From assembly GCA_032622095.1 (NCBI GenBank), contig CP136067.1, positions 558,001 to 622,000 on the forward strand: a stretch of DNA of 64,000 nucleotides. Direction: 5' to 3'. Under the pieces are notes generated by a model, which was not told the origin of the DNA, searched no databases, and saw nothing but the letters and a program-made list of their open reading frames with translations. Origin of the DNA: Siphonodentalium dalli. Taxonomy: Eukaryota; Mollusca; Scaphopoda; Gadilida; Siphonodentaliidae. The position numbers were made by a program, and so were the translations under genes. Below are positions 1 to 64,000 of the stretch, one piece after another (positions within the stretch are counted from its first letter, which is position 1; every line of letters begins with the position of its first letter).

Positions 1-512
1 GCATAGCAACATTTCTTTTAAACAGAGACTATATCGCCAATGGATGAACAGAGGAGCACCTGGACATTTCTTTAAAACATCTGTATACTCATGGAGATAT
101 GATAGCCTGATAGCCATGTGTCCTCAAAATCTTAGTCTAACCAACTAGACTGATTGATACATCTCTATATATGTAAAGCCCAATTGGCGTCTTTAAATTT
201 TGCGAACTAATGTGTTATGATGTTCATGTTTCATGTCGTAACGAACATCTGACGTATACGCAAAAAATAAATTAATACTTCTTTATTTGTGGAACGGATT
301 AATCGCGATAAACAAAATGGCAATTGACAATGTGAGCCACTACTTACATTCCATGTGTAAAAATCATGTATTGTGATGTTATTGGAATATACAATTTATG
401 AGAATACGTGTAACACTTTGAGCAAGAGTAATCTCTATTCCCACCAAATATCCACAACATGCAGAGGGTTTCACATCACTTTAATCTGGCCAACACCGGG
501 TAACTATGCTAG
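1..512 (-). mobile_element. Family I dispersed repeat, copy 1 (runs off the left edge)
   Basis: The reverse complement matches 55860-56380 and 56917-57432 over its whole length. The right edge, TAACTATGCTAG at about 501-512, corresponds to the CTAGCAGGGTTACCCGGC end of the other copies. That end motif is, from memory, common near RTE-type non-LTR elements and their relatives in invertebrates. The plus-strand open frame starting at 373 begins inside it and is not a gene. Confidence 0.7.
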
Positions 513-793
513 TATAAAATATATGCCATATTATATATACCATTTGAAAGAGAAAGATCCAAAACATTGTATTAACTTCTCCGGTGTAATAAACTATGAA
601 CATTTTGTTTTTGTTGAGGTACGGACGTGTTTTTTGTGCTTACGTTTCTACGAAGTCTATTATTTTCAATGGAAGGGGAATAACTCTATATCTTGGTTTG
701 GCATTCTGCGAGCGAGACGGAGGAAATGTTTCTATGATGGGCACCTTCTGAGACACAGACGTTCCAAATCGTGATTTTTGTTTATATATATAG
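513..793. other. Nothing recognised
   Basis: AT-rich sequence between repeat copy I and a palindrome. Only overlapping short frames without domain features. Confidence 0.4.
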
Positions 794-935
794 AATACAC
801 ACGTAGTGTTTCTGAATACCAAATTTACACCACGAGTGGGATTGATGATTTACCACACGAGCTTTAGCGAGTGTGGTAAATCATCAATCCCACGAGTGGT
901 GTAAATTTGGCATTCAGAAACACTACGTGTGTATT
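794..935. repeat. 142 bp near-perfect palindrome
   Basis: The left arm AATACACACGTAGTGTTTCT ... CCACACGAG is mirrored by CTCGTGTGG-type ... AGAAACACTACGTGTGTATT on the right, with a short loop near 865. A degraded relative lies near 31345-31400, so this is a dispersed foldback MITE. Confidence 0.8.
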
Positions 936-1475
936 TTGTTTATACCATGACCAGTACAGGAGCAAAAAATGCTATGAAATCGAAATAAATCCACTTAAAT
1001 TAAGACGATTCTGTCACACCATTTACAATCATCACGTTGTGTTCCCCACACTTGACCGTACATCGACGTACACTATCACAGCTGACCAGGCGTATTGATA
1101 CATTGAATTAGGTCAACACTCAATTGTACGAATATGGCATCAGTTTAGCCAATTCACAATAAACTGTAATGAAACCGCCATAAATAAACAACATGAATAT
1201 ATTTGGGAATACGAATTTAATGAATATAAATATAACACATTGCGGGAACTTTTTTTTCTCCGCCGGACAGTCAACAGGAAACCACGAAAGTCATTTTGAA
1301 ATCCACCGTTTGTTGTTCGAGTTTGTTACGTCTATTTCTTGAAATATATGTTCAATGTTCGGGATCGTGTTCATTAATCTAGTAAATACTATCAATTGTT
1401 TGTATAGTTTGTGACATATTTCAAGGAAGGAACAGTGATACATTTTATAGTGGTGTCGTGTCGGGATTCAAAGGG
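936..1475. other. Nothing recognised
   Basis: No family match, palindrome or convincing open frame was seen. Confidence 0.4.
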
Positions 1476-1483
1476 GGTGCAGA

Positions 1484-2643
1484 CAGGGATGTGGCTAGAG
1501 GGTCTCCGCTGGGGGGGGGGTGTCCACCTTGGGAATTTCCAACTGCACCCCCCCCCCCCCCTTGAGTCGCAATCACACCAACACAACTTTTTGCATAATT
1601 CCATTTGCACCCCCCCTTGAGTCGGAATCACACCGACACAATTTTTTGCATAATTCCATTTGCACCCCCCCCCTGAGTCGGAATCGTACCAACACAACTT
1701 TTGGCATATTTCCATTTGCACCCCCCCCCTTGTACCTCATGCTCAGGCCTAATTTCCTATATATTCATAAGCCATGTTTCTATTTTCCCAGTATGAGAAC
1801 ATTAAGATATTTTAACCTGAAAATTGCCCCCCAAAAAACAACTAGTGATCTAATTCCAGACAAATGCACACAGCTACCGACAACAGACCAGGAAACACCG
1901 GGCCGACCATGGTTGTTCGGCCCGGTGTGAGAAAATCGCAAATCCTAGCATCAAGACTGGCCTCAACTGAAGCTTTCCTAGTGTTGGAAATTTCAAACCT
2001 CATACTCCCCCTCAGGTTGGAAAATTCTTCAACTGATGACCATTTATGTCTACAAGTTTGACCAAATGTAGTAAAATATTGTTTTGCTAAACTAATTAGC
2101 AGTTTTGTATTGGCCATGTGAACATGTGAACAAGAAAATCGCAAAATCCTAACATCTAGACTAGCCTCAAGCCTTCCTACTGTTCGAAATTTCAAACCCT
2201 ACACCCCCACTTAGGTTGGAAATTTTCCAACTGATGACAATTCCAATGACAATGTTGACCAATTGTATGACAATATTGTTTTCTTAAATTAACTAGAAGT
2301 TTTTGACTGGCCACGGGGGAGAGACCAGGACACAAGCTTTCCAAGTGTTGGAAATTTCCAACCTGTCAACCCCCTAAGGTTGGAAAATTTCCAACTGATG
2401 ACCATTTCTGTCAAAATTTTTGACAAAAAATAGGAACATATGCAAATATTGGTCGAAAAACAATAAATTCCCCCAATAAATTGTTTTATAATCAAACTAC
2501 AAGAACATTTTCAACCTATTGTTGGTGTGAAATTTCGTTGTGGCAGGTATGAAATTTCCAACTTTTGAAAATATAGCTCTCTGCTGGGGGGGGGGGGGTG
2601 AGACACCCCCCCCACACCCCCCCCCCCTCTAGCCACATCCCTG
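1484..2643. mobile_element. Non-autonomous hAT-type element with perfect 8 bp target duplication
   Basis: 17 bp perfect terminal inverted repeats CAGGGATGTGGCTAGAG (1484-1500) and its complement (2627-2643); GGTGCAGA immediately outside on both sides (1476-1483, 2644-2651). Inside are three 58 bp units with poly-C and GAGTCGGAATCACACC (1559-1730), then three diverged ~200 bp units with GTTGGAAATTTCCAAC-like inverted motifs (1925-2510), then long G and C runs near both ends. 1160 bp, no transposase. Confidence 0.92.
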
Positions 2644-2651
2644 GGTGCAGA

Positions 2652-3000
2652 TGAAAGGAGTTATAGTCAGCAGAGTGTGTGACGTTGGTAGCATGCGATG
2701 AGTTTTCTATTGTGTCAGATCCACATAATTATGTAATTATGGGTGCAAATGGTGATGCATTATAGTATTTTAATCATATTTTATGTCATAGATTGGTATT
2801 AAAACCATATACCAAGGTACTATAAAAATAAATTAAATACAAAAATCTCGTCACCCAACCCAATACCTCCAATTTGGTTCGATGTTATTTTAGAACATAA
2901 GTAATTACAAAACTCACGTTTGTTTAAGAAGTAAATATCCGTTTACATGCAAAACACAGACAATACCACATACAATGAAAACAAGAGCAACTTGAATTAT
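2652..3000. other. Nothing recognised
   Basis: AT-rich; only fragmentary frames. Confidence 0.4.
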
Positions 3001-3002
3001 CA

Positions 3003-4245
3003 TCCTTATTCCTTATTCGACAAATATTTCGGGCTTGAAAAGTGTGTCGAAACGTGGTCCCAACGCTGCTCGCGTCGAACAAAATGGAACAAGTATTAGG
3101 ATTTGGACGAAATGACTTTTCGAAAGTACTCAGTAATGTGGGACGAAAAATTGGGTCGGAAAATTTTGGGACGAAACTGAAAAAATGCGTCGAAAATAGG
3201 GAAAAAGACTGGATAACTCCAGAATCGTTCATAGCCACCTCGGCCAAAAAAATTGTGGCGAAAAATAAATTAGGTCGAGTTTGAAAAAATGGTTCGAAAA
3301 GTGGCCTCAGTGAACGCTGCTTGTGCCGAAAAATATTAGAAAATGACCGGATTTGACCCCATGTTCGTGTATACACTGTAGCCATGCACCTCGGTCTTTT
3401 TGGGTCGAGCTTGAAAAAAGGTCGAAAAGTGGTCCGAACGCTGCTTGGGTCGAACAAGGTTGGAATCTGGGGTAAATTAATTTTGAAACGTACTCAGTGA
3501 CTCAAACGAAAACATATTTGGGTCAAAACTGAAAAAAATATGTCGAAAACAGGGAAAGTCGGGAAATTGACGGAAAATGGCCGGGATAACTCCGAAGTCA
3601 TTCATAGCCTCCTCGGCTACACATTTTGGGACGAAATAACATTGAGTAAAGTTTTATACCCATTTTGTCAAAGTCGACCCAATTTTTTTCCGCCCAAAAA
3701 GTTTGACCGAGGTGGCTATGAACGATTATGGTGTGATCCGGTGATTTTTCGTCAATTTTCCCACTTTCTCTATTTTCGACCCATTTGTTTAGTTTCGACC
3801 CAAAAATATTTCGGCCCAAGTTTTCGTCGTCCTTCATGGTAGAGGGGTAATGTCGCAAGGGCTATAATCGACCTTCACCTCAGAATTTGCAGTCACATTA
3901 TATTCAACTAATTAACGGGTCTTTTTCGGGTGGTTTCTAAAACACCAAAGTGGGTGCAACATCTTGATATATAAGTCAAATTGCACGTGCGGGTGGAATG
4001 GATTCGATTTGAGATTATAGATGCGCGCCCTACGAGTATACCATTTATCGAGGTTAAGGTCGAGTATAGCTCTTGGGACATTACCTCGCTACCGTCCTTC
4101 ATCACCAAGTACGTTTCAAAATTAATCCCAATGTCTTTCGTTCGGCAGCGTTCGGAGCACTTTTCGAGGCCCACTTTTTCAAGCTCGACCCAAAATGTTT
4201 TCAGTAGAAACTGTTTGGCCGAGGTGTCTATGAACGTCATTTTCT
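3003..4245. repeat. Region of decayed direct and inverted repeats
   Basis: Blocks with TCGAAAAGTGG, GTCGAAAACAGGGAAA, CATAGCCACCTCGGCC and TTGGGTCGAGCTTGAAAAA recur on the plus strand (3040-3620) and as complements (3700-3850, 4110-4240). They form large imperfect foldbacks, for example 3540-3625 against 3700-3800. Open frames here are fragments between such blocks. Confidence 0.65.
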
Positions 4246-4509
4246 AATATATGAACATTAAGGAACACATTGTGAAAAAAGAGTAAATGAGATCTCCCGA
4301 AGTCACGCGCTCAGCGATATTGTTTATACGGTCCAGGTATTGGCCATGCTCTGAGGTTTCGTATCACCCTATATATATCGCTGGTATACACAGTGCAAAA
4401 TCTTAAAATATATGTTGCATAACTGTTAATTGATCTAGCCAGATTAATCAACTGGAACGGATGGTGTATTGAATGACCGGCCATTAAAATATATTCTGTT
4501 TGAAAACAG
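4246..4509. other. Sequence before the mucin exon
   Basis: No feature apart from the putative acceptor TTCTGTTTGAAAACAG ending at 4509. No start codon with a signal peptide was found upstream, so the first exon probably lies outside the window. Confidence 0.5.
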
Positions 4510-7500
4510 CATCCACAACCGGAGAAACAGCGTCTACGACAACCGGAGAAACAGTTTCTACTACAACCGGAGAAACAGTTTCTACGACAACCGGAGAAAC
4601 AGCGTCTACTACAACCGGAGAAACAGTTTCTACTACAACCGGAGAAACAGCGTCTACGACAACCGGAGAAACAGCGTCTACGACAACCGGAGAAACAGCG
4701 TCTACTACAACCGGAGAAACAGCTTCTACGACAGTGTCTACGACAATCGCAGAAACAGCTTCTACGACAACCGCGGAAACAGCGTCTACGACAACAGCTG
4801 CTACAGTTTCTACGACAACCGCAGAAACAGCTTCTACAACAACAGCTGCTACAGTTTCTACGACAACCGCAGAAACAGCGTCTACGACAGCAGCAGAAAC
4901 AGCGTCTACGACAGCAGCTGCTACAGTTTCTACGACAACTGGAGAAACAGCTTCTACGGCAATCGCAGAAACAGTTTCTACGACAACAGCTGCAATAGTT
5001 TCTACGACAACCGGAGAAACAGCGTCTACGACAACCGGAGAAACAGCGTCTACGACAACCGGGGAAACAGTTTCTACGACAACCGGAGAAACAGCGTCTA
5101 CTACAACCGGGGAAACAGCGTCTACGACAACCGGAGAAACTGCGTCTACGACAACCGGAGAAACAGCGTCTACGACAACCGGGGAAACAGTTTCTACGAC
5201 AACCGGAGAAACAGCGTCTACGACAACCGGGGAAACAGCGTCTACGACAACCGGAGAAACAGCGTCTACTACAACCGGAGAAACAGTTTCTACGACAACC
5301 GCGGAAACAGCGTCTACGACAACCGGAGAAACAGCGTCTACGACAACCGGAGAAACAGCTTCTACGACAACCGGAGAAACAGTTTCTACGACAACCGGAG
5401 AAACAGCGTCTACGACAACAGCTGCTACAGTTTCTACGACAACCGCAGAAACAGCGTCTACGACAGCAGCAGAAACAGTGTCTACGACAGCAGCTGCTAC
5501 AGTTTCTACGACAACTGGAGAAACAGCTTCTACGGCAATCGCAGAAACAGTTTCTACGACAACAGCTGAAATAGTTTCTACGACAACCGGAGAAACAGCG
5601 TCTACGACAACCGGAGAAACAGCGTCTACGACAACCGGAGAAACAGCGTCTACGACAACCGGAGAAACAGTTTCTACGACAACCGGAGAAACAGCGTCTA
5701 CGACAACCGGAGAAACAGCGTCTACGACAACCGGAGAAACTGCGTCTACGACAACCGGAGAAACAGTTTATACGACAACCGGAGAAACAGCTTATCCGAC
5801 AACCGCGGAAACAGTGTCTACGACAATCGCAGAAACAGCGTCTACGACAACCGGAGAAACAGTTTCTGCGACAACCGGAGAAACAGCGTCTACGACAACA
5901 GCTGCTACAGTTTCTACGACAACCGGAGAAACAGCTTCTACGACAACCGCGGAAACAGTGTCTACAACAATCGCAGAAACAGCGTCTACAACAACCGGAG
6001 AAACAGCATCTACAACAACCGGAGAAACAGCATCTACAACAACCGGAGAAACAGCATCTACAACAACCGGAGAAACAGCATCTACAACAACCGGAGAAAC
6101 AGCTTCAACGACAATCGCAGAAACCGCGCCTACAACAACCACAGAAACAGCTTCTACAACAATCGCAGAAACCGCGCCTACAACAACCACAGAAACAGCT
6201 TCTACGACAATCGCAGAAACCGCGCCTACAACAACCACAGAAACAGCTTCTACAACAATCGCAGAAACCGCGCCTACAACAACCACAGAAACAGCTTCTA
6301 CGACAATCGCAGAAACCGCGCCTACAACAACCACAGAAACAGCTTCTACAACAATCGCAGAAACCGCGCCTACAACAACCACAGAAACAGCTTCTACGAC
6401 AATCGCAGAAACCGCGCCTACAACAACCGGAGAAACAGCATCTACGACAATCGCAGAAACCGCGCCTACAACAACCACAGAAACAGCTTCTACGACAATC
6501 GCAGAAACCGCGCCTACAACAACCACAGAAACAGCTTCTACGACAATCGCAGAAACCGCGCCTACAACAACCACAGAAACAGCTTCTACAACAATCGCAG
6601 AAACCGCGCCTACAACAACCACAGAAACAGCTTCTACAACAATCGCAGAAACCGCGCCTACAACAACCACAGAAACAGCTTCTACGACAATCGCAGAAAC
6701 CGCGCCTACAACAACCACAGAAACAGCTTCTACGACAATCGCAGAAACCGCGCCTACAACAACCACAGAAACAGCTTCTACGACAATCGCAGAAACCGCG
6801 CCTACAACAACTACAGAAACAGCTTCTACGACAATCGCAGAAACCGCGCCTACAACAACCACAGAAACAGCTTCTACGACAATCGCAGAAACCGCGCCTA
6901 CAACAACCACAGAAACAGCTTCTACAACAATCGCAGAAACCGCGCCTACAACAACCACAGAAACAGCTTCTACGACAATCGCAGAAACCGCGCCTACAAC
7001 AACCACAGAAACAGCTTCTACAACAATCGCAGAAACAGCGTCTACAACAACCACAGAAACAGCGTCTACAACAATCGCAGAAACAGCGTCTACAACAACC
7101 GGAGAAACAGCATCTACAACAACCGGAGAAACAGCTTCTACAACAATCGCAGAAACCGCGCCTACAACAACCACAGAAACAGCTTCTACAACAATCGCAG
7201 AAACCGCGCCTACAACAACCACAGAAACAGCTTCTACGACAATCGCAGAAACCGCGCCTACAACAACCACAGAAACAGCTTCTACGACAATAGCAGAAAC
7301 CGCGCCTACAACAACCACAGAAACAGCTTCTACAACAATCGCAGAAACCGCGCCCACAACAACCACAGAAACAGCTTCTACAACAATCGCAGAAACCGCG
7401 CCTACAACAACCACAGAAACAGCTTCTACAACAATCGCAGAAACAGCATCTACAACAACCGGAGAAACAGCATCTACAACAATCGCAGAAACCGCGCCTA

Positions 7501-9207
7501 CAACAACCACAGAAACAGCTTCTACGACAATCGCAGAAACCGCGCCTACAACAACCACAGAAACAGCTTCTACGACAATCGCAGAAACCGCGCCTACAAC
7601 AACCACAGAAACAGCTTCTACAACAATCGCAGAAACCGCGCCTACAACAACCACAGAAACAGCTTCTACGACAATCGCAGAAACCGCGCCTACAACAACC
7701 ACAGAAACAGCTTCTACGACAATCGCAGAAACCGCGCCTACAACAACCACAGAAACAGCTTCTACGACAATCGCAGAAACCGCGCCTACAACAACCACAG
7801 AAACAGCTTCTACGACAGCAGCTGCTACAGTGTCTACGACAATCGCAGAAACAGCTTCTACGACAACCGCGGAAACAGCGTCTACGACAACAGCTGCTAC
7901 AGTTTCTACGACAACCCCAGAAACAGCTTCTACAACAACAGCTGCTACAGTTTCTACGACAACCGCAGAAACAGCGTCTACGACAGCAGCAGAAACAGTG
8001 TCTACGACAGCAGCTGCTACAGTTTCTACGACAACTGGAGAAACAGCTTCTACGACAATCGCAGAAACAGTTTCTACGACAACAGCTGCAATAGTTTCTA
8101 CGACAACCGGAGAAACAGCTTCTACGACAACAGCTGCTACAGTTTATACGACAACCGCAGAAACAGCTTCTACGACAACCACAGAAATAGCTTCTACGAC
8201 AACAGCTGCTACAGTTTCTACGACAACCGCAGAAACAGCTGCTACAACAATCGCAGAAACAGCTCCTTCGACAACCGGAGAAACAGCTTCTACGACAACC
8301 GCAGAAACAGCTTCTACGACAACCACAGAAACAGCGTCCACGACAACAGCTGCTACAGTTTCTACGACAACCACACAAACAGGTTCTACGACAACAGCTG
8401 CTACAGTTTCTACGACAACCACAGAAACAGCTTCTACTACAACCACAGAAACAGTGTCTACTACAACCACAGAAACAGTTTCTACGACAACCACAGAAAC
8501 AGCGTCTACTACAACCACAGAAACAGTTTCTACGACAACCACAGAAACAGCGTCTACTACAACCACAGAAACAGTGTCTACTACAACCACAGAAACAGTT
8601 TCTACGACAACCACAGAAACAGCGTCTACTACAACCACAGAAACAGTTTCTACGACAACCACAGAAACAGCGGCTACTACAACCACAGAAACAGTGTCTA
8701 CTACAACCACAGAAACAGTTTCTACGACAACCACAGAAACAGCGTCTACTACAACCACAGAAACAGTTTCTACGACAACCACAGAAACAGCGGCTACTAC
8801 AACCACAGAAACAGTTTCTACGACAACCACAGAAACAGCGTCTACTACAACCACAGAGACAGTTTCTACAACAACACAGCCGACAACAACTACAGAAACA
8901 GCGTCTACGACAACCGTGGTGACAGTTTCTACAACAACACAGCCGACAACAACTGCAGAAACAGCGTCTACGACAACCGTGGTGACAGTTTCTACGACAA
9001 CCGTGGTGACAGTTTCGACAACACAGCCGACAACAACGGCAGAAACAGCGTCTACGACAACCGTGGTGACAGTTTCGACAACAACACAGCCGACAACTAC
9101 AGCTGCGACAACAACTGCGGTGACAACAACTACCACGTCCACAACTACCTCCACAACTACCACGTCCACAACTACCACGTCCTGTCCTGGACCTCCATTT
9201 ATACCCG
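4510..9207 (+). CDS. Exon 1: giant Thr-rich mucin repeat exon
   Basis: The exon holds about 196 copies of an 8-residue (24 bp) unit of the form TTTGETAS, a dense Thr/Ser substrate for O-glycosylation as in PTS domains of mucins. Subtypes run in blocks: TTTGETAS-type to about 6107; a 16-residue unit TTIAETAPTTTTETAS from about 6108 to 7800; mixed AATVS units to 8400; TTTTETVS/TTTTETAS to about 8870; then QPTTT and TTVVTVS units and a TTTS tail ending CPGPPFIPG. An in-frame TAA at 4485-4487 and no ATG before the array mean this is an internal exon. The only usable acceptor AG is 4508-4509, giving phase 1 entry. The donor is GTAAGT at 9208, phase 1. The long open frames on the other strand and in the +1 frame are by-products of the 24 bp period. 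The acceptor's pyrimidine tract is weak, so the start is less sure than the end. Confidence 0.85.
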
Positions 9208-9365
9208 GTAAGTTCTCCTTGACCTCCTTCTATTCTTGGTAAATTTCCATGGACCTCCGTCTATTCTCAGTAAGTTTATTAGCAGTAAGTTTTCCTGGAC
9301 CTCCAGCCATTTCCGGTCAGTTTTCGTCTGGACCTCCAGTTATTAGCAGTAAGTTTTCGATATGA
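9188..9365 (+). repeat. Tandem copies of the exon 1 3' edge with donor sites
   Basis: Five imperfect units start with (T)GGACCTCC at about 9188, 9219, 9250, 9296 and 9329, spaced 31-46 bp. The first is coding; the others lie in the intron and carry donor-like hexamers (GTAAAT at 9239, GTAAGT at 9270, 9285 and 9349, GTCAGT at 9316). This is a duplication of the exon end plus splice donor. Confidence 0.75.
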
Positions 9366-9511
9366 TTTTTGGGTGAATGAATTAAGTGCTGCCAGCCATT
9401 ATGCGCGAATATAGACTTTGGTATTTATTAATTTTCATACCCACCCACTCCCTCCCCCTCAAGTCGCCACTGTCCTGAGTGTGCTTGTGCTTATGGCACA
9501 CTCGGTACATA

Positions 9512-9723
9512 CAGTAATGCCCTAAGTAATCGACTCCTTAAACACAGCAGAATTATGGGTAACTTTTCAGGATTTAGTCGGAAATGTGGCTTGTTGCCAT
9601 TCATCGGAAAGCTCTCCCCGAGAGCTTTCCGATGAATGGCAACAAGCATATTTCCGACTAAATCCTGAAAAGTTACCCATAATTCTGCTGTGTTTAAGGA
9701 GTCGATTACTTAGGGCATTGCTG
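9512..9723. mobile_element. MITE A, intact palindromic copy with TA flanks
   Basis: The inverted repeat spans the whole 212 bp; the ends CAGTAATGCCC and GGGCATTGCTG are flanked by TA (9510-9511, 9724-9725). The arms include AAGTTACCCATAATTCTGCT and its complement; the centre is CTCTCCCCGAGAG. It lies in intron 1. Confidence 0.88.
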
Positions 9724-9959
9724 TACTTAGTTGAATGCTACATTCAGTCAGACTATATTTAAAAATACCTGTTTTCCCGTGACCATACATGTATACCCCA
9801 AATTTCAAGAATGAGTAGGTAAGTCACCTGGGTTGGTAGGTAATTTATTTTTACAATTAATCACTGGCTGGACGATTCACCCTTTCTGTACTTAATATTC
9901 ATGGACGAGTAAATGTTCATGGAGGGTTTATTAGGGACTGGGGAATCAAACACAATTTT

Positions 9960-10150
9960 TGTGGTAACATATTATTTTGGCCTCATTGGTAACAGTTATT
10001 TTGGCCTCAGAGGAAACAGTTAATTTTGGCCTCAGTGGTATCAGTTAATTTTGGCCTCAGTGGTAACGGTTAAGTTTGGCTTCAGTGGTAACGGTTAATT
10101 TTGGCCTCAGTGATAACAGTTAAGTTTTGCCTCAGTGGTAACAGTTAACT
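9960..10150. repeat. ~25 bp tandem repeat, about 7 units
   Basis: The unit is GGTAACAGTTAATTTTGGCC plus TCAGT with small changes. Confidence 0.88.
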
Positions 10151-10252
10151 ATAATGAAAATGAATGATGATGGGAGTCATTCATCATAATTATCATATTG
10201 TTTGCATCCTTCATAGAGCACATGATTGTATTTTACATTAATCCACGGCTCA

Positions 10253-10397
10253 AATTTACCTGTATTTACCTGTATTCACCTGTATTTACCTGTATTTTAC
10301 CTGTATTTACATGTATTCACCTGTATGTACCTGTATTTACCTGTATTTACATGTATTTACCTGTATTTACCTGTATTTACCTGTATTTACCTGTATT
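10253..10397. repeat. ~10 bp tandem repeat, about 14 units
   Basis: The unit is ACCTGTATTT with few variants (ACATGTATTT, ACCTGTATGT). Confidence 0.9.
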
Positions 10398-10521
10398 CTT
10401 GAGCCTTATAAGCTTTCGCTTGTTGTGGCTAATACGTTCGTCCTTGATTTAAAAATTTTGTTGCGCATGTCTTTGAAATCGTAGTGGAATTTGTTTTCTT
10501 TATCTCTCCATTGGTCATTAA

Positions 10522-10980
10522 CCCTTTACCCAACAAAACGGCCAAAAACGCCCAAATAAAGCTTCAACAGCCTAAAATATCTTCGGTCTGTATCAATAAC
10601 ACCATACAAATATGGATATCATTGGAACCGGTTCATTTACCACATTGCGATGGTTACAGTTATGCCCTGTGCCAGTACATTCTCTTATATATGCGAGTCG
10701 ACCATAGGTCGCCTCGCATATATAAGAGAATGCATTGGCCTAAAAATAATTCATTTTTTAACACTTTTTACCATTTTTTCTTACATTCTTTAACAATTTT
10801 ATAAAAAAATTCTTACATTTTTTAACAATTTTTATAATATTTTTCTACATTCTTTGACAATTTTATTAATTTTAATATGTGTTAAGCCAATGCATTCTCT
10901 TATATATGCGAGGCGGCCTATGGTTGACTCGCATATATAAGAGAATGCATTGGCACAGGGCCGTTCTGTTGGGTAAAGGG
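10522..10980 (+). mobile_element. Family B MITE, full copy, TTAA-flanked
   Basis: TTAA at 10518-10521 and 10981-10984; inner ends CCCTTTACCCAACAAAACGG and CCGTTCTGTTGGGTAAAGGG. Two internal palindromes of about 70 bp (10671-10740 and about 10887-10954, core CTTATATATGCGAGTCGACC) are separated by T-rich spacer with TACATTCTTTAACAATTTT repeats. It sits just downstream (element-sense) of a reverse-transcriptase relic. Non-autonomous, piggyBac-like by its TTAA and CCC ends. Confidence 0.88.
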
Positions 10981-10992
10981 TTAAGAATTAAA

Positions 10993-11289
10993 TTAATTAA
11001 TTGTATTTGCCGAGACACATATATCTGATAGACCGTTCCATGAGTTTATATTTCTCGCCACAAAATTACTGCTTGTCCTCGTACTGGTGAATAGTTCCTT
11101 TCTCAATTTTTTACTGTGCCCTCTAGTTCGACTCTCTTTATCCATTATCATTGGTAGATCAGCTTCATCATATCCTTCTATTATTTTAAACATTTGGATC
11201 ATGTCACATCGCTCTCTCCTATAGTCTAGTGTAGGAATGCCTTCATTTGTTGCATGTATTCTGTTGAGTATAAAAGGAGATAGTCCCAT
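10993..11289 (-). pseudogene. Non-LTR retrotransposon ORF2 C-terminal relic
   Basis: The minus-strand frame contains GIPTLDYRRERCDMIQMFKII, TRGHSKKLRKELF and ARNINSWNGLSD, matching the conserved region after the reverse transcriptase in CR1/Jockey-like elements ('LPTLEYRR.R.DMI..YKI', 'TRGH..KL', 'R..N.WN.LP'). It is cut at its C-terminal side next to the TTAA at 10981. A short similar piece may be at 31908-31965. Confidence 0.75.
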
Positions 11290-11432
11290 AAATGGTCGGT
11301 TTAGTGTACAGTGTCCCTTTAATAAGAGTGAAAATAGTTATGTATTTACTTATGTTTAATAACAGTGAAAATTGTTATGCGTACATTGTTATATGATAGA
11401 TTTATTTGTGGTATATGTACATTTCGCTGCAG

Positions 11433-11542
11433 GTGGGTATCCATTCGGTAACCGTAGTTTCACGGGTGATGACGTCACATCCAACTTCATCTACATTCAG
11501 GACGGTTTTCCATTCGGAACAGAGACTCATCATCGGATATAT
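11433..11542 (+). CDS. Exon 2: NIDO domain, N-terminal part
   Basis: The acceptor is TTTCGCTGCAG ending at 11432 and the donor GTAAGT at 11543; phase 1 in, phase 0 out. The 36-codon piece contains GYPFGNRSF and QDGFPFGTETHHRIY, the FPFG-x-x-Y lead-in of NIDO domains that precedes the conserved VxTNGxxSF strand supplied by exon 3. NIDO is the extracellular nidogen/entactin-type domain found in MUC4, tectorin and SNED1-type proteins, probably used in protein-protein contact. The exon 1 tail (CPGPPFIPG) joins it directly, so the mucin stalk sits immediately N-terminal of NIDO. The exon is short but frame, splice sites and motif agree. Confidence 0.85.
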
Positions 11543-11805
11543 GTAAGTATGGAGGGTAAAACGGGTCATAATTATAATACAACCCTAATCATTTGAAACA
11601 AGAGACTATGTAAGTATGGAGGGTAAAAGGGTCATAATTATAATATAACCCGAACCATTGGGAACAGAGATTCGTTATCGGGTCTATATAAGTATGGAGG
11701 GTAAAAAGGGTCATAGTTCTAATATAAACGTAACCATTCAGAACATATACTCATTATTGGGTCCATGTAAGTATGGAGGGAAAACCTGTCATAATTATAA
11801 TGACT
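11511..11805 (+). repeat. Tandem copies of the exon 2 3' edge with donor sites
   Basis: Four units begin CATTcGGAAC or similar at 11511 (coding), 11590, 11656 and 11735 (79, 66 and 79 bp apart). Each holds the exon end, a donor and about 45 nt of intron. Donors are GTAAGT at 11543, 11610 and 11767; the third unit's is mutated to ATAAGT. Reading past the first donor reaches a stop at 11594-11596, so the extra donors are not frame-compatible. Confidence 0.8.
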
Positions 11806-12779
11806 AATAGTCCAGGAGATATTGGTAGACCTCTGCACCCCCCCCCCCAGGACTTAACTTCACCCCACTAATTTTTTTCCTTGAGGTCTCCTCTAATTTT
11901 TTTCACTTGTTAACAAGAAAAAAAAGTGGCCGCAGAGACTCCAGACAAGATGGCGTCCATCATGGCGGCCATTTTTTTTAAATGCACCAGGTCTCTTTGA
12001 TCGCCATTATAGTAAAGATGATAGCACACGCGGTCTTGTTTTCCGCTCGATTCGTTATGCTAACATACAACCCTTACCAATTAGCCAAAACTCCGACCCC
12101 AGAATCCAATATGGCGGCCAAGATGGCCGCCGAAATGTGAAAATATGCTATTTTTCTGACATGTTACCACCTTTCGTTTGTCTCTGTGGGAAAATTTTAG
12201 AATTTTTGCGTCATGTTATACATTTATCATATAGAGGAGTCATTGGCGAATACATGGGGACCACAATATGCATTCATTGCGGGATATATTTGTCCGATAT
12301 CACGTTTTCCCAAATGCCGGTATCATAGGTCAAAGCCGAATCTCCGTTAATAACGCGATGTTATGTTTCGAATCAATTAATGTTACTGCTATTATAACAA
12401 CACCCATGCATACATATTTACAGGAGATACTCGAGCTAGGATTCTTCTTATACCTGAGTTGAGGAATATTTACCCAAATCCAAGATGGCGGCCAAAATGG
12501 CCACCAGAAATAAAAAATCGCCGATTTTAACATCAGTGAGCATTATTGTCATGACAACTCCACACCTGCTTACTATTGTAAGTTGGGAACACTTAGGCGA
12601 AGAACTTTCCTTGTACCATATCCAAATAAAAGTCCCCCAAATCCAAAATGGCGCCCACAATGGCGGACAGATTTTGAAAAATCACCGAAATTCCCTCATA
12701 TTCACATCATTGGGCATTATTGTCGAGACAACTCCATCCATGCGTACAGTTGAGTTGGAAATACTGAGGTGAAGTAATT
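11806..12779. repeat. Degenerate ~165 bp tandem units with ATGGCGGCC motifs
   Basis: AAGATGGCGGCCAAAATGGC-type motifs occur near 11948, 12107, 12483, 12645, 12817 and 12976, followed by GAAATTTGAAAA-like sequence. The units are strongly diverged. A poly-C run is at 11837-11849. Confidence 0.65.
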
Positions 12780-14060
12780 ACCTTACATCTCATGCAAGAA
12801 ATGGTTTTCCAAAACGAAGATGGCGGCCAAAATGGCGACCGAAATTTGAAAACAAGTCTACATTACTTCACTTTCTTAGGATGGGCGTTATTGTTTCGCG
12901 ATTTCTACCCACCATTACATGTTGATATGTATGAATTATTCATTAGGGTTTGGCAAGTGATACTCACAGTCAATATGGCGGCCAACTGGCGGGTAGAAAT
13001 TGAAAAGAAGCCGATATTATCACATACTAATTTCAACTTTTTGTCATAATATTGATTTGTATAAACGAAACGGTACATAATATAAGCCATATATTAGTTC
13101 CAATGTAAGTCGTAGCCTTTTGGAAGGATGAAAACCCACAATCGCAATGTGGCATTTCAAAATCCATTATCCACTAAGGGCTCATACTGGCCGTAACCGT
13201 ATATAGGTGCGCCGAATAGTCATATTATGACTTCCAAGAATCAAAACAACAGTACCTGAGCTTATTCTGAATTGCCACATTCAGCATTATCTAGACTCGT
13301 TTCCATCTCTGTCGAAGTTGTCCACATATGCCAATGCGTTAGCTGAGTTTGTGAGTTGACGAACCATCTATAGAGAAGTGACTAGCTAACTGGTTCGCCA
13401 GTTGTACATGTCGTTATCCCATGGGGTATGAGACACATATATAGAGATGACATTCTGTAAGCTAGACACCGGAAAATGAATTGTTTGAAACGTTATGATT
13501 AGAGGGACCCTACTCCCAGGAAGTGGTGAATACTTTGTCGGTGTGAGCGACCTAGATTTTTCAGACAAAGAAATGGAAGCTGGTTCTGATATAACTATTC
13601 GGCGCACCTACGCTTACGGCCATTATCGGCGCTAAGTGGAGACTGGATTTCGAAATGCCACATCGCGATATTAATTGTGGTGTTTCATCTTACCAGAAGG
13701 ATACGAGCTATGTTATTCGTTTTGATACCTTTAACTAGTAGATGGTTTATGTACAGTTTCGTCCATACATACCGATATTATGACAAAAAGTTGAAATTAA
13801 TATGTGAAATATCGATTTCTTTTCAATTTATAGCCGCCAATATAGCAGCGATCTTGGCTGTGAGTATCAATTGCCAAACCCTAATGAATACTTCATGTCA
13901 CTATTCCATATCAACATGTAATGGTGGATAGAAATCAATAACGCCCATCGTAAGAAAAGGTAACGTAATGTAGACTTGTTTTCAAATTTCGGTCGCCATT
14001 TTGGCCGCCATCTTCGATTTGGAAAACAATTTCTTGCATGAGATGTAATGTAATTAATTA
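12780..14060. repeat. 1.3 kb imperfect foldback
   Basis: The left arm (about 12780-13235) and right arm (about 13585-14060) are inverted copies: CATCTCATGCAAGAAATGG against AATTTCTTGCATGAGATG, GGGCGTTATTG against CAATAACGCCC, and GGTGCGCCGAATAGTCATAT against TATAACTATTCGGCGCACC. A loop of about 350 bp separates them. The left arm includes the last ATGGCGGCC units. Confidence 0.82.
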
Positions 14061-14187
14061 CAGTCACTATAACTGCCTATATATCCGAGTACTAACATGC
14101 TTACAAACAACATTACTCAGTACTCGTAAATTGTTTGAAAAAAAAACACATTTTGGAAATTTTTTACAAATACAAGCATACTCTCAT

Positions 14188-14350
14188 GTGCCAAATAAAC
14201 GTGATGGCTGAATAAACGTGCTGGCTTACATTTACCCATAAAATTATTAATAGTGCTGGCATTTTCACTATATATCATGACCAAATAATAGTGATGGCCA
14301 ACATATTCTTCCAAAATTAAGAAGCGTGCCAGCACGTTTATTTGGCACCC
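14188..14350. repeat. Short foldback
   Basis: TGTGCCAAATAAACGTG near 14188 and its complement CACGTTTATTTGGCACC near 14333; inner GTGCTGGC/GCCAGCAC pairing. Confidence 0.6.
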
Positions 14351-14552
14351 AAGAGTAATTTTTTCGGCCTCTGGACCACCCACCCACCCCGGCCCTATAT
14401 ACGGAATTTTTTTTGCAGGCCCCCCCCCTGACTTACGACTGGATTTGATATGGCGGGTCACATATGTTCTTCGATGGATACTGCTCCGACATCCCTTTCT
14501 GATTGTACTATATACAGCTGTACCGTCTTCTTTTTTTATGGTTTCATAATTG

Positions 14553-15008
14553 GTAGTTCCGACTAAATCCTGAAAAGTTACCCATAATTCTGCTGTGGTT
14601 AACCCTTTACCCAACAAAACTGCCAAAAGCGCCCAAATAAAGCTTCAACAGTCTAAAATACATTGTGGTGGTTACAGTTTATGCCCTGTGCCAATGCATT
14701 CCCATAGGTCGCCTCGCATATATAAGAGAATGCACTGGCCTTTTTTTAACACTTTTTACCATTTTTTCTTACATTCTTTAACAATTTTATAATTTTTTCT
14801 TACATTTTTTAACAATTTTTATAATATTTTTCTACATTCTTTGACAATTTTATCATTTTTAATATGTGTTAAGCCAATGCATTCTCTCATATATGCGAGG
14901 CGACCTATGGTCGACTCGCATATATAAGAGAATGCATTGGCACAGGGCCGTTCTGTTGGGTAAAGGGTTAAGGGTTAAGGGGTCGATTACTTAGGGTATT
15001 ACTGTATA
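14553..15008. mobile_element. Half of MITE A carrying a nested family B element
   Basis: The MITE A half (CCGACTAAATCCTGAAAAGT ... TTAGGGTATTACTG) is split at its TTAA by family B (14603-14967; TTAA at 14599-14602 and 14968-14971). The insertion point is the same arm TTAA used at 32307. Confidence 0.8.
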
Positions 15009-15075
15009 TATAATTGGTAGTTCGGTTTCTTCATTATGGTTTATTACAAGTATTTGACATTTGTGTGGGTGGAAT

Positions 15076-15490
15076 TTAAAGGTGCTCAATCCGAATTAAA
15101 TTACTATTTCCTTAATTGGCTTCGGGGGTCAAAAATATTTGATTCGAGTCGAGGAACCCACCCATCAAAGCTAGGAGTGATCAGATATCGATATTTGAAA
15201 TATATTATTTTAATTATAAGTGGCCCAGTAAACTGTCGACGAGAAGAAGTAATATGACAAGATAGCGGATGAAGATCGATAACTCTAAAATCCAGTGGCT
15301 TTTTTATGTCAGATATTTGACAACTGACAAAATTTCGTTGAACAAAACGTTGATAAATAACAGGTTTTGGGCAATTTTATACTATAGTTGACTGTGGTTA
15401 GCATTATTTTTAAAATTAATCGATTCTGATAACTGAAGCGGCATTTCAAAAAATGTTGTTGTTGTTGGAATCTGATTATATGGGGACCGT
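15076..15490. repeat. Family D element, decayed partial copy
   Basis: TTAAAGGTGCTCAATCC start, TTCGAGTCGAGGAACCCA and GTTGTTGTTGGAATCTGAT end; the terminal 15-20 bp on the right are lost. Confidence 0.65.
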
Positions 15491-15537
15491 CGAATCTAAA
15501 CCAAACAAACCTTGAAATGAGGATATCTATTTTTTAC

Positions 15538-15905
15538 CCTGTGCCAATGCATTCTCTTATATATGCGAGTCGACCATAGGTCGCCTCGCATATATAAGAT
15601 AATGCATTGGCCTAATTATTTTCTATCATTTTTTTTAAATAAATGTTTCTTACAATTTTTAGGACATAAAATAAAAAAACATCCATTACCCTGCAGGGAG
15701 CCCCACACATATATAGAAGCATATAGAAGAGTGTCGTCTGCTCGTGTTTGTCTGGGGCTCTGTATGGGTGAAATTATAAAATTGTTAAAGAATACAAGAA
15801 AAAATTATTAAAATTGTAAAAAATTGTTAGGCCAATGCATTCTCTTATATATGCGAGGCGACCTATGGTCGACTCGCATATATAAGAGAATGCATTGGCA
15901 CAGGT
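15538..15905 (+). mobile_element. B-core element with a nested family C copy
   Basis: It begins CCCTGTGCCAATGCATTCTC with the first palindrome and ends with the second palindrome and GGCACAGG. A family C variant lies inside at 15688-15769. The outer family B ends are absent, so the core can occur alone; the reverse arrangement is at 16253-16608 and a reverse partial copy at 31500-31785. Confidence 0.75.
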
Positions 15906-16252
15906 TAAAAAAAATAGATTGCTCCATTCCACAAGGCTATCCAGGTCCCGCTGCATCTCATCATTGTCTTTTTTTACTGGTGATTTCTCTATAAAGTTTA
16001 TAGTGTCATCATCAGCATACATGTAAGTGTTGGATATTATTGATTCTGGTAATTCGCTAATATATATGACGAAAAGGACAGGTCCCACCCAGTATTATCC
16101 TTATGTAATACCGCTCGTTATGCCAATCTGATGTTGATTCAGAAAGTCTTCTAGCCAGTTACTAGTAAGATGGATAACTCTAAAATCAGTTCATTGATTC
16201 CATAACATCTGATCTTTGATAGAAGTCTATTAAAATTGTAAAAATTTGTTTA
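15906..16252 (-). pseudogene. Non-LTR reverse transcriptase relic, YADD part
   Basis: The minus-strand frame reads GPVLFVIYISELPESI, NTYMYADDDTINF and MQRDLDSLVEWSN, the 'GPLLF..YINDLP', 'F/YADDT' and 'LQ.DL..L..WS' motifs of non-LTR reverse transcriptases. It holds the catalytic aspartates of motif C. Stop codons and truncation by the neighbouring B-core insertions show it is dead. Confidence 0.82.
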
Positions 16253-16608
16253 CCCTGTGCCAATGCATTCTCTTATATATGCGAGTCGACCATATATAAG
16301 AGAATGCATTGGCCTAACAATTTTTTACAATTTTAATAATTTGTTCTTTTATTCTTTAACAATTTTATAATTTCACCCATACAGAGCCCCAGACAAACAT
16401 GAGCAGACGACACTCTTCTATATGCTTCTATATATGTGTGGGGCTCCCTGCAGGGTAATGGATGTTTTTTTATTTTATGTCCTAAAAATTGTAAGAAACA
16501 TTTATTTAAAAAAAATGATAAAAAATAGTTAGGCCAATGCATTCTCTTATATATGCGAGGCGACCTATGGTCGACTCGCATATATAAGAGAATGCATTGG
16601 CACAGGGT
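16253..16608 (-). mobile_element. B-core element with nested family C, inserted in the RT relic
   Basis: The first palindrome is shortened (16253-16318); a minus-orientation family C copy is at 16375-16457; the second palindrome is at about 16530-16608. The internal order is the reverse of 15538-15905. It separates two parts of one reverse transcriptase. Confidence 0.75.
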
Positions 16609-16908
16609 AACCTTATCGAAAGCGTTCATCAAATCTAAATATATGACGGCATGAATTTCAACTTTATGGTCCAAAATCCTTGTCCATTCAGCCATTCAGC
16701 TGTTGATCTTCATGGTATAAATCCAAATTGTTTCATGCTTAATAGGTTAATTTGTCTTCATATGTTCTAGTAGTTTTTTTCTAATTATGTTCTCCATTAT
16801 TTTGCAAATAACACTGGTACGACTTACTAAGGTCTACAATTTGCAGGATCGCTCTTTCTTATATATTTCAATTTGGCACATTTTCCATGTTTCTGGTACT
16901 TTTCCTTG
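16609..16908 (-). pseudogene. Non-LTR reverse transcriptase relic, N-terminal part
   Basis: The minus strand reads KVPETWKMCQIEIYKK, TSVICKIMENIIRKKL and then IYLDLMNAFDKV, the RT motif A region ('YLDF.KAFD'). An in-frame TAG interrupts the expected NYRPISL segment. With 15906-16252 it formed one minus-strand gene. Confidence 0.8.
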
Positions 16909-16913
16909 TTTAA

Positions 16914-17279
16914 CCCTTTACCCAACAAAACGGCCAAAACCCGCCAAATAAAGCTTCAACAGCCTAAAATATCTTCGGTCTGTCTCAATAAAACCATACA
17001 AATATGGGTATCATTGGAACCGGTTCATTGACCACATTGTGATGGTTACAGTTATGCCCTGTGCCAATGCATTCTCTTATATATGCGAGTCGACCATAGG
17101 TCGCCTCGCATATATAAGAGAATGCATTGGCCTAAAAAAAAAATTAACACTTTTTACCATTTTTTCTTTAATATGTGTTAAGCCAATGCATTCTCTTCTT
17201 ATATATGCGAGGCGACCTATGGTTGACTCGCATATATAAGAGAATGCATTGGCACAGGGCCGTTCTGTTGGGTAAAGGG
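16914..17279 (+). mobile_element. Family B MITE, TTAA-flanked
   Basis: TTAA at 16910-16913 and 17280-17283; ends CCCTTTACCCAACAAAACGG and GTTCTGTTGGGTAAAGGG; two internal palindromes at 17062-17132 and about 17183-17258 with a shortened spacer. Confidence 0.85.
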
Positions 17280-17283
17280 TTAA

Positions 17284-17960
17284 GCGATGCATTACATAGA
17301 GCTGTTAGTGGATTTTATTGAAGAAGTTGGATAGTGCCATAGCTTTTCCCCTCTCTGTTTCAGCCTTATTTTTTTAGCCAACTTCATAAATTGTAATTAG
17401 ATCTGGTATTGATTCGATCTTTAAATGAATAAATATTGTAAGGAAGTAATTTATTTAATAGACAAATTTTTGCCTTTGAATGCAGGTGGCAATCTAATGA
17501 AAGTAATTCTCTTCACAGTTTCCACATGTGCAGTCTTTTGAATTTGCAAGTTGCTACATTCACAGTGAAATATAATTCCAGTTCGCTTTCAGACAGAGTA
17601 ATAACTTTGTTATATAAAAGGACTCATAACATTCAGTGTAGGGGGGGGGGAGATGGTTGCATTCCATTTGTATTACAGACGTGGTCATGAATGTAGACTC
17701 GATCCGTTCGTTTGGAATTGGGTTTAAAATGTATAAAGTTTGATGCACATCTCGTATCGTGGTACATCACTTATATGAAAATTTGACTAAATATTTGGGC
17801 TTTTTGTGATTGTCAATGTTATGTAAAAACTCTTTATTTGCCTTCTATCTGAGAGTGTTTCCCAACCTATTTTGGGTAGTAGACGTGTGTGGGATACTGA
17901 TCTCGTACAGCCACTTAATATTTTCGCGGCCTCGTATTCTACAACATGTCATCAAGTTGT
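17284..17960. other. Intron 2 stretch with nothing recognised
   Basis: AT-rich; a G run at 17641-17650. No repeat family or gene seen. Confidence 0.45.
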
Positions 17961-17964
17961 TTAA

Positions 17965-18433
17965 AGGTACTCAACCCGTAAAGAGGGTCCCCATCTCAAC
18001 AGATTCCAACAACAACAATCCGATCAGAGGGTCCTATATTACTATTTCTTTGGCTTTGGGGGTAATAAATATTTGATTCGAGTCGAGGAACCCATCAAAC
18101 AAAGCTCAGAGTTATTAGATATTGATTTTTGAAAATTCTTATGTTCTCGAGATGAGTACTTATAACTGCCGTCAATTTGGTAACATGCTCGAGATTTTAC
18201 GCCAAAATTCTATTCAAACAGACAAGGATGGATAACTCTATAATCAAGTGGTAATAATTGACTACGTACTGGGCCAGTAAGAATTCCCGACAATGAAAAA
18301 TAATAGATTTCTAAAATCGATATCTAACAAATCTGAGCTTTGATGGGTGACTTCCTCGACTCGAATCAAATTTTTTTGACCCCCGAAGCCATTGAAATAG
18401 TAATTGAGAGGAGTTTTATCGGGTTGAGTACCT
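17965..18433. mobile_element. Family D element, 469 bp, TTAA-flanked
   Basis: TTAA at 17961-17964 and 18434-18437; ends AGGTACTCAACCCG and CGGGTTGAGTACCT. Same length as, and nearly the same sequence as, 50735-51203. Confidence 0.85.
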
Positions 18434-18555
18434 TTAAGTAACTTATCTGGTGCTTGATCCTGCACAGACACGGTTTTTTGGCTTTGTTATTAAATGTGAA
18501 ACTGCTTCCCATATGATAACTGAATTCATCTACACCTAATTATTTAATTTTACAG

Positions 18556-18861
18556 GTTGGAACAAATGGAATCGTCAGCTTCACGACACCATACAATAGC
18601 CCAAATTCACAGCCATTCAATACAACATTCAACCATGCTGTCATCGCTCCATTGTGGACCGATTTGGTTGCATTTGGCTGCGGGAAAGTCCATTACGAGC
18701 ATCACTCAGTTGATGACCCAAACAGCAATCAGACTGTTATCACCATGACAGATGATTGGCTTGTAGAAATCCTGAATGTAGTTGGATTTTCAGCGACCGA
18801 CGTGATCGTTGTCACTTGGGTCCATGTGACACAGTACCCTTACTCCCAATATAAAGATGAG
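18556..18861 (+). CDS. Exon 3: NIDO domain, central part
   Basis: The acceptor TTTTACAG ends at 18555 and the donor GTGAGT starts at 18862; phase 0 in and out, 102 codons. The sequence begins VGTNGIVSFTTPY and continues with VIAPLWTDLV, a run typical of NIDO domains (new strand after 'TNG', then 'IAPLW/FWxD'). Later come MTDDWLVEILNV and VIVVTWVHVTQYP, matching the 'xVTWxxVxYxx' strand of the family. It joins exon 2 and exon 4 in phase 0. The 0-0 pair inside NIDO contrasts with mostly phase 1 boundaries elsewhere, as expected for introns within rather than between domains. This is one of the most secure exons of the gene. Confidence 0.92.
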
Positions 18862-18980
18862 GTGAGTTAAGCTTACTCCCAATATATTGATCAGGTGATT
18901 TTACCAGCGACCGACGTGATCATCATCGCTTGGGTCATGTGACCCTTACTCCTAATATGATCATACGCAAGCGTAATTAA

Positions 18981-19761
18981 CGAACCAAAGCTAAAACAAT
19001 CACATACATAGGCCGGGGGTTCTGCATGTAGCGTTTAAAACAATTCTTGTCACAATCACTTTACAGATTCCCACCAAATAATATTCACATGCAGACGTAT
19101 GTTTGGTGGGGTAATTATAAATAGTTATATATGTTGTCGAGAGTGCATGGAACTGGAACTAACATGTCGTCATGTCAATTTCTACGATTAGTGTAACTTT
19201 CACCATTGACCGAATTCGCGTGGAACTGAATGTGTCTTCTGCTTTGTTCATAAGTGTGTGTTTTCATTCTATTCAAGAAAATAGGATATATATGGATTAT
19301 CAGATGCATGTAAGTATGCAGACTTATGATAACAATCAAATCCAAATGAACTATTATCGTATTTCCTTTCGCGCGGTATAGGTCTCTACAGAACCATGCA
19401 GTATTGATCCACTGCTGTGCACCAGTTCGAAAATAAATCTTTGAGATACAGATATATAGCGTTGTGTCGTGGTTATTTTAGTTTATTTATGATTTGATCC
19501 AGTAGAGTGCCGGAGTATATACCCGTTAGAAATGCAAATTTCTTACGTTTATATAAATAGGATAATGTTATACATCGACTGATTTGTGTTGGCCTCTTGA
19601 CAGACGATTACGACAATAATGCTTTAGGCCCACCGATCCTATGTACGACATTCGTGCTTTCCAAAAATCAAAATTCCAGCGTCGTATTACTTAATAATTG
19701 GTGACGTCACAAAATCAGATATAGCCTATAAATACGACCCAAAGCGTCCGGCTTTGGTTCG
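18981..19761. mobile_element. TTAA-flanked insertion in the exon 3 edge repeats
   Basis: TTAA at 18977-18980 and 19762-19765; inner ends CGAACCAAAGC and GCTTTGGTTCG. 781 bp with no coding capacity. It interrupts the copies of the exon 3 donor region, so it arrived after that duplication. Confidence 0.72.
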
Positions 19762-19936
19762 TTAATATATTGATCAGGTAAGTTAACCAGCGACCGACGT
19801 GATCATCATCGCTTGGGTCATGTGACACAGTACCCTTACTCCGTATATATATTGATCAGGTGAGTTACCCAAGCCTCACATCCCCAACAGCCTCGACTCC
19901 TCCACCACGCTTCCACCGCTTTGCCTCCAAATACAA

Positions 19937-20281
19937 CAGGATTTATAACACCCCACAGGGAGCCCCACACAGATGGAAGCAAGCACTACAGAGTGTCGTC
20001 TGCTCCACTCTATGTGGGGCTCTCTATGGGTTATGTATGAGAACACCAATCTGAGCAGGATTTATAACACCCCACAGGGAGCCCCACACAGCTGGAAGCA
20101 AGCACTACAGAGTGTCGTCTGCTCCACGCTATGTGGGACACTCTATGGGTTCTGTATGAGAACACCAATTTGTTCATCACTCTGAGCAGGATGTATAACA
20201 CCCCACAGGCAGCCCCACACAGATGGAAGCAAGCACTACAGAGTGTTGTCTGCTCCACTCTATGTGGGGCTCTCTATGGGG
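19937..20281. repeat. Three tandem ~120-130 bp units each with family C
   Basis: Family C palindromes at 19949-20032, 20069-20151 and 20199-20281 are joined by GTATGAGAACACCAATCTGAG-like linkers. Confidence 0.82.
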
Positions 20282-20512
20282 TCTTACTCCGTATATATTG
20301 ATCAGGTGAGTTAACCATTGAAGCCTGGATATATCAGCGGTCGATTTAATGTTTTACATTTGTATAGCATTTTGCAGATCTGGGTAGATTTTTTATATAG
20401 CACTCCCTACCAATACCAATAATGTTTCATTGTATATGAGGTTAGTAGAAATTGGAAATCGCATCGCATCGCTTCCCAGTTAAATTGAGCCGTGGAATAT
20501 ATGGTGCCGGAC

Positions 20513-20895
20513 ATTTGCAGAATGAGGTCCCCCAGAGAGTGAATTTAGTGACGCTTATCCCACACAGCGGGCTAGCATCACTAATGGACTCGACATTCTG
20601 CTCGGGCATCATTTTTATTTATATCAAATTAACAAGTTTTAAATTTCTTTAGAAACTTCTTCAGATAGATTCTATTTCTTTTTTAGTTCAGTTTATCAGT
20701 TTATCTATATCCCAAAAAATTGGCTGAGGACACATTGCATAATCAAGATTCCAAATTGGTGCACATCACACTCTTCACCATCTGGGAACTAAAATATGAG
20801 TCTAGGCCTGCCATAGCAGATGTGGCCATACATAATGAGGTCCCCATTGGATGAATTTGTAGATGCTAGCCCACTCAGGGGACCTCATGCAAATA
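20513..20895. repeat. Decayed family E copies
   Basis: Truncated palindromes at 20513-20585 (AATGAGGTCCCCCAGAGAGT) and 20833-20895, with family E inner sequence between. Confidence 0.6.
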
Positions 20896-20952
20896 TCAGA
20901 CACACTAATTGCAATGCTAATCAAATGGCCTCACTGATAAAGTTTAATGTTT

Positions 20953-21132
20953 AACCCACATGGGGCCTCACACAGATGGAAGCATGCATGCATACAAGAC
21001 TAGAGTGTCGTCTGCTCCAGTCTATGTGGGGCTCTCTATGTGTTTTATATGTAACCCACATGGAGCCCCACACAGATGGAAGCATGCACTACGGAGTTCC
21101 AGTTCCAGTTTATGTGGGGCTCTCTGTGGGTT
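20953..21132. repeat. Two adjacent family C copies
   Basis: 20953-21044 (TTAA on the left) and 21053-21132 (TTAA on the right). Each has AACCCACATGGGGCC(T)CACA and GTGGGGCTCTCT. Confidence 0.78.
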
Positions 21133-21520
21133 AATTAGTCAGACTTGAAAGTGACGGTAGGATTTCTTTTTATACCTTAAAATGATCTATACATCATCAG
21201 GCGATTCAGGACAGCAACGATTCATCGTGATTTCAATGCAGCCCATTTTTTTTCTATGAATCGGAACGTAAAATCTTTAATGTCTGATGTGTTGACGCAC
21301 GACTTTAAATGTGGCCTGGGTTTTTTTAATAAATCTCCATGCCGTATTTTCCCGGTTATGTTTAATCTTATGATGTATTTTTGAGGTTGTTTTAATCGTT
21401 ATGGCATATGTTCCGGGTTGTCTTGAATCTTTATGCCATCACGGTACATGTATTTGCTGGGTTGTCTTGAATCTTTATGTCGTCACGGTAGTTGCTGGGT
21501 TGTTTTTAATCTTTTAATTT
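21133..21520. other. Sequence before exon 4
   Basis: Two or three diverged 50 bp units with GGGTTGTCTTGAATCTTTAT (21410-21520) precede the exon 4 pyrimidine tract; the rest is not recognised. Confidence 0.5.
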
Positions 21521-21530
21521 TATTTTGCAG

Positions 21531-21747
21531 AGTACATCATTCCAGTTAGTGCTGGCTACAGATGGAACTCATTCGTATTCCGGATTCCTTTACGGAGGAG
21601 GGACTACCTTGACGCGGATACCCCAGAGGCATTACATCATAGGATACTACAAAACACCACAAGATGCAGATAAAAACTTCTTCAATCACCCTCGTTCCAA
21701 TTCTGTGTGGGCGCTCAAAATGCATGAGGCCTACGATAGAACAATCG
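21531..21747 (+). CDS. Exon 4: NIDO domain, C-terminal part (shortest form)
   Basis: The acceptor TATTTTGCAG ends at 21530. The shortest form ends at donor GTGAGT 21748, phase 1, 72 codons plus one base. STSFQLVLATDG, YSGFLYGGG and IIGYYKTPQDADKNFF are the closing strands of NIDO (the 'FQ.VL.TDG..S...F.Y' motif). The end is ambiguous: the final part of the exon and its donor are repeated 17 times in frame up to 22900, so a longer exon to as far as 22899 with 24-residue repeats is possible (see the 72 bp array). The shortest form was chosen because the unrepeated sequence joins exon 5 in frame and the first donor, CG|GTGAGT, is at least as good as the later ones. Confidence 0.8.
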
Positions 21748-22964
21748 GTGAGTATGATAGAATAACTAGTAATTATGTGTGGGCGCTCAAAATGTATGAC
21801 TCCTATGATAGAACAATCAGTGAGTATTATAGAATAACTAGTAATTATGTGTGGGCGCTCAAAATGTATCAGTCCTACGATAGAACAATCAGTGAGTATT
21901 ATAGAATAACTAGTAATTATGTGTGGGCGCTCAAAATGTATGACTCCTATGATAGAACAATCAGTGAGTATGATAGAATAACTAGTAATTATGTGTGGGC
22001 GCTCAAAATGTATGACTCCTATGATAGAACAATCAGTGAGTATTATAGAATAACTAGTAATTATGTGTGGGCGCTCAAAATGTATGACTCCTATGATAGA
22101 ACAATCAGTGAGTATTATAGAATAACTAGTAATTATGTGTGGGCGCTCAAAATGTATCAGTCCTACGATAGAACAATCAGTGAGTATTATAGAATAACTA
22201 GTAATTATGTGTGGGCGCTCAACATGCATGAGTCCTATGATAGAACAATCAGTGAGTATTATAGAATAACTAGTAAGTATGTGTTGGCGCTCAACATGCA
22301 TGAGTCTTATGATAGAACAATCAGTGAGTATTATAGAATAACTAGTAATTATGTGTGGGCGCTCAAAATGTATGACTCCTATGATAGAACAATCAGTGAG
22401 TATGATAGAATAACTAGTAATTATGTGTGGGCGCTCAAAATGTATGACTCCTATGATAGAACAATCAGTGAGTATGATAGAATAACTAGTAATTATGTGT
22501 GGGCGCTCAAAATGTATGACTCCTATGATAGAACAATCAGTGAGTATTATAGAATAACTAGTAATTATGTGTGGGCGCTCAAAATGTATGACTCCTATGA
22601 TAGAACAATCAGTGAGTATGATAGAATAACTAGTAATTATGTGTGGGCGCTCAAAATGTATGACTCCTACGATAGAACAATCAGTGAGTATTATAGAATA
22701 ACTAGTAATTATGTGTGGGCGCTCAAAATGTATGACTCCTATGATAGAACAATCAGTGAGTATGATAGAATAACTAGTAATTATGTGTGGGCGCTCAAAA
22801 TGTATGACTCCTATGATAGAACAATCAGTGAGTATGATAGAATAACTAGTAATTATGTGTGGGCGCTCAAAATGTATGACTCCTATGATAGAACAATCAG
22901 TGAGTATGATAGAATAACTAGTAATTATGTGTGGGCGCTCAAAATGTATCAGTCCTACGACCAG
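21705..22964 (+). repeat. 72 bp array of exon 4 edge plus donor, 17 in-frame units
   Basis: The unit is 72 bp (24 codons), with GTGTGGGCGC starting at 21705, 21777, 21849 and so on. Each unit carries A/G|GTGAGT, giving 17 candidate donors at 21748 + 72k up to 22900. No unit has an in-frame stop, so any donor leaves the reading frame unchanged and adds 24 residues (RITSNYVWALKM and YDSYDRTISEY segments). Variation is limited to a few codons (Y/D, Y/Q, H/E), so expansion looks recent. The array breaks off after a partial 18th unit at about 22964. Confidence 0.9.
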
Positions 22965-23100
22965 AGACGTGGCGACAGGGGGGGGGGGCAAAAATATGAT
23001 GAGCAAAGAAAATCCTTATTACAGAAACTTAACATAGACATTAACAATTTGACCACCTTATCCAGAGATTTCCTAAAATACTACTCAAACCAAAAAAAAC
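22965..23100. other. Short spacer between two tandem arrays
   Basis: It contains a run of G (about 22980-22988) and ordinary AT-rich sequence. The exon 4 frame stays open through it to a stop at 23124-23126, but there is no donor and no recognised domain. Confidence 0.5.
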
Positions 23101-26100
23101 ATTCTATACTATCAGTCACACCATAAAGTAACCATTCTATAATATAGGTCACACCATAAAGTAACCATTCTATAATATAGGTCACACCATAAAGTAATCA
23201 TTCTATACTATCAGTCACACCATAAAGTAACCAATCTATAATATAGGTCACACCATGAAGTAACCATTCTATAATATAGGTCACACCATGAAGTAACCAT
23301 TCTATAATATAGGTCACACCATAAAGTAACCATTCTATAATATAGGTCACACCATAAAGTAACCATTCTATAATATAGGTCACACCATGAAGTATCCATT
23401 CTATAATATAGGTCACACCATGAAGTAACCATTCTATAATATAGGTCACACCATGAAGTAACCATTCTATAATATAGGTCACACCATAAAGTAACCATTC
23501 TATAATATAGGTCACACCATAAAGTAACCATTCTATAATATAGGTCACACCATGAAGTAACCATTCTATAATATAGGTCACACAATAAAGTAACCATTCT
23601 ATAATATAGGTCACACAATAAAGTAACCATTCTATACTATAGGTCACACCATAAAGTAACCATTCTATACTATAGGTCACACCATGAAGTAACCATTCTA
23701 TACTATAGGTCACACCATGAAGTAACCATTCTATAATATAGGTCACACCATGAAGTAACCATTCTATAATATAGGTCACACCATAAAGTAACCATTCTAT
23801 AATATAGGTCACACCATAAAGTAACCATTCTATAATATAGGTCACACCTTGAAGTAACCATTCTATAATATAGGTCACACCATAAAGTAACCATTCTATA
23901 ATATAGGTCACACCATAAAGTAACCATTCTATAATATAGGTCACACCATGAAGTAACCATTCTATAATATAGGTCACACCATGAAGTAACCATTCTATAA
24001 TATAGGTCACACCATGAAGTAACCATTCTATAATATAGGTCACACCATAAAGTAACCATTCCATACTATCAGTCACACCATAAAGTAACCATTCTATAAT
24101 ATAGGTCACACCATGAAGAAACCATTCTATAATATAGGTCACACCATGAAGAAACCATTCTATAATATAGGTCACACCATGAAGTATCCATTCTATAATA
24201 TAGGTCACACCATAAAGTAACCATTCTATAATATAGGTCACACCATAAAGTAACCATTCTATAATATAGGTCACACCATAAAGTAACCATTCTATAATAT
24301 AGGTCACACCATAAAGTAACCATTCTATAATATAGGTCACACCATAAAGTAACCATTCTATAATATAGGTCACACCATGAAGTAACCATTCTATACTATC
24401 AGTCACACCATAAAGTAACCATTCTATAATATAGGTCACACCATAAAGTAACCATTCTATAATATAGGTCACACCATAAAGTAACCATTCTATAATATAG
24501 GTCACACCATAAAGTAACCATTCTATAATATAGGTCACACCATAAAGTAACCATTCTATAATATAGGTCACACCATAAAGTAACCATTCTATAATATAGG
24601 TCACACCATAAAGTAACCATTCTATAATATAGGTCACACCCTAAAGTAACCATTCTATAATATAGGTCACACCATGAAGTAACCATTCTATAATATAGGT
24701 CACACCATGAAGTAACCATTCTATAATATAGGTCACACCATGAAGTAACCATTCTATAATATAGGTCACACCATAAAGTAACCATTCTATAATATAGGTC
24801 ACACCATAAAGTAACCATTCTATAATATAGGTCACACCATGAAGTAACCATTCTATAATATAGGTCACACCATAAAGTAACCATTCTATAATATAGGTCA
24901 CACCATGAAGTAACCATTCTATAATATAGGTCACACCATGAAGTAACCATTCTATAATATAGGTCACACCATAAAGTAACCATTCTATAATATAGGTCAC
25001 ACCATAAAGTAACCAGTCTATATTATCAGTCACACCATAAAGTAACCATTCTATAATATAGGTCACACCATAAAGTAACCATTCTATAATATAGGTCACA
25101 CCATAAAGTAACCATTCTATAATATAGGTCACACCATGAAGTAACCATTCTATAATATAGGTCACACCATGAAGTAACCATTCTATAATATAGGTCACAC
25201 CATAAAGTAACCATTCTATAATATAGGTCACACCATGAAGTAACCATTCTATAATATAGGTCACACCCTAAAGTAACCATTCTATACTATCAGTCACACC
25301 ATGAAGTAACCATTCTATAATATAGGTCACACCATGAAGTAACCATTCTATAATATAGGTCACACCATGAAGTAACCATTCTATAATATAGGTCACACCA
25401 TAAAGTAACCATTCTATAATATAGGTCACACTATAAAGTAACCATTCTATAATATAGGTCACACCATGAAGTAACCATTCTATAATATAGGTCACACCAT
25501 AAAGTAACCATTCTATAATATAGGTCACACCATGAAGTAACCATTCTATAATATAGGTCACACCATAAAGTAACCATTCTATAATATAGGTCACACCATG
25601 AAGTAACCATTCTATAATATAGGTCACACCATAAAGTAACCATTCTATAATATAGGTCACACCATGAAGTAACCATTCTATAATATAGGTCACACCATGA
25701 AGTAACCATTCTATAATATAGGTCACACCATAAAGTAACCATTCTATAATATAGGTCACACCATGAAGTAACCATTCTATAATATAGGTCACACCATGAA
25801 GTAACCATTCTATAATATAGGTCACACCATGAAGTAACCATTCTATAATATAGGTCACACCATGAAGTAACCATTCTATAATATAGGTCACACCATGAAG
25901 TAACCATTCTATAATATAGGTCACACCATAAAGTAACCATTCTATAATATAGGTCACACCATAAAGTAACCATTCTATAATATAGGTCACACCATAAAGT
26001 AACCATTCTATAATATAGGTCACACCATAAAGTAACCATTCTATAATATAGGTCACACCATAAAGTAACTATTCTATAATATAGGTCACACCATAAAGTA

Positions 26101-29015
26101 ACCATTCTATAATATAGGTCACACCATAAAGTAACCATTCTATAATATAGGTCACACCATGAAGTAACCATTCTATAATATAGGTCACACCATAAAGTAA
26201 CCATTCTATAATATCAGTCACACCATGAAGTAACCATTCTATAATATAGGTCACACCATGAAGTAACCATTCTATAATATAGGTCACACCGTAAAGTAAC
26301 CATTCTATAATATAGGTCACACCATAAAGTAACCATTCTATAATATCAGTCACACCATGAAGTAACCATTCTATAATATAGGTCACACCATGAAGTAACC
26401 ATTCTATAATATCAGTCACACCATGAAGTAACCATTCTATAATATAGGTCACACCATAAAGTAACCATTCTATACTATCAGTCACACCATAAAGTAACCA
26501 TTCTATAATATAGGTCACACCATAAAGTAACCATTCTATAATATAGGTCACACCATAAAGTAACCATTCTATAATATAGGTCACACCATAAAGTAACCAT
26601 TCTATAATATAGGTCACACCATAAAGTAACCATTCTATAATATAGGTCACACCCTAAAGTAACCATTCTATAATATAGGTCACACCATGAAGTAACCATT
26701 CTATAATATAGGTCACACCATGAAGTAACCATTCTATAATATAGGTCACACCATGAAGTAACCATTCTATAATATAGGTCACACCATAAAGTAACCATTC
26801 TATAATATAGGTCACACCATGAAGTAACCATTCTATAATATAGGTCACACCATAAAGTAACCATTCTATAATATAGGTCACACCATGAAGTAACCATTCT
26901 ATAATATAGGTCACACCATGAAGTAACCATTCTATAATATAGGTCACACCATAAAGTAACCATTCTATAATATAGGTCACACCATAAAGTAACCAGTCTA
27001 TATTATCAGTCACACCATAAAGTAACCATTCTATAATATAGGTCACACCATAAAGTAACCATTCTATAATATAGGTCACACCATAAAGTAACCATTCTAT
27101 AATATAGGTCACACCATGAAGTAACCATTCTATAATATAGGTCACACCATGAAGTAACCATTCTATAATATAGGTCACACCATAAAGTAACCATTCTATA
27201 ATATAGGTCACACCATGAAGTAACCATTCTATAATATAGGTCACACCCTAAAGTAACCATTCTATACTATCAGTCACACCATGAAGTAACCATTCTATAA
27301 TATAGGTCACACCATGAAGTAACCATTCTATAATATAGGTCACACCATGAAGTAACCATTCTATAATATAGGTCACACCATAAAGTAACCATTCTATAAT
27401 ATAGGTCACACTATAAAGTAACCATTCTATAATATAGGTCACACCATGAAGTAACCATTCTATAATATAGGTCACACCATAAAGTAACCATTCTATAATA
27501 TAGGTCACACCATGAAGTAACCATTCTATAATATAGGTCACACCATAAAGTAACCATTCTATAATATAGGTCACACCATGAAGTAACCATTCTATAATAT
27601 AGGTCACACCATAAAGTAACCATTCTATAATATAGGTCACACCATGAAGTAACCATTCTATAATATAGGTCACACCATGAAGTAACCATTCTATAATATA
27701 GGTCACACCATAAAGTAACCATTCTATAATATAGGTCACACCATGAAGTAACCATTCTATAATATAGGTCACACCATGAAGTAACCATTCTATAATATAG
27801 GTCACACCATGAAGTAACCATTCTATAATATAGGTCACACCATGAAGTAACCATTCTATAATATAGGTCACACCATGAAGTAACCATTCTATAATATAGG
27901 TCACACCATAAAGTAACCATTCTATAATATAGGTCACACCATAAAGTAACCATTCTATAATATAGGTCACACCATGAAGTAACCATTCTATAATATAGGT
28001 CACACCATGAAGTAACCATTCTATAATATAGGTCACACCATAAAGTAACCATTCTATAATATAGGTCACACCATAAAGTAACCATTCTATAATATAGGTC
28101 ACACCGTGAAGTAACCATTCTATAATATAGGTCACACCATGAAGTAACCATTCTATAATATAGGTCACACCATAAAGTAACCATTCTATAATATAGGTGA
28201 CACCATGAAGAAACCATTCTATAATATAGGTCACACCATAAAGTAACCATTCTATAATATAGGTCACACCATAAAGTAACCATTCTATAATATAGGTCAC
28301 ACCATGAAGTGACCATTCTATAATATAGGTCACACCATGAAGTAACCATTCTATAATATAGGTCACACCATGAAGAAACCATTCTATAATATAGGTCACA
28401 CCATAAAGTAACCATTCTATAATATAGGTCACACCATAAAGTAACCATTCTATAATATAGGTCACACCATGAAGTAACCATTCTATAATATAGGTCACAC
28501 CATGAAGTAACCATTCTATAATATAGGTCACACCATGAAGTAACCATTCTATAATATAGGTCACACCATAAAGTAACCATTCTATAATATAGGTCACACC
28601 ATGAAGTAACCATTCTATAATATAGGTCACACCATAAAGTAACCATTCTATAATATAGGTCACACCATAAAGTAACCATTCTATAATATAGGTCACACCA
28701 TAAAGTAACCATTCTATAATATAGGTCACACCATAAAGTAACCATTCTATAATATAGGTCACACCATAAAGTAACCATTCTATAATATAGGTCACACCAT
28801 GAAGTAACCATTCTATAATATAGGTCACACCATGAAGTAACCATTCTATAATATAGGTCACACCATAAAGTAACCATTCTATAATATAGGTCACACCATG
28901 AAGTAACCATTCTATACTATAGGTCACACCATGAAGTAACCATTCTATACTATAGGTCACACCATGAAGTAACCATTCTATAATATAGGTCACACCTTGA
29001 AGTAACCATTCTATT
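23101..29015. repeat. 33 bp minisatellite, about 179 units, intron 4
   Basis: The unit is about 33 bp (GGTCACACCATGAAGTAACC plus CATTCTATAATATA-type sequence), repeated almost without interruption. The main variants differ at ATAAAG/ATGAAG and ATAATATAGG/ATACTATCAG. It ends only about 28 nt before the exon 5 acceptor, so nearly all of intron 4 is tandem repeat. The minus-strand open frames of 60-580 residues (repeats of YIIEWLLYGVT or RMVTLWCDLYY) arise because 33 is divisible by 3, and are not genes. Confidence 0.95.
24620..27960. repeat. Higher-order duplication inside the 33 bp array
   Basis: Rare marker variants recur at a fixed offset of 1980 bp (60 units): AACCAGTCTA at 25011 and 26991, the CACTATAAAG variant near 25430 and 27410, and the CACCCTAAAG marker near 25265 and 27245. 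The pair near 24638 and 26651 is offset by 2013 bp, one extra unit. So about 1.3 kb (roughly 24.62-25.98 kb) was duplicated as 26.63-27.96 kb, with a one-unit indel since. Confidence 0.8.
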
Positions 29016-29043
29016 TATATATATTTCTCCCTCGGTATTTCAG

Positions 29044-29285
29044 ATAAAACTGGCGTCATCATCTTAAAACTCACCCCTGATGTGTCGCAACAGGTTAATT
29101 ACGGCGCACTGTGTAGGGCATGGTACAGGGATGAAAACAGGAAGCCAGCAAGAAGATGGTATAGCTGGTATAGTAGACATATGATATGTCCATGTTGGGA
29201 GCGGTGGATGATACTCGATTATCGTCTCATCTATACCGGATCTGGATGTTACATATTCCATTCTCCTTTCTACCCATATACAAAG
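29044..29285 (+). CDS. Exon 5: AMOP domain, N-terminal half
   Basis: The acceptor TCGGTATTTCAG ends at 29043; the donor is AAAG|GTAAAT at 29286. Phase 1 in, phase 0 out. After KTGVIILKLTPD, the cysteine/tryptophan pattern ALCRAWY, WYSWY, ICPCWERW and SGCYIF is that of AMOP (adhesion-associated domain in MUC4 and other proteins), where 'C.xW' and 'CPC' motifs open the domain. AMOP follows NIDO in MUC4-like proteins, as here. The last 105 nt of this exon, from 29181, are copied with the donor seven more times downstream. Using the second donor would add 145 nt and shift the frame, so the first donor is the workable one. Confidence 0.88.
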
Positions 29286-30320
29286 GTAAATATTCTCTAT
29301 ATTGAGGGAATCACTCCCCCCACGTATGATATGTCCATGTTGGGAGCGGTGGATGATACTCGATTATCGTCTCATCTATACCGGATCTGGATGTTACATA
29401 TTCCATTCTCCTTTCTACCCATATACAAAGGTAAATATTCTCTATATTGAGGGAATCACTCCCCCCACGTATGATATGTCCATGTTGGGAGCGGTGGATG
29501 ATACTCGATTATCGTCTCATCTATACCGGATCTGGATGTTACATATTCCATTCTCCTTTCTACCCATATACAAAGGTAAATATTCTCTATATTGAGGGAA
29601 TCACTCCCCCCACGTATGATATGTCCATGTTGGGAGCGGTGGATGATACTCGATTATCGTCTCATCTATACCGGATCTGGATGTTACATATTCCATTCTC
29701 CTTTCTACCCATATACAAAGGTAAATATTCTCTATATTGAGGGAATCACTCCCCCCACGTATGATATGTCCATGTTGGGAGCGGTGGATGATACTCGATT
29801 ATCGTCTCATCTATACCGGATCTGGATGTTACATATTCCATTCTCCTTTCTACCCATATACAAAGGTAAATATTCTCTATATTGAGGGAATCACTCCCCC
29901 CACGTATGATATGTCCATGTTGGGAGCGGTGGATGATACTCGATTATCGTCTCATCTATACCGGATCTGGATGTTACATATTCCATTCTCCTTTCTACCC
30001 ATATACAAAGGTAAATATTCTCTATATTGAGGGAATCACTCCCCCCACGTATGATATGTCCATGTTGGGAGCGGTGGATGATACTCGATTATCGTCTCAT
30101 CTATACCGGATCTGGATGTTACATATTCCATTCTCCTTTCTACCCATATACAAAGGTAAATATTCTCTATATTGAGGGAATCACTCCCCCCACGTATGAT
30201 ATGTCCATGTTGGGAGCGGTGGATATGATACTCGATTATCGTCTCATCTATACCGGATCTGGATGTTACATATTCCATTCTCCTTTCTACCCATATACAA
30301 AGGTAAATATTCTATATATT
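29181..30320 (+). repeat. 145 bp array of exon 5 edge plus donor, 8 donors
   Basis: The unit is 105 nt of exon 5 (from 29181) plus 40 nt of intron. GTAAAT donors lie at 29286, 29431, 29576, 29721, 29866, 30011, 30156 and 30303. The middle units look identical by eye; the last has a 2 bp insertion near 30224. 145 is not a multiple of 3, and stops occur on read-through, so the downstream donors act at most as decoys. Confidence 0.92.
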
Positions 30321-30392
30321 GAGGGAATCATCCCCCCACCCACTTACCTTATATGGTTACACATAAAACAAGTATGATATGTCCATGTTGGC

Positions 30393-30528
30393 CAAGCCTT
30401 GAAATAGCAGAATGAGGTCCCCAGAGGGTGAATTTAGTGACGCTATCCCGCATAGCGGGCTAGCATCACCAAATTCACCCTCTGGGGACCTCATTCTGCA
30501 AATGACAGGCACGCTTTTTCAAGGCTTG
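30393..30528. repeat. Family E palindromic MITE with outer inverted ends
   Basis: The core palindrome 30408-30499 (CAGAATGAGGTCCC ... GGGACCTCATTCTG) is flanked by AAGCCTTGAAA on the left and TTTCAAGGCTT on the right. This is the clearest full copy of family E in the window. Confidence 0.75.
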
Positions 30529-31500
30529 ATGCTGACTAAATTTGCTACATACGAATTGCGCCAAAATCGTAAATTTTGTGAAGCTCAACCCTTCGCGCAT
30601 CTTTTTCCATGCATGAGTACTATCCTGACCACACCTTTTTCAATTTTACAACACGCGTTTTCCACACTACCCCACTTTTTGCACAAAATTTGAACTGCTG
30701 ATGAAAACAAATACCCGGCCTTATTCTCCCATCAATGTTTGGACACGAACGCATTTCAGACTAGGGAAAACCACATTTATACATGCCATATGTATTATAT
30801 CTTTTAAATTTGTAAAGATTATTGAAATATTATACGCCAATCGCGTGCCAGAATTCTTTTAACTCGTATTCGAGATTGGGTGTAAAAACGAAAGGGACGT
30901 AATTCTAATTATTTAGTTCCTAGCTGTTAAACATCAGGATTTGGATCATACTAGACAGGTCCCCTAAGGGTGAAGTTAGCATAGCGGGCTAGCATCACCA
31001 AATTCACCCTCTGTGGACCTCATTCTGCATGGCCTTATCTGCTATGGCAGACATAGACTCAGATTTGAAGTTCCCAAATGGCATATATTGTGATGTACAT
31101 GCACCCATTGGCAATCTCGATTATGCAATATATAGAGAAACTAAACTAAAAAGGAAATGGAATCTATATAAGTTCTATAGACATTTGATAATAAAGAAAC
31201 TTTCCAGAGAAGATGAGGCCAAAGCAAAATGAGGTTCCCAGAGGGTGAATTTAGTGATGCTAGTCCGCTTTGGAGCATTCTTCAAATGACAGGCACACTA
31301 AACTCAAGCTTGATACTGGATGGTACATTAGAATACATGTATAGTGTTTCTGAATAACGAATTTAAACAACGAGTGGCAATTTACCCCACAAGCTTTAGC
31401 TTTATTATAATTACCATGTCGTTTGCATCGTTCATATCGCACATGAGTGTATTTTGCACTAATCCATGGATCAAATCATTCATTTGTTGCATATAAACTG
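30529..31500. repeat. Intron 5: unrecognised sequence with two decayed family E copies
   Basis: 30529-30955 shows no recognised feature. Partial family E palindromes lie at about 30956-31028 and 31225-31300. A degraded copy of the 794-935 palindrome lies near 31345-31400, followed by a stretch (31400-31475) resembling 10185-10260. Confidence 0.55.
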
Positions 31501-31970
31501 TTGAGTTATATAAATAATAATTTTTTCTTGTATTCTTTACCAATTTTACAATTTCACCCATACAGAGCCCCAGACAAACATGAGCAGACGACAGTCTTCT
31601 ATATGCTTCTATATATGTGTGGGGCTCCCTGCAGGGTAATGGATGTTTTTTATTTTATGTCCTAAAAATTGTAAGAAACATTTATAAAAAAAATGATAGA
31701 AAATAATTAGGCCAATGCATTATCTTATATATGCGAGGCGACCTATGGTCGACTCGCATATATAAGAGAATGCATTGGCACAGGGTAAAAAATAGATATC
31801 CTCATTTCAAGGTTTGTTTGGTTTAGATTCGACGGTTTAGATTCGAGGCGACCTATGGTCGACTCGCATATATAAGAGAATGCATTGGCACAGGGTAAAA
31901 AATCGGTCCCATAAATGGCTGGATTTAATGCACAGTACCCCTTTAATCAATAGACAATAGTCTATTGCTG
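31500..31970 (-). repeat. Core B / family C composite, minus orientation
   Basis: A minus-strand family C copy (31556-31638) and a B-core palindrome (about 31709-31785) are followed by flanking sequence (31785-31840) that is the reverse complement of about 15490-15540. The same composite is therefore present at 15.5-15.9 kb in the other orientation. A second half palindrome follows (31848-31905). About 31908-31965 resembles 11286-11330, part of a non-LTR element. Confidence 0.65.
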
Positions 31971-31993
31971 AATGATATTGGGTATAGAGGTTT

Positions 31994-32072
31994 AACAGGG
32001 AGCCTCACACATATGGAAGCATGCACTACGGAGTGTCGTCTGCTCCAGTCTATGTGGGGCTCTCTATGGGTT
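31994..32072. repeat. Family C MITE copy
   Basis: An approximately 80 bp palindrome, AACAGGGAGCC(T)CACA ... TGTGGGGCTCTCTATGGGTT, with TTAA on the left (31992-31995). It is the same family as at 20953, 21053, 47153 and 62307. Confidence 0.75.
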
Positions 32073-32280
32073 AGACTGAATGATATATAGTATATAGGTT
32101 TGTCATCCAGAGTGCTGTAAAAAGTGCCCAATGACATTTGCATTTAATTCCACACCACTTGATGTGATGTGCATGTATTTAATGGAATCCTAGCCATTGC
32201 AGACATACTGCTGTATACCACATGTGGAATACAAACCGGAACTACTTCAAGTTGACTTTATTGCCAAGAGCGATGACGTA

Positions 32281-33045
32281 CAGTAATGCCCTAAGTAATC
32301 GACCCCTTAACCCTTTACCCAACAAACCGGCCAAAACCGGCCAAATAAAGATTCAACAGCCTAAAATATCTTCGGTCTGTCTCAATAGAACCATACAAAT
32401 ATGGATATCATTGGAACCGGCTCATTGACCACATTGTGATAGTTACAGTTATGCCCTGTGCCAATGCATTCTCTTATATATGCGAGTCGACCATAGGTCG
32501 CCTCGCATATATAAGAGAATGCATTGGCCTAAAAAAATCTTTTTTTAACACTTTTTACCATTTTTTCTTACATTCTTTAACAATTTTATAATTTTTAATG
32601 TGTTAAGCCAATGCATTCTCTTATATATGCGAGGCGACCTATGGCACAGGGCTGTTTTGTTGGGTAAAGGGTTAACCACAGCCGAATTATGGGTAACTTT
32701 TCAGGATTTAGTCAGAAATATGGCTTCACTGAGAGCTTTCCGACGAATGGCAACAAGCCTGCCATCCATTACCCTGCAGGGAGCCCCACACATATATAGA
32801 AGCATATAGAAGAGTGTCGTCTGCTCATGTTTGTCTGGGGCTCTCTATGGGTGAAATTGTAAAATTGTTAAAGAATACAAGAAAAATTTATTAAAATTGT
32901 AAAAAAAATTTAGGCCAATGCATTCTCTTATATATGCGAGGCGACCTATGGTCGACTCGCATATATAAGAGAATGCATTGGCACAGGGCCGTTCTGTTGG
33001 GTAAAGGGTTAAGGGTTAAGGGGTCGATTACTTAGGGCATCACTG
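32281..33045. mobile_element. TA-flanked MITE A with nested TTAA elements
   Basis: The ends match the intact palindromic copies at 9512 and 46893 (CAGTAATGCCCTAAG ... GGGCATCACTG), with TA on each side. A family B element (32311-32671, TTAA on both sides) sits at the TTAA of the left arm. A family C copy (32770-32852) and the right end of another B copy (ending at a TTAA near 33009) fill the right half. A is inferred to be a Tc1/mariner-type MITE, B a piggyBac-type one. Confidence 0.75.
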
Positions 33046-33050
33046 TACAT

Positions 33051-33366
33051 TACATCAACGGTCCACCTCTGATGATCGCCCGATGATTACCTACAATAAA
33101 GCTAGTTATTAAGTATCAATGGTAGTCACAGTCTTGAATTAAACTTTAATATCCGACATAATGATGTGGAATAAATACAGAACACAACTCTGCACAACTT
33201 GCATTATAATCTAGAATCATAAATCAACCTTGTTGCGAAGGGTGCATTGTGAAATATATTCTTGCACCAGCTGCAACTCATACGATAAAAGATTATCGAT
33301 TAAGATGTTCTGTGTTCGTCGATTTCTGTTCTAGAGTTATCTTTTTTTGTTTTTTTCATATGAATT
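33051..33366. other. Intron 5 stretch with nothing recognised
   Basis: AT-rich sequence between MITE A and the exon 6 edge array. No open frame, palindrome or family match was seen. Confidence 0.5.
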
Positions 33367-36300
33367 TGCTATGAGAATGATATCGTGATTAGAGTTATCT
33401 TTCTTTGCTATGAGAATGAGATCGTGAATAGAGTTATCTTTCTTTGCTATGAGAATGAGATCGTGAATAGAGTTATCTTTCTTTGCTATGAGAATGAGAT
33501 TCTAATTAGAAGTGCTCCTGGAGCTGGTGGTCTTATTACATGCTATGAGAATGAGATCGTGATTAGAGTTATCTTTCTTTGTTTGTAGGCATGTTGCTAT
33601 CAGAATGAGATTCTAATTATAAGTGCTCCTGGTGCTGGTGGTCTTATTACATGATATGAGAATGAGATCGTGATTAGAGTTATCTTTCTTTGTTTGTAGG
33701 CATGTTGCTATCGGATTGAGATTCTGATTATAAGTGCTCCTGGAGCTGGTGGTCTTATTACATACTATGAGAATGAGATCGTGAATAGAGTTATCTTTCT
33801 TTGTTTGTAGGCATGTTGCTATCGGATTGAGATTCTGATTATAAGTGCTCCTGGAGCTGGTGGTCTTATTACATGCTATGAGAATGAGATCGTGAATAGA
33901 GTTATCTTTCTTTGTTTGTAGGCATGTTGCTATCAGAATGAGATTCTAATTAGAAGTGCTCCTGGTGCTGGTGGTCTTATTACATACTATGAGAATGAGA
34001 TCGTGATTAGAGTTATCTTTCTTTGTTTGTAGGCATGTTGCTATCAGAATGAGATTCTAATTAGAAGTGCTCCTGGAGCTGGTGGTCTTATTACATGCTA
34101 TGAGAATGAGATCGTGATTAGAGTTATCTTTCTTTGTTTGTAGGCATGTTGCTATCGGATTGAGATTCTGATTATAAGTGCTCCTGGAGCTGGTGGTCTT
34201 ATTACATGATATGAGAATGAGATCGTGATTAGAGTTATCTTTCTTTGTTTGTAGGCATGTTGCTATCGGATTGAGATTCTAATTAGAAGTGCTCCTGGAG
34301 CTGGTGGTCTTATTACATGATATGAGAATGAGATCGTGATTAGAGTTATCTTTCTTTGTTTGTAGGCATGTTGCTATCAGAATGAGATTAAAAACAATTC
34401 AAACGTTGTTGTATTCCATGTCCCAGCCCGGACATATACACCAATTTTCAATAATATTCATTGAGAAACAACGGACAAAACGCTATATAACACCCGTATA
34501 CATATTTTATTCCAAGCCGGACTCATCCTCGGGTACATGTTATAGTAGGGACCGAATTGACACACGTCGACTGGGGCGAGTTGGCCGTAAATAGAGCGAC
34601 CATATTTGACAGAGAATGCCTCTGTTATTGATTATCAAGTTGCTATACATTAAAAACGACAAATTCACATGCTCGTTCAAGCGCAGTAGTCTATTTTCCC
34701 CATGTTAAAGGACATCCACAAATACTAAATAACGCTAACCTACTGCCGAATGTTTTACACGACAACTGTTAACATATTTGGGCTGAATTCATCTGACGCG
34801 GTATTATTCCTCAAAATAAACAACAAAACCATCGTTACTTGGAAATGTAGTTTGGGCTAACATTTACATAAATCCTCCACATCATTTATTCGACACACAC
34901 GTCAGATGAAAAGCAGACATGAAGTAAACGGCCAAATTGGCCGAAATGATATGAGAATGAGATCGTGATTAGAGTTATCTTTCTTTGTTTGTAGGCATGT
35001 TGCTATCAGAATGAGATTCTAATTAGAAGTGCTCCTGGAGCTGGTGGTCTTATTACATGCTATGAGAATGAGATCGTGATTAGAGTTATCTTTCTTTGTT
35101 TGTAGGCATGTTGCTATCGGATTGAGATTCTGATTATAAGTGCTCCTGGAGCTGGTGGTCTTATTACATACTATGAGAATGAGATCGTGATTAGAGTTAT
35201 CTTTCTTTGTTTGTAGGCATGTTGCTATCGGATTGAGATTCTGATTATAAGTGCTCCTGGAGCTGGTGGTCTTATTACATGCTATGAGAATGAGATCGTG
35301 ATTAGAGTTATCTTTCTTTGTTTGTAGGCATGTTGCTATCGGATTGAGATTCTAATTAGAAGTGCTCCTGGAGCTGGTGGTCTTATTACATGCTATGAGA
35401 ATGAGATCGTGATTAGAGTTATCTTTCTTTGTTTGTAGGCATGTTGCTATCGGATTGAGATTCTGATTATAAGTGCTCCTGGAGCTGGTGGTCTTATTAC
35501 ATACTATGAGAATGAGATCGTGATTAGAGTTATCTTTCTTTGTTTGTAGGCATGTTGCTATCGGATTGAGATTCTGATTATAAGTGCTCCTGGAGCTGGT
35601 GGTCTTATTACATGCTATGAGAATGAGATCGTGATTAGAGTTATCTTTCTTTGTTTGTAGGCATGTTGCTATCGGATTGAGATTCTAATTAGAAGTGCTC
35701 CTGGAGCTGGTGGTCTTATTACATGCTATGAGAATGAGATCGTGATTAGAGTTATCTTTCTTTGTTTGTAGGCATGTTGCTATCGGATTGAGATTCTGAT
35801 TATAAGTGCTCCTGGAGCTGGTGGTCTTATTACATGCTATGAGAATGAGATCGTGATTAGAGTTATCTTTCTTTGTTTGTAGGCATGTTGCTATCGGATT
35901 GAGATTCTGATTATAAGTGCTCCTGGAGCTGGTGGTCTTATTACATGCTATGAGAATGAGATCGTGATTAGAGTTATCTTTCTTTGTTTGTAGGCATATT
36001 GCTATCGGATTGAGATTCTGATTAGAAGTGCTCCTGGTGCTGGTGGTCTTATTACATGCTATGAGAATGAGATCGTGATTAGAGTTATCTTTCTTTGTTT
36101 GTAGGCATGTTGCTATCGGATTGAGATTCTAATTAGAAGTGCTCCTGGTGCTGGTGGTCTTATTACATGATATGAGAATGAGATCGTGATTAGAGTTATC
36201 TTTCTTTGTTTGTAGGCATGTTGCTATCGGATTGAGATTCTAATTATAAGTGCACCTGGTGCTGGTGGTCTTATTACATGCTATGAGAATGAGATCGTGA

Positions 36301-37718
36301 TTAGAGTTATCTTTCTTTGTTTGTAGGCATGTTGCTATCGGATTGAGATTCTAATTAGAAGTGCTCCTGGAGCTGGTGGTCTTATTACATGCTATGAGAA
36401 TGAGATCGTGATTAGAGTTATCTTTCTTTGTTTGTAGGCATGTTGCTATCGGATTGAGATTCTGATTATAAGTGCACCTGGTGCTGGTGGTCTTATTACA
36501 TGCTATGAGAATGAGATCGTGATTAGAGTTATCTTTCTTTGTTTGTAGGCATGTTGCTATCGGATTGAGATTCTGATTATAAGTGCTCCTGGAGCTGGTG
36601 GTCTTATTACATGCTATGAGAATGAGATCGTGATTAGAGTTATCTTTCTTTGTTTGTAGGCATATTGCTATCGGATTGAGATTCTGATTATAAGTGCTCC
36701 TGGAGCTGGTGGTCTTATTACATACTATGAGAATGAGATCGTGAATAGAGTTATCTTTCTTTGTTTGTAGGCATGTTGCTATCGGATTGAGATTCTGATT
36801 ATAAGTGCACCTGGTGCTGGTGGTCTTATTACATGATATGAGAATGAGATCGTGATTAGAGTTATCTTTCTTTGTTTGTAGGCATGTTGCTATCGGATTG
36901 AGATTCTAATTAGAAGTGCTCCTGGAGCTGGTGGTCTTATTACATGATATGAGAATGAGATCGTGATTAGAGTTATCTTTCTTTGTTTGTAGGCATGTTG
37001 CTATCGGATTGAGATTCTGATTATAAGTGCTCCTGGTGCTGGTGGTCTTATTACATGATATGAGAATGAGATCGTGATTAGAGTTATCTTTCTTTGTTTG
37101 TAGGCATGTTGCTATCGGATTGAGATTCTGATTATAAGTGCTCCTGGTGCTGGTGGTCTTATTACATGCTATGAGAATGAGATCGTGATTAGAGTTATCT
37201 TTCTTTGTTTGTAGGCATGTTGCTATCGGATTGAGATTCTAATTAGAAGTGCTCCTGGAGCTGGTGGTCTTATTACATGCTATGAGAATGAGATCGTGAA
37301 TAGAGTTATCTTTCTTTGTTTGTAGGCATGTTGCTATCGGATTGAGATTCTGATTATAAGTGCTCCTGGTGCTGGTGGTCTTATTACATACTATGAGAAT
37401 GAGATCGTGATTAGAGTTATCTTTCTTTGTTTGTAGGCATGTTGCTATCGGATTGAGATTCTGATTATAAGTGCTCCTGGAGCTGGTGGTCTTATTACAT
37501 ACTATGAGAATGAGATCGTGATTAGAGTTATCTTTCTTTGTTTGTAGGCATGTTGCTATCGGATTGAGATTCTGATTATAAGTGCTCCTGGTGCTGGTGG
37601 TCTTATTACATGATATGAGAATGAGATCGTGATTAGAGTTATCTTTCTTTGTTTGTAGGCATGTTGCTATCAGAATGAGATTCTTATTAGAACTGCTCCT
37701 GGAGCTGGTGCTCTTATT
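33367..37718 (+). repeat. 111 bp array of exon 6 acceptor plus exon edge, 33 acceptors
   Basis: Each unit has about 50 nt of intron ending TTTCTTTGTTTGTAG and the first 60 nt of exon 6 (GCATGTTGCTATC...). Acceptors fall at 33589 + 111k (8 sites to 34366) and 34995 + 111k (25 sites to 37659, the real exon start). Truncated units lie at 33367-33580. TAG of the acceptor is in frame with exon 6, so use of any upstream site would include a stop. The array is interrupted at about 34387-34948. Confidence 0.93.
34387..34948. other. Unrelated insertion inside the 111 bp array
   Basis: About 520-560 bp without resemblance to the array, interrupting one unit. No open frame of note and no clear terminal repeats; its origin is not recognised. 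Confidence 0.6.
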
Positions 37719-37866
37719 ACACGAAATCCAATGTTTGACCGAAATGGATGGATGCAAAACGATGTCATTCCTAAAGAAAACTGCTGCGAGAAATCCAACA
37801 ACTGCCGCCTGTACTACCAGGTGCGACCAATCGGGTGGTGTTATCGCCGACCAACTTTCAGAATCA
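37659..37866 (+). CDS. Exon 6: AMOP domain, C-terminal half
   Basis: The acceptor TTTGTTTGTAG ends at 37658; the donor GTAAGT is at 37867; phase 0 in, phase 1 out. ACCYQNEILI, then ENCCEKSNNCRLYY, QVRPIGWCYRRP is the 'CCY', 'CC...C..Y...RP...C' pattern that closes AMOP domains. The first 60 nt match the upstream 111 bp array. This copy differs from the array consensus (for example ATCAGAATGAG and CTTATTAGAACTGC) and then continues into unique coding sequence at about 37719, which identifies it as the functional exon. It joins exon 5 in phase 0. Confidence 0.9.
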
Positions 37867-38086
37867 GTAAGTCAGTATGAACTTTTGTTATCACTCGGTT
37901 CGATGAGCTTTACCATGTTATGCTGTGCGTGCGATAAATTATTCCATAACTTGGCCATGAAAAGCATAAGAAGTAAGAAATGTTAGTATATTTCGTCCAG
38001 CTTAATTGCCATATTTCTCTGACAGTGCTCCGGCCGGCCGAGATCGAGCGAGATTATACATGACAAACTGCAGATTGCAACGGAAT

Positions 38087-39379
38087 CAGGGTTGTCAATA
38101 GGTACTGGTACCGGTACCGGAACCGGCGGTAATCAGAAATTAAATCGGTACCGGTTCTGACGTCGAGAACCGACGGTTCTCGGTACTGATTGTTGATTTC
38201 TATTAATATATACCTCTTAACGAATGTAAAGGGTTGATTAAGCAGCTCAACATAAGGTCCAACCCAACTGCAATGGGTTAACGTGATATCGTCAGCACAT
38301 TCAAACATCAAAGGCACAGTGTGCCAGTGCCACACTATGACAACTTGTCACAAAATTGACAGAATGCAACATTGTGTGGGAGATTGTGATGATTGTATTT
38401 CTTTGATGCGGCCGGAATGCCGCCAGATGCAAGTCTGCAGTGTTCTGCACGTGCCGTTTCGAGGCATCATTTGAGAGGAGTCTGTTACTCTGTCAAGTTG
38501 TGTTTTACCTTTTACGAATTACGATGGCGTCCAGGAAATCTAGTCACGTCTGGGATTATTTTATCCCACACGAAAATGACTCGCAGAAAGCCAAATGCGC
38601 CGAATGCAATACTGTAATAGCCAGATCGAAGGGAAGTACAACGGGGATGAAAAAAACATTTGTCGACAAAACACAAAATATCAGTGGATTCGGAAGTTCA
38701 GACAAGTGGTCAAGGTTCGACTCCAAAATTTAAGCAGATGCCATTGACCCCATTTATCCAAACTAAAAGGGAAAGTTTACCGGAACTTTTAGGAAAACTG
38801 GCCGCTGTAGACAGAATTTGGGTGACATCATTTATGAAATTACAAATTTACAAGTTTCAACATGCGAGTAATAGGGCGGCATTATGAATTTATGGCCGAT
38901 TAGTGAGTTCTCTAATTAATTACCTCACATATAATATGGTGTACCATGAGTCCGTGTGACAGTCACTACTATGTATCCATACAATATGATACAAGCCTAC
39001 AATGTTAGCCGGCCCAGTAGTCAAACATACATGTCTACATTTGTTCCACTCTGTATTCCGTCTTTTTAAAAATCCTCCGTTTGCGACTTGCCGAAAAGCG
39101 CCGCAGACAACAACTTAATTGTAAATGTCGTTGCGATTTTTATTTTTCGTTGTTTGACTAAACCTCGAACTTAACGAATAATTGATGATGGAACCCACGA
39201 AACCAAAGTTATTTGCAGTACTATAAAAGACCACTCAATGAGTTACTCATTGAGTGGTCTTTTATACTGCAAATAACTTTGGTTTGGTGGGTACCGATAC
39301 CGATGCGGTTTGCGGTACTGAACATCAGTACGGAACCGGCACCGAACGTTGTGGTACCGTCAGTACTTTGACAACCCTG
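38087..39379. mobile_element. hAT DNA transposon, decayed, perfect 8 bp target duplication
   Basis: The left end CAGGGTTGTCAATAGGTACTG and the right end CAGTACTTTGACAACCCTG form the terminal inverted repeat. AACGGAAT stands immediately outside on both sides (38079-38086 and 39380-39387). A CAGGG start and 8 bp duplication are hAT hallmarks. The ends are rich in GGTACCGG-type motifs. A near-perfect hairpin lies inside at about 39204-39286. It is 1293 bp, much shorter than an autonomous element, and carries only the start of a transposase gene. Confidence 0.9.
38524..38887 (+). pseudogene. hAT transposase N-terminal relic with BED zinc finger
   Basis: From the ATG at 38524: MASRKSSHVWDYF, then AKCAECNTVI, the opening of a BED-type zinc finger (aromatic W/F pair and CxxC). 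A seven-A run at 38650-38656 marks a frameshift. The matching HL...H half of the finger and the following LPELLGKLAAVDRI, typical of the start of hAT transposases, are in another frame ending at 38885-38887. No catalytic DDE region or dimerisation domain follows before the element ends at 39379. It is a dead, 3'-deleted gene inside the hAT element, not a host gene. Confidence 0.75.
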
Positions 39380-39442
39380 AACGGAATGCTGGACAGAATG
39401 ACAAATATCGGAACAGAGTTTGCAATTACGTGGGACGTACGG

Positions 39443-40219
39443 TATGGGAGGCCCTTTTCACATTTATTATTTATTTGTGCTTAAGCGCAAATCATTTGCG
39501 CTTAAGCACAAATAACTAACACTCCCTTAGACCCTTACTCCCCTTACTTGTGAATGATTGAGTCCATCTCATAGTATATTATTATGGGCACATAGTAATA
39601 GCTCCATACAGACTCGAAGTTGAAGAAAAAACATATTTCCATATGCATATCAGTCCCAAGAATTGGTGCCTCACTCCCAGAGCTCTAGTATATTTTATTA
39701 AAGGGACATCTCCTGCACAGATATAACATTTCCATGGCCATAAAAAGGGAATTAGGGCTTACCGGGGGGGTGGGGGGGAGCTTACTTCCTTCATATGGTG
39801 TACTTATTGACTTGAAATAGGGGGAAAAAACCCTATTTTCATATTATCAGCATCCCAGTCCCCAAGAATTTGTGTCTCCATCCCAGAGATCTAGTATATT
39901 TTTAAATGAGACATATCCTGCACAGATCTATACCATTTCCATGGTCATAAAAGGGATCTAGGGGTTACTGGGGGATTGCTTCCCTCATATATATGGTGGG
40001 CCTATATAGACTTGAGTGATGTGTTTAGGCCTGTGCCATTTAAAATTAATTCAGGGGAATCAATGAATATTAATTTTTATTTGCGCTTAAGCGCAAATGA
40101 TTTACGCTTAAGCATAAATATTTGCGTTTAAGCGCAAATGATAGAGGTTATTTGCGCTTAAGCACAAATATTTGCACTTAAGCGTAAATAAATAATAAAT
40201 GTGAAAAGGGCCTCCCATA
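39443..40219. mobile_element. TA-flanked MITE with TTAAGCGC hairpin clusters
   Basis: The terminal inverted repeat is over 25 bp: TATGGGAGGCCCTTTTCAC on the left, its complement ending at 40219. Next to each end lie clusters of the 16 bp self-complementary unit TTTGCGCTTAAGCGCAAA and variants (39475-39515; 40080-40190). The middle holds two diverged copies of a roughly 200 bp segment (39590-39780, 39790-39990). No coding capacity was seen. Confidence 0.75.
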
Positions 40220-41138
40220 TGACGACCAATATCTCGAAGAATTTAGCACGTAGAGGGCTTATTTTGGCGTCTAACGAAAGTACCATATTCACCCCAATTA
40301 AATATATTAACCCCCGCCAATCATAGGACACGATATTGTTCATTATTTGGCCAACAATTTATCTACACTAAAAATGTTGAAACCAAGGCTGGGGGACAGC
40401 TGCAGAATTGGTTTTTAACAGTGAAAAAAGTATGCCCATAAGAAAACTTTGAATGAAAATGAAGCTTAGGGGGATGTCAAAATGTTTTTTTCGGATTTGC
40501 GAAAAAAAATGTTGAAAATCTGTTGATGTAAAAGTGCGAAAACAAAATGACGAAAAATTATGCAACTACGAAAGTGACTGGCCATAAAAGGTTGGTAAAT
40601 GTTGAAACCACAACATAGGCCTATAACTGACAATGGAAAAATCAACGACGAGGCTCAAGCGCCAGCGTTTATGCACATACGGAAATCATTTTGACATGAC
40701 CCCTAATAAAATAGCATCTATTACACAACATACCTGTATTCATTACAGTGAAGCGGCTGTATTGGTACATCTATAGACCAATTAACCCATACATGGGAAG
40801 GTACTACGAAAAATGGAAAAACTACCTTCGACATCAATGTTTAGAATTTACATTTGTTGATGAATTCATACGCTAGCATACAACACATTATGTATAACAT
40901 GACGGAGTGAGCTACTTCGCTTTCATTTCCATATCCGATATGACTACTTTGGACCTGTATACATGCTGCACTGAACACGACGCTGATTTATTATAAGCTT
41001 AAAGTAGACTCGGTATTTACAAAAATAATTTCTATTTCCACTGATTTATTCCATATAATCGGGCATATTTTGTATAAAGATAATGTAGGACTATCTGGTG
41101 AGAATGGATTTTTTTGCTAAAATATTTCCACTTCTGAT
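40220..41138. other. Intron 6 stretch with nothing recognised
   Basis: AT-rich sequence with short random frames only. No repeat family or palindrome was identified by eye. Confidence 0.5.
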
Positions 41139-41143
41139 CAACA

Positions 41144-41192
41144 AATTGAGGCAACAGATGGGTCTAAATATATACTCACTTAACGGTGTTAT
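41144..41192 (+). repeat. Decayed copy of the exon 7 5' edge
   Basis: The segment around 41144-41192 (CAACAGATGGG, TACTCACTTAACGGT) aligns with exon 7 at about 41216-41268 (CGACAGATGGG, TACTCATTTAACGGT). It lies just upstream of the acceptor, offset by about 75 bp, so it is an old duplication of the exon start. Confidence 0.7.
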
Positions 41193-41204
41193 GTATTATT
41201 ACAG

Positions 41205-41450
41205 TTGTATTGTGGGGTGATCCACATATCGAGACGACAGATGGGCGCAGATACTCATTTAACGGTTTCGGCGAGTATCATCTCCTCAAAATTGACAACA
41301 GCACAACTCAGATTGATATCCAAGCGAGAACAGGGTTTGCGCTGTCGAAGAACAACACTAAGGTTAATGCCACAGTGTTTACGGCGTGTGCCGGAAACGA
41401 CAGTTATAACGGAGCCAGTTTCCATGTGGAACTCTCACCAGATAGAACAT
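41205..41450 (+). CDS. Exon 7: VWD domain, N-terminal part
   Basis: The acceptor TATTATTACAG ends at 41204; the donor GTGAGT is at 41451; phase 1 in and out. VLWGDPHIETTDG followed by RYSFNGFGEYHLLKI is the 'GDPH...DG..Y.FNG.GEY' signature that opens von Willebrand factor type D domains in MUC4-like proteins. It continues QIDIQARTGF and a Cys (TACAG) before ending FHVELSPDRT. It follows AMOP directly, as in MUC4. A decayed duplicate of its 5' edge lies in the preceding intron. The exon call is secure. Confidence 0.93.
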
Positions 41451-41541
41451 GTGAGTTTGTTAGTTAGTTTATGATGCCGATATTTTTTAAGTCATTTGGG
41501 GTAACTACTAACTTTTTTATTTTTTTATATCTATATATTAA

Positions 41542-41898
41542 CCCTTTACCCAACAGAACGGCCCTGTGCCAATGCATTCTCTTATATATGCGAGTCGACC
41601 ATAGGTCGCCTCGCATATATAAGAGAATGCATTGGCTTAACACATATTAAAGAAAAAATGGTAAAAAGTGTTAAAAAAAAGTTTTTTTTAGGCCAATGCA
41701 TTCTCTTATATATGCGAGGCGACCTATGGTCGACTCGCATATATAAGAGAATGCATTGGCACAGGGCATAACTGTAACTATCTCAATGTGCTCAATGAAC
41801 CGGTTCCAATGATACCCATATTTCCATGGTTTTATTGAGACAGACCGAAGATAATATAGGCTGTTAGGGCGTTTCTGGGCGTTCTGTTGGGTAAAGGG
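41542..41898 (-). mobile_element. Family B MITE (TTAA-flanked), minus orientation
   Basis: TTAA at 41538-41541 and 41899-41902 flanks CCCTTTACCCAACAGAACGG ... GTTCTGTTGGGTAAAGGG. Inside are two palindromes of about 70 bp centred on GTCGACCATAGGTCGCC-type sequence. The TTAA duplication and CCC start suggest a non-autonomous piggyBac-like element. Confidence 0.8.
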
Positions 41899-41929
41899 TT
41901 AAATTGAATTTATTTGGTAAAATATTTTT

Positions 41930-42130
41930 CAGTGTAAATTGGATTCTTTTGTATGTATTTTGGGGAGGGGGTGGGAGGGGGTAGGCGAGGGGTAAATGAT
42001 TTTAGGTATAAATTGAATTATTTTATATGTATTTGGAGGGGATTTGGAGGGGGGGGGGGATTACCATTTGTAGGTATAAATTATATAAATTCTTTTAAAT
42101 GCATTTTTGGTGGGGGTTAAATGTTTTTTG
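41930..42130. repeat. Degenerate G-rich tandem repeat in intron 7
   Basis: About three units of roughly 75 bp combine a GGTAtAAATTGAATT-like part with G runs (41958-41985 and 42040-42060). The G runs could form a G-quadruplex on this strand; that is only inference. Confidence 0.55.
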
Positions 42131-42193
42131 GTAAATTCAGTTCTTTTGTGTAAATATTGAGCGATGATTATTCAAGCATTTAACATGTCATTT

Positions 42194-42549
42194 TATTTTT
42201 TCCACAGGGATTGTTATCTATCTGAATGGTTATGGTATTTACATCTCATTTTTTTCATCAGGTTATTCATGACATTTAATGTGTAGTTTTATTTTTTCCA
42301 CAGGTATTGTTATCTATGTGATCGGTTATGGTATTTACATCTCATTTTATTTTTTCATCAGCGATAGTTATTCATGACTTATAATGTGTCGTTTTTTTTC
42401 CTGCAGCCATAATTATGTATACGATTGGTCTGACATGACATGTAACACCTCATTTTATGTTTTTTCTTCAACAATGCTCATTTTATGTTTTTTTTCTTTG
42501 GCAATGTTTATTCATGACATTTAACATCTTGTTTTATGTTTTTCCTCAG
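42194..42549 (+). repeat. Tandem copies of the exon 8 acceptor region
   Basis: Imperfect units of about 100 bp contain a pyrimidine tract, AG, then GATTGTTATCTATCTGAA-like sequence resembling the exon 8 start (CGATGATAATCTTTGTGAA). Acceptor-like sites precede 42208, 42304 and 42407; the real one precedes 42550. The copies are old and diverged. Confidence 0.7.
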
Positions 42550-42678
42550 CGATGATAATCTTTGTGAATGACCAGGACAAAACAACAAATTTCTACAATA
42601 GTCAGGATTTTAATTACGCTGCAACAAACATCATGGCGAAGCGCGTTAACGATTCCATCATCATGGTGCTTAATTCAG
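42550..42678 (+). CDS. Exon 8: VWD domain, central part
   Basis: The acceptor TTTTTCCTCAG ends at 42549; the donor G|GTAAAG is at 42679; phase 1 in and out. The exon (MIIFVNDQDKTTNFY, then AATNIMAKRVNDSIIMVLNSG) corresponds to the middle strands of VWD, where MUC4-like proteins have a short stretch before the 'fsv.v.v..' strand that begins exon 9. There are no diagnostic motifs on its own; support comes from splice sites, phase and position between two clear VWD exons. Confidence 0.82.
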
Positions 42679-42689
42679 GTAAAGTTATT

Positions 42690-42955
42690 ATACTGCGTAA
42701 TGGTGTTAGTACTGGAAACAGTCCGTCTGTATGTCCGTCTGTCCATGGATGCAACTTTGTCCGAGCTTGTATTCTTTCATTTTTCAGTGTACTTTTTTTT
42801 AAAACTTGGCACAGATATTTAATACCATGGGAATTGGTGTCTGACTTTTTTAGTGGAGTTATTCCCTTTTTCAATCTTTTATTCAAATTGGAGAATCTAT
42901 ATCTTCTTGTATTCTATAAGACAGGATACTACTTCAACTGACCATTTATTTTAGG
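42690..42955. repeat. Decayed copy of an invertebrate repeat (also at 54.85-55.46 kb)
   Basis: It contains CCGTCTGTATGTCCGTCTGTCC, AACTTGGCACAGATATTTA and GGGAA-type blocks in the same order as the 54850-55460 region. The open frame here is that of a repeat and does not resemble a domain. Confidence 0.55.
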
Positions 42956-43089
42956 AATAATAACATTTAAAAAATTAAATTTGTACTCCCGCTCCCTGAC
43001 AAGTTGCATGTAAATATAGCAATATATTTATATTGGGCTAAGATGGGTCAGGGGAAATGGATATATTTTAATTGTGGCCAAGCCATGAA

Positions 43090-44115
43090 ATAGTGTTAGA
43101 ACCCTGAGAGAGCCCCACATAGACTGGATCAGTCATGACACAAGCTTTGAAATAGTGTTAGAACCCTTAGAGAGCCCCACATAGACTGGAGCAGATGACA
43201 CAAGCCTTGAGATAGTGTTAGAACCCTTAAAGAGCCCCACATAGACTGGAGCAGACTACACAAGCCTTGATATAGTGTTAGAACCCTTAGAGAGCCCCAC
43301 ATAGACTGGATCAGATGACATAATCCTTGAGATAGTGTTAGAACCCTTAAAGAGCCCCACATAGACTGAAGCAAACGACACAAGCCTTGATATAGTGTTA
43401 GAACCCTTAGGGAGCCCCACATAGGCTTGAGCAGATGACACAAGCCTTGAGATAGTGTTAGTACCCTTAAAGAGCCCCACATAGACTGGAGCAGACTACA
43501 CAAGCCTTGAGATAGTGTTAGAACCCTTAGAGAGCCCCACATAGACTGGATCAGACGACATAATCCTTGAGATAGTGTTAGAACCCTTAGAGAGCCCCAC
43601 ATAGAGTGAAGCAGATAACACAAGCATTGAGATAGTGATAGAACCCTTAGATAGCCCCACATAGACTGGAGCAGACGAAACAAGCCTTAAAATAGTGCTA
43701 GAACCCTTAGAGAGCCCCACATAGACTGGAGTAGATGAGACAAGTCTTGAGATAGTGTTAGAACCCATAGAGAGCCCCACATAGACTGGAGCAGATGACC
43801 CAAGTCTTGGGATAGTGTTAAAACCCTTACTAGTAGAGAGCCCCACATAGAGTGAAGCAGATAACACAAGCCTTGAGATAGTGTTAGAACCCATAGAGAC
43901 CCCCACATGGACTGAATCAGACGACACTAGCCTTGAGATAGTGTTAGAACCCTTAAGAGCCCCACATGGACTGAATCAGAAGACACTAGCCATGAGATAG
44001 TGTTAGAACCCTTAAGAGCCCCGCATAGACTGGTGCAGATGACACAAGCCTTGAGATAGTGTTAGAACCCTTAGAGAGCCCCACATAGACTTGAGCCGAC
44101 AACACAAGTCTTAAA
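43090..44115. repeat. ~60 bp minisatellite related to half of family C, about 17 units
   Basis: The unit contains AGAACCCTTAGAGAGCCCCA, CATAGACTGGAGCAGAtGAC and ACAAGCCTTGAGATAGTGTT in turn. The AGAGAGCCCCACATAGACTGGAGCAGACGAC part is the end half of the family C MITE. The minus-strand frames (MWGSLRVLTLSQGL) are by-products of the period. Confidence 0.88.
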
Positions 44116-44134
44116 ATAGTGTGTCTGACATTTG

Positions 44135-44445
44135 CAGAATGAGGTCCTCCAGAGGGTGAATTTGGTGATGCTAGTCCACACTCGGGGACCTCATTCTGCT
44201 TAGGCCTCATCTTCTGGGAAGTATCCAGTCTCATATTAACATTGTTTTTTGTTTTAGTTACTTATTCCCTTCTGTTAAGTTTCTATATCCCCTAATTTTA
44301 GAAGATAAATTGCATAACAGATGTGACTAATGGGTGAACATCACCAACTTCAACTGGGGAACTTCAGTCTGATCCTAGATCTCTCACATTTGAGTCGACT
44401 GATTACTGCTATGAGCAGAATGAGGCTGCTTCGATTTGGGGGTAG
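44135..44445. repeat. Family E element with its longer internal part
   Basis: The palindromic part is at 44135-44200, followed by sequence shared with 47880-48080 and 63060-63200 (for example CATCACCAACTTCAACTGGGGAACTTCA-type blocks). These copies suggest family E also exists as a longer element. Confidence 0.55.
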
Positions 44446-44459
44446 TATACATTGTTTTA

Positions 44460-44765
44460 TCACATAATTAACCCACAAAACCAGCTTCATAATTATTGGT
44501 AAGAGACACGTGTAATATTAGCGAGTGCGATGACGTCACGCCATTATTTAAATGACTGGTGATTGCTGACGTTTATGATTGTTGTTTTCGATGAATACTT
44601 CGCGTTGCTTCAGGTTGCTTCGCGTTTATTTGATCATGTGATAAAAAGTATCTCAAACTCGTTCTAAACCTCGGCTCAAATCAAATTTAGTGAACTCGGT
44701 TGATAAATTCCGTATAAAATAGAAACTCATGTGAGATCCTCTATATCTTGAATATATTTATTTAT
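44460..44765. repeat. Family G element, copy 1
   Basis: It shares with 45620-45975 and (reverse) 58070-58395 a block with GATGACGTCACGCC, GTTTATGATTGTTGTTTTC, CGCGTTTATTTGAT and CTCGGCTCAAATCAAATTTA. Here only half of the terminal palindrome is present. Confidence 0.65.
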
Positions 44766-44919
44766 GATTAATCTTTCGCATCTTTTTGTTTTTATAACTC
44801 CCACCAAATACTATGAGTCTCAAAAACGTTTACTATACCGGGTATGCACTCCATATTTGGAAACAATTCTTTTGTTATGTTGGGAAAGACAAATAAATGT
44901 CAATGACAAATCCAGAGAT

Positions 44920-45055
44920 GTAAATCTGTAGTTCGTAAATATGTAGTCCGTTGTAGTCTGTAAATATGTAGTCCGTAAATATGTAGTCCATTGTAGTTCG
45001 TAAATATGTAGTCTGTAAATATGTAGTCTGTAAATATGTAGTCTGTCGGCTATTC
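44920..45055. repeat. ~15 bp tandem repeat
   Basis: About eight units of TAAATATGTAGTCTG/CCG with interspersed TTGTAGT. Confidence 0.8.
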
Positions 45056-45094
45056 AAAGAGACTGGATAACTTTATTTACAATATACACTACAC

Positions 45095-45340
45095 GTACAG
45101 TAATGTCCAAAATAATCAACTCCTTAACCACAGCGGAATTATGGGTAACTTTTCAGGATTTAGTCGGGAATATGGCTTGTTGCCATTCATCGGAAAGCTC
45201 TCAGTGAGATGTCCAAGCCTGGATATTGTGTGTATAACTCATGGAGAGCCCCACATAGGCTGGAGCAGACGACACTCCGTAGTGCATGCTTCCATCTTGT
45301 TGCCATTCATTGGAAAGCTCTCAGTGAAACTTGGGACAAG
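45095..45340. repeat. MITE A, broken copy with a family C fragment
   Basis: The left arm of MITE A (TACAGTAATGTCC ... GGAAAGCTCTCAGTGAG) is interrupted by a truncated family C segment (45239-45296). A second CTTGTTGCCATTCATTGGAA segment follows. Confidence 0.65.
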
Positions 45341-45619
45341 TTGTATATTCTATTTATTACATGATCCAAAACATTGATAAAACATAACTAAATCAACAAA
45401 TGGGATGTGAAACTAAAATCGGTTTCTATAAGGCATGCGATGACATTTCATGTAACTATGCGTTGTTTGCCCACGTAAAGAAATAGTCCCAGATAAATAA
45501 AATCTCTTTGATGTATTGGAAAAATATTGGAAGCGATAGTATTTTGAGACATAGCGTATAGAATGTAAACAGACGACAAACCGGAAGTCAAAGGACATTA
45601 TTTCCTGTTATGAAACAAA
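45341..45619. other. Intron 8 stretch with nothing recognised
   Basis: Ordinary AT-rich sequence between repeats. No open frame with domain character was seen. Confidence 0.45.
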
Positions 45620-45975
45620 CGTTTAATATCACAATTTATCACATAAGTTTCCCATAAAAGCAGTTTCATAATTACCGGTAAGACACACGTTTAATATCAG
45701 AGCATGTGATGACGTCACGCCGTTCTTCAAATGACTTGTGATCGCTGCAGTTTATGATTGTTATTTTCAATGAATAATTCGCGTTGCATGCTTCGCGTTT
45801 ATTTGATGATGTGATAAAAGGTATCTCACACTCATCCTATTTTATACATAATTTATCAACCTCGTCCACTAAATTCTATTTGAGCCTGGGTAAACCTCGG
45901 CTCAAATCAAATTTAGTGAACTTGGTTGATAAATTCTGTATAAAATAGAAACTCATGTGAGATCCTCTATATAAT
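45620..45975. repeat. Family G element, copy 2, with foldback end
   Basis: The palindrome 45820-45970 has arms reading TATCTCACACTCATCC... and ...ACTCATGTGAGATCC around CTGGGTAAACC. It is the same family as 44460 and 58070. Confidence 0.7.
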
Positions 45976-46131
45976 CTTTATAGAATGGGTTTATTGAATG
46001 GAATAAGGGTATGATCATGTAATAAATTCCGCTATAAACATCTGATTTTCCACAAATCCGAAAAATAACGCCATTATACCCATGACGCATACACTTCTAT
46101 AGCGCGTATGCATACATAACACACTAGTTAA

Positions 46132-46486
46132 CCCTTTACCCAACAGAACGGCCCTGTGCCAATGCATTCTCTTATATATGCGAGTCGACCATAGGTCGCC
46201 TCGCATATATAAGAAAATGCATTGGCTTAACACATATTAATTGTTAAATTTTTTTATTTTTTTTAGGCCAATGCATTCTCTTATATATGCGAGGCGACCT
46301 ATGGTCGACTCGCATATATAAGAGAATGCATTGGCACAGGGCATAACTGTAACTATCACAATGTGGTCAATGAGCCAGTATTTGTATATTTGTATATTTG
46401 TATGGTTCTATTGAGACAGACCCAAGATAATTTAGGCTGTTGAAGCTTTATTTGGCCGGTTTTGGCCGTTTTGTTGGGTGAAGGGT
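46132..46486 (-). mobile_element. Family B MITE (TTAA-flanked), minus orientation
   Basis: TTAA at 46128-46131 and 46487-46490, with inner ends CCCTTTACCCAACAGAACGG and GTTTTGTTGGGTGAAGGG. It contains two internal palindromes like the other copies and is located about 130 bp upstream of exon 9. Confidence 0.8.
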
Positions 46487-46623
46487 TAAAGAGGGTCATA
46501 CAAAGAGAATTCATCAGAATAATTAAATAATATTGGTGATAAACTCATAAAGTGATCCGTTTTCTTTCTAAATTTTAATTTTTCTTTGACAGATGAGCTT
46601 TGACATTTCTTTTATTTTTTCAG

Positions 46624-46821
46624 GATTCAGTATTTCGATGACTGTTGGTGTGAAGATGATGACGATTTCTAACGTGGTTCCAGAGGAACTGAATGGATTA
46701 ACAACGGGCCTGAGCGGTAACTCCGATGGTAATGCCACAAATGATTTCATAGATCCTGATGGAAATGAGCTTCCAGATAACTCAACAGAACGGGATATAT
46801 ACTATAACTTCGGACAAAAAT
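46624..46821 (+). CDS. Exon 9: VWD domain, C-terminal part
   Basis: The acceptor TATTTTTTCAG ends at 46623; the donor GTAAGT is at 46822; phase 1 in and out. FSISMTVGVKMMTI, then LNGLTTGLSGNSDGNATNDFIDPDG and YYNFGQK give the typical end of VWD: 'GL.GN.NG...DDF..PDG' and the 'FG.(S)W' run that continues with W from exon 10. Joining 9 to 10 across the intron restores GQKW, which supports both splice choices. No cysteines follow in this part, consistent with the shortened VWD of MUC4-like proteins. Confidence 0.93.
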
Positions 46822-46892
46822 GTAAGTGTCAACATTCCTTCTAACCCATAGAGTGCATCCAGGCCTGACTTGTAAGTACACTATGTACCATA

Positions 46893-47105
46893 CAGTAATG
46901 TCCTAAATAATCGACTCCTTAACCACAGCAGAATTATGGGTAACTTTTCAGGATTTAGTCGGAAATATGGCTTGTTGCCATTCATCGGAAAGCACTCACT
47001 GAGAGCTTTCCGATGAATGGCAACATGCCATATTTCCGACTAAATCCTGAAAAGTTACCCATAATTCTGATGTGGTTAAGGAGTCGATTATTTAGGGCAT
47101 TACTG
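46893..47105. mobile_element. MITE A, intact palindromic copy with TA flanks
   Basis: A near-perfect inverted repeat of 213 bp with ends CAGTAATGTCCTAAATAATC and complement, TA at 46891-46892 and 47106-47107. It is the same family as 9512-9723. TA duplication and the CAGT start suggest a Tc1/mariner-type MITE. Confidence 0.85.
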
Positions 47106-47127
47106 TATAAAGGACCTCAAAGATGTC

Positions 47128-47595
47128 CAAGCCTGGATATAGTGTGTATAAGTCATGGAGAGCCCCACATAGACTGGAGCAGACGACACCCTGTAGTGCA
47201 TGCTTCCATCTGTGTGAGGCTCCCTGTGGGTTAAACATTAACTTTATCAGTGAGGTTTGAGATGGATGTCTTACATTGCTGACCAAGCCTGGATATAGTG
47301 TCTAACCCACAGAGAGCCCCACATATAATGGAGCAGACGACACTCTGTAGTGCATGCTTCCATCTGTGTGAGGCTCCCTGTGGGTTAAACATTAACTTTA
47401 TCAGTGAGGTTTGAGATGGATGTCTTACATTGCTGACCAAGCCTGGATATAGTGTCTAACCCACAGAGAGCCCCACATATAATGGAGCAGACGACACCCT
47501 GTAGTGCATGCTTCCATCTGTGTGAGGCTCCATGTGGGTTAAACATTAAACTTTATCAGTGAGGTTTGAGATGGATGTCTTACATTACTGACCAA
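47128..47595. repeat. Three tandem ~154 bp units each holding a family C copy
   Basis: CAAGCCTGGATATAG starts near 47129, 47284 and 47438. Each unit holds a minus-orientation family C palindrome (47153-47232, 47304-47387, 47458-47540) and a GTGAGGTTTGAGATGGATGTC spacer. The last two family C copies are followed by TTAA. Confidence 0.82.
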
Positions 47596-47612
47596 GCCTG
47601 CAAATAAGTGTG

Positions 47613-48260
47613 TCTGTCATTTGCAGAACGAGGTGAATTTATAGTGAAAAGATGGTGAATTTAGCATCACTAAATTCACCCTATGGAAACCTAATTCTGC
47701 TTTGGTCTCAAGTCTGCTATGGAGATCTAGGATGAGATTGAAGTTCCCCAGTCAAGCCTGCAAATAGTGTGTCTGTCATTTGCAAAATGAGGTCCCCAGA
47801 GGGTGAATTTAGTGGCGTTATCCCACATAGCGGACTAGAATCACTAAATTCACCCTCTGGTGACCTCATTCTGCTTAGGCCGTCAACTGATATGGCAGAC
47901 CTAGGATCAGATTCTAGTTCCCCAGTTGAAGTTGGTGATGTTCACCCATTGGGCACCTCAATTATGAATTTTATCTTCTGCAAATTAGGGGATATAGAAA
48001 CTTCCTAGAAGGGAAATGTAACTAAAAAAATCTTAATTTGATATTATAGATACTTCCCAGAAGATGAGGCCTAAGCAGAATGAGGTCCCCAGAGGGCGAA
48101 TTTAGTGATGCTAGCCTGCTATGCGGGATAGCGTCACTAAATTCACCCTCTGGGGACCTCATTCTGCAAATGACAGACACGCTATTTGCAGGCTTCTCCC
48201 CAGTTGAAGTTCGTAATTAGTGGACAACTCAATTATGTAATTTATTTAGGGGCCATAACA
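47613..48260. repeat. Cluster of family E palindromes
   Basis: Palindromic copies lie at 47623-47701, 47785-47875 and 48076-48168. Each is bounded by CAAGCCTGCAAATAG / CTATTTGCAGGCTT or by CTAAGCAGAATGAGG, with longer family E internal sequence between them. Confidence 0.75.
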
Positions 48261-48745
48261 ACTGAACTAAAACATGTTAATCTGAGACCGGGCGAGCAGC
48301 AACAAACATATATACATGTACCATAGCCGTTTATTGATGGATTCCGACAATTTTTGGCATAGGAGTTCATTGTCATGTGCGAAAACTGTACATAGAAAAT
48401 CAGGTCTGCCCAGACTTTCTAACCAGAGTTACCTGAGTTACGGTCCTTAGTTTGTCTACTTTTAGCTATTTTATGACTGCTAGCGTGAAAACATGAACAT
48501 ATGTCAACCGATTCCATTCATATTGGAACAATATCTTGATTGAGTTAAAAACTAAATATAGTCCAATTTTTTTTATACCTGAATTATGGCCCTTAGTTCT
48601 GAATTATGCTTCTTTAGTTCGTCCATTTTAGTGATTCTTGGTCGACCAGATTCTCTCTTATGGACAAAAAACTCGACCAGAGCAATATTTGATGTGCAAC
48701 CCTTGTTTGTTAATGCTTTCATTACGGGAGCTTCCTGAAATTTGG
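48261..48745. other. Intron 9 stretch with nothing recognised
   Basis: No repeat family or convincing open frame. The minus-strand frame around 48573-48830 (including HKRESGRPRITKMDELKKHN) is short and not recognised. Confidence 0.4.
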
Positions 48746-48751
48746 TGAAAA

Positions 48752-50412
48752 CCCTGTGCCAACACATTCTCTTATATATATAAAACCCTGTGCCAACGCA
48801 TTCTCTTATGTATATAAAACCCTGTGCCAACGCATTCTCTTATATATAAAACCCTGTGCCAATGCATTATCTTATATATAAAACCCTGCACCAACACATT
48901 CTCTTATATATAAAACCCTGTGCCAATGCATTCTCTTATATAAAAACCCTGTGCCAATGCATTCTCTTATATAAAAACCCTGTGCCAATGCATTCTCTTA
49001 TATAAAAACCCTGTGCCAACACATTCTCTTATAAATAAAACCCTGTGACAACACATTGTCTTATATACATAAAACCCTGTGACAACACATTCTCTTATAT
49101 ATCTAAAACCCTGTGACAACACATTCTCTTATATATAAAACCCTGTGACAACACATTCTCTTATATATATAAAACCCTGTGCCAACACATTCTCTTATAT
49201 ATAAAACCCTGCACCAACACATTCTCTTATATATAAAACCCTGTGCCAATGCATTCTCTTATATAAAAACCCTGTGCCAATGCATTCTCTTATATAAAAA
49301 CCCTGTGCCAACACATTCTCTTATAAATAAAACCCTGTGACAACACATTGTCTTATATATATAAAACCCTGTGACAACACATTCTCTTATATATATAAAA
49401 CCCTGTGACAACACATTCTCTTATATATATAAAACCCTGTGACAACACATTCTCTTATATATAATACCCTGTGACAACACATTCTCTTATATATATAAAA
49501 CCCTGTGCCAACACATTCTCTTATATATAAAACCATGTGCCAACACCTTCTCTTATATATATAAAACCCTGTGCCAACACATTATCTTATAAATAAAACC
49601 CATTCTCTTATATATATAAAACCCTGTGCCAACACATTATCTTATATATAAAACCCTGTGCCAACACATTATCTTATAAATAAAACCCATTCTCTTATAT
49701 ATATAAAACCCTGTGCCAACACATTATCTTATATATAAAACCCTGTGCCAACACATCATCTTATATATAAAACCCTGTGCCAACACATTATCTTATAAAT
49801 AAAAGCCATTCTCTTATATATATAAAACCCTGTGCCAACACATTATCTTATATATAAAACACTGTGCCAACACATTATCTTATAAATAAAACCCATTCTC
49901 TTATATATATAAAACCCTGTGCCAACACATTATCTTATATATAAAACCCTGTGCCAACACATCATCTTATATATAAAACCCTGTGCCAACACATTATCTT
50001 ATAAATAAAAGCCTTTCTCTTATATATATAAAACCCTGTGCCAACACATTATTTTATATATAAAACACTGTGCCAACACATTATCTTATAAATAAAACCC
50101 ATTCTCTTATATATATAAAACCCTGTGCCAACACATTATCTTATAAATAAAACCCTATACCAACACATTATCTTATATATATAAAACCCTGTACCAACAC
50201 ATTCTCTTATTTATATAAAACCCTGTGCCAACACATTATCTTATAAATAAAACCCTGTGCCAACACATTCTTTTATATATATAAAACCGTGTGCCAACAC
50301 ATTCTCTTATAAATAAAACCCTGTGCCAACACATTCTCTTATATATAAAACCTTGTGCCAACACATTCTCTTATATATATAAAACTCTGTGCCAACACAT
50401 CATCTTATATGG
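48752..50412. repeat. ~30 bp minisatellite built from the end of the B-core palindrome, ~50 units
   Basis: The unit is ACCCTGTGCCAACACATTCT plus CTTATATATAAA, 27-34 bp, with length variation in the TA part. CCCTGTGCCAATGCATTCTC followed by TTATATAT is exactly the outer arm of the B-core palindrome (for example 15538-15565). Within 49560-50130 a longer period (normal unit plus a truncated AAACCCATTCTC unit) repeats several times. Confidence 0.9.
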
Positions 50413-50730
50413 ATGACAGTAAAAATGTCTCGACGGCTCGAAATCACACGTAGCATCCCGGGATGACAGTAAAAATGTCTCGACTGCTCAAAAGCTTTTT
50501 GATATGTCAAATTAGGATGAGCTGAAAGAAAAATGGTCCACTAATTTGCAGAAGATAAAATACATAATCGAGTTGTCAGCAACTTCAACTGGTAAACTTA
50601 AATCTTATCGTAGGTCTCCCATAGCAGTTGAGGCCTAAGTAGAATAATTCCTATAATCAGACATTCCCACTCCAGTAGGGGTCCCCTCACCACGCGATGT
50701 CTGAACGCTGCCGGCACGTGTATTTTCTTA
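50412..50730. repeat. Short duplication and decayed family E sequence
   Basis: GGATGACAGTAAAAATGTCT occurs twice (50409 and 50461). 50530-50645 resembles the inner part of family E. The remainder is not recognised. Confidence 0.5.
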
Positions 50731-50734
50731 TTAA

Positions 50735-51203
50735 AGGTACTCAACCCGTAAAGAGGGTCCCCATCTCAACAGATTCCAACAACAACAATCCGATCAGAGG
50801 GTCCTATATTACTATTTCTTTGGCTTTGGGGGTAAAAAATATTTGATTCGAGTCGAGGAACCCATCAAACAAAGCTCAGAGTTATTAGATATTGATTTTT
50901 CAAATTTGTTATGTTCTCGAGATGAGTACCAATAACTGCCGTAATCTGCTCTGGATGTGTACCTCAAATCTATTCAAACAGACAAGGATGAATAACTCTA
51001 AAATCAAGTGGTAATTTTAACGCAATTTTTACTGAGTTCTGGGCCAGATAGTATTCCCGATAATGAAAAATAATAGATTTATAAAATCGATATCTAACAA
51101 ATCTGAGCTTTGATGGGTGACTTCCTCGACTCGAATCAAATATTTTTGACCCCTGAAGCCATTGAAATAGTAATTGAGAGGAGTTTTATCGGGTTGAGTA
51201 CCT
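50735..51203. mobile_element. Family D element, 469 bp, TTAA-flanked
   Basis: TTAA at 50731-50734 and 51204-51207; inner ends AGGTACTCAACCCG and CGGGTTGAGTACCT. It is very similar to 17965-18433, which has the same length. It contains ATTTGATTCGAGTCGAGGAA and its complement, so it is partly palindromic. Non-autonomous; the TTAA target suggests piggyBac-type mobilisation. Confidence 0.82.
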
Positions 51204-51437
51204 TTAAATCTAACATTTTTTATTGAAGTGTTTTGCCAGTTATAATTCATTCTGGCTTGATCTAGACCATTTTCAAATAAATATGAACAGTTCAGTTTCT
51301 CAGAATAATGCAGAATGAAGTGTAACCTACAAAAATCTCAAATAAATAAATGTGACGTTTCTTCACATTACGACAATTGACGTGTAGGTGCTGACAGCGG
51401 TAAGTCCTGCATAGGGGACTGAACTCTGCACGGAGCT

Positions 51438-51545
51438 TGGGTTGTGAGCGCCGATGATACAGTATTCAGGTATCCCACTCCAGTAGGGTGCTCCACACAG
51501 ACCCGAGCAGATGACAGCCATCTGTATATATGTTCTCTCTGTCTG
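51438..51545 (+). repeat. Distant copy of the exon 10 5' edge
   Basis: GTGAGCGCCGATGATACAGT and ATTCAGGTATCCCA match the start of exon 10 and the 106 bp units at 54173-54384, and the sequence continues into the same CAGTAGGGTGC(T)CCACACAGA linker. It is now separated from the others by the 2.5 kb element at 51570. Confidence 0.75.
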
Positions 51546-51569
51546 GGGCTGCATATATGCAGCCATTTT

Positions 51570-54077
51570 TAGCTCAACTTACTTTTGTAAGTTTGAGCTA
51601 TTGCCATGGCTTGGCGTCCGTCGTCCGTGTGTGCTTGTGTCCATGTGTCCGTCAACAATTTCCTTTGGCGCGGGCTACAGGTCGTACCTTTGGTCTGATC
51701 TTTATGAAATTTTGCATGAATGTTGACATTGACATGTAGATGGGAACGAGTCATTTTGGGGTCATTCGGCCAAAAAACATGGCCGCTGGTGGCCATCTTT
51801 GATTTCAAAATTCAATCCATTGGCGCGGGCTACAGGTCGTACTGTTTGTTTGATCATCATGAAATTTGTCATGGATGTTAATATTGACATGTAGATGGGA
51901 ACGAGTCATTTTGGGGTCGTTCGGCCAAAAAACATGGCCGTCAGCAGCCATCTTGGATTTTACTCTTTGCATGACTAAATCATTTGGCGCAGGCTACAGG
52001 TCGTAGTTTTGATCGGAACTTCATGAAATTTGTCATGGATGTTAACAATGACATGTAGATGGGAACGAGTGATTTTGGGGTTGTTCGGCCAAAAAACATG
52101 GCCGCCAGCAGCCATCTTGGATTTTACTCTTTGCATGACTAAATCCTTTGGCGCGGGCTACAGGTCGTACCTTTGGTCTGATCTTTATTAAATTTGTCAT
52201 GAATGTTGACATTGACATGTAGATGGGAACGAGTCATTTTGGGGTCGTTCGGCCAAAAAACATGGCCGCTGGTGGCCATTTTGGATTTCAAAATTCAATC
52301 CATTGGCGCGGGCTACAGGTCGTACTGTTCGTCTGATCATTATGAAATTTGTCATGGATGTTAATATTGAGATGTAGATGGGAACGAGTCATTTTGGGGT
52401 CGTTCGGCCAAAAAACATGGCCGCCAGCAGCCATCATGGATTTTACTCTTTGCATGACTAAATCCTTTGGCGCGGGCTACAGTTCGTACCTATGGTCTGA
52501 TCTTTATGAATTTTGTCATGAATGTTGACATTGACATGTAGATGGGAACGAGTCATTTTGGGGTCATTCGGCCAAAAAACATGGCTGCTGGTGGCCATTT
52601 TGGATTTCAAAATTCAATCCATTGGTGCGGGCTACAGGTCGTGCTGTTCGTCTGATCATCATGAAATTTGTCATGGATGTTAATATTGACATGTAGATGG
52701 GAACGAGTGATTTTGGGGTCGTTCAGCCAAAAAACATGGCCGCCAGCAGCCATCTTGGATTTTACTCTTTGCATGACTAAATTCTTTGGCGCGGGCTACA
52801 GGTTGTAGCTTTGGTCAGAACTTCATGAAATTTGTCATGGATGTTAACAATGACATGTAGATGGGAACGAGTGATTTTGGGGTTGTTCGGCCAAAAAACA
52901 TGGCCGCCAGCAGCCATCTTGGATTTTACTCTTTGCATGACTAAATCCTTTGGCGCGGGTTACAGGTCGTACCTTTGGTCTGACCTTTATGAAATTTGTC
53001 ATGAATATTGATATTGACATGTATATGGGAACGAGTCATTTTGGGGTCATATGGCCTAAAAACATGGCCGCTGGCAGCCATCTTGGATTTTACTCTTTGC
53101 ATGACTAAATCCTTTGGCGCAGGCTACAGGTCGTAGTTTTTATCAGAACTTCATGAAATTTGTCATGGATGTTAACAATGACATGTAGATGAGAACGAGT
53201 GATTTTGGGGTCGTTCGGCCAAAAAACATGGCCGCCAGCAGCCATCTTGGATATTACTCTTTCAATGACTAAATCCTTTGGCGCGGGTTACAGGTCGTAC
53301 CTTTGGTCTGACCTTTATGAAATTTGTCATGAATATTGATATTGACATGTATATGGGATCGAGTCATTTTGGGGTCATACGGCCAAAAAACATGGCCGCT
53401 GGCAGCCATCTTGGATTTCAAAATTCAATCCATTGGCACGGGCTACAGGTCGTACTGTTTGTCTGATCATCATGATATTTATCATGGATGTTAATATTAA
53501 CATGTAGATGGGAACGAGTCATTTTGGGGTCGTTTGGCTAAAAAACATGTCCGCCAGCAGCCATATTGGATTTTACTCTTTGCATGAATAAATCCTTTGG
53601 TGCGGACTACAGGTCGTAGCTTTGGTCGGAACTTCAAGAAATTTGTCATGTATGTTAACAATGACATGTAGATGGGAAACGAGTCATTTTGGGGTCGTTC
53701 AGCCAAAAAACATGGCCGCCAGCAGCCATCTTGGATTTTACTCTTTGCATGACTAAATCCATTGGCACAGGTTACAGGTCATACCTTTGATCAGATCATT
53801 ATGAGATTTGTAAAGGCTGTAGATGGGAACAAGTCATTTTGGGGTAATTCGGAAAAAAACATGGCTGCCGGTGGCCATTTTAGAATTTACTTTTTGCATC
53901 AATAAATCCTTTGTCACACCATAATCACCACATCCCTGATCCGATCATTATGAAACCTGTTATGAATGTTGATATTGACATGAACATCTAGTCTTACTTA
54001 GACATTTCAATTAGCACTTTTCCTATTCCTCCATTTACTGTCGACCATTAAATTATTCCCCTACCTAAGTTGAGCTA
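51570..54077. mobile_element. 2.5 kb repeat element with internal ~160 bp tandem units
   Basis: The ends are TAGCTCAACTTA (51570) and TAAGTTGAGCTA (54066-54077), a 12 bp inverted pair. It starts TTTGAGCTATTGCCATGGC and CGTCCGTCGTCCGTG, a block I recall from widespread invertebrate repeats. About 14 internal units of 150-165 bp each contain TTTTGGGGTCGTTCGGCC, AACATGGCCGCCAGCAGCCA and GGCGCGGGCTACAGGTCGTA. There is no protein-coding capacity. The target duplication is not clear. Confidence 0.75.
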
Positions 54078-54099
54078 CAGTGTCATTGACACTTTCATT

Positions 54100-54384
54100 T
54101 TATTCCAGGGTTGCTGAGCCCCACATTGACCCGAGCAAACGGCAGTCATCAGTACATTGTTCTCTCTTCCAGGGTTGGTGATCGTCTCTGATTCAGTATT
54201 CAGGTATCACACTCCCGTAGGGTGCCCCACACAGATTTGAGCAGACAACAGTCATCATTACATTGTTCTCTCTTCCAGGGTTGGTGAGCGCCTCTGATAC
54301 AGTATTCAGGTTTCACACTCCCGTAGGGTGCCCCACACGGATTCGAGCAGACGACAGTCATCATTACATTGTTCTCTCTTCCAG
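54100..54384 (+). repeat. Tandem copies of the exon 10 acceptor and 5' edge, 106 bp unit
   Basis: Acceptors ending CCAG precede 54109, 54173, 54279 and the real start 54385; the last three are 106 bp apart. Each unit has TTCTCTCTTCCAG, GGTTGGTGAGCGCCTCTGAT and CAGTATTCAGG of exon 10, then a linker resembling family C (GGGTGCCCCACACAG, GAGCAGACGACAGTCATC). Confidence 0.88.
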
Positions 54385-54630
54385 GGTTGGTGAGCGCCTC
54401 TGATTCAGTATTCAGGTATCCCAATGGGAAAACACATGCCGACTTCACAAACACAAATTTCGAGCCAATCTTCCTTGACGAGGTTGATCCAACAACGCTT
54501 AACAACGCCAAGACAATCTGCGGAGATAACAATGAGTGCATACTCGATTACATCGCGACTGGCGATCAAACCGTAGCTGAGGACTCAAAGACGACGGGTG
54601 ACAAAACTACTCAAGAAGATGCTATTCTCA
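54385..54630 (+). CDS. Exon 10: conserved region after VWD
   Basis: The acceptor TCTCTCTTCCAG ends at 54384; the donor A|GTAAGT is at 54631; phase 1 in and out. WLVSASDSVFRYPNGKTHADF, then NFEPIFLDEVD and TICGDNNECILDYIATGD follow the pattern of MUC4-like proteins after VWD ('W.v...eSlF.Y..G.s...f....F.P.f' and 'C...C..D...TG'). The tail KTTGDKTTQEDAIL is Thr/acid-rich. The upstream 106 bp repeats each carry the first 35-40 nt of this exon. This copy is chosen because only it continues into the rest of the coding sequence and its first base pair completes W with exon 9. Confidence 0.9.
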
Positions 54631-54671
54631 GTAAGTTCCAACCGAAGCTGGTCCTATACGACAAGTGACAA

Positions 54672-54745
54672 AACTACATGTATATGACGAGACTACTCAA
54701 GAGATGATATTCTCTGTTAATTCTGACTGAAACTGGTCCTGTGCG
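54672..54745 (+). repeat. Decayed copy of the exon 10 3' edge
   Basis: GAGACTACTCAAGAGATGAT, ATTCTCTGTTAATTC and GAAACTGGTCCTGTGCGA match the exon 10 end plus early intron (54600-54660). The donor has changed to GTTAAT. A further fragment (ACGACAAGCAACTCAAGAAG) lies near 54810-54840. Confidence 0.75.
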
Positions 54746-54869
54746 AGATAAGGCCAATTGGAATAAATTATAAGATTATCATTTCCTCTTCAAATTACGG
54801 TTATTAAGACGACAAGCAACTCAAGAAGACATAAGATTGTAATAGGGCTGAAATGATTAATCCACTAAT

Positions 54870-55465
54870 TATACCCCCCACAATGAAGTTGTGGGAGGTA
54901 TACTGGAATCAGCTTGTTGTCCAGATGTCCATCCGTGGACACAAATTTGTCCGGAGTTTTTCTCAGTCGTTTTTTTTATCATTTTCCGTGAAACTTGGCA
55001 CAGACATCAACCACCATGGGAACCTGTGTACCTGCGATTATGAAGTCTGTTGGACTTTTTTGGTTGAGTTATCCCCCATTTTTTTCGACTTAGAAAATTT
55101 TCGCAACATGTATAATTTTGTCCAAGGTTTTATTCCTACATTTTTAGGTAAATTTTTTTAAACTTGGCACAGATATTTAGTACCTTGGGAACCTGTGCTC
55201 CTGCGATTATGACGTCTGTTGACATTTTTTGGTGGAGTTATCCCACTTTTTCTACTTAGAAAATTTTCGCAACATGTATAAATTTGTCCGAGCTTTTATC
55301 CCTACATTTTTAGGTCAATGTTTTTTAATCTTGGCTCTGATATTTAGTTCCATGGGAACCTGTGCCCCTAAGATTATGACGTCTGTCCGACTTTTTTTTC
55401 CCCCTTTTTCGACTTAGAACATTTTCGCATATATGCATAATTTTATCCGAGCTTTTATTCCTACA
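54870..55465. repeat. Invertebrate repeat with ~170 bp tandem units
   Basis: It opens with the small hairpin ATACCCCCCACAATGAAGTTGTGGGAGGTATAC (54870-54903) and then TTGTCCAGATGTCCATCCGTGG. Three or four diverged units follow, each with AACTTGGCACAGATATTTAG, CATGGGAACCTGTG, ATTATGACGTCTGTT and TTATCCC. The open frames are short. Confidence 0.65.
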
Positions 55466-55859
55466 TTTTTCTGTCAATAGGTTTAAGATTAGGGTTAGGG
55501 TTGTGCACCTGCAATGGGAATCTGTTATTTTATTATATTAACTAAATGTTTACTGACATGTGAAACATCTTAGTATTTTAAAAATACAGGGGGGGGGGGA
55601 TATCCTTAGTCCCAATTGGGACAGTCACACCTCTAGTTGACAATTAATAAGATATTTGATTAATCGTCCCATTTCTAAGAACACAAACAATAAATTACAA
55701 CATAATATTTACCCTTTTTGTTTATTTTTCGTCAATATACTACCGTAAAAACTGTCAAGTTAACACAAAATGTTCATTATGGACGAGTATGGTGAGAATT
55801 TGCAAGTTATTCTTGATATATATGTCTTAATTTAAAGTTCATTCACATTTATTATATTA
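55466..55859. other. Intron 10 stretch with nothing recognised
   Basis: AT-rich; a run of G at 55591-55599. No identified feature. Confidence 0.45.
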
Positions 55860-56380
55860 CTAGCAGGGTTACCGCGGCGTTGCCCAGGTTAATGCGATGA
55901 GAAACCCTCTGCATGTTGTGGATATTTGTTGGCGATAGAGAATGCTCTTGCTTAAAAGTGTCATACGTTTTCTCATAAATTGTATATTCAAATAGCATCA
56001 TAAACATGATTTTTACAGTCATGGGATATAAGTAGTGGCTCACCTTGTCAATTGTCATTCTGTTTGTTGCGATTAATCTGTTCCAACAATAATGAAGTAT
56101 GTATTTATTTACAACTGCGTATACATTAGACGTTATAATATGATACATGAACATCACAAACACATTAGTTCGATAAAAGATGACAATTGGGTTTTAAATA
56201 TTGAGATGTATCAATCAATTTAGTGGGTTGGACTAAGTTCTCGAGGACATCTGGCAATCTCCATGAAAATACAGATGCTTCAAAGAAATTTCCAGGTGCT
56301 GAGACCTCTGTTCATGGTGCTATATATTGGTTAAATATTCTCTGTTTAAACGAAATGTTGATGCGCATAAATATTAGCTA
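55860..56380 (+). mobile_element. Family I dispersed repeat, copy 2
   Basis: It starts CTAGCAGGGTTACCGCGGCG and ends ATTAGCTA. Nearly identical to 56917-57432, and the reverse of 1-512. Confidence 0.75.
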
Positions 56381-56916
56381 CCAATTTCTCAACCAAAAGA
56401 CAACAATTTGGCGTTGTTAAAGCGCACAATTTGATTCCTTGTATAATGAAGAAGAATATATATCAATTTGGTGGAGATCGGCGCTAAAATTAGTTTTTCA
56501 ATTTTGGTGCCCCTCTCCCCTTCCGTGCATCCCTGACTCGAACGACGCCACTTTTAAACCACACTGTTGGTTTTTTCATATCATGGGTTTGGCGTTGTTA
56601 AATAGCACAATTAGATTTCTTATATCATGAAGAAGAATATATATCAATTTGGTGGAGATCGGCGCTAAAATTAGTTTTTCAATTTTGGTACCCCTCTCCC
56701 CTTCCGTGCATCCCTGACTCGAACGACGCCACTTTTAAACCACACCGTTGGTTTTTTTCATATCATGGAGATGATTATATATAAGTTTGGTGGAAATCGG
56801 CGACAGAAAAAAAATATGCCCCTCCCCCTTCCGGGCACCCCTGACGCGAACGGCGCGACTTTTGCCATATTTAAACCACACCATTAGATTCCTCATATCA
56901 TGGGGATTATTATATA
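56381..56916 (+). repeat. Segment K, copy of 59730-60264
   Basis: It begins CCAATTTCTCAACCAAAAGA and has repeated blocks with GGTGGAGATCGGCGCTAAAA and CCCTGACTCGAACGACGCCA. It lies exactly between two family I copies. Confidence 0.75.
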
Positions 56917-57432
56917 CTAGCAGGGTTACCCGGCGTTGCCCAGGTTAATGCGATGAGAAACCCTCTGCATGTTGTGGATATTTGTTGGGGATAGAGAATG
57001 CTCTTGCTTAAAAGTGTTATACGTTTTCTCATAAATTGTATATTCAAATAGCATCATAAACATGATTTTTACAGTCATGGGATATAAGTAGTGGCTCACC
57101 TTGTCATTTGTCATTCTGTTTGTTGCGATTAATCTGTTCCAACAATAATGAAGTATGTATTTATTTACAACTGCGTATACATTAGACGTTATAATATGAT
57201 ACATGAACATCACAAACACATTAGTTCGATAAAAGATGACAATTGGGTTTTAAATATTGAGATGTATCAATCAATTTAGTGGGTTGGACTAAGTTCTCGA
57301 GGACACCTGGCAATCTCCATGAAAATACAGATGCTTCAAAGAAATTTCCAGGTGCTCCTCTGTTCATGGTGCTATATATTGGTTAAATATTCTCTGTTTA
57401 AACGAAATGTTGATGCGCATAAATATTAGCTA
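56917..57432 (+). mobile_element. Family I dispersed repeat, copy 3
   Basis: It starts CTAGCAGGGTTACCCGGCGT and ends ATTAGCTA like copy 2, then diverges. Confidence 0.75.
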
Positions 57433-58065
57433 CATGTGCCAGGCACAGAGCGAGATTTTGAGTTGTTTATGTCAGTCGAGGAGTCTGTTATAAAACCCTT
57501 GTCAGACGTGCAGTATTGGGAGTATCCTGAAAAGTTTTATGCTACTAACTGCATTTTCTTGTATATCAGAAGAAACTATATTTGACTGCACACTGTGACC
57601 ACTATTTTTGAACAGGCCTCCCATATCTCTTGACAAATTGTAACTTTTTTGTGGAAACTGTATTGAATGGAACAGACTCAATTTTTGTTATAATATATAT
57701 GCAATCCTCTGACGGTTCGGGGTCTCTCAGTTTGCACGAATATATGTATCTCTTCAATAGAATGATAAATGCTTCTTCTATGCATCTCTTTTTGCTAGAT
57801 CATTTTGTGAATGCCCTGATTGCTATTCCCATATAAATATGACAGTTAAGAAGATATAATTGTTCAAGTGACTTAAGTGGGTCACCATATGTCGGGATTG
57901 TGAAATGTGAACGTCCAAAACTACTTAAAATGATATGGAGATGGCCTGGGTGACTGTATATACCTTATATGTGGATAAAGGCGAATAGCAATCTTATCAA
58001 TGAAAGTGCATATCCGCTCGCAAACGACACCAAATGTGATTTAATTCATGGTATATCATTAGAGA
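57433..58065. other. Intron 10 stretch with nothing recognised
   Basis: The frame at 57630-57836 has no domain character, and no repeat match was seen. Confidence 0.4.
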
Positions 58066-58069
58066 AATA

Positions 58070-58395
58070 GAGGATCTCACATGAGTTTCTATTTTATACG
58101 GAATTTATCAACCGAGTTCACTAAATTCGATTTGAGCCGAGGTTTACCGAGGCTCAAATAGAATTTAGAGGACGAGGTTGATAAATTACGTATAAAATAG
58201 GACGAATGTGAGATACCTTTTATCACATGATCAAATAAACCCGAAGCAACGCGAAATATTCATCGAAAACAACAATCATAAACTACAGCGATCGCAAGTT
58301 ATTTGAAGAACGCCGTGACGTCATCGCACGCGCTGATATTAAACGTGTCTATTACCGATAATTATGAAACTGCTTTTATGACCAAATTATGTGAT
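58070..58395 (-). repeat. Family G element, copy 3, with foldback end
   Basis: The palindrome 58075-58215 has arms GGATCTCACATGAGTTTCTA and GAATGTGAGATACC. It continues into the reverse complement of the 44460/45620 copies, including GGCGTGACGTCATC-type sequence. Confidence 0.7.
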
Positions 58396-60480
58396 AAAAA
58401 CGTGTATGAATTCGGTGGAAATTAGTGCCAAATAAATTTGTACCAGCGTTTGCCTCTTTTGACATATTTAAACCACTCCCATTAGACTCATGGATGCATG
58501 ATCTACTGGCGATGATTATATATATGTTTGGTGGTAATCAGGAACTAAACAAACCGACAGCAATTTGACGTCTTTAAATCACACAATGATATTCCTCGTA
58601 TCATAGAGAAGAATAATATATCAATTTTGTGGAAATTTGGGGTAAAAATAGTTTATTAAATCAATTGTTGATGCAACGCTGACTCGAACAACGCCATATT
58701 GCGAAGGTAATTATGTATTCGTTCGGTGGAAATCCGCGACAAAACTATTCTCACGATATATTTTTTAATTTTGCCGACCTCCCCCTTTTCTTCCCCTGAC
58801 ACCAACAGCGTCATTTTAGAAAATGTTTACCGCACCGTTATCTTCCTTGTAAACACTTACCCCTCTTAGAATGCCTTGGTGCCATCTCGATTGTACCGCG
58901 TGAAGTTATATATAGAACGCACACAGACAGACAGAAAGAAAGACAGACAGACAGACAGCACGATTTGATTTCTTGTATCATTTGAGAAGAACGTGTCTGA
59001 ATTTGATGGTAATTAGTACTAAAAATATTTTGTATCAGTCTTGGTGACCCTCCCGTCCCTATTTCAGTCTCAAGCTGCACACACTAAGACTCATTAGAGA
59101 TTAGAGATGCATATATATATATGAAATTGGTGAAAATTGGCGAGTATACATATTCGTATCAAATTTAAGGTCCCCATATCTCTCACCCATAGGGCACAAA
59201 TTTGGTGTATCACAGAGAAGAATATGTATCAATCTGGTGGAAATCGTCACTAAACATATAGATATAATTTGTTGTGTCCCTCTCATCTCTATACACCACT
59301 GACTCGAATGGCCCAACTTATGTCATCCTTAAACCACACGATTATACTCCTGATATCATGGAGATAATTGTTTATATGTTTGGTGATAATCGGTGACTAA
59401 ACAATTTTTTTTTATCAGATTTGGTACCAATCCACATTCCCCATCTCTCAAACAAACAGCACCACTATGGCGTCTTTAAATCACACGATTAGATTCCTCG
59501 TATCTTGGATAAGAACGTGTATCAATTTGGTGGAAATTGGCGCAAAAATATATTGTGCATCAATTTTGGTGCCCCTGTCCCTTTCAATGCAACCCTGACT
59601 CGAATGAGGCCACATTTGACAGATATAAGCAACACCATTAGACTCCTCATATCATGGGGATTATTTTGTATAAGTGTGGTGGCAGTCAGCGACTAAACCA
59701 ATTATTATCAAATTTAGTGCCCACCCCTCCCAATTTCTCAACCAAAAGACAACAATTTGGCATTGTTAAAGCGCACAATTTGATTCCTTGTATAATGTAG
59801 AAGAATATATATCAATTTGGTGGAGATCGGCGCTAAAATTAGTTTTTCAATTTTGGTGCCCCTCTCCCCTTCCGTGCATCCCTGACTCGAACGACGACAC
59901 TTTTAAACCACACCGTTGGTTTTTTCATATCATGGGTTTGGCGTTGTTAAATCGCACAATTAGATTTCTTATATCATGAAGAAGAATATATATCAATTTG
60001 GTGGAGATCGGCGCTAAAATTAGTTTTTCAATTTTGGTGCCCCTCTCCCCTTCCGTGCATCCCTGACTCGAACGACGCCACTTTTAAACCACACTGTTGG
60101 TTTTTTCATATCATGGAGATGATTATATATAAGTTTGGTGGAAATCAGCGACAGAAAAAAAATCTGCCCCTCCCCCTTCCGGGCACCCCTGACTTGAACG
60201 GCGCGACTTTTGCCATATTTAAACCACACCATTAGATTCCTCATATCATGGGGATTATTATATATAAGTTTGGTGGCCATCGGCGACAATTTTTTTTCTG
60301 CCCCTCCCCCTTTTCTGCCCCTGACAACAACGGCGTCACTTTAGAAAATTCTAACCCCGACCATTATCTTTCTCGTAAAAAGCTACTGATAGTAGACCCC
60401 TTTGGCATCATCTGGATGGTCCCCTGTGAATTTCTATAGAACACAGACAGACAGACAGACAGACATTCGCAAATATAGAT
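58396..60480. repeat. Decayed ~170 bp repeat region ending in (ACAG)n
   Basis: Blocks with CGTATCAtgGAGAAGAATAT, TCAATTTGGTGGAAATCGGC, GTGCCCCTCTCCCCTTCC and CCCTGACTCGAACGACGCCA recur roughly every 150-200 bp. (ACAG)n tracts lie at 58922-58957 and 60443-60466; the latter is followed by CATTCGCAAATATAGATATA, a 3' tail I associate with RTE-type elements. 59730-60264 is the source or sister of segment K. Confidence 0.65.
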
Positions 60481-60538
60481 ATAGATTATGCTAGGAAGTA
60501 CCGCCAATTATCACATTCTCTAAAAAAAGGTTAGCTTC

Positions 60539-60776
60539 TTAACACTTTGAGTGCCAGGTCGATTTTTGTATCAACCCATATACCCTGTGCCAATGCATTC
60601 TCTTATATATGCGAGTCGACCATAGGTCGCCTCGCATATATAAGAGAATGCATTGGCCTAACATTTTTTTTTTTTTTTTTTTACAATTTTTTACAATTTT
60701 AATAATTTATTCTTATATTATTTAACAGACTTATTTTTAGGTTTAGGGCCGATGAAATCGGCACTCAAAGGGTTAA
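60539..60776. mobile_element. Second TTAA-flanked MITE family with nested B-core half
   Basis: TTAA at 60539-60542 and 60773-60776; inner ends CACTTTGAGTGCC and GGCACTCAAAGGG. The middle is occupied by the first B-core palindrome (60584-60658) and T-rich spacer. Confidence 0.7.
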
Positions 60777-60923
60777 ACACACCGACTGCGATAATAGAAT
60801 CACCCACTGAACAGTGATACACATGATTCTTTGTTGAAGTATAAAAATGGTAACTTCAATTATGGGGCATGTATCAGATATCAAACAGGCTGCCTCACAC
60901 AGTTGATACACTCTTGTAGTTAA

Positions 60924-61356
60924 AGATGCATAATTCAAATTAATGCTGCCAAATGACTATTTCTTTGGCTTCGGGGGTGTAAAATGTTTGATTCGAGTCG
61001 AGGAACCCACCCATCAAAACTCAGAGTGATCAGATAACGATTTTTGAAATTTGTTATTTCTTGAAATGTTTAATTATTTGTGGCCCAGAAGCGAGTCGTC
61101 AAGCCGATTGTCTCGGACAAAATTTGCCGATGAAGATGGATAACTCTAAATTCAAGTGGTAATACGGCCAATTTTTGTGATATGAAAGTAATAATACGAC
61201 CATATTTCGTTGAACAACATCTTGATAAATAACACGTTTTTGGGAAATTTTATACCATAGTTGATATCGGTTAACATTAATCGATTCTGATAACAAAAGC
61301 ATATTTTGAAGAAATTTTGTTGTTGTTGTAACTTGGACTGATTGGATTGAGTACCT
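60924..61356. repeat. Family D element, diverged copy
   Basis: It has the GGCTTCGGGGGT, TTGATTCGAGTCGAGGAACC and GATGGATAACTCTAAATTCA blocks and the right end GATTGAGTACCT|TTAA (61357-61360). Confidence 0.7.
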
Positions 61357-61360
61357 TTAA

Positions 61361-62245
61361 GGCCTTTTATGTGCTGCCTCATTGCACAGAGATACACTGC
61401 TTGACATAATTGTGCATTCTCTTATATATGCGAATCTCCCATTTATAAGACTCGCATTTATAAGAGTATTGCACTGACACAGGGTCTTTAATGCCGCATC
61501 AGCACTTTTTTAACACTTTTGACCATTTTTTCTTACATTCTTTAACAATTTTATAATTTTTTCTAACATTTTTTAACAATTTTTATAATATTTTTCTACA
61601 TTCTTTGACAATTTTATCATTTTTAATATGTGTTAAGCCAATGCATTCTCTTATATATTCGAGGCGACCTATGGTCGACTCGCATATATAAGAGAATGCA
61701 TTGGCACAGGGCCGATTTGTTGTGAAAAGGGTTTAGGCCTTTTATGTGCTGCCTCATTGCACAGAGATACACTGCTTGACATAATTGTGCATTCTCTTAT
61801 ATATGCGAATCTCCCATTTATAAGACTCGCATTTATAAGAGTATTGCACTGACACAGGGTCTTTAATGCCGCATCAGCACTTTTTTAACACTTTTGACCA
61901 TTTTTTCTTACATTCTTTAACAATTTTATAATTTTTTCTAACATTTTTTAACAATTTTTATAATATTTTTCTACATTCTTTGACAATGTTATCAATTTTA
62001 ATATGTGTTAAGCCAATGCATTCTCTTATATATGCGAGGCGACCTATGGTCGACTCGCATATATAAGAGAATGCATTGGCACAGGGCCGATTTGTTGGGT
62101 AAAGGGTTTAGGCCTTTTATGTGCTGCCTCATTGCACAGAGATACACTGCTTGACATAATTGTGCATTCTCTTATATATGCGAATCTCCAATTTATAAGA
62201 CTCGCATTTATAAGAGTTTGCACTGACACAGGGTCTTTAGTGCCG
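61361..62245. repeat. 375 bp tandem repeat, 2.4 copies, containing a B-family part
   Basis: GGCCTTTTATGTGCTGCCTC starts at 61361, 61736 and 62111, exactly 375 bp apart. Each full unit has a degenerate small palindrome (CGAATCTCCCATTTATAAGA), the T-rich spacer and the second B-core palindrome plus a CCGATTTGTTGGGTAAAGGG end. The third unit stops after about 130 bp. Confidence 0.9.
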
Positions 62246-62306
62246 CATCAGCGCAGCTCCCATCATCAAAGGGATAATAAGGAGAAATATATAAAGTTTA
62301 ATGTTT

Positions 62307-62389
62307 AACCCACAGGGAGCCTCACCCAGATAGAAGCATGCACTACAGAGTGTCGTCTGCTGTAGTCTATGTGGGGTTCTCTATGGGTT
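62307..62389. mobile_element. Family C MITE with TTAA on both sides
   Basis: TTAA|CCCACAGGGAGCCTCA ... GTGGGGTTCTCTATGGG|TTAA. The clearest evidence that family C is also a TTAA-target element. It ends about 30 bp before the exon 11 acceptor. Confidence 0.8.
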
Positions 62390-62420
62390 AAACTGTCAGG
62401 AAAGGGTTAAATCTTTTCAG

Positions 62421-62631
62421 GTAACTCGATTCCGAATGTTTTCTCGGACACCGCAGTCCTACATGCTACAATCGGTGTTGAGAGTACGATTACTTTCGAA
62501 GCCAACGACACTGATGCTGCCGACAATGTGACCTTACAGATCATACAACAACCCGCCACAGGTTTCACCTTTGACCTTTCAACTCAGGTCGTCACGTGGA
62601 CACCTGCTGATACAACTGCCGTATCTATACA
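62421..62631 (+). CDS. Exon 11: cadherin/Ig-like domain
   Basis: The acceptor AATCTTTTCAG ends at 62420; the donor CA|GTAAGT is at 62632; phase 1 in, phase 2 out. SNSIPNVFSDTAVL, STITFEANDTDAADNVTLQII, then FDLSTQVVTWTPADT give the pattern of cadherin/Ig-like beta-sandwich domains ('N.PP.F', 'A.D.D.gD.v', 'G..tWtP'). This kind of domain follows the VWD part in invertebrate mucin-like proteins. Final strands would be on the next exon, where EGF-like sequence begins after about 20 residues. The acceptor lies just behind a family C MITE. Confidence 0.85.
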
Positions 62632-62662
62632 GTAAGTCTGAGTTATCTTCCCTGACTTATGA

Positions 62663-62697
62663 CAGGGGGCGCCACATGAACGCCTGCTGATATTGAA
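62663..62697 (+). repeat. Possible decayed copy of the exon 11 3' edge
   Basis: CAGGGGGCGCCACATGAACG and CCTGCTGATAT resemble CAGGTCGTCACGTGGACACC and TGCTGATACA at the end of exon 11. It is short, so the match is only suggestive. Confidence 0.5.
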
Positions 62698-63300
62698 AGG
62701 TGTTAATGGCATTCCCTTTACTGCATTTTATCACGGTGCTGCTGCAGTCACATAACCATTAACTGCAGTGCAGTTATTGTTGACCTCTGTTATAAACACA
62801 TAAAATAAGATTTGAACAATCCACAACATTATTCAGAATTATTATTTTTTTACTAAATAGCCAATTTCAACGAGAAATAGAAATAGCGGGCTACCATTAC
62901 CATATTCACCCTCTGCGAACCTCATTCTGCATGGCCTCATCTGCTATGGGAGACATAGACTCAGATTGATGTTCGAAAATGGTGAATATTGTGATGTACA
63001 TGCACCCATTGGGAACCTAGATTATGCAATGTGTCGTCTGCCAATTTGGGGATACATGAAACATTTCCCTTCTAGGAAGTTTCTATATCCCCTAATTTGC
63101 AGAATATAAAATCATAATTGAGGTGCCCAATGGGTGAACATAACCAACTTCAACTGGGGAACTTCAATCTGATCCTAGGTCTGCCATAGCAATTGAGGGC
63201 CTTAGCAGAATGAGGTCTCCAGAGGGTGAATTTGGTGATGCTAGCCCGCTGTGCCGGATAGCATCACTAAATTCACCCTCTGGGTACCTCATTCTGCAAA
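62698..63300. repeat. Intron 11 with family E copies
   Basis: A partial palindrome at about 62884-62932 and a full one at 63205-63298, with shared inner sequence (62940-63200) as in 47880-48080. Confidence 0.65.
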
Positions 63301-63666
63301 TGACAGACACGCTATTTGCAGGCTTGATGCTTTTACATGGAAAATATTACGATGAAAGAGATCACTTCTTGTGGACATGCATGCTTTCCTTGTCACCTAA
63401 TCCAATCAGAGGGGTGGTTGGTTGCCTGTTTCAGACAGACTAATCTATCTAATCAAGATAATCTGCCTGCCATCTGGTCTGGTTGTAAGGATATATTGGG
63501 CCAATTTGTGAAACATGTTTACATTGAATCTTAAAGAGTTTCGGGTGTCAAAAGTATAAATTATGATGTTTTATCTAGCTTGATTAGCAGGTAGGCACAG
63601 TTGGATAAGGCTAAAAGTTATTTATTATTTGCATTTTTTTGTTAATTTTCTAATTATATTTTTCAG

Positions 63667-63848
63667 AATTGGAGCAAGTGACAGTTCTGGTGCTTCAGCA
63701 TTGCCCGCCCTGGTCCCGATCGTCCTATGTAACAAATGTACTAACGGACAGGGAACATGTGACTTCGAGCAGTCTCGAATCACCGATAATGAGGCCGTCG
63801 CTGAATACTTCCGACTCGCATTATGTGTATGTGATGTTGGCTGGGAAG
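63667..63848 (+). CDS. Exon 12: end of Ig-like domain and EGF-like module
   Basis: The acceptor TATTTTTCAG ends at 63666; the donor G|GTAAGT is at 63849; phase 2 in, phase 1 out. The first residues IGASDSSGASA complete the beta-sandwich domain. VLCNKCTNGQGTCDF and then LCVCDVGWEG show the EGF-like cysteine pattern and the typical C-x-C...GW.G end. The frame was fixed by phase 2 joining with exon 11; another open frame through this exon (LEQVTVLVLQHCP) has no domain pattern and would break phase. The gene continues beyond the window, presumably with more EGF or Ig-like modules. Confidence 0.9.
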
Positions 63849-63861
63849 GTAAGTAGATAGG

Positions 63862-63958
63862 GAACATGGGAAGATCAAGTGTGAATTTAGTGAAACTAAC
63901 CCGCTGCTATATCACAGGGTTAGCTTCACTAAATTCACATTCTGGGAACCTCATTCTT
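63862..63958. repeat. Family E palindrome, diverged
   Basis: GTGAATTTAGTGAAACTAAC and GTTAGCTTCACTAAATTCAC form the arms around CCGCTGCTATATCACAGG. Confidence 0.7.
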
Positions 63959-64000
63959 TTTAGAATTTTTAAATCTCTGAAAAGTATATTTATCATCAAA

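Follow-up and report, generated by a model that had tools for sequence, protein, structure and literature searches.

Tandem duplications across exon–intron boundaries of a scaphopod mucin-like gene resemble the mirages of amphioxus

Minisatellite-like duplications of exon–intron boundaries were described in amphioxus under the name "mirages" (PMC3087553, PMC3902484). Mirages occur in the genes Adh3, BflGb6 and BflGb9 (globins), troponin C and PGBD5; their units measure 10–160 bp and lie on the donor or the acceptor side, and many copies carry AG or GT (PMC3087553, PMC3902484). Copies are homogenised among themselves while the copy at the cluster boundary stands apart, and lancelet RT-PCR suggests that splicing is undisturbed by mirages (PMC3087553, PMC3902484). 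Tandem duplications holding splice signals have also been connected with intron creation (Rogers 1989; Zhuo 2007; Gao and Lynch 2009, cited in PMC3087553). For molluscs, searching the literature for boundary arrays brought up no clearly relevant report. In the 6-16/IFI6 gene, a tandem array is reported to repeat a splice donor and to provide several donors in the transcript.

We analyzed a 64-kb window of the genome of Siphonodentalium dalli (contig CP136067.1, positions 558,001 to 622,000), in which positions are numbered from the first base and all features lie on the plus strand. The window contains a NIDO/VWD/C8-MUC4 mucin-like gene, in which eleven exons and 21 splice junctions were placed using open frames, GT–AG ends and consistent phases. 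The 3′ part of exon 1 (4488–9207), a Thr-rich mucin repeat, was placed by its open frame and ends at the donor CCCG/GTAAGT; this repeat exon matched Cornifin at 18.2, below the cut-off of 34.8. The other ten exons are conserved in three close paralogs: exons 2 (11433–11542), 3 (18556–18861), 4 (21531–21747), 5 (29044–29285), 6 (37659–37866), 7 (41205–41450), 8 (42550–42678), 10 (54385–54630), 11 (62421–62631) and 12 (63667–63848). Pfam identified NIDO in exon 3, VWD in exon 7 and C8-3_MUC4 in exon 10, as well as a second NIDO piece in exon 4 at 22.2 bits, under the curated cut-off of 25. No family was named for three of the eight pieces tried (29001–29211, 42525–42641 and 63584–63856), and a search for a VWD-like motif did not find exon 9.

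Each junction was given a duplication score, which required an ungapped match through the junction at offsets of 15–400 and carried a threshold of 18. Eight of the 21 junctions scored at least 18: the donors of exons 1 (32), 2 (51), 4 (70), 5 (80) and 10 (25), and the acceptors of exons 6 (70), 8 (18) and 10 (71). One dinucleotide-shuffled copy of the window contained no position at or above 18. At the exon 12 donor, the score position was one base past the true junction and no array lay nearby. The exon 3 donor scored 0 at the exact junction; the duplicated segment adjoins it, and a 26-bp copy runs through the donor at 18876–18901, which none of 300 shuffles equalled. The same edge scored 63–80 in the three close paralogs. 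With this edge added to the automatic eight, tandem duplication crosses nine of the 21 junctions, comprising six donors (exons 1, 2, 3, 4, 5 and 10) and three acceptors (exons 6, 8 and 10), and a gapped search yielded spanning copies at those same nine edges. The initial annotation had reported copies at all nine, which are thus confirmed. It had also listed the acceptor of exon 7 and, as a possibility, the donor of exon 11. At these exons a remnant copy does exist (41135–41162, matching 41218–41245, and 62667–62692, matching 62587–62612; 0 of 300 shuffles as good in each case), but it holds exon interior without the splice site. The proportion of duplicated boundaries, previously put at about half, is nine of 21.

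The arrays lie on the intron side of the boundary and adjoin an intact, conserved exon. On the donor side, TRF and the junction score delimited arrays at exon 1 (9185–9359, period about 31 bp), exon 2 (11518–11801, units about 66–79 bp), exon 4 (21699–22957, 72-bp unit, 17.5 copies, frame open throughout) and exon 5 (29180–30383, 145-bp unit, 8 copies, 99% matches). The exon 3 duplication (18843–18929, 33-bp unit) is decayed, with a strong array in the paralogs, and that of the exon 10 donor (54625–54737, offset 85 bp; score and gapped search) is likewise decayed. At the exon 6 acceptor, the array has a 111-bp unit in two blocks, the first at 33371–34389 and the second, of 25 copies, at 34946–37721 and reaching into exon 6. 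The exon 8 acceptor has decayed duplications with a unit of about 96 bp (42168–42538; also seen in the gapped search), and the exon 10 acceptor has about 3 copies of a 106-bp unit (54118–54420). Overall, units range from about 31 to 145 bp and copy identity in the window from 0.77 to 0.997 in the gapped search, which bears out the earlier view that the units differ in age.

These features correspond to those of amphioxus mirages. In both, a tandem unit crosses the exon–intron boundary, donors and acceptors are affected with the array adjoining the exon, the unit falls within the published range, and many but not all copies retain AG or GT. Homogenisation without the boundary copy was also apparent by inspection: 12 inspected of the 16 exon 4 copies have a terminal CA in place of the exon's CG, and all 12 exon 6 copies within 1.4 kb have CGGATTG where the exon has CAGAATG, the latter motif being carried by array copies further up. 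The phenomenon, for which the initial annotation knew no name, therefore already has one. Unlike in the amphioxus cases, nine of 21 junctions are affected in one gene, one acceptor has some 33 copies, and duplications recur at the same edges in close paralogs. The donor-repeating array of 6-16/IFI6 is similar but concerns one gene. As in the proposed route to intron creation, tandem duplication has moved splice signals to new places; here, however, there is no sign of a new intron, and the ten exons compared have identical ends in all three close paralogs.

In these three paralogs, exons are 87–99% identical to those of the window. Exon 1 was left out of the comparison, and all eight testable arrayed edges scored at least 18 in at least one paralog. 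Copy numbers at the same edges vary among paralogs, most paralog exons being seen to about 800 bp or less per side. The gapped search detected further spanning copies below the score threshold, at the exon 5 donor and exon 8 acceptor in paralog C7b and at the exon 10 donor and exon 11 acceptor in C2a and C2b; these were left out of the paralog edge counts.

We then considered the splice sites within the copies. The GT or AG was intact in 113 of 124 copies from the window and the three paralogs, as compared with an expected retention of 0.88 based on 93.7% identity at other copy positions. Averaged per array over 34 arrays, retention was 0.78 versus 0.83 expected. The copies thus show no sign of protection or destruction of the splice dinucleotides, which are lost at about the neutral rate. 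The nearest tested copy introduces a frame shift or a stop at eight of the nine edges; the copy tested for exon 3 was one at +998, the +33 copy being skipped, and those for exons 2 and 8 had lost the splice dinucleotide. Exon 4 alone is in frame and open: its frame continues to 23126, and with a 72-bp unit any donor preserves phase. According to simple matrices, the true site is no stronger than its copies at exon 6 (equal to 32 of 33), exon 5 (equal to 7 of 7) and the exon 10 acceptor (equal to 2 of 3). At exons 2, 3 and 8 some copies surpass it, whereas at exons 1, 4 and 10 (donor) it is stronger than the copies. Because the true site is often equal to or weaker than its copies, site strength cannot alone decide the choice at several edges.

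The introns themselves are rich in arrays: tandem duplications scoring at least 20 cover 45% of the gene's intron-interior positions, a density not seen in the initial annotation. Arrays occur in many intron places besides exon edges, which in part counts against the initial annotation by one of its own refuting tests. In four paralogs, array coverage at donor junctions was 0.31–0.50, about equal to the adjoining intron, and dropped to 0.04–0.09 within the exon, 60–120 bp from the junction. Acceptor junctions had a coverage of 0.04–0.30, lower than the 0.19–0.60 in the intron from 20 bp onward. Given the 43 intron-only arrays, uniform founding would yield 3.0 junction-spanning arrays, against nine observed (P = 0.0035).

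For comparison, we examined 49 exons: 19 of myosin, 16 of VWD and 14 NIDO/VWD/C8 exons of distant relatives. Two loci were omitted, L051 (of 20 myosin loci; stops inside the match) and L035 (stops, apparently two merged exons). One myosin exon has two scallop entries as its best matches, by a margin of only 2 bits over human myosin-7. Among unrelated control exons, duplication was rarer than in the window gene, being found at the donor edge in 4/35 and at the acceptor edge in 0/35. Two of these donors reached 18 by the strict automatic score (L052 and L057, the copy in L057 being without GT); L070, which scored 17, and L079, whose donor was mispredicted, were added by inspection of seven flagged control loci. 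The acceptor zone of L055, a locus outside this inspection, has an automatic score peak of 20. In the distant relative L042, a donor-zone duplication scoring 61 begins, by eye, past the donor. The coverage profile drew on 39 donors and 41 acceptors of the 49 control and distant exons, poorly predicted edges having been dropped. Local array coverage over the 49 loci was 7%; as the control donor rate is not below this value, density need not explain all of the spanning arrays. Spanning duplication was absent at 20 of 20 edges of distant paralogs and 8 of 8 edges of other NIDO genes, some of these edges being weakly predicted. Deep introns of four distant paralogs had array coverages of 0.445, 0.162, 0.458 and 0.01; these paralogs are thus partly array-rich yet without spanning duplication at the tested edges, an observation that speaks against density alone. 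A further family match near a contig start, at C1:0.695 Mb, and its copy at C3:211.15 Mb both had a coverage of 0.069; the hemocyanin beta-sandwich family (PF14830) yielded no match, an uninformative result with the search tool used. A chromosome-end effect suggested by the first 20 samples was not significant in 30 samples from arbitrary places (Mann–Whitney P = 0.33), where coverage averaged 0.37 (median 0.25) in the 19 lying no more than about 2 Mb from a contig start and 0.26 (median 0.09) in the 11 further in.

It is highly improbable that the arrays result from faulty assembly. Near-identical units do make an array difficult to assemble, two places on C2 hold the near-duplicates C2a and C2b, and the amphioxus globin authors described one mirage as apparently mis-assembled in the genome draft. 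By contrast, the copies differ among themselves in a graded manner, unit lengths are specific to each edge, and a given edge varies in copy number between paralogs. We consider it just as implausible that selection maintains the arrays to hold spare splice sites or as a source of protein variation through different copies. The phase-preserving exon 4 array and the persistence of same-edge duplications in paralogs are consistent with such a role, but splice dinucleotides are kept at about the neutral rate, the nearest tested copy disrupts the frame at the other eight edges, and C2a and C2b each show a single exon 4 copy, which has GC in place of GT.

Tandem duplication might also favour splice junctions, for instance if junction motifs or co-transcriptional structures promoted slippage or repair. 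The threefold excess of spanning arrays and the donor-edge copies in unrelated exons point weakly in this direction, which was one of two possibilities raised in the initial annotation. However, the excess is largely explicable by detection bias, since P rises to 0.15 if exon-anchored copies have a twofold detection advantage, and coverage at junctions does not exceed that of the adjoining intron. We therefore regard a junction preference as unlikely, although the excess also leaves neutrality without edge preference unproven.

The arrays are real, and the explanation we favour as probable is that they are mirages, minisatellites that each began when a tandem duplication chanced to overlap an exon–intron boundary. 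Replication slippage or unequal exchange would found and expand arrays in introns generally, and the abundance of mirages in this gene would follow from introns in which tandem arrays stay dense as far as the exon edges. A duplication spanning a donor or acceptor may be tolerated because the exon-proximal site still works: the exon-joined copy would keep its splice site and be chosen, presumably by exon definition, as the 5′-most donor or the 3′-most acceptor. The extra sites would then be decoys that decay neutrally. The array-filled introns, the near-neutral decay and the disrupted frames agree with the tolerance that the initial annotation had offered as one of two readings.

This gene is a rich case of an already described and named quirk, most likely a harmless by-product of a genome rich in tandem repeats, and it is the densest mirage gene among those examined in this analysis. 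The data suggest that the mirage habit is not limited to a few lancelet genes. Mirage arrays may mislead gene predictors. Exon 6, with 33 acceptor copies of which 32 score equal to the real site, and exon 5, where seven copies match the real donor in score, would allow RNA reads to show whether splice choice depends on where a site lies with respect to the exon. It is rather doubtful that this non-lancelet animal has a mutational habit of boundary-spanning tandem duplication that acts across its genome and truly prefers splice junctions; if it did, genes with tens of equal acceptors, as at exon 6, would be natural experiments on how the spliceosome chooses the exon-nearest site.

The window (C7:558001-622000) holds a mucin-like gene on the + strand, in which a long Thr-rich repeat exon is combined with NIDO, VWD and C8-3_MUC4 domains. 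According to Pfam, these + strand matches comprise a NIDO domain at 18520-18870 (E = 3.2e-12), a second NIDO at 21510-21720 (E = 1.5e-4, under the curated cut-off), a VWD domain at 41168-41467 (E = 7.2e-6) and C8-3_MUC4 at 54327-54668 (E = 5.6e-10). Exons 1-8 and 10-12 were placed using open frames, GT-AG ends and phase consistency; exon 9 was sought and not found. Exons 2-8 and 10-12 were alignable over their full or near-full length in three close paralogs in the one genome examined (2.23 Gb, 9 contigs), with splice signals at identical places. Exon 1 contains a long coding minisatellite (4515-8875) of Thr-rich 24/48-bp units, lying in a frame that is open for 1,584 codons. Intron 4 is mostly occupied by ~179 copies of a 33-bp unit (23100-29014), a run that stops ~30 bp short of the exon 5 acceptor and excludes it.

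At 8 of the 21 placed junctions, an ungapped match running through the junction scored ≥18: the donors of exons 1, 2, 4, 5 and 10 and the acceptors of exons 6, 8 and 10. No position of one shuffled copy of the window reached 18. The exon 3 donor was counted as a ninth edge for three reasons: a duplicated segment lies next to it, a 26-bp copy extends across the donor, and the edge is clearly arrayed in the three paralogs. The initial annotation had also listed the exon 7 acceptor and, tentatively, the exon 11 donor; these were not sustained in the window, where both exons have only exon-interior remnants lacking the splice site.

In the paralogs, duplications scoring ≥18 span 3/10 donors and 0/10 acceptors in C7b (C7:688-731 kb), 5/10 and 3/10 in C2a (C2:34-145 kb), and 4/10 and 3/10 in C2b (C2:14.06-14.18 Mb), most exons having been read to ~800 bp or less per side and exon 1 lying outside the comparison. 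All eight arrayed window edges testable in the paralogs are duplicated in at least one of them; most arrays are thus probably older than the paralogs. Array copy numbers vary. Duplication confined to the paralogs affects the exon 6 donor (C2a) and the exon 7 acceptor, fully arrayed in C2a and C2b at offsets of 82 and 164. C2a and C2b are very similar copies that face opposite ways on a single contig, 14 Mb from each other; either the region was recently duplicated in inverted orientation or the scaffolding is at fault. Of 135 listed protein kinase matches, >90 fall at 149.83-150.60 Mb of the same contig; most of these are open frames of 281 codons, near-identical to one another, and many follow each other at intervals of ~2.4 or 2.9 kb.

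The edge arrays lie against a repetitive background. Local duplications cover 45% of intron-interior positions in the window gene, and a very patchy mean of ~1/3 at 30 arbitrary genome places. In terms of coverage, duplication at donors is close to that of the adjoining intron, and at acceptors it is lower than in the intron beside them. Arrays occur in many places within the introns, part of the finding that was to count against a link to exon edges. By array count, the edges exceed expectation: 9 junction-spanning arrays versus 3.0 expected (P = 0.0035; 43 intron-only arrays in 27.6 kb of collapsed intron), and 8 versus 2.7 (P = 0.007) or 7 versus 2.45 (P = 0.013) at other thresholds. A junction array, one copy of which is held by the exon, would be expected to stay visible longer. 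Allowing a factor of two for this raises P to 0.15-0.22; a preference of tandem duplication for exon edges is therefore possible rather than established.

As controls from other genes, we used 35 exons (19 myosin, 16 VWD), a small sample with matrix-predicted splice sites, read to 600 bp and hand-checked only at flagged loci. Donor-edge copies occurred in 4/35 (two automatic, two by inspection) and acceptor-edge copies in 0/35, one flagged acceptor zone (L055) being outside the hand check. In the clean case, L052, the final ~60 bp of a myosin exon and its donor recur ~77 bp downstream. At L079 (C8:79.43 Mb, ~833-1326), a VWD-type exon has its donor edge, GCCTTGTGAG followed across the junction by GTAC, repeated several times downstream; this is another such array, in an unrelated gene. 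Distant NIDO, VWD and C8 relatives contributed a further 14 exons, of whose predicted edges 0/28 were duplicated. Overall, 9/21 edges were duplicated in the window gene versus 4/70 in controls (Fisher P = 0.00015). Edge duplication thus occurs elsewhere in the genome, and the window gene clade is extreme within the sample.

Multiple donors within a minisatellite have reportedly been seen in human. Boundary-spanning arrays of this kind are mirages, already described in lancelets (PMC3087553, PMC3902484); the initial annotation had no name for the phenomenon. PMC3902484 adds PGBD5 and troponin C as further cases. Our literature search, with most subscription papers outside it, returned no report of mirages in a mucin-like NIDO/VWD/C8 gene or, to judge from the listings, under that name outside lancelets.

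The splice dinucleotide is retained in 113/124 copies from the window and the three paralogs, approximately as expected from the 93.7% identity at other positions, and we therefore saw no sign of selection either to keep or to destroy decoys. Scored with simple matrices, 32/33 acceptor copies at exon 6 and 7/7 donor copies at exon 5 equal the true site; some copies at exons 2, 3 and 8 outscore it, and those at exons 1, 4 and 10 (donor) score below it. Use of the nearest copy would shift the frame at exons 1, 2, 5 and 10 (both sides) and introduce an in-frame stop at exons 6 and 8, the copies tested for exons 2 and 8 having already lost their own dinucleotide; at exon 3, the copy tested lies at +998 and would likewise give a frameshift, with stops. 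Judging from these reading frames, the exon-proximal site must be the main one if protein is made, and might be chosen through exon definition. Only at exon 4 does nearest-copy use leave the frame open. Its donor array (72-bp unit) has one frame open for 538 codons (21510-23126), which puts all of the array's donors in phase, and could be a source of variable protein length if the inner donors are ever used.
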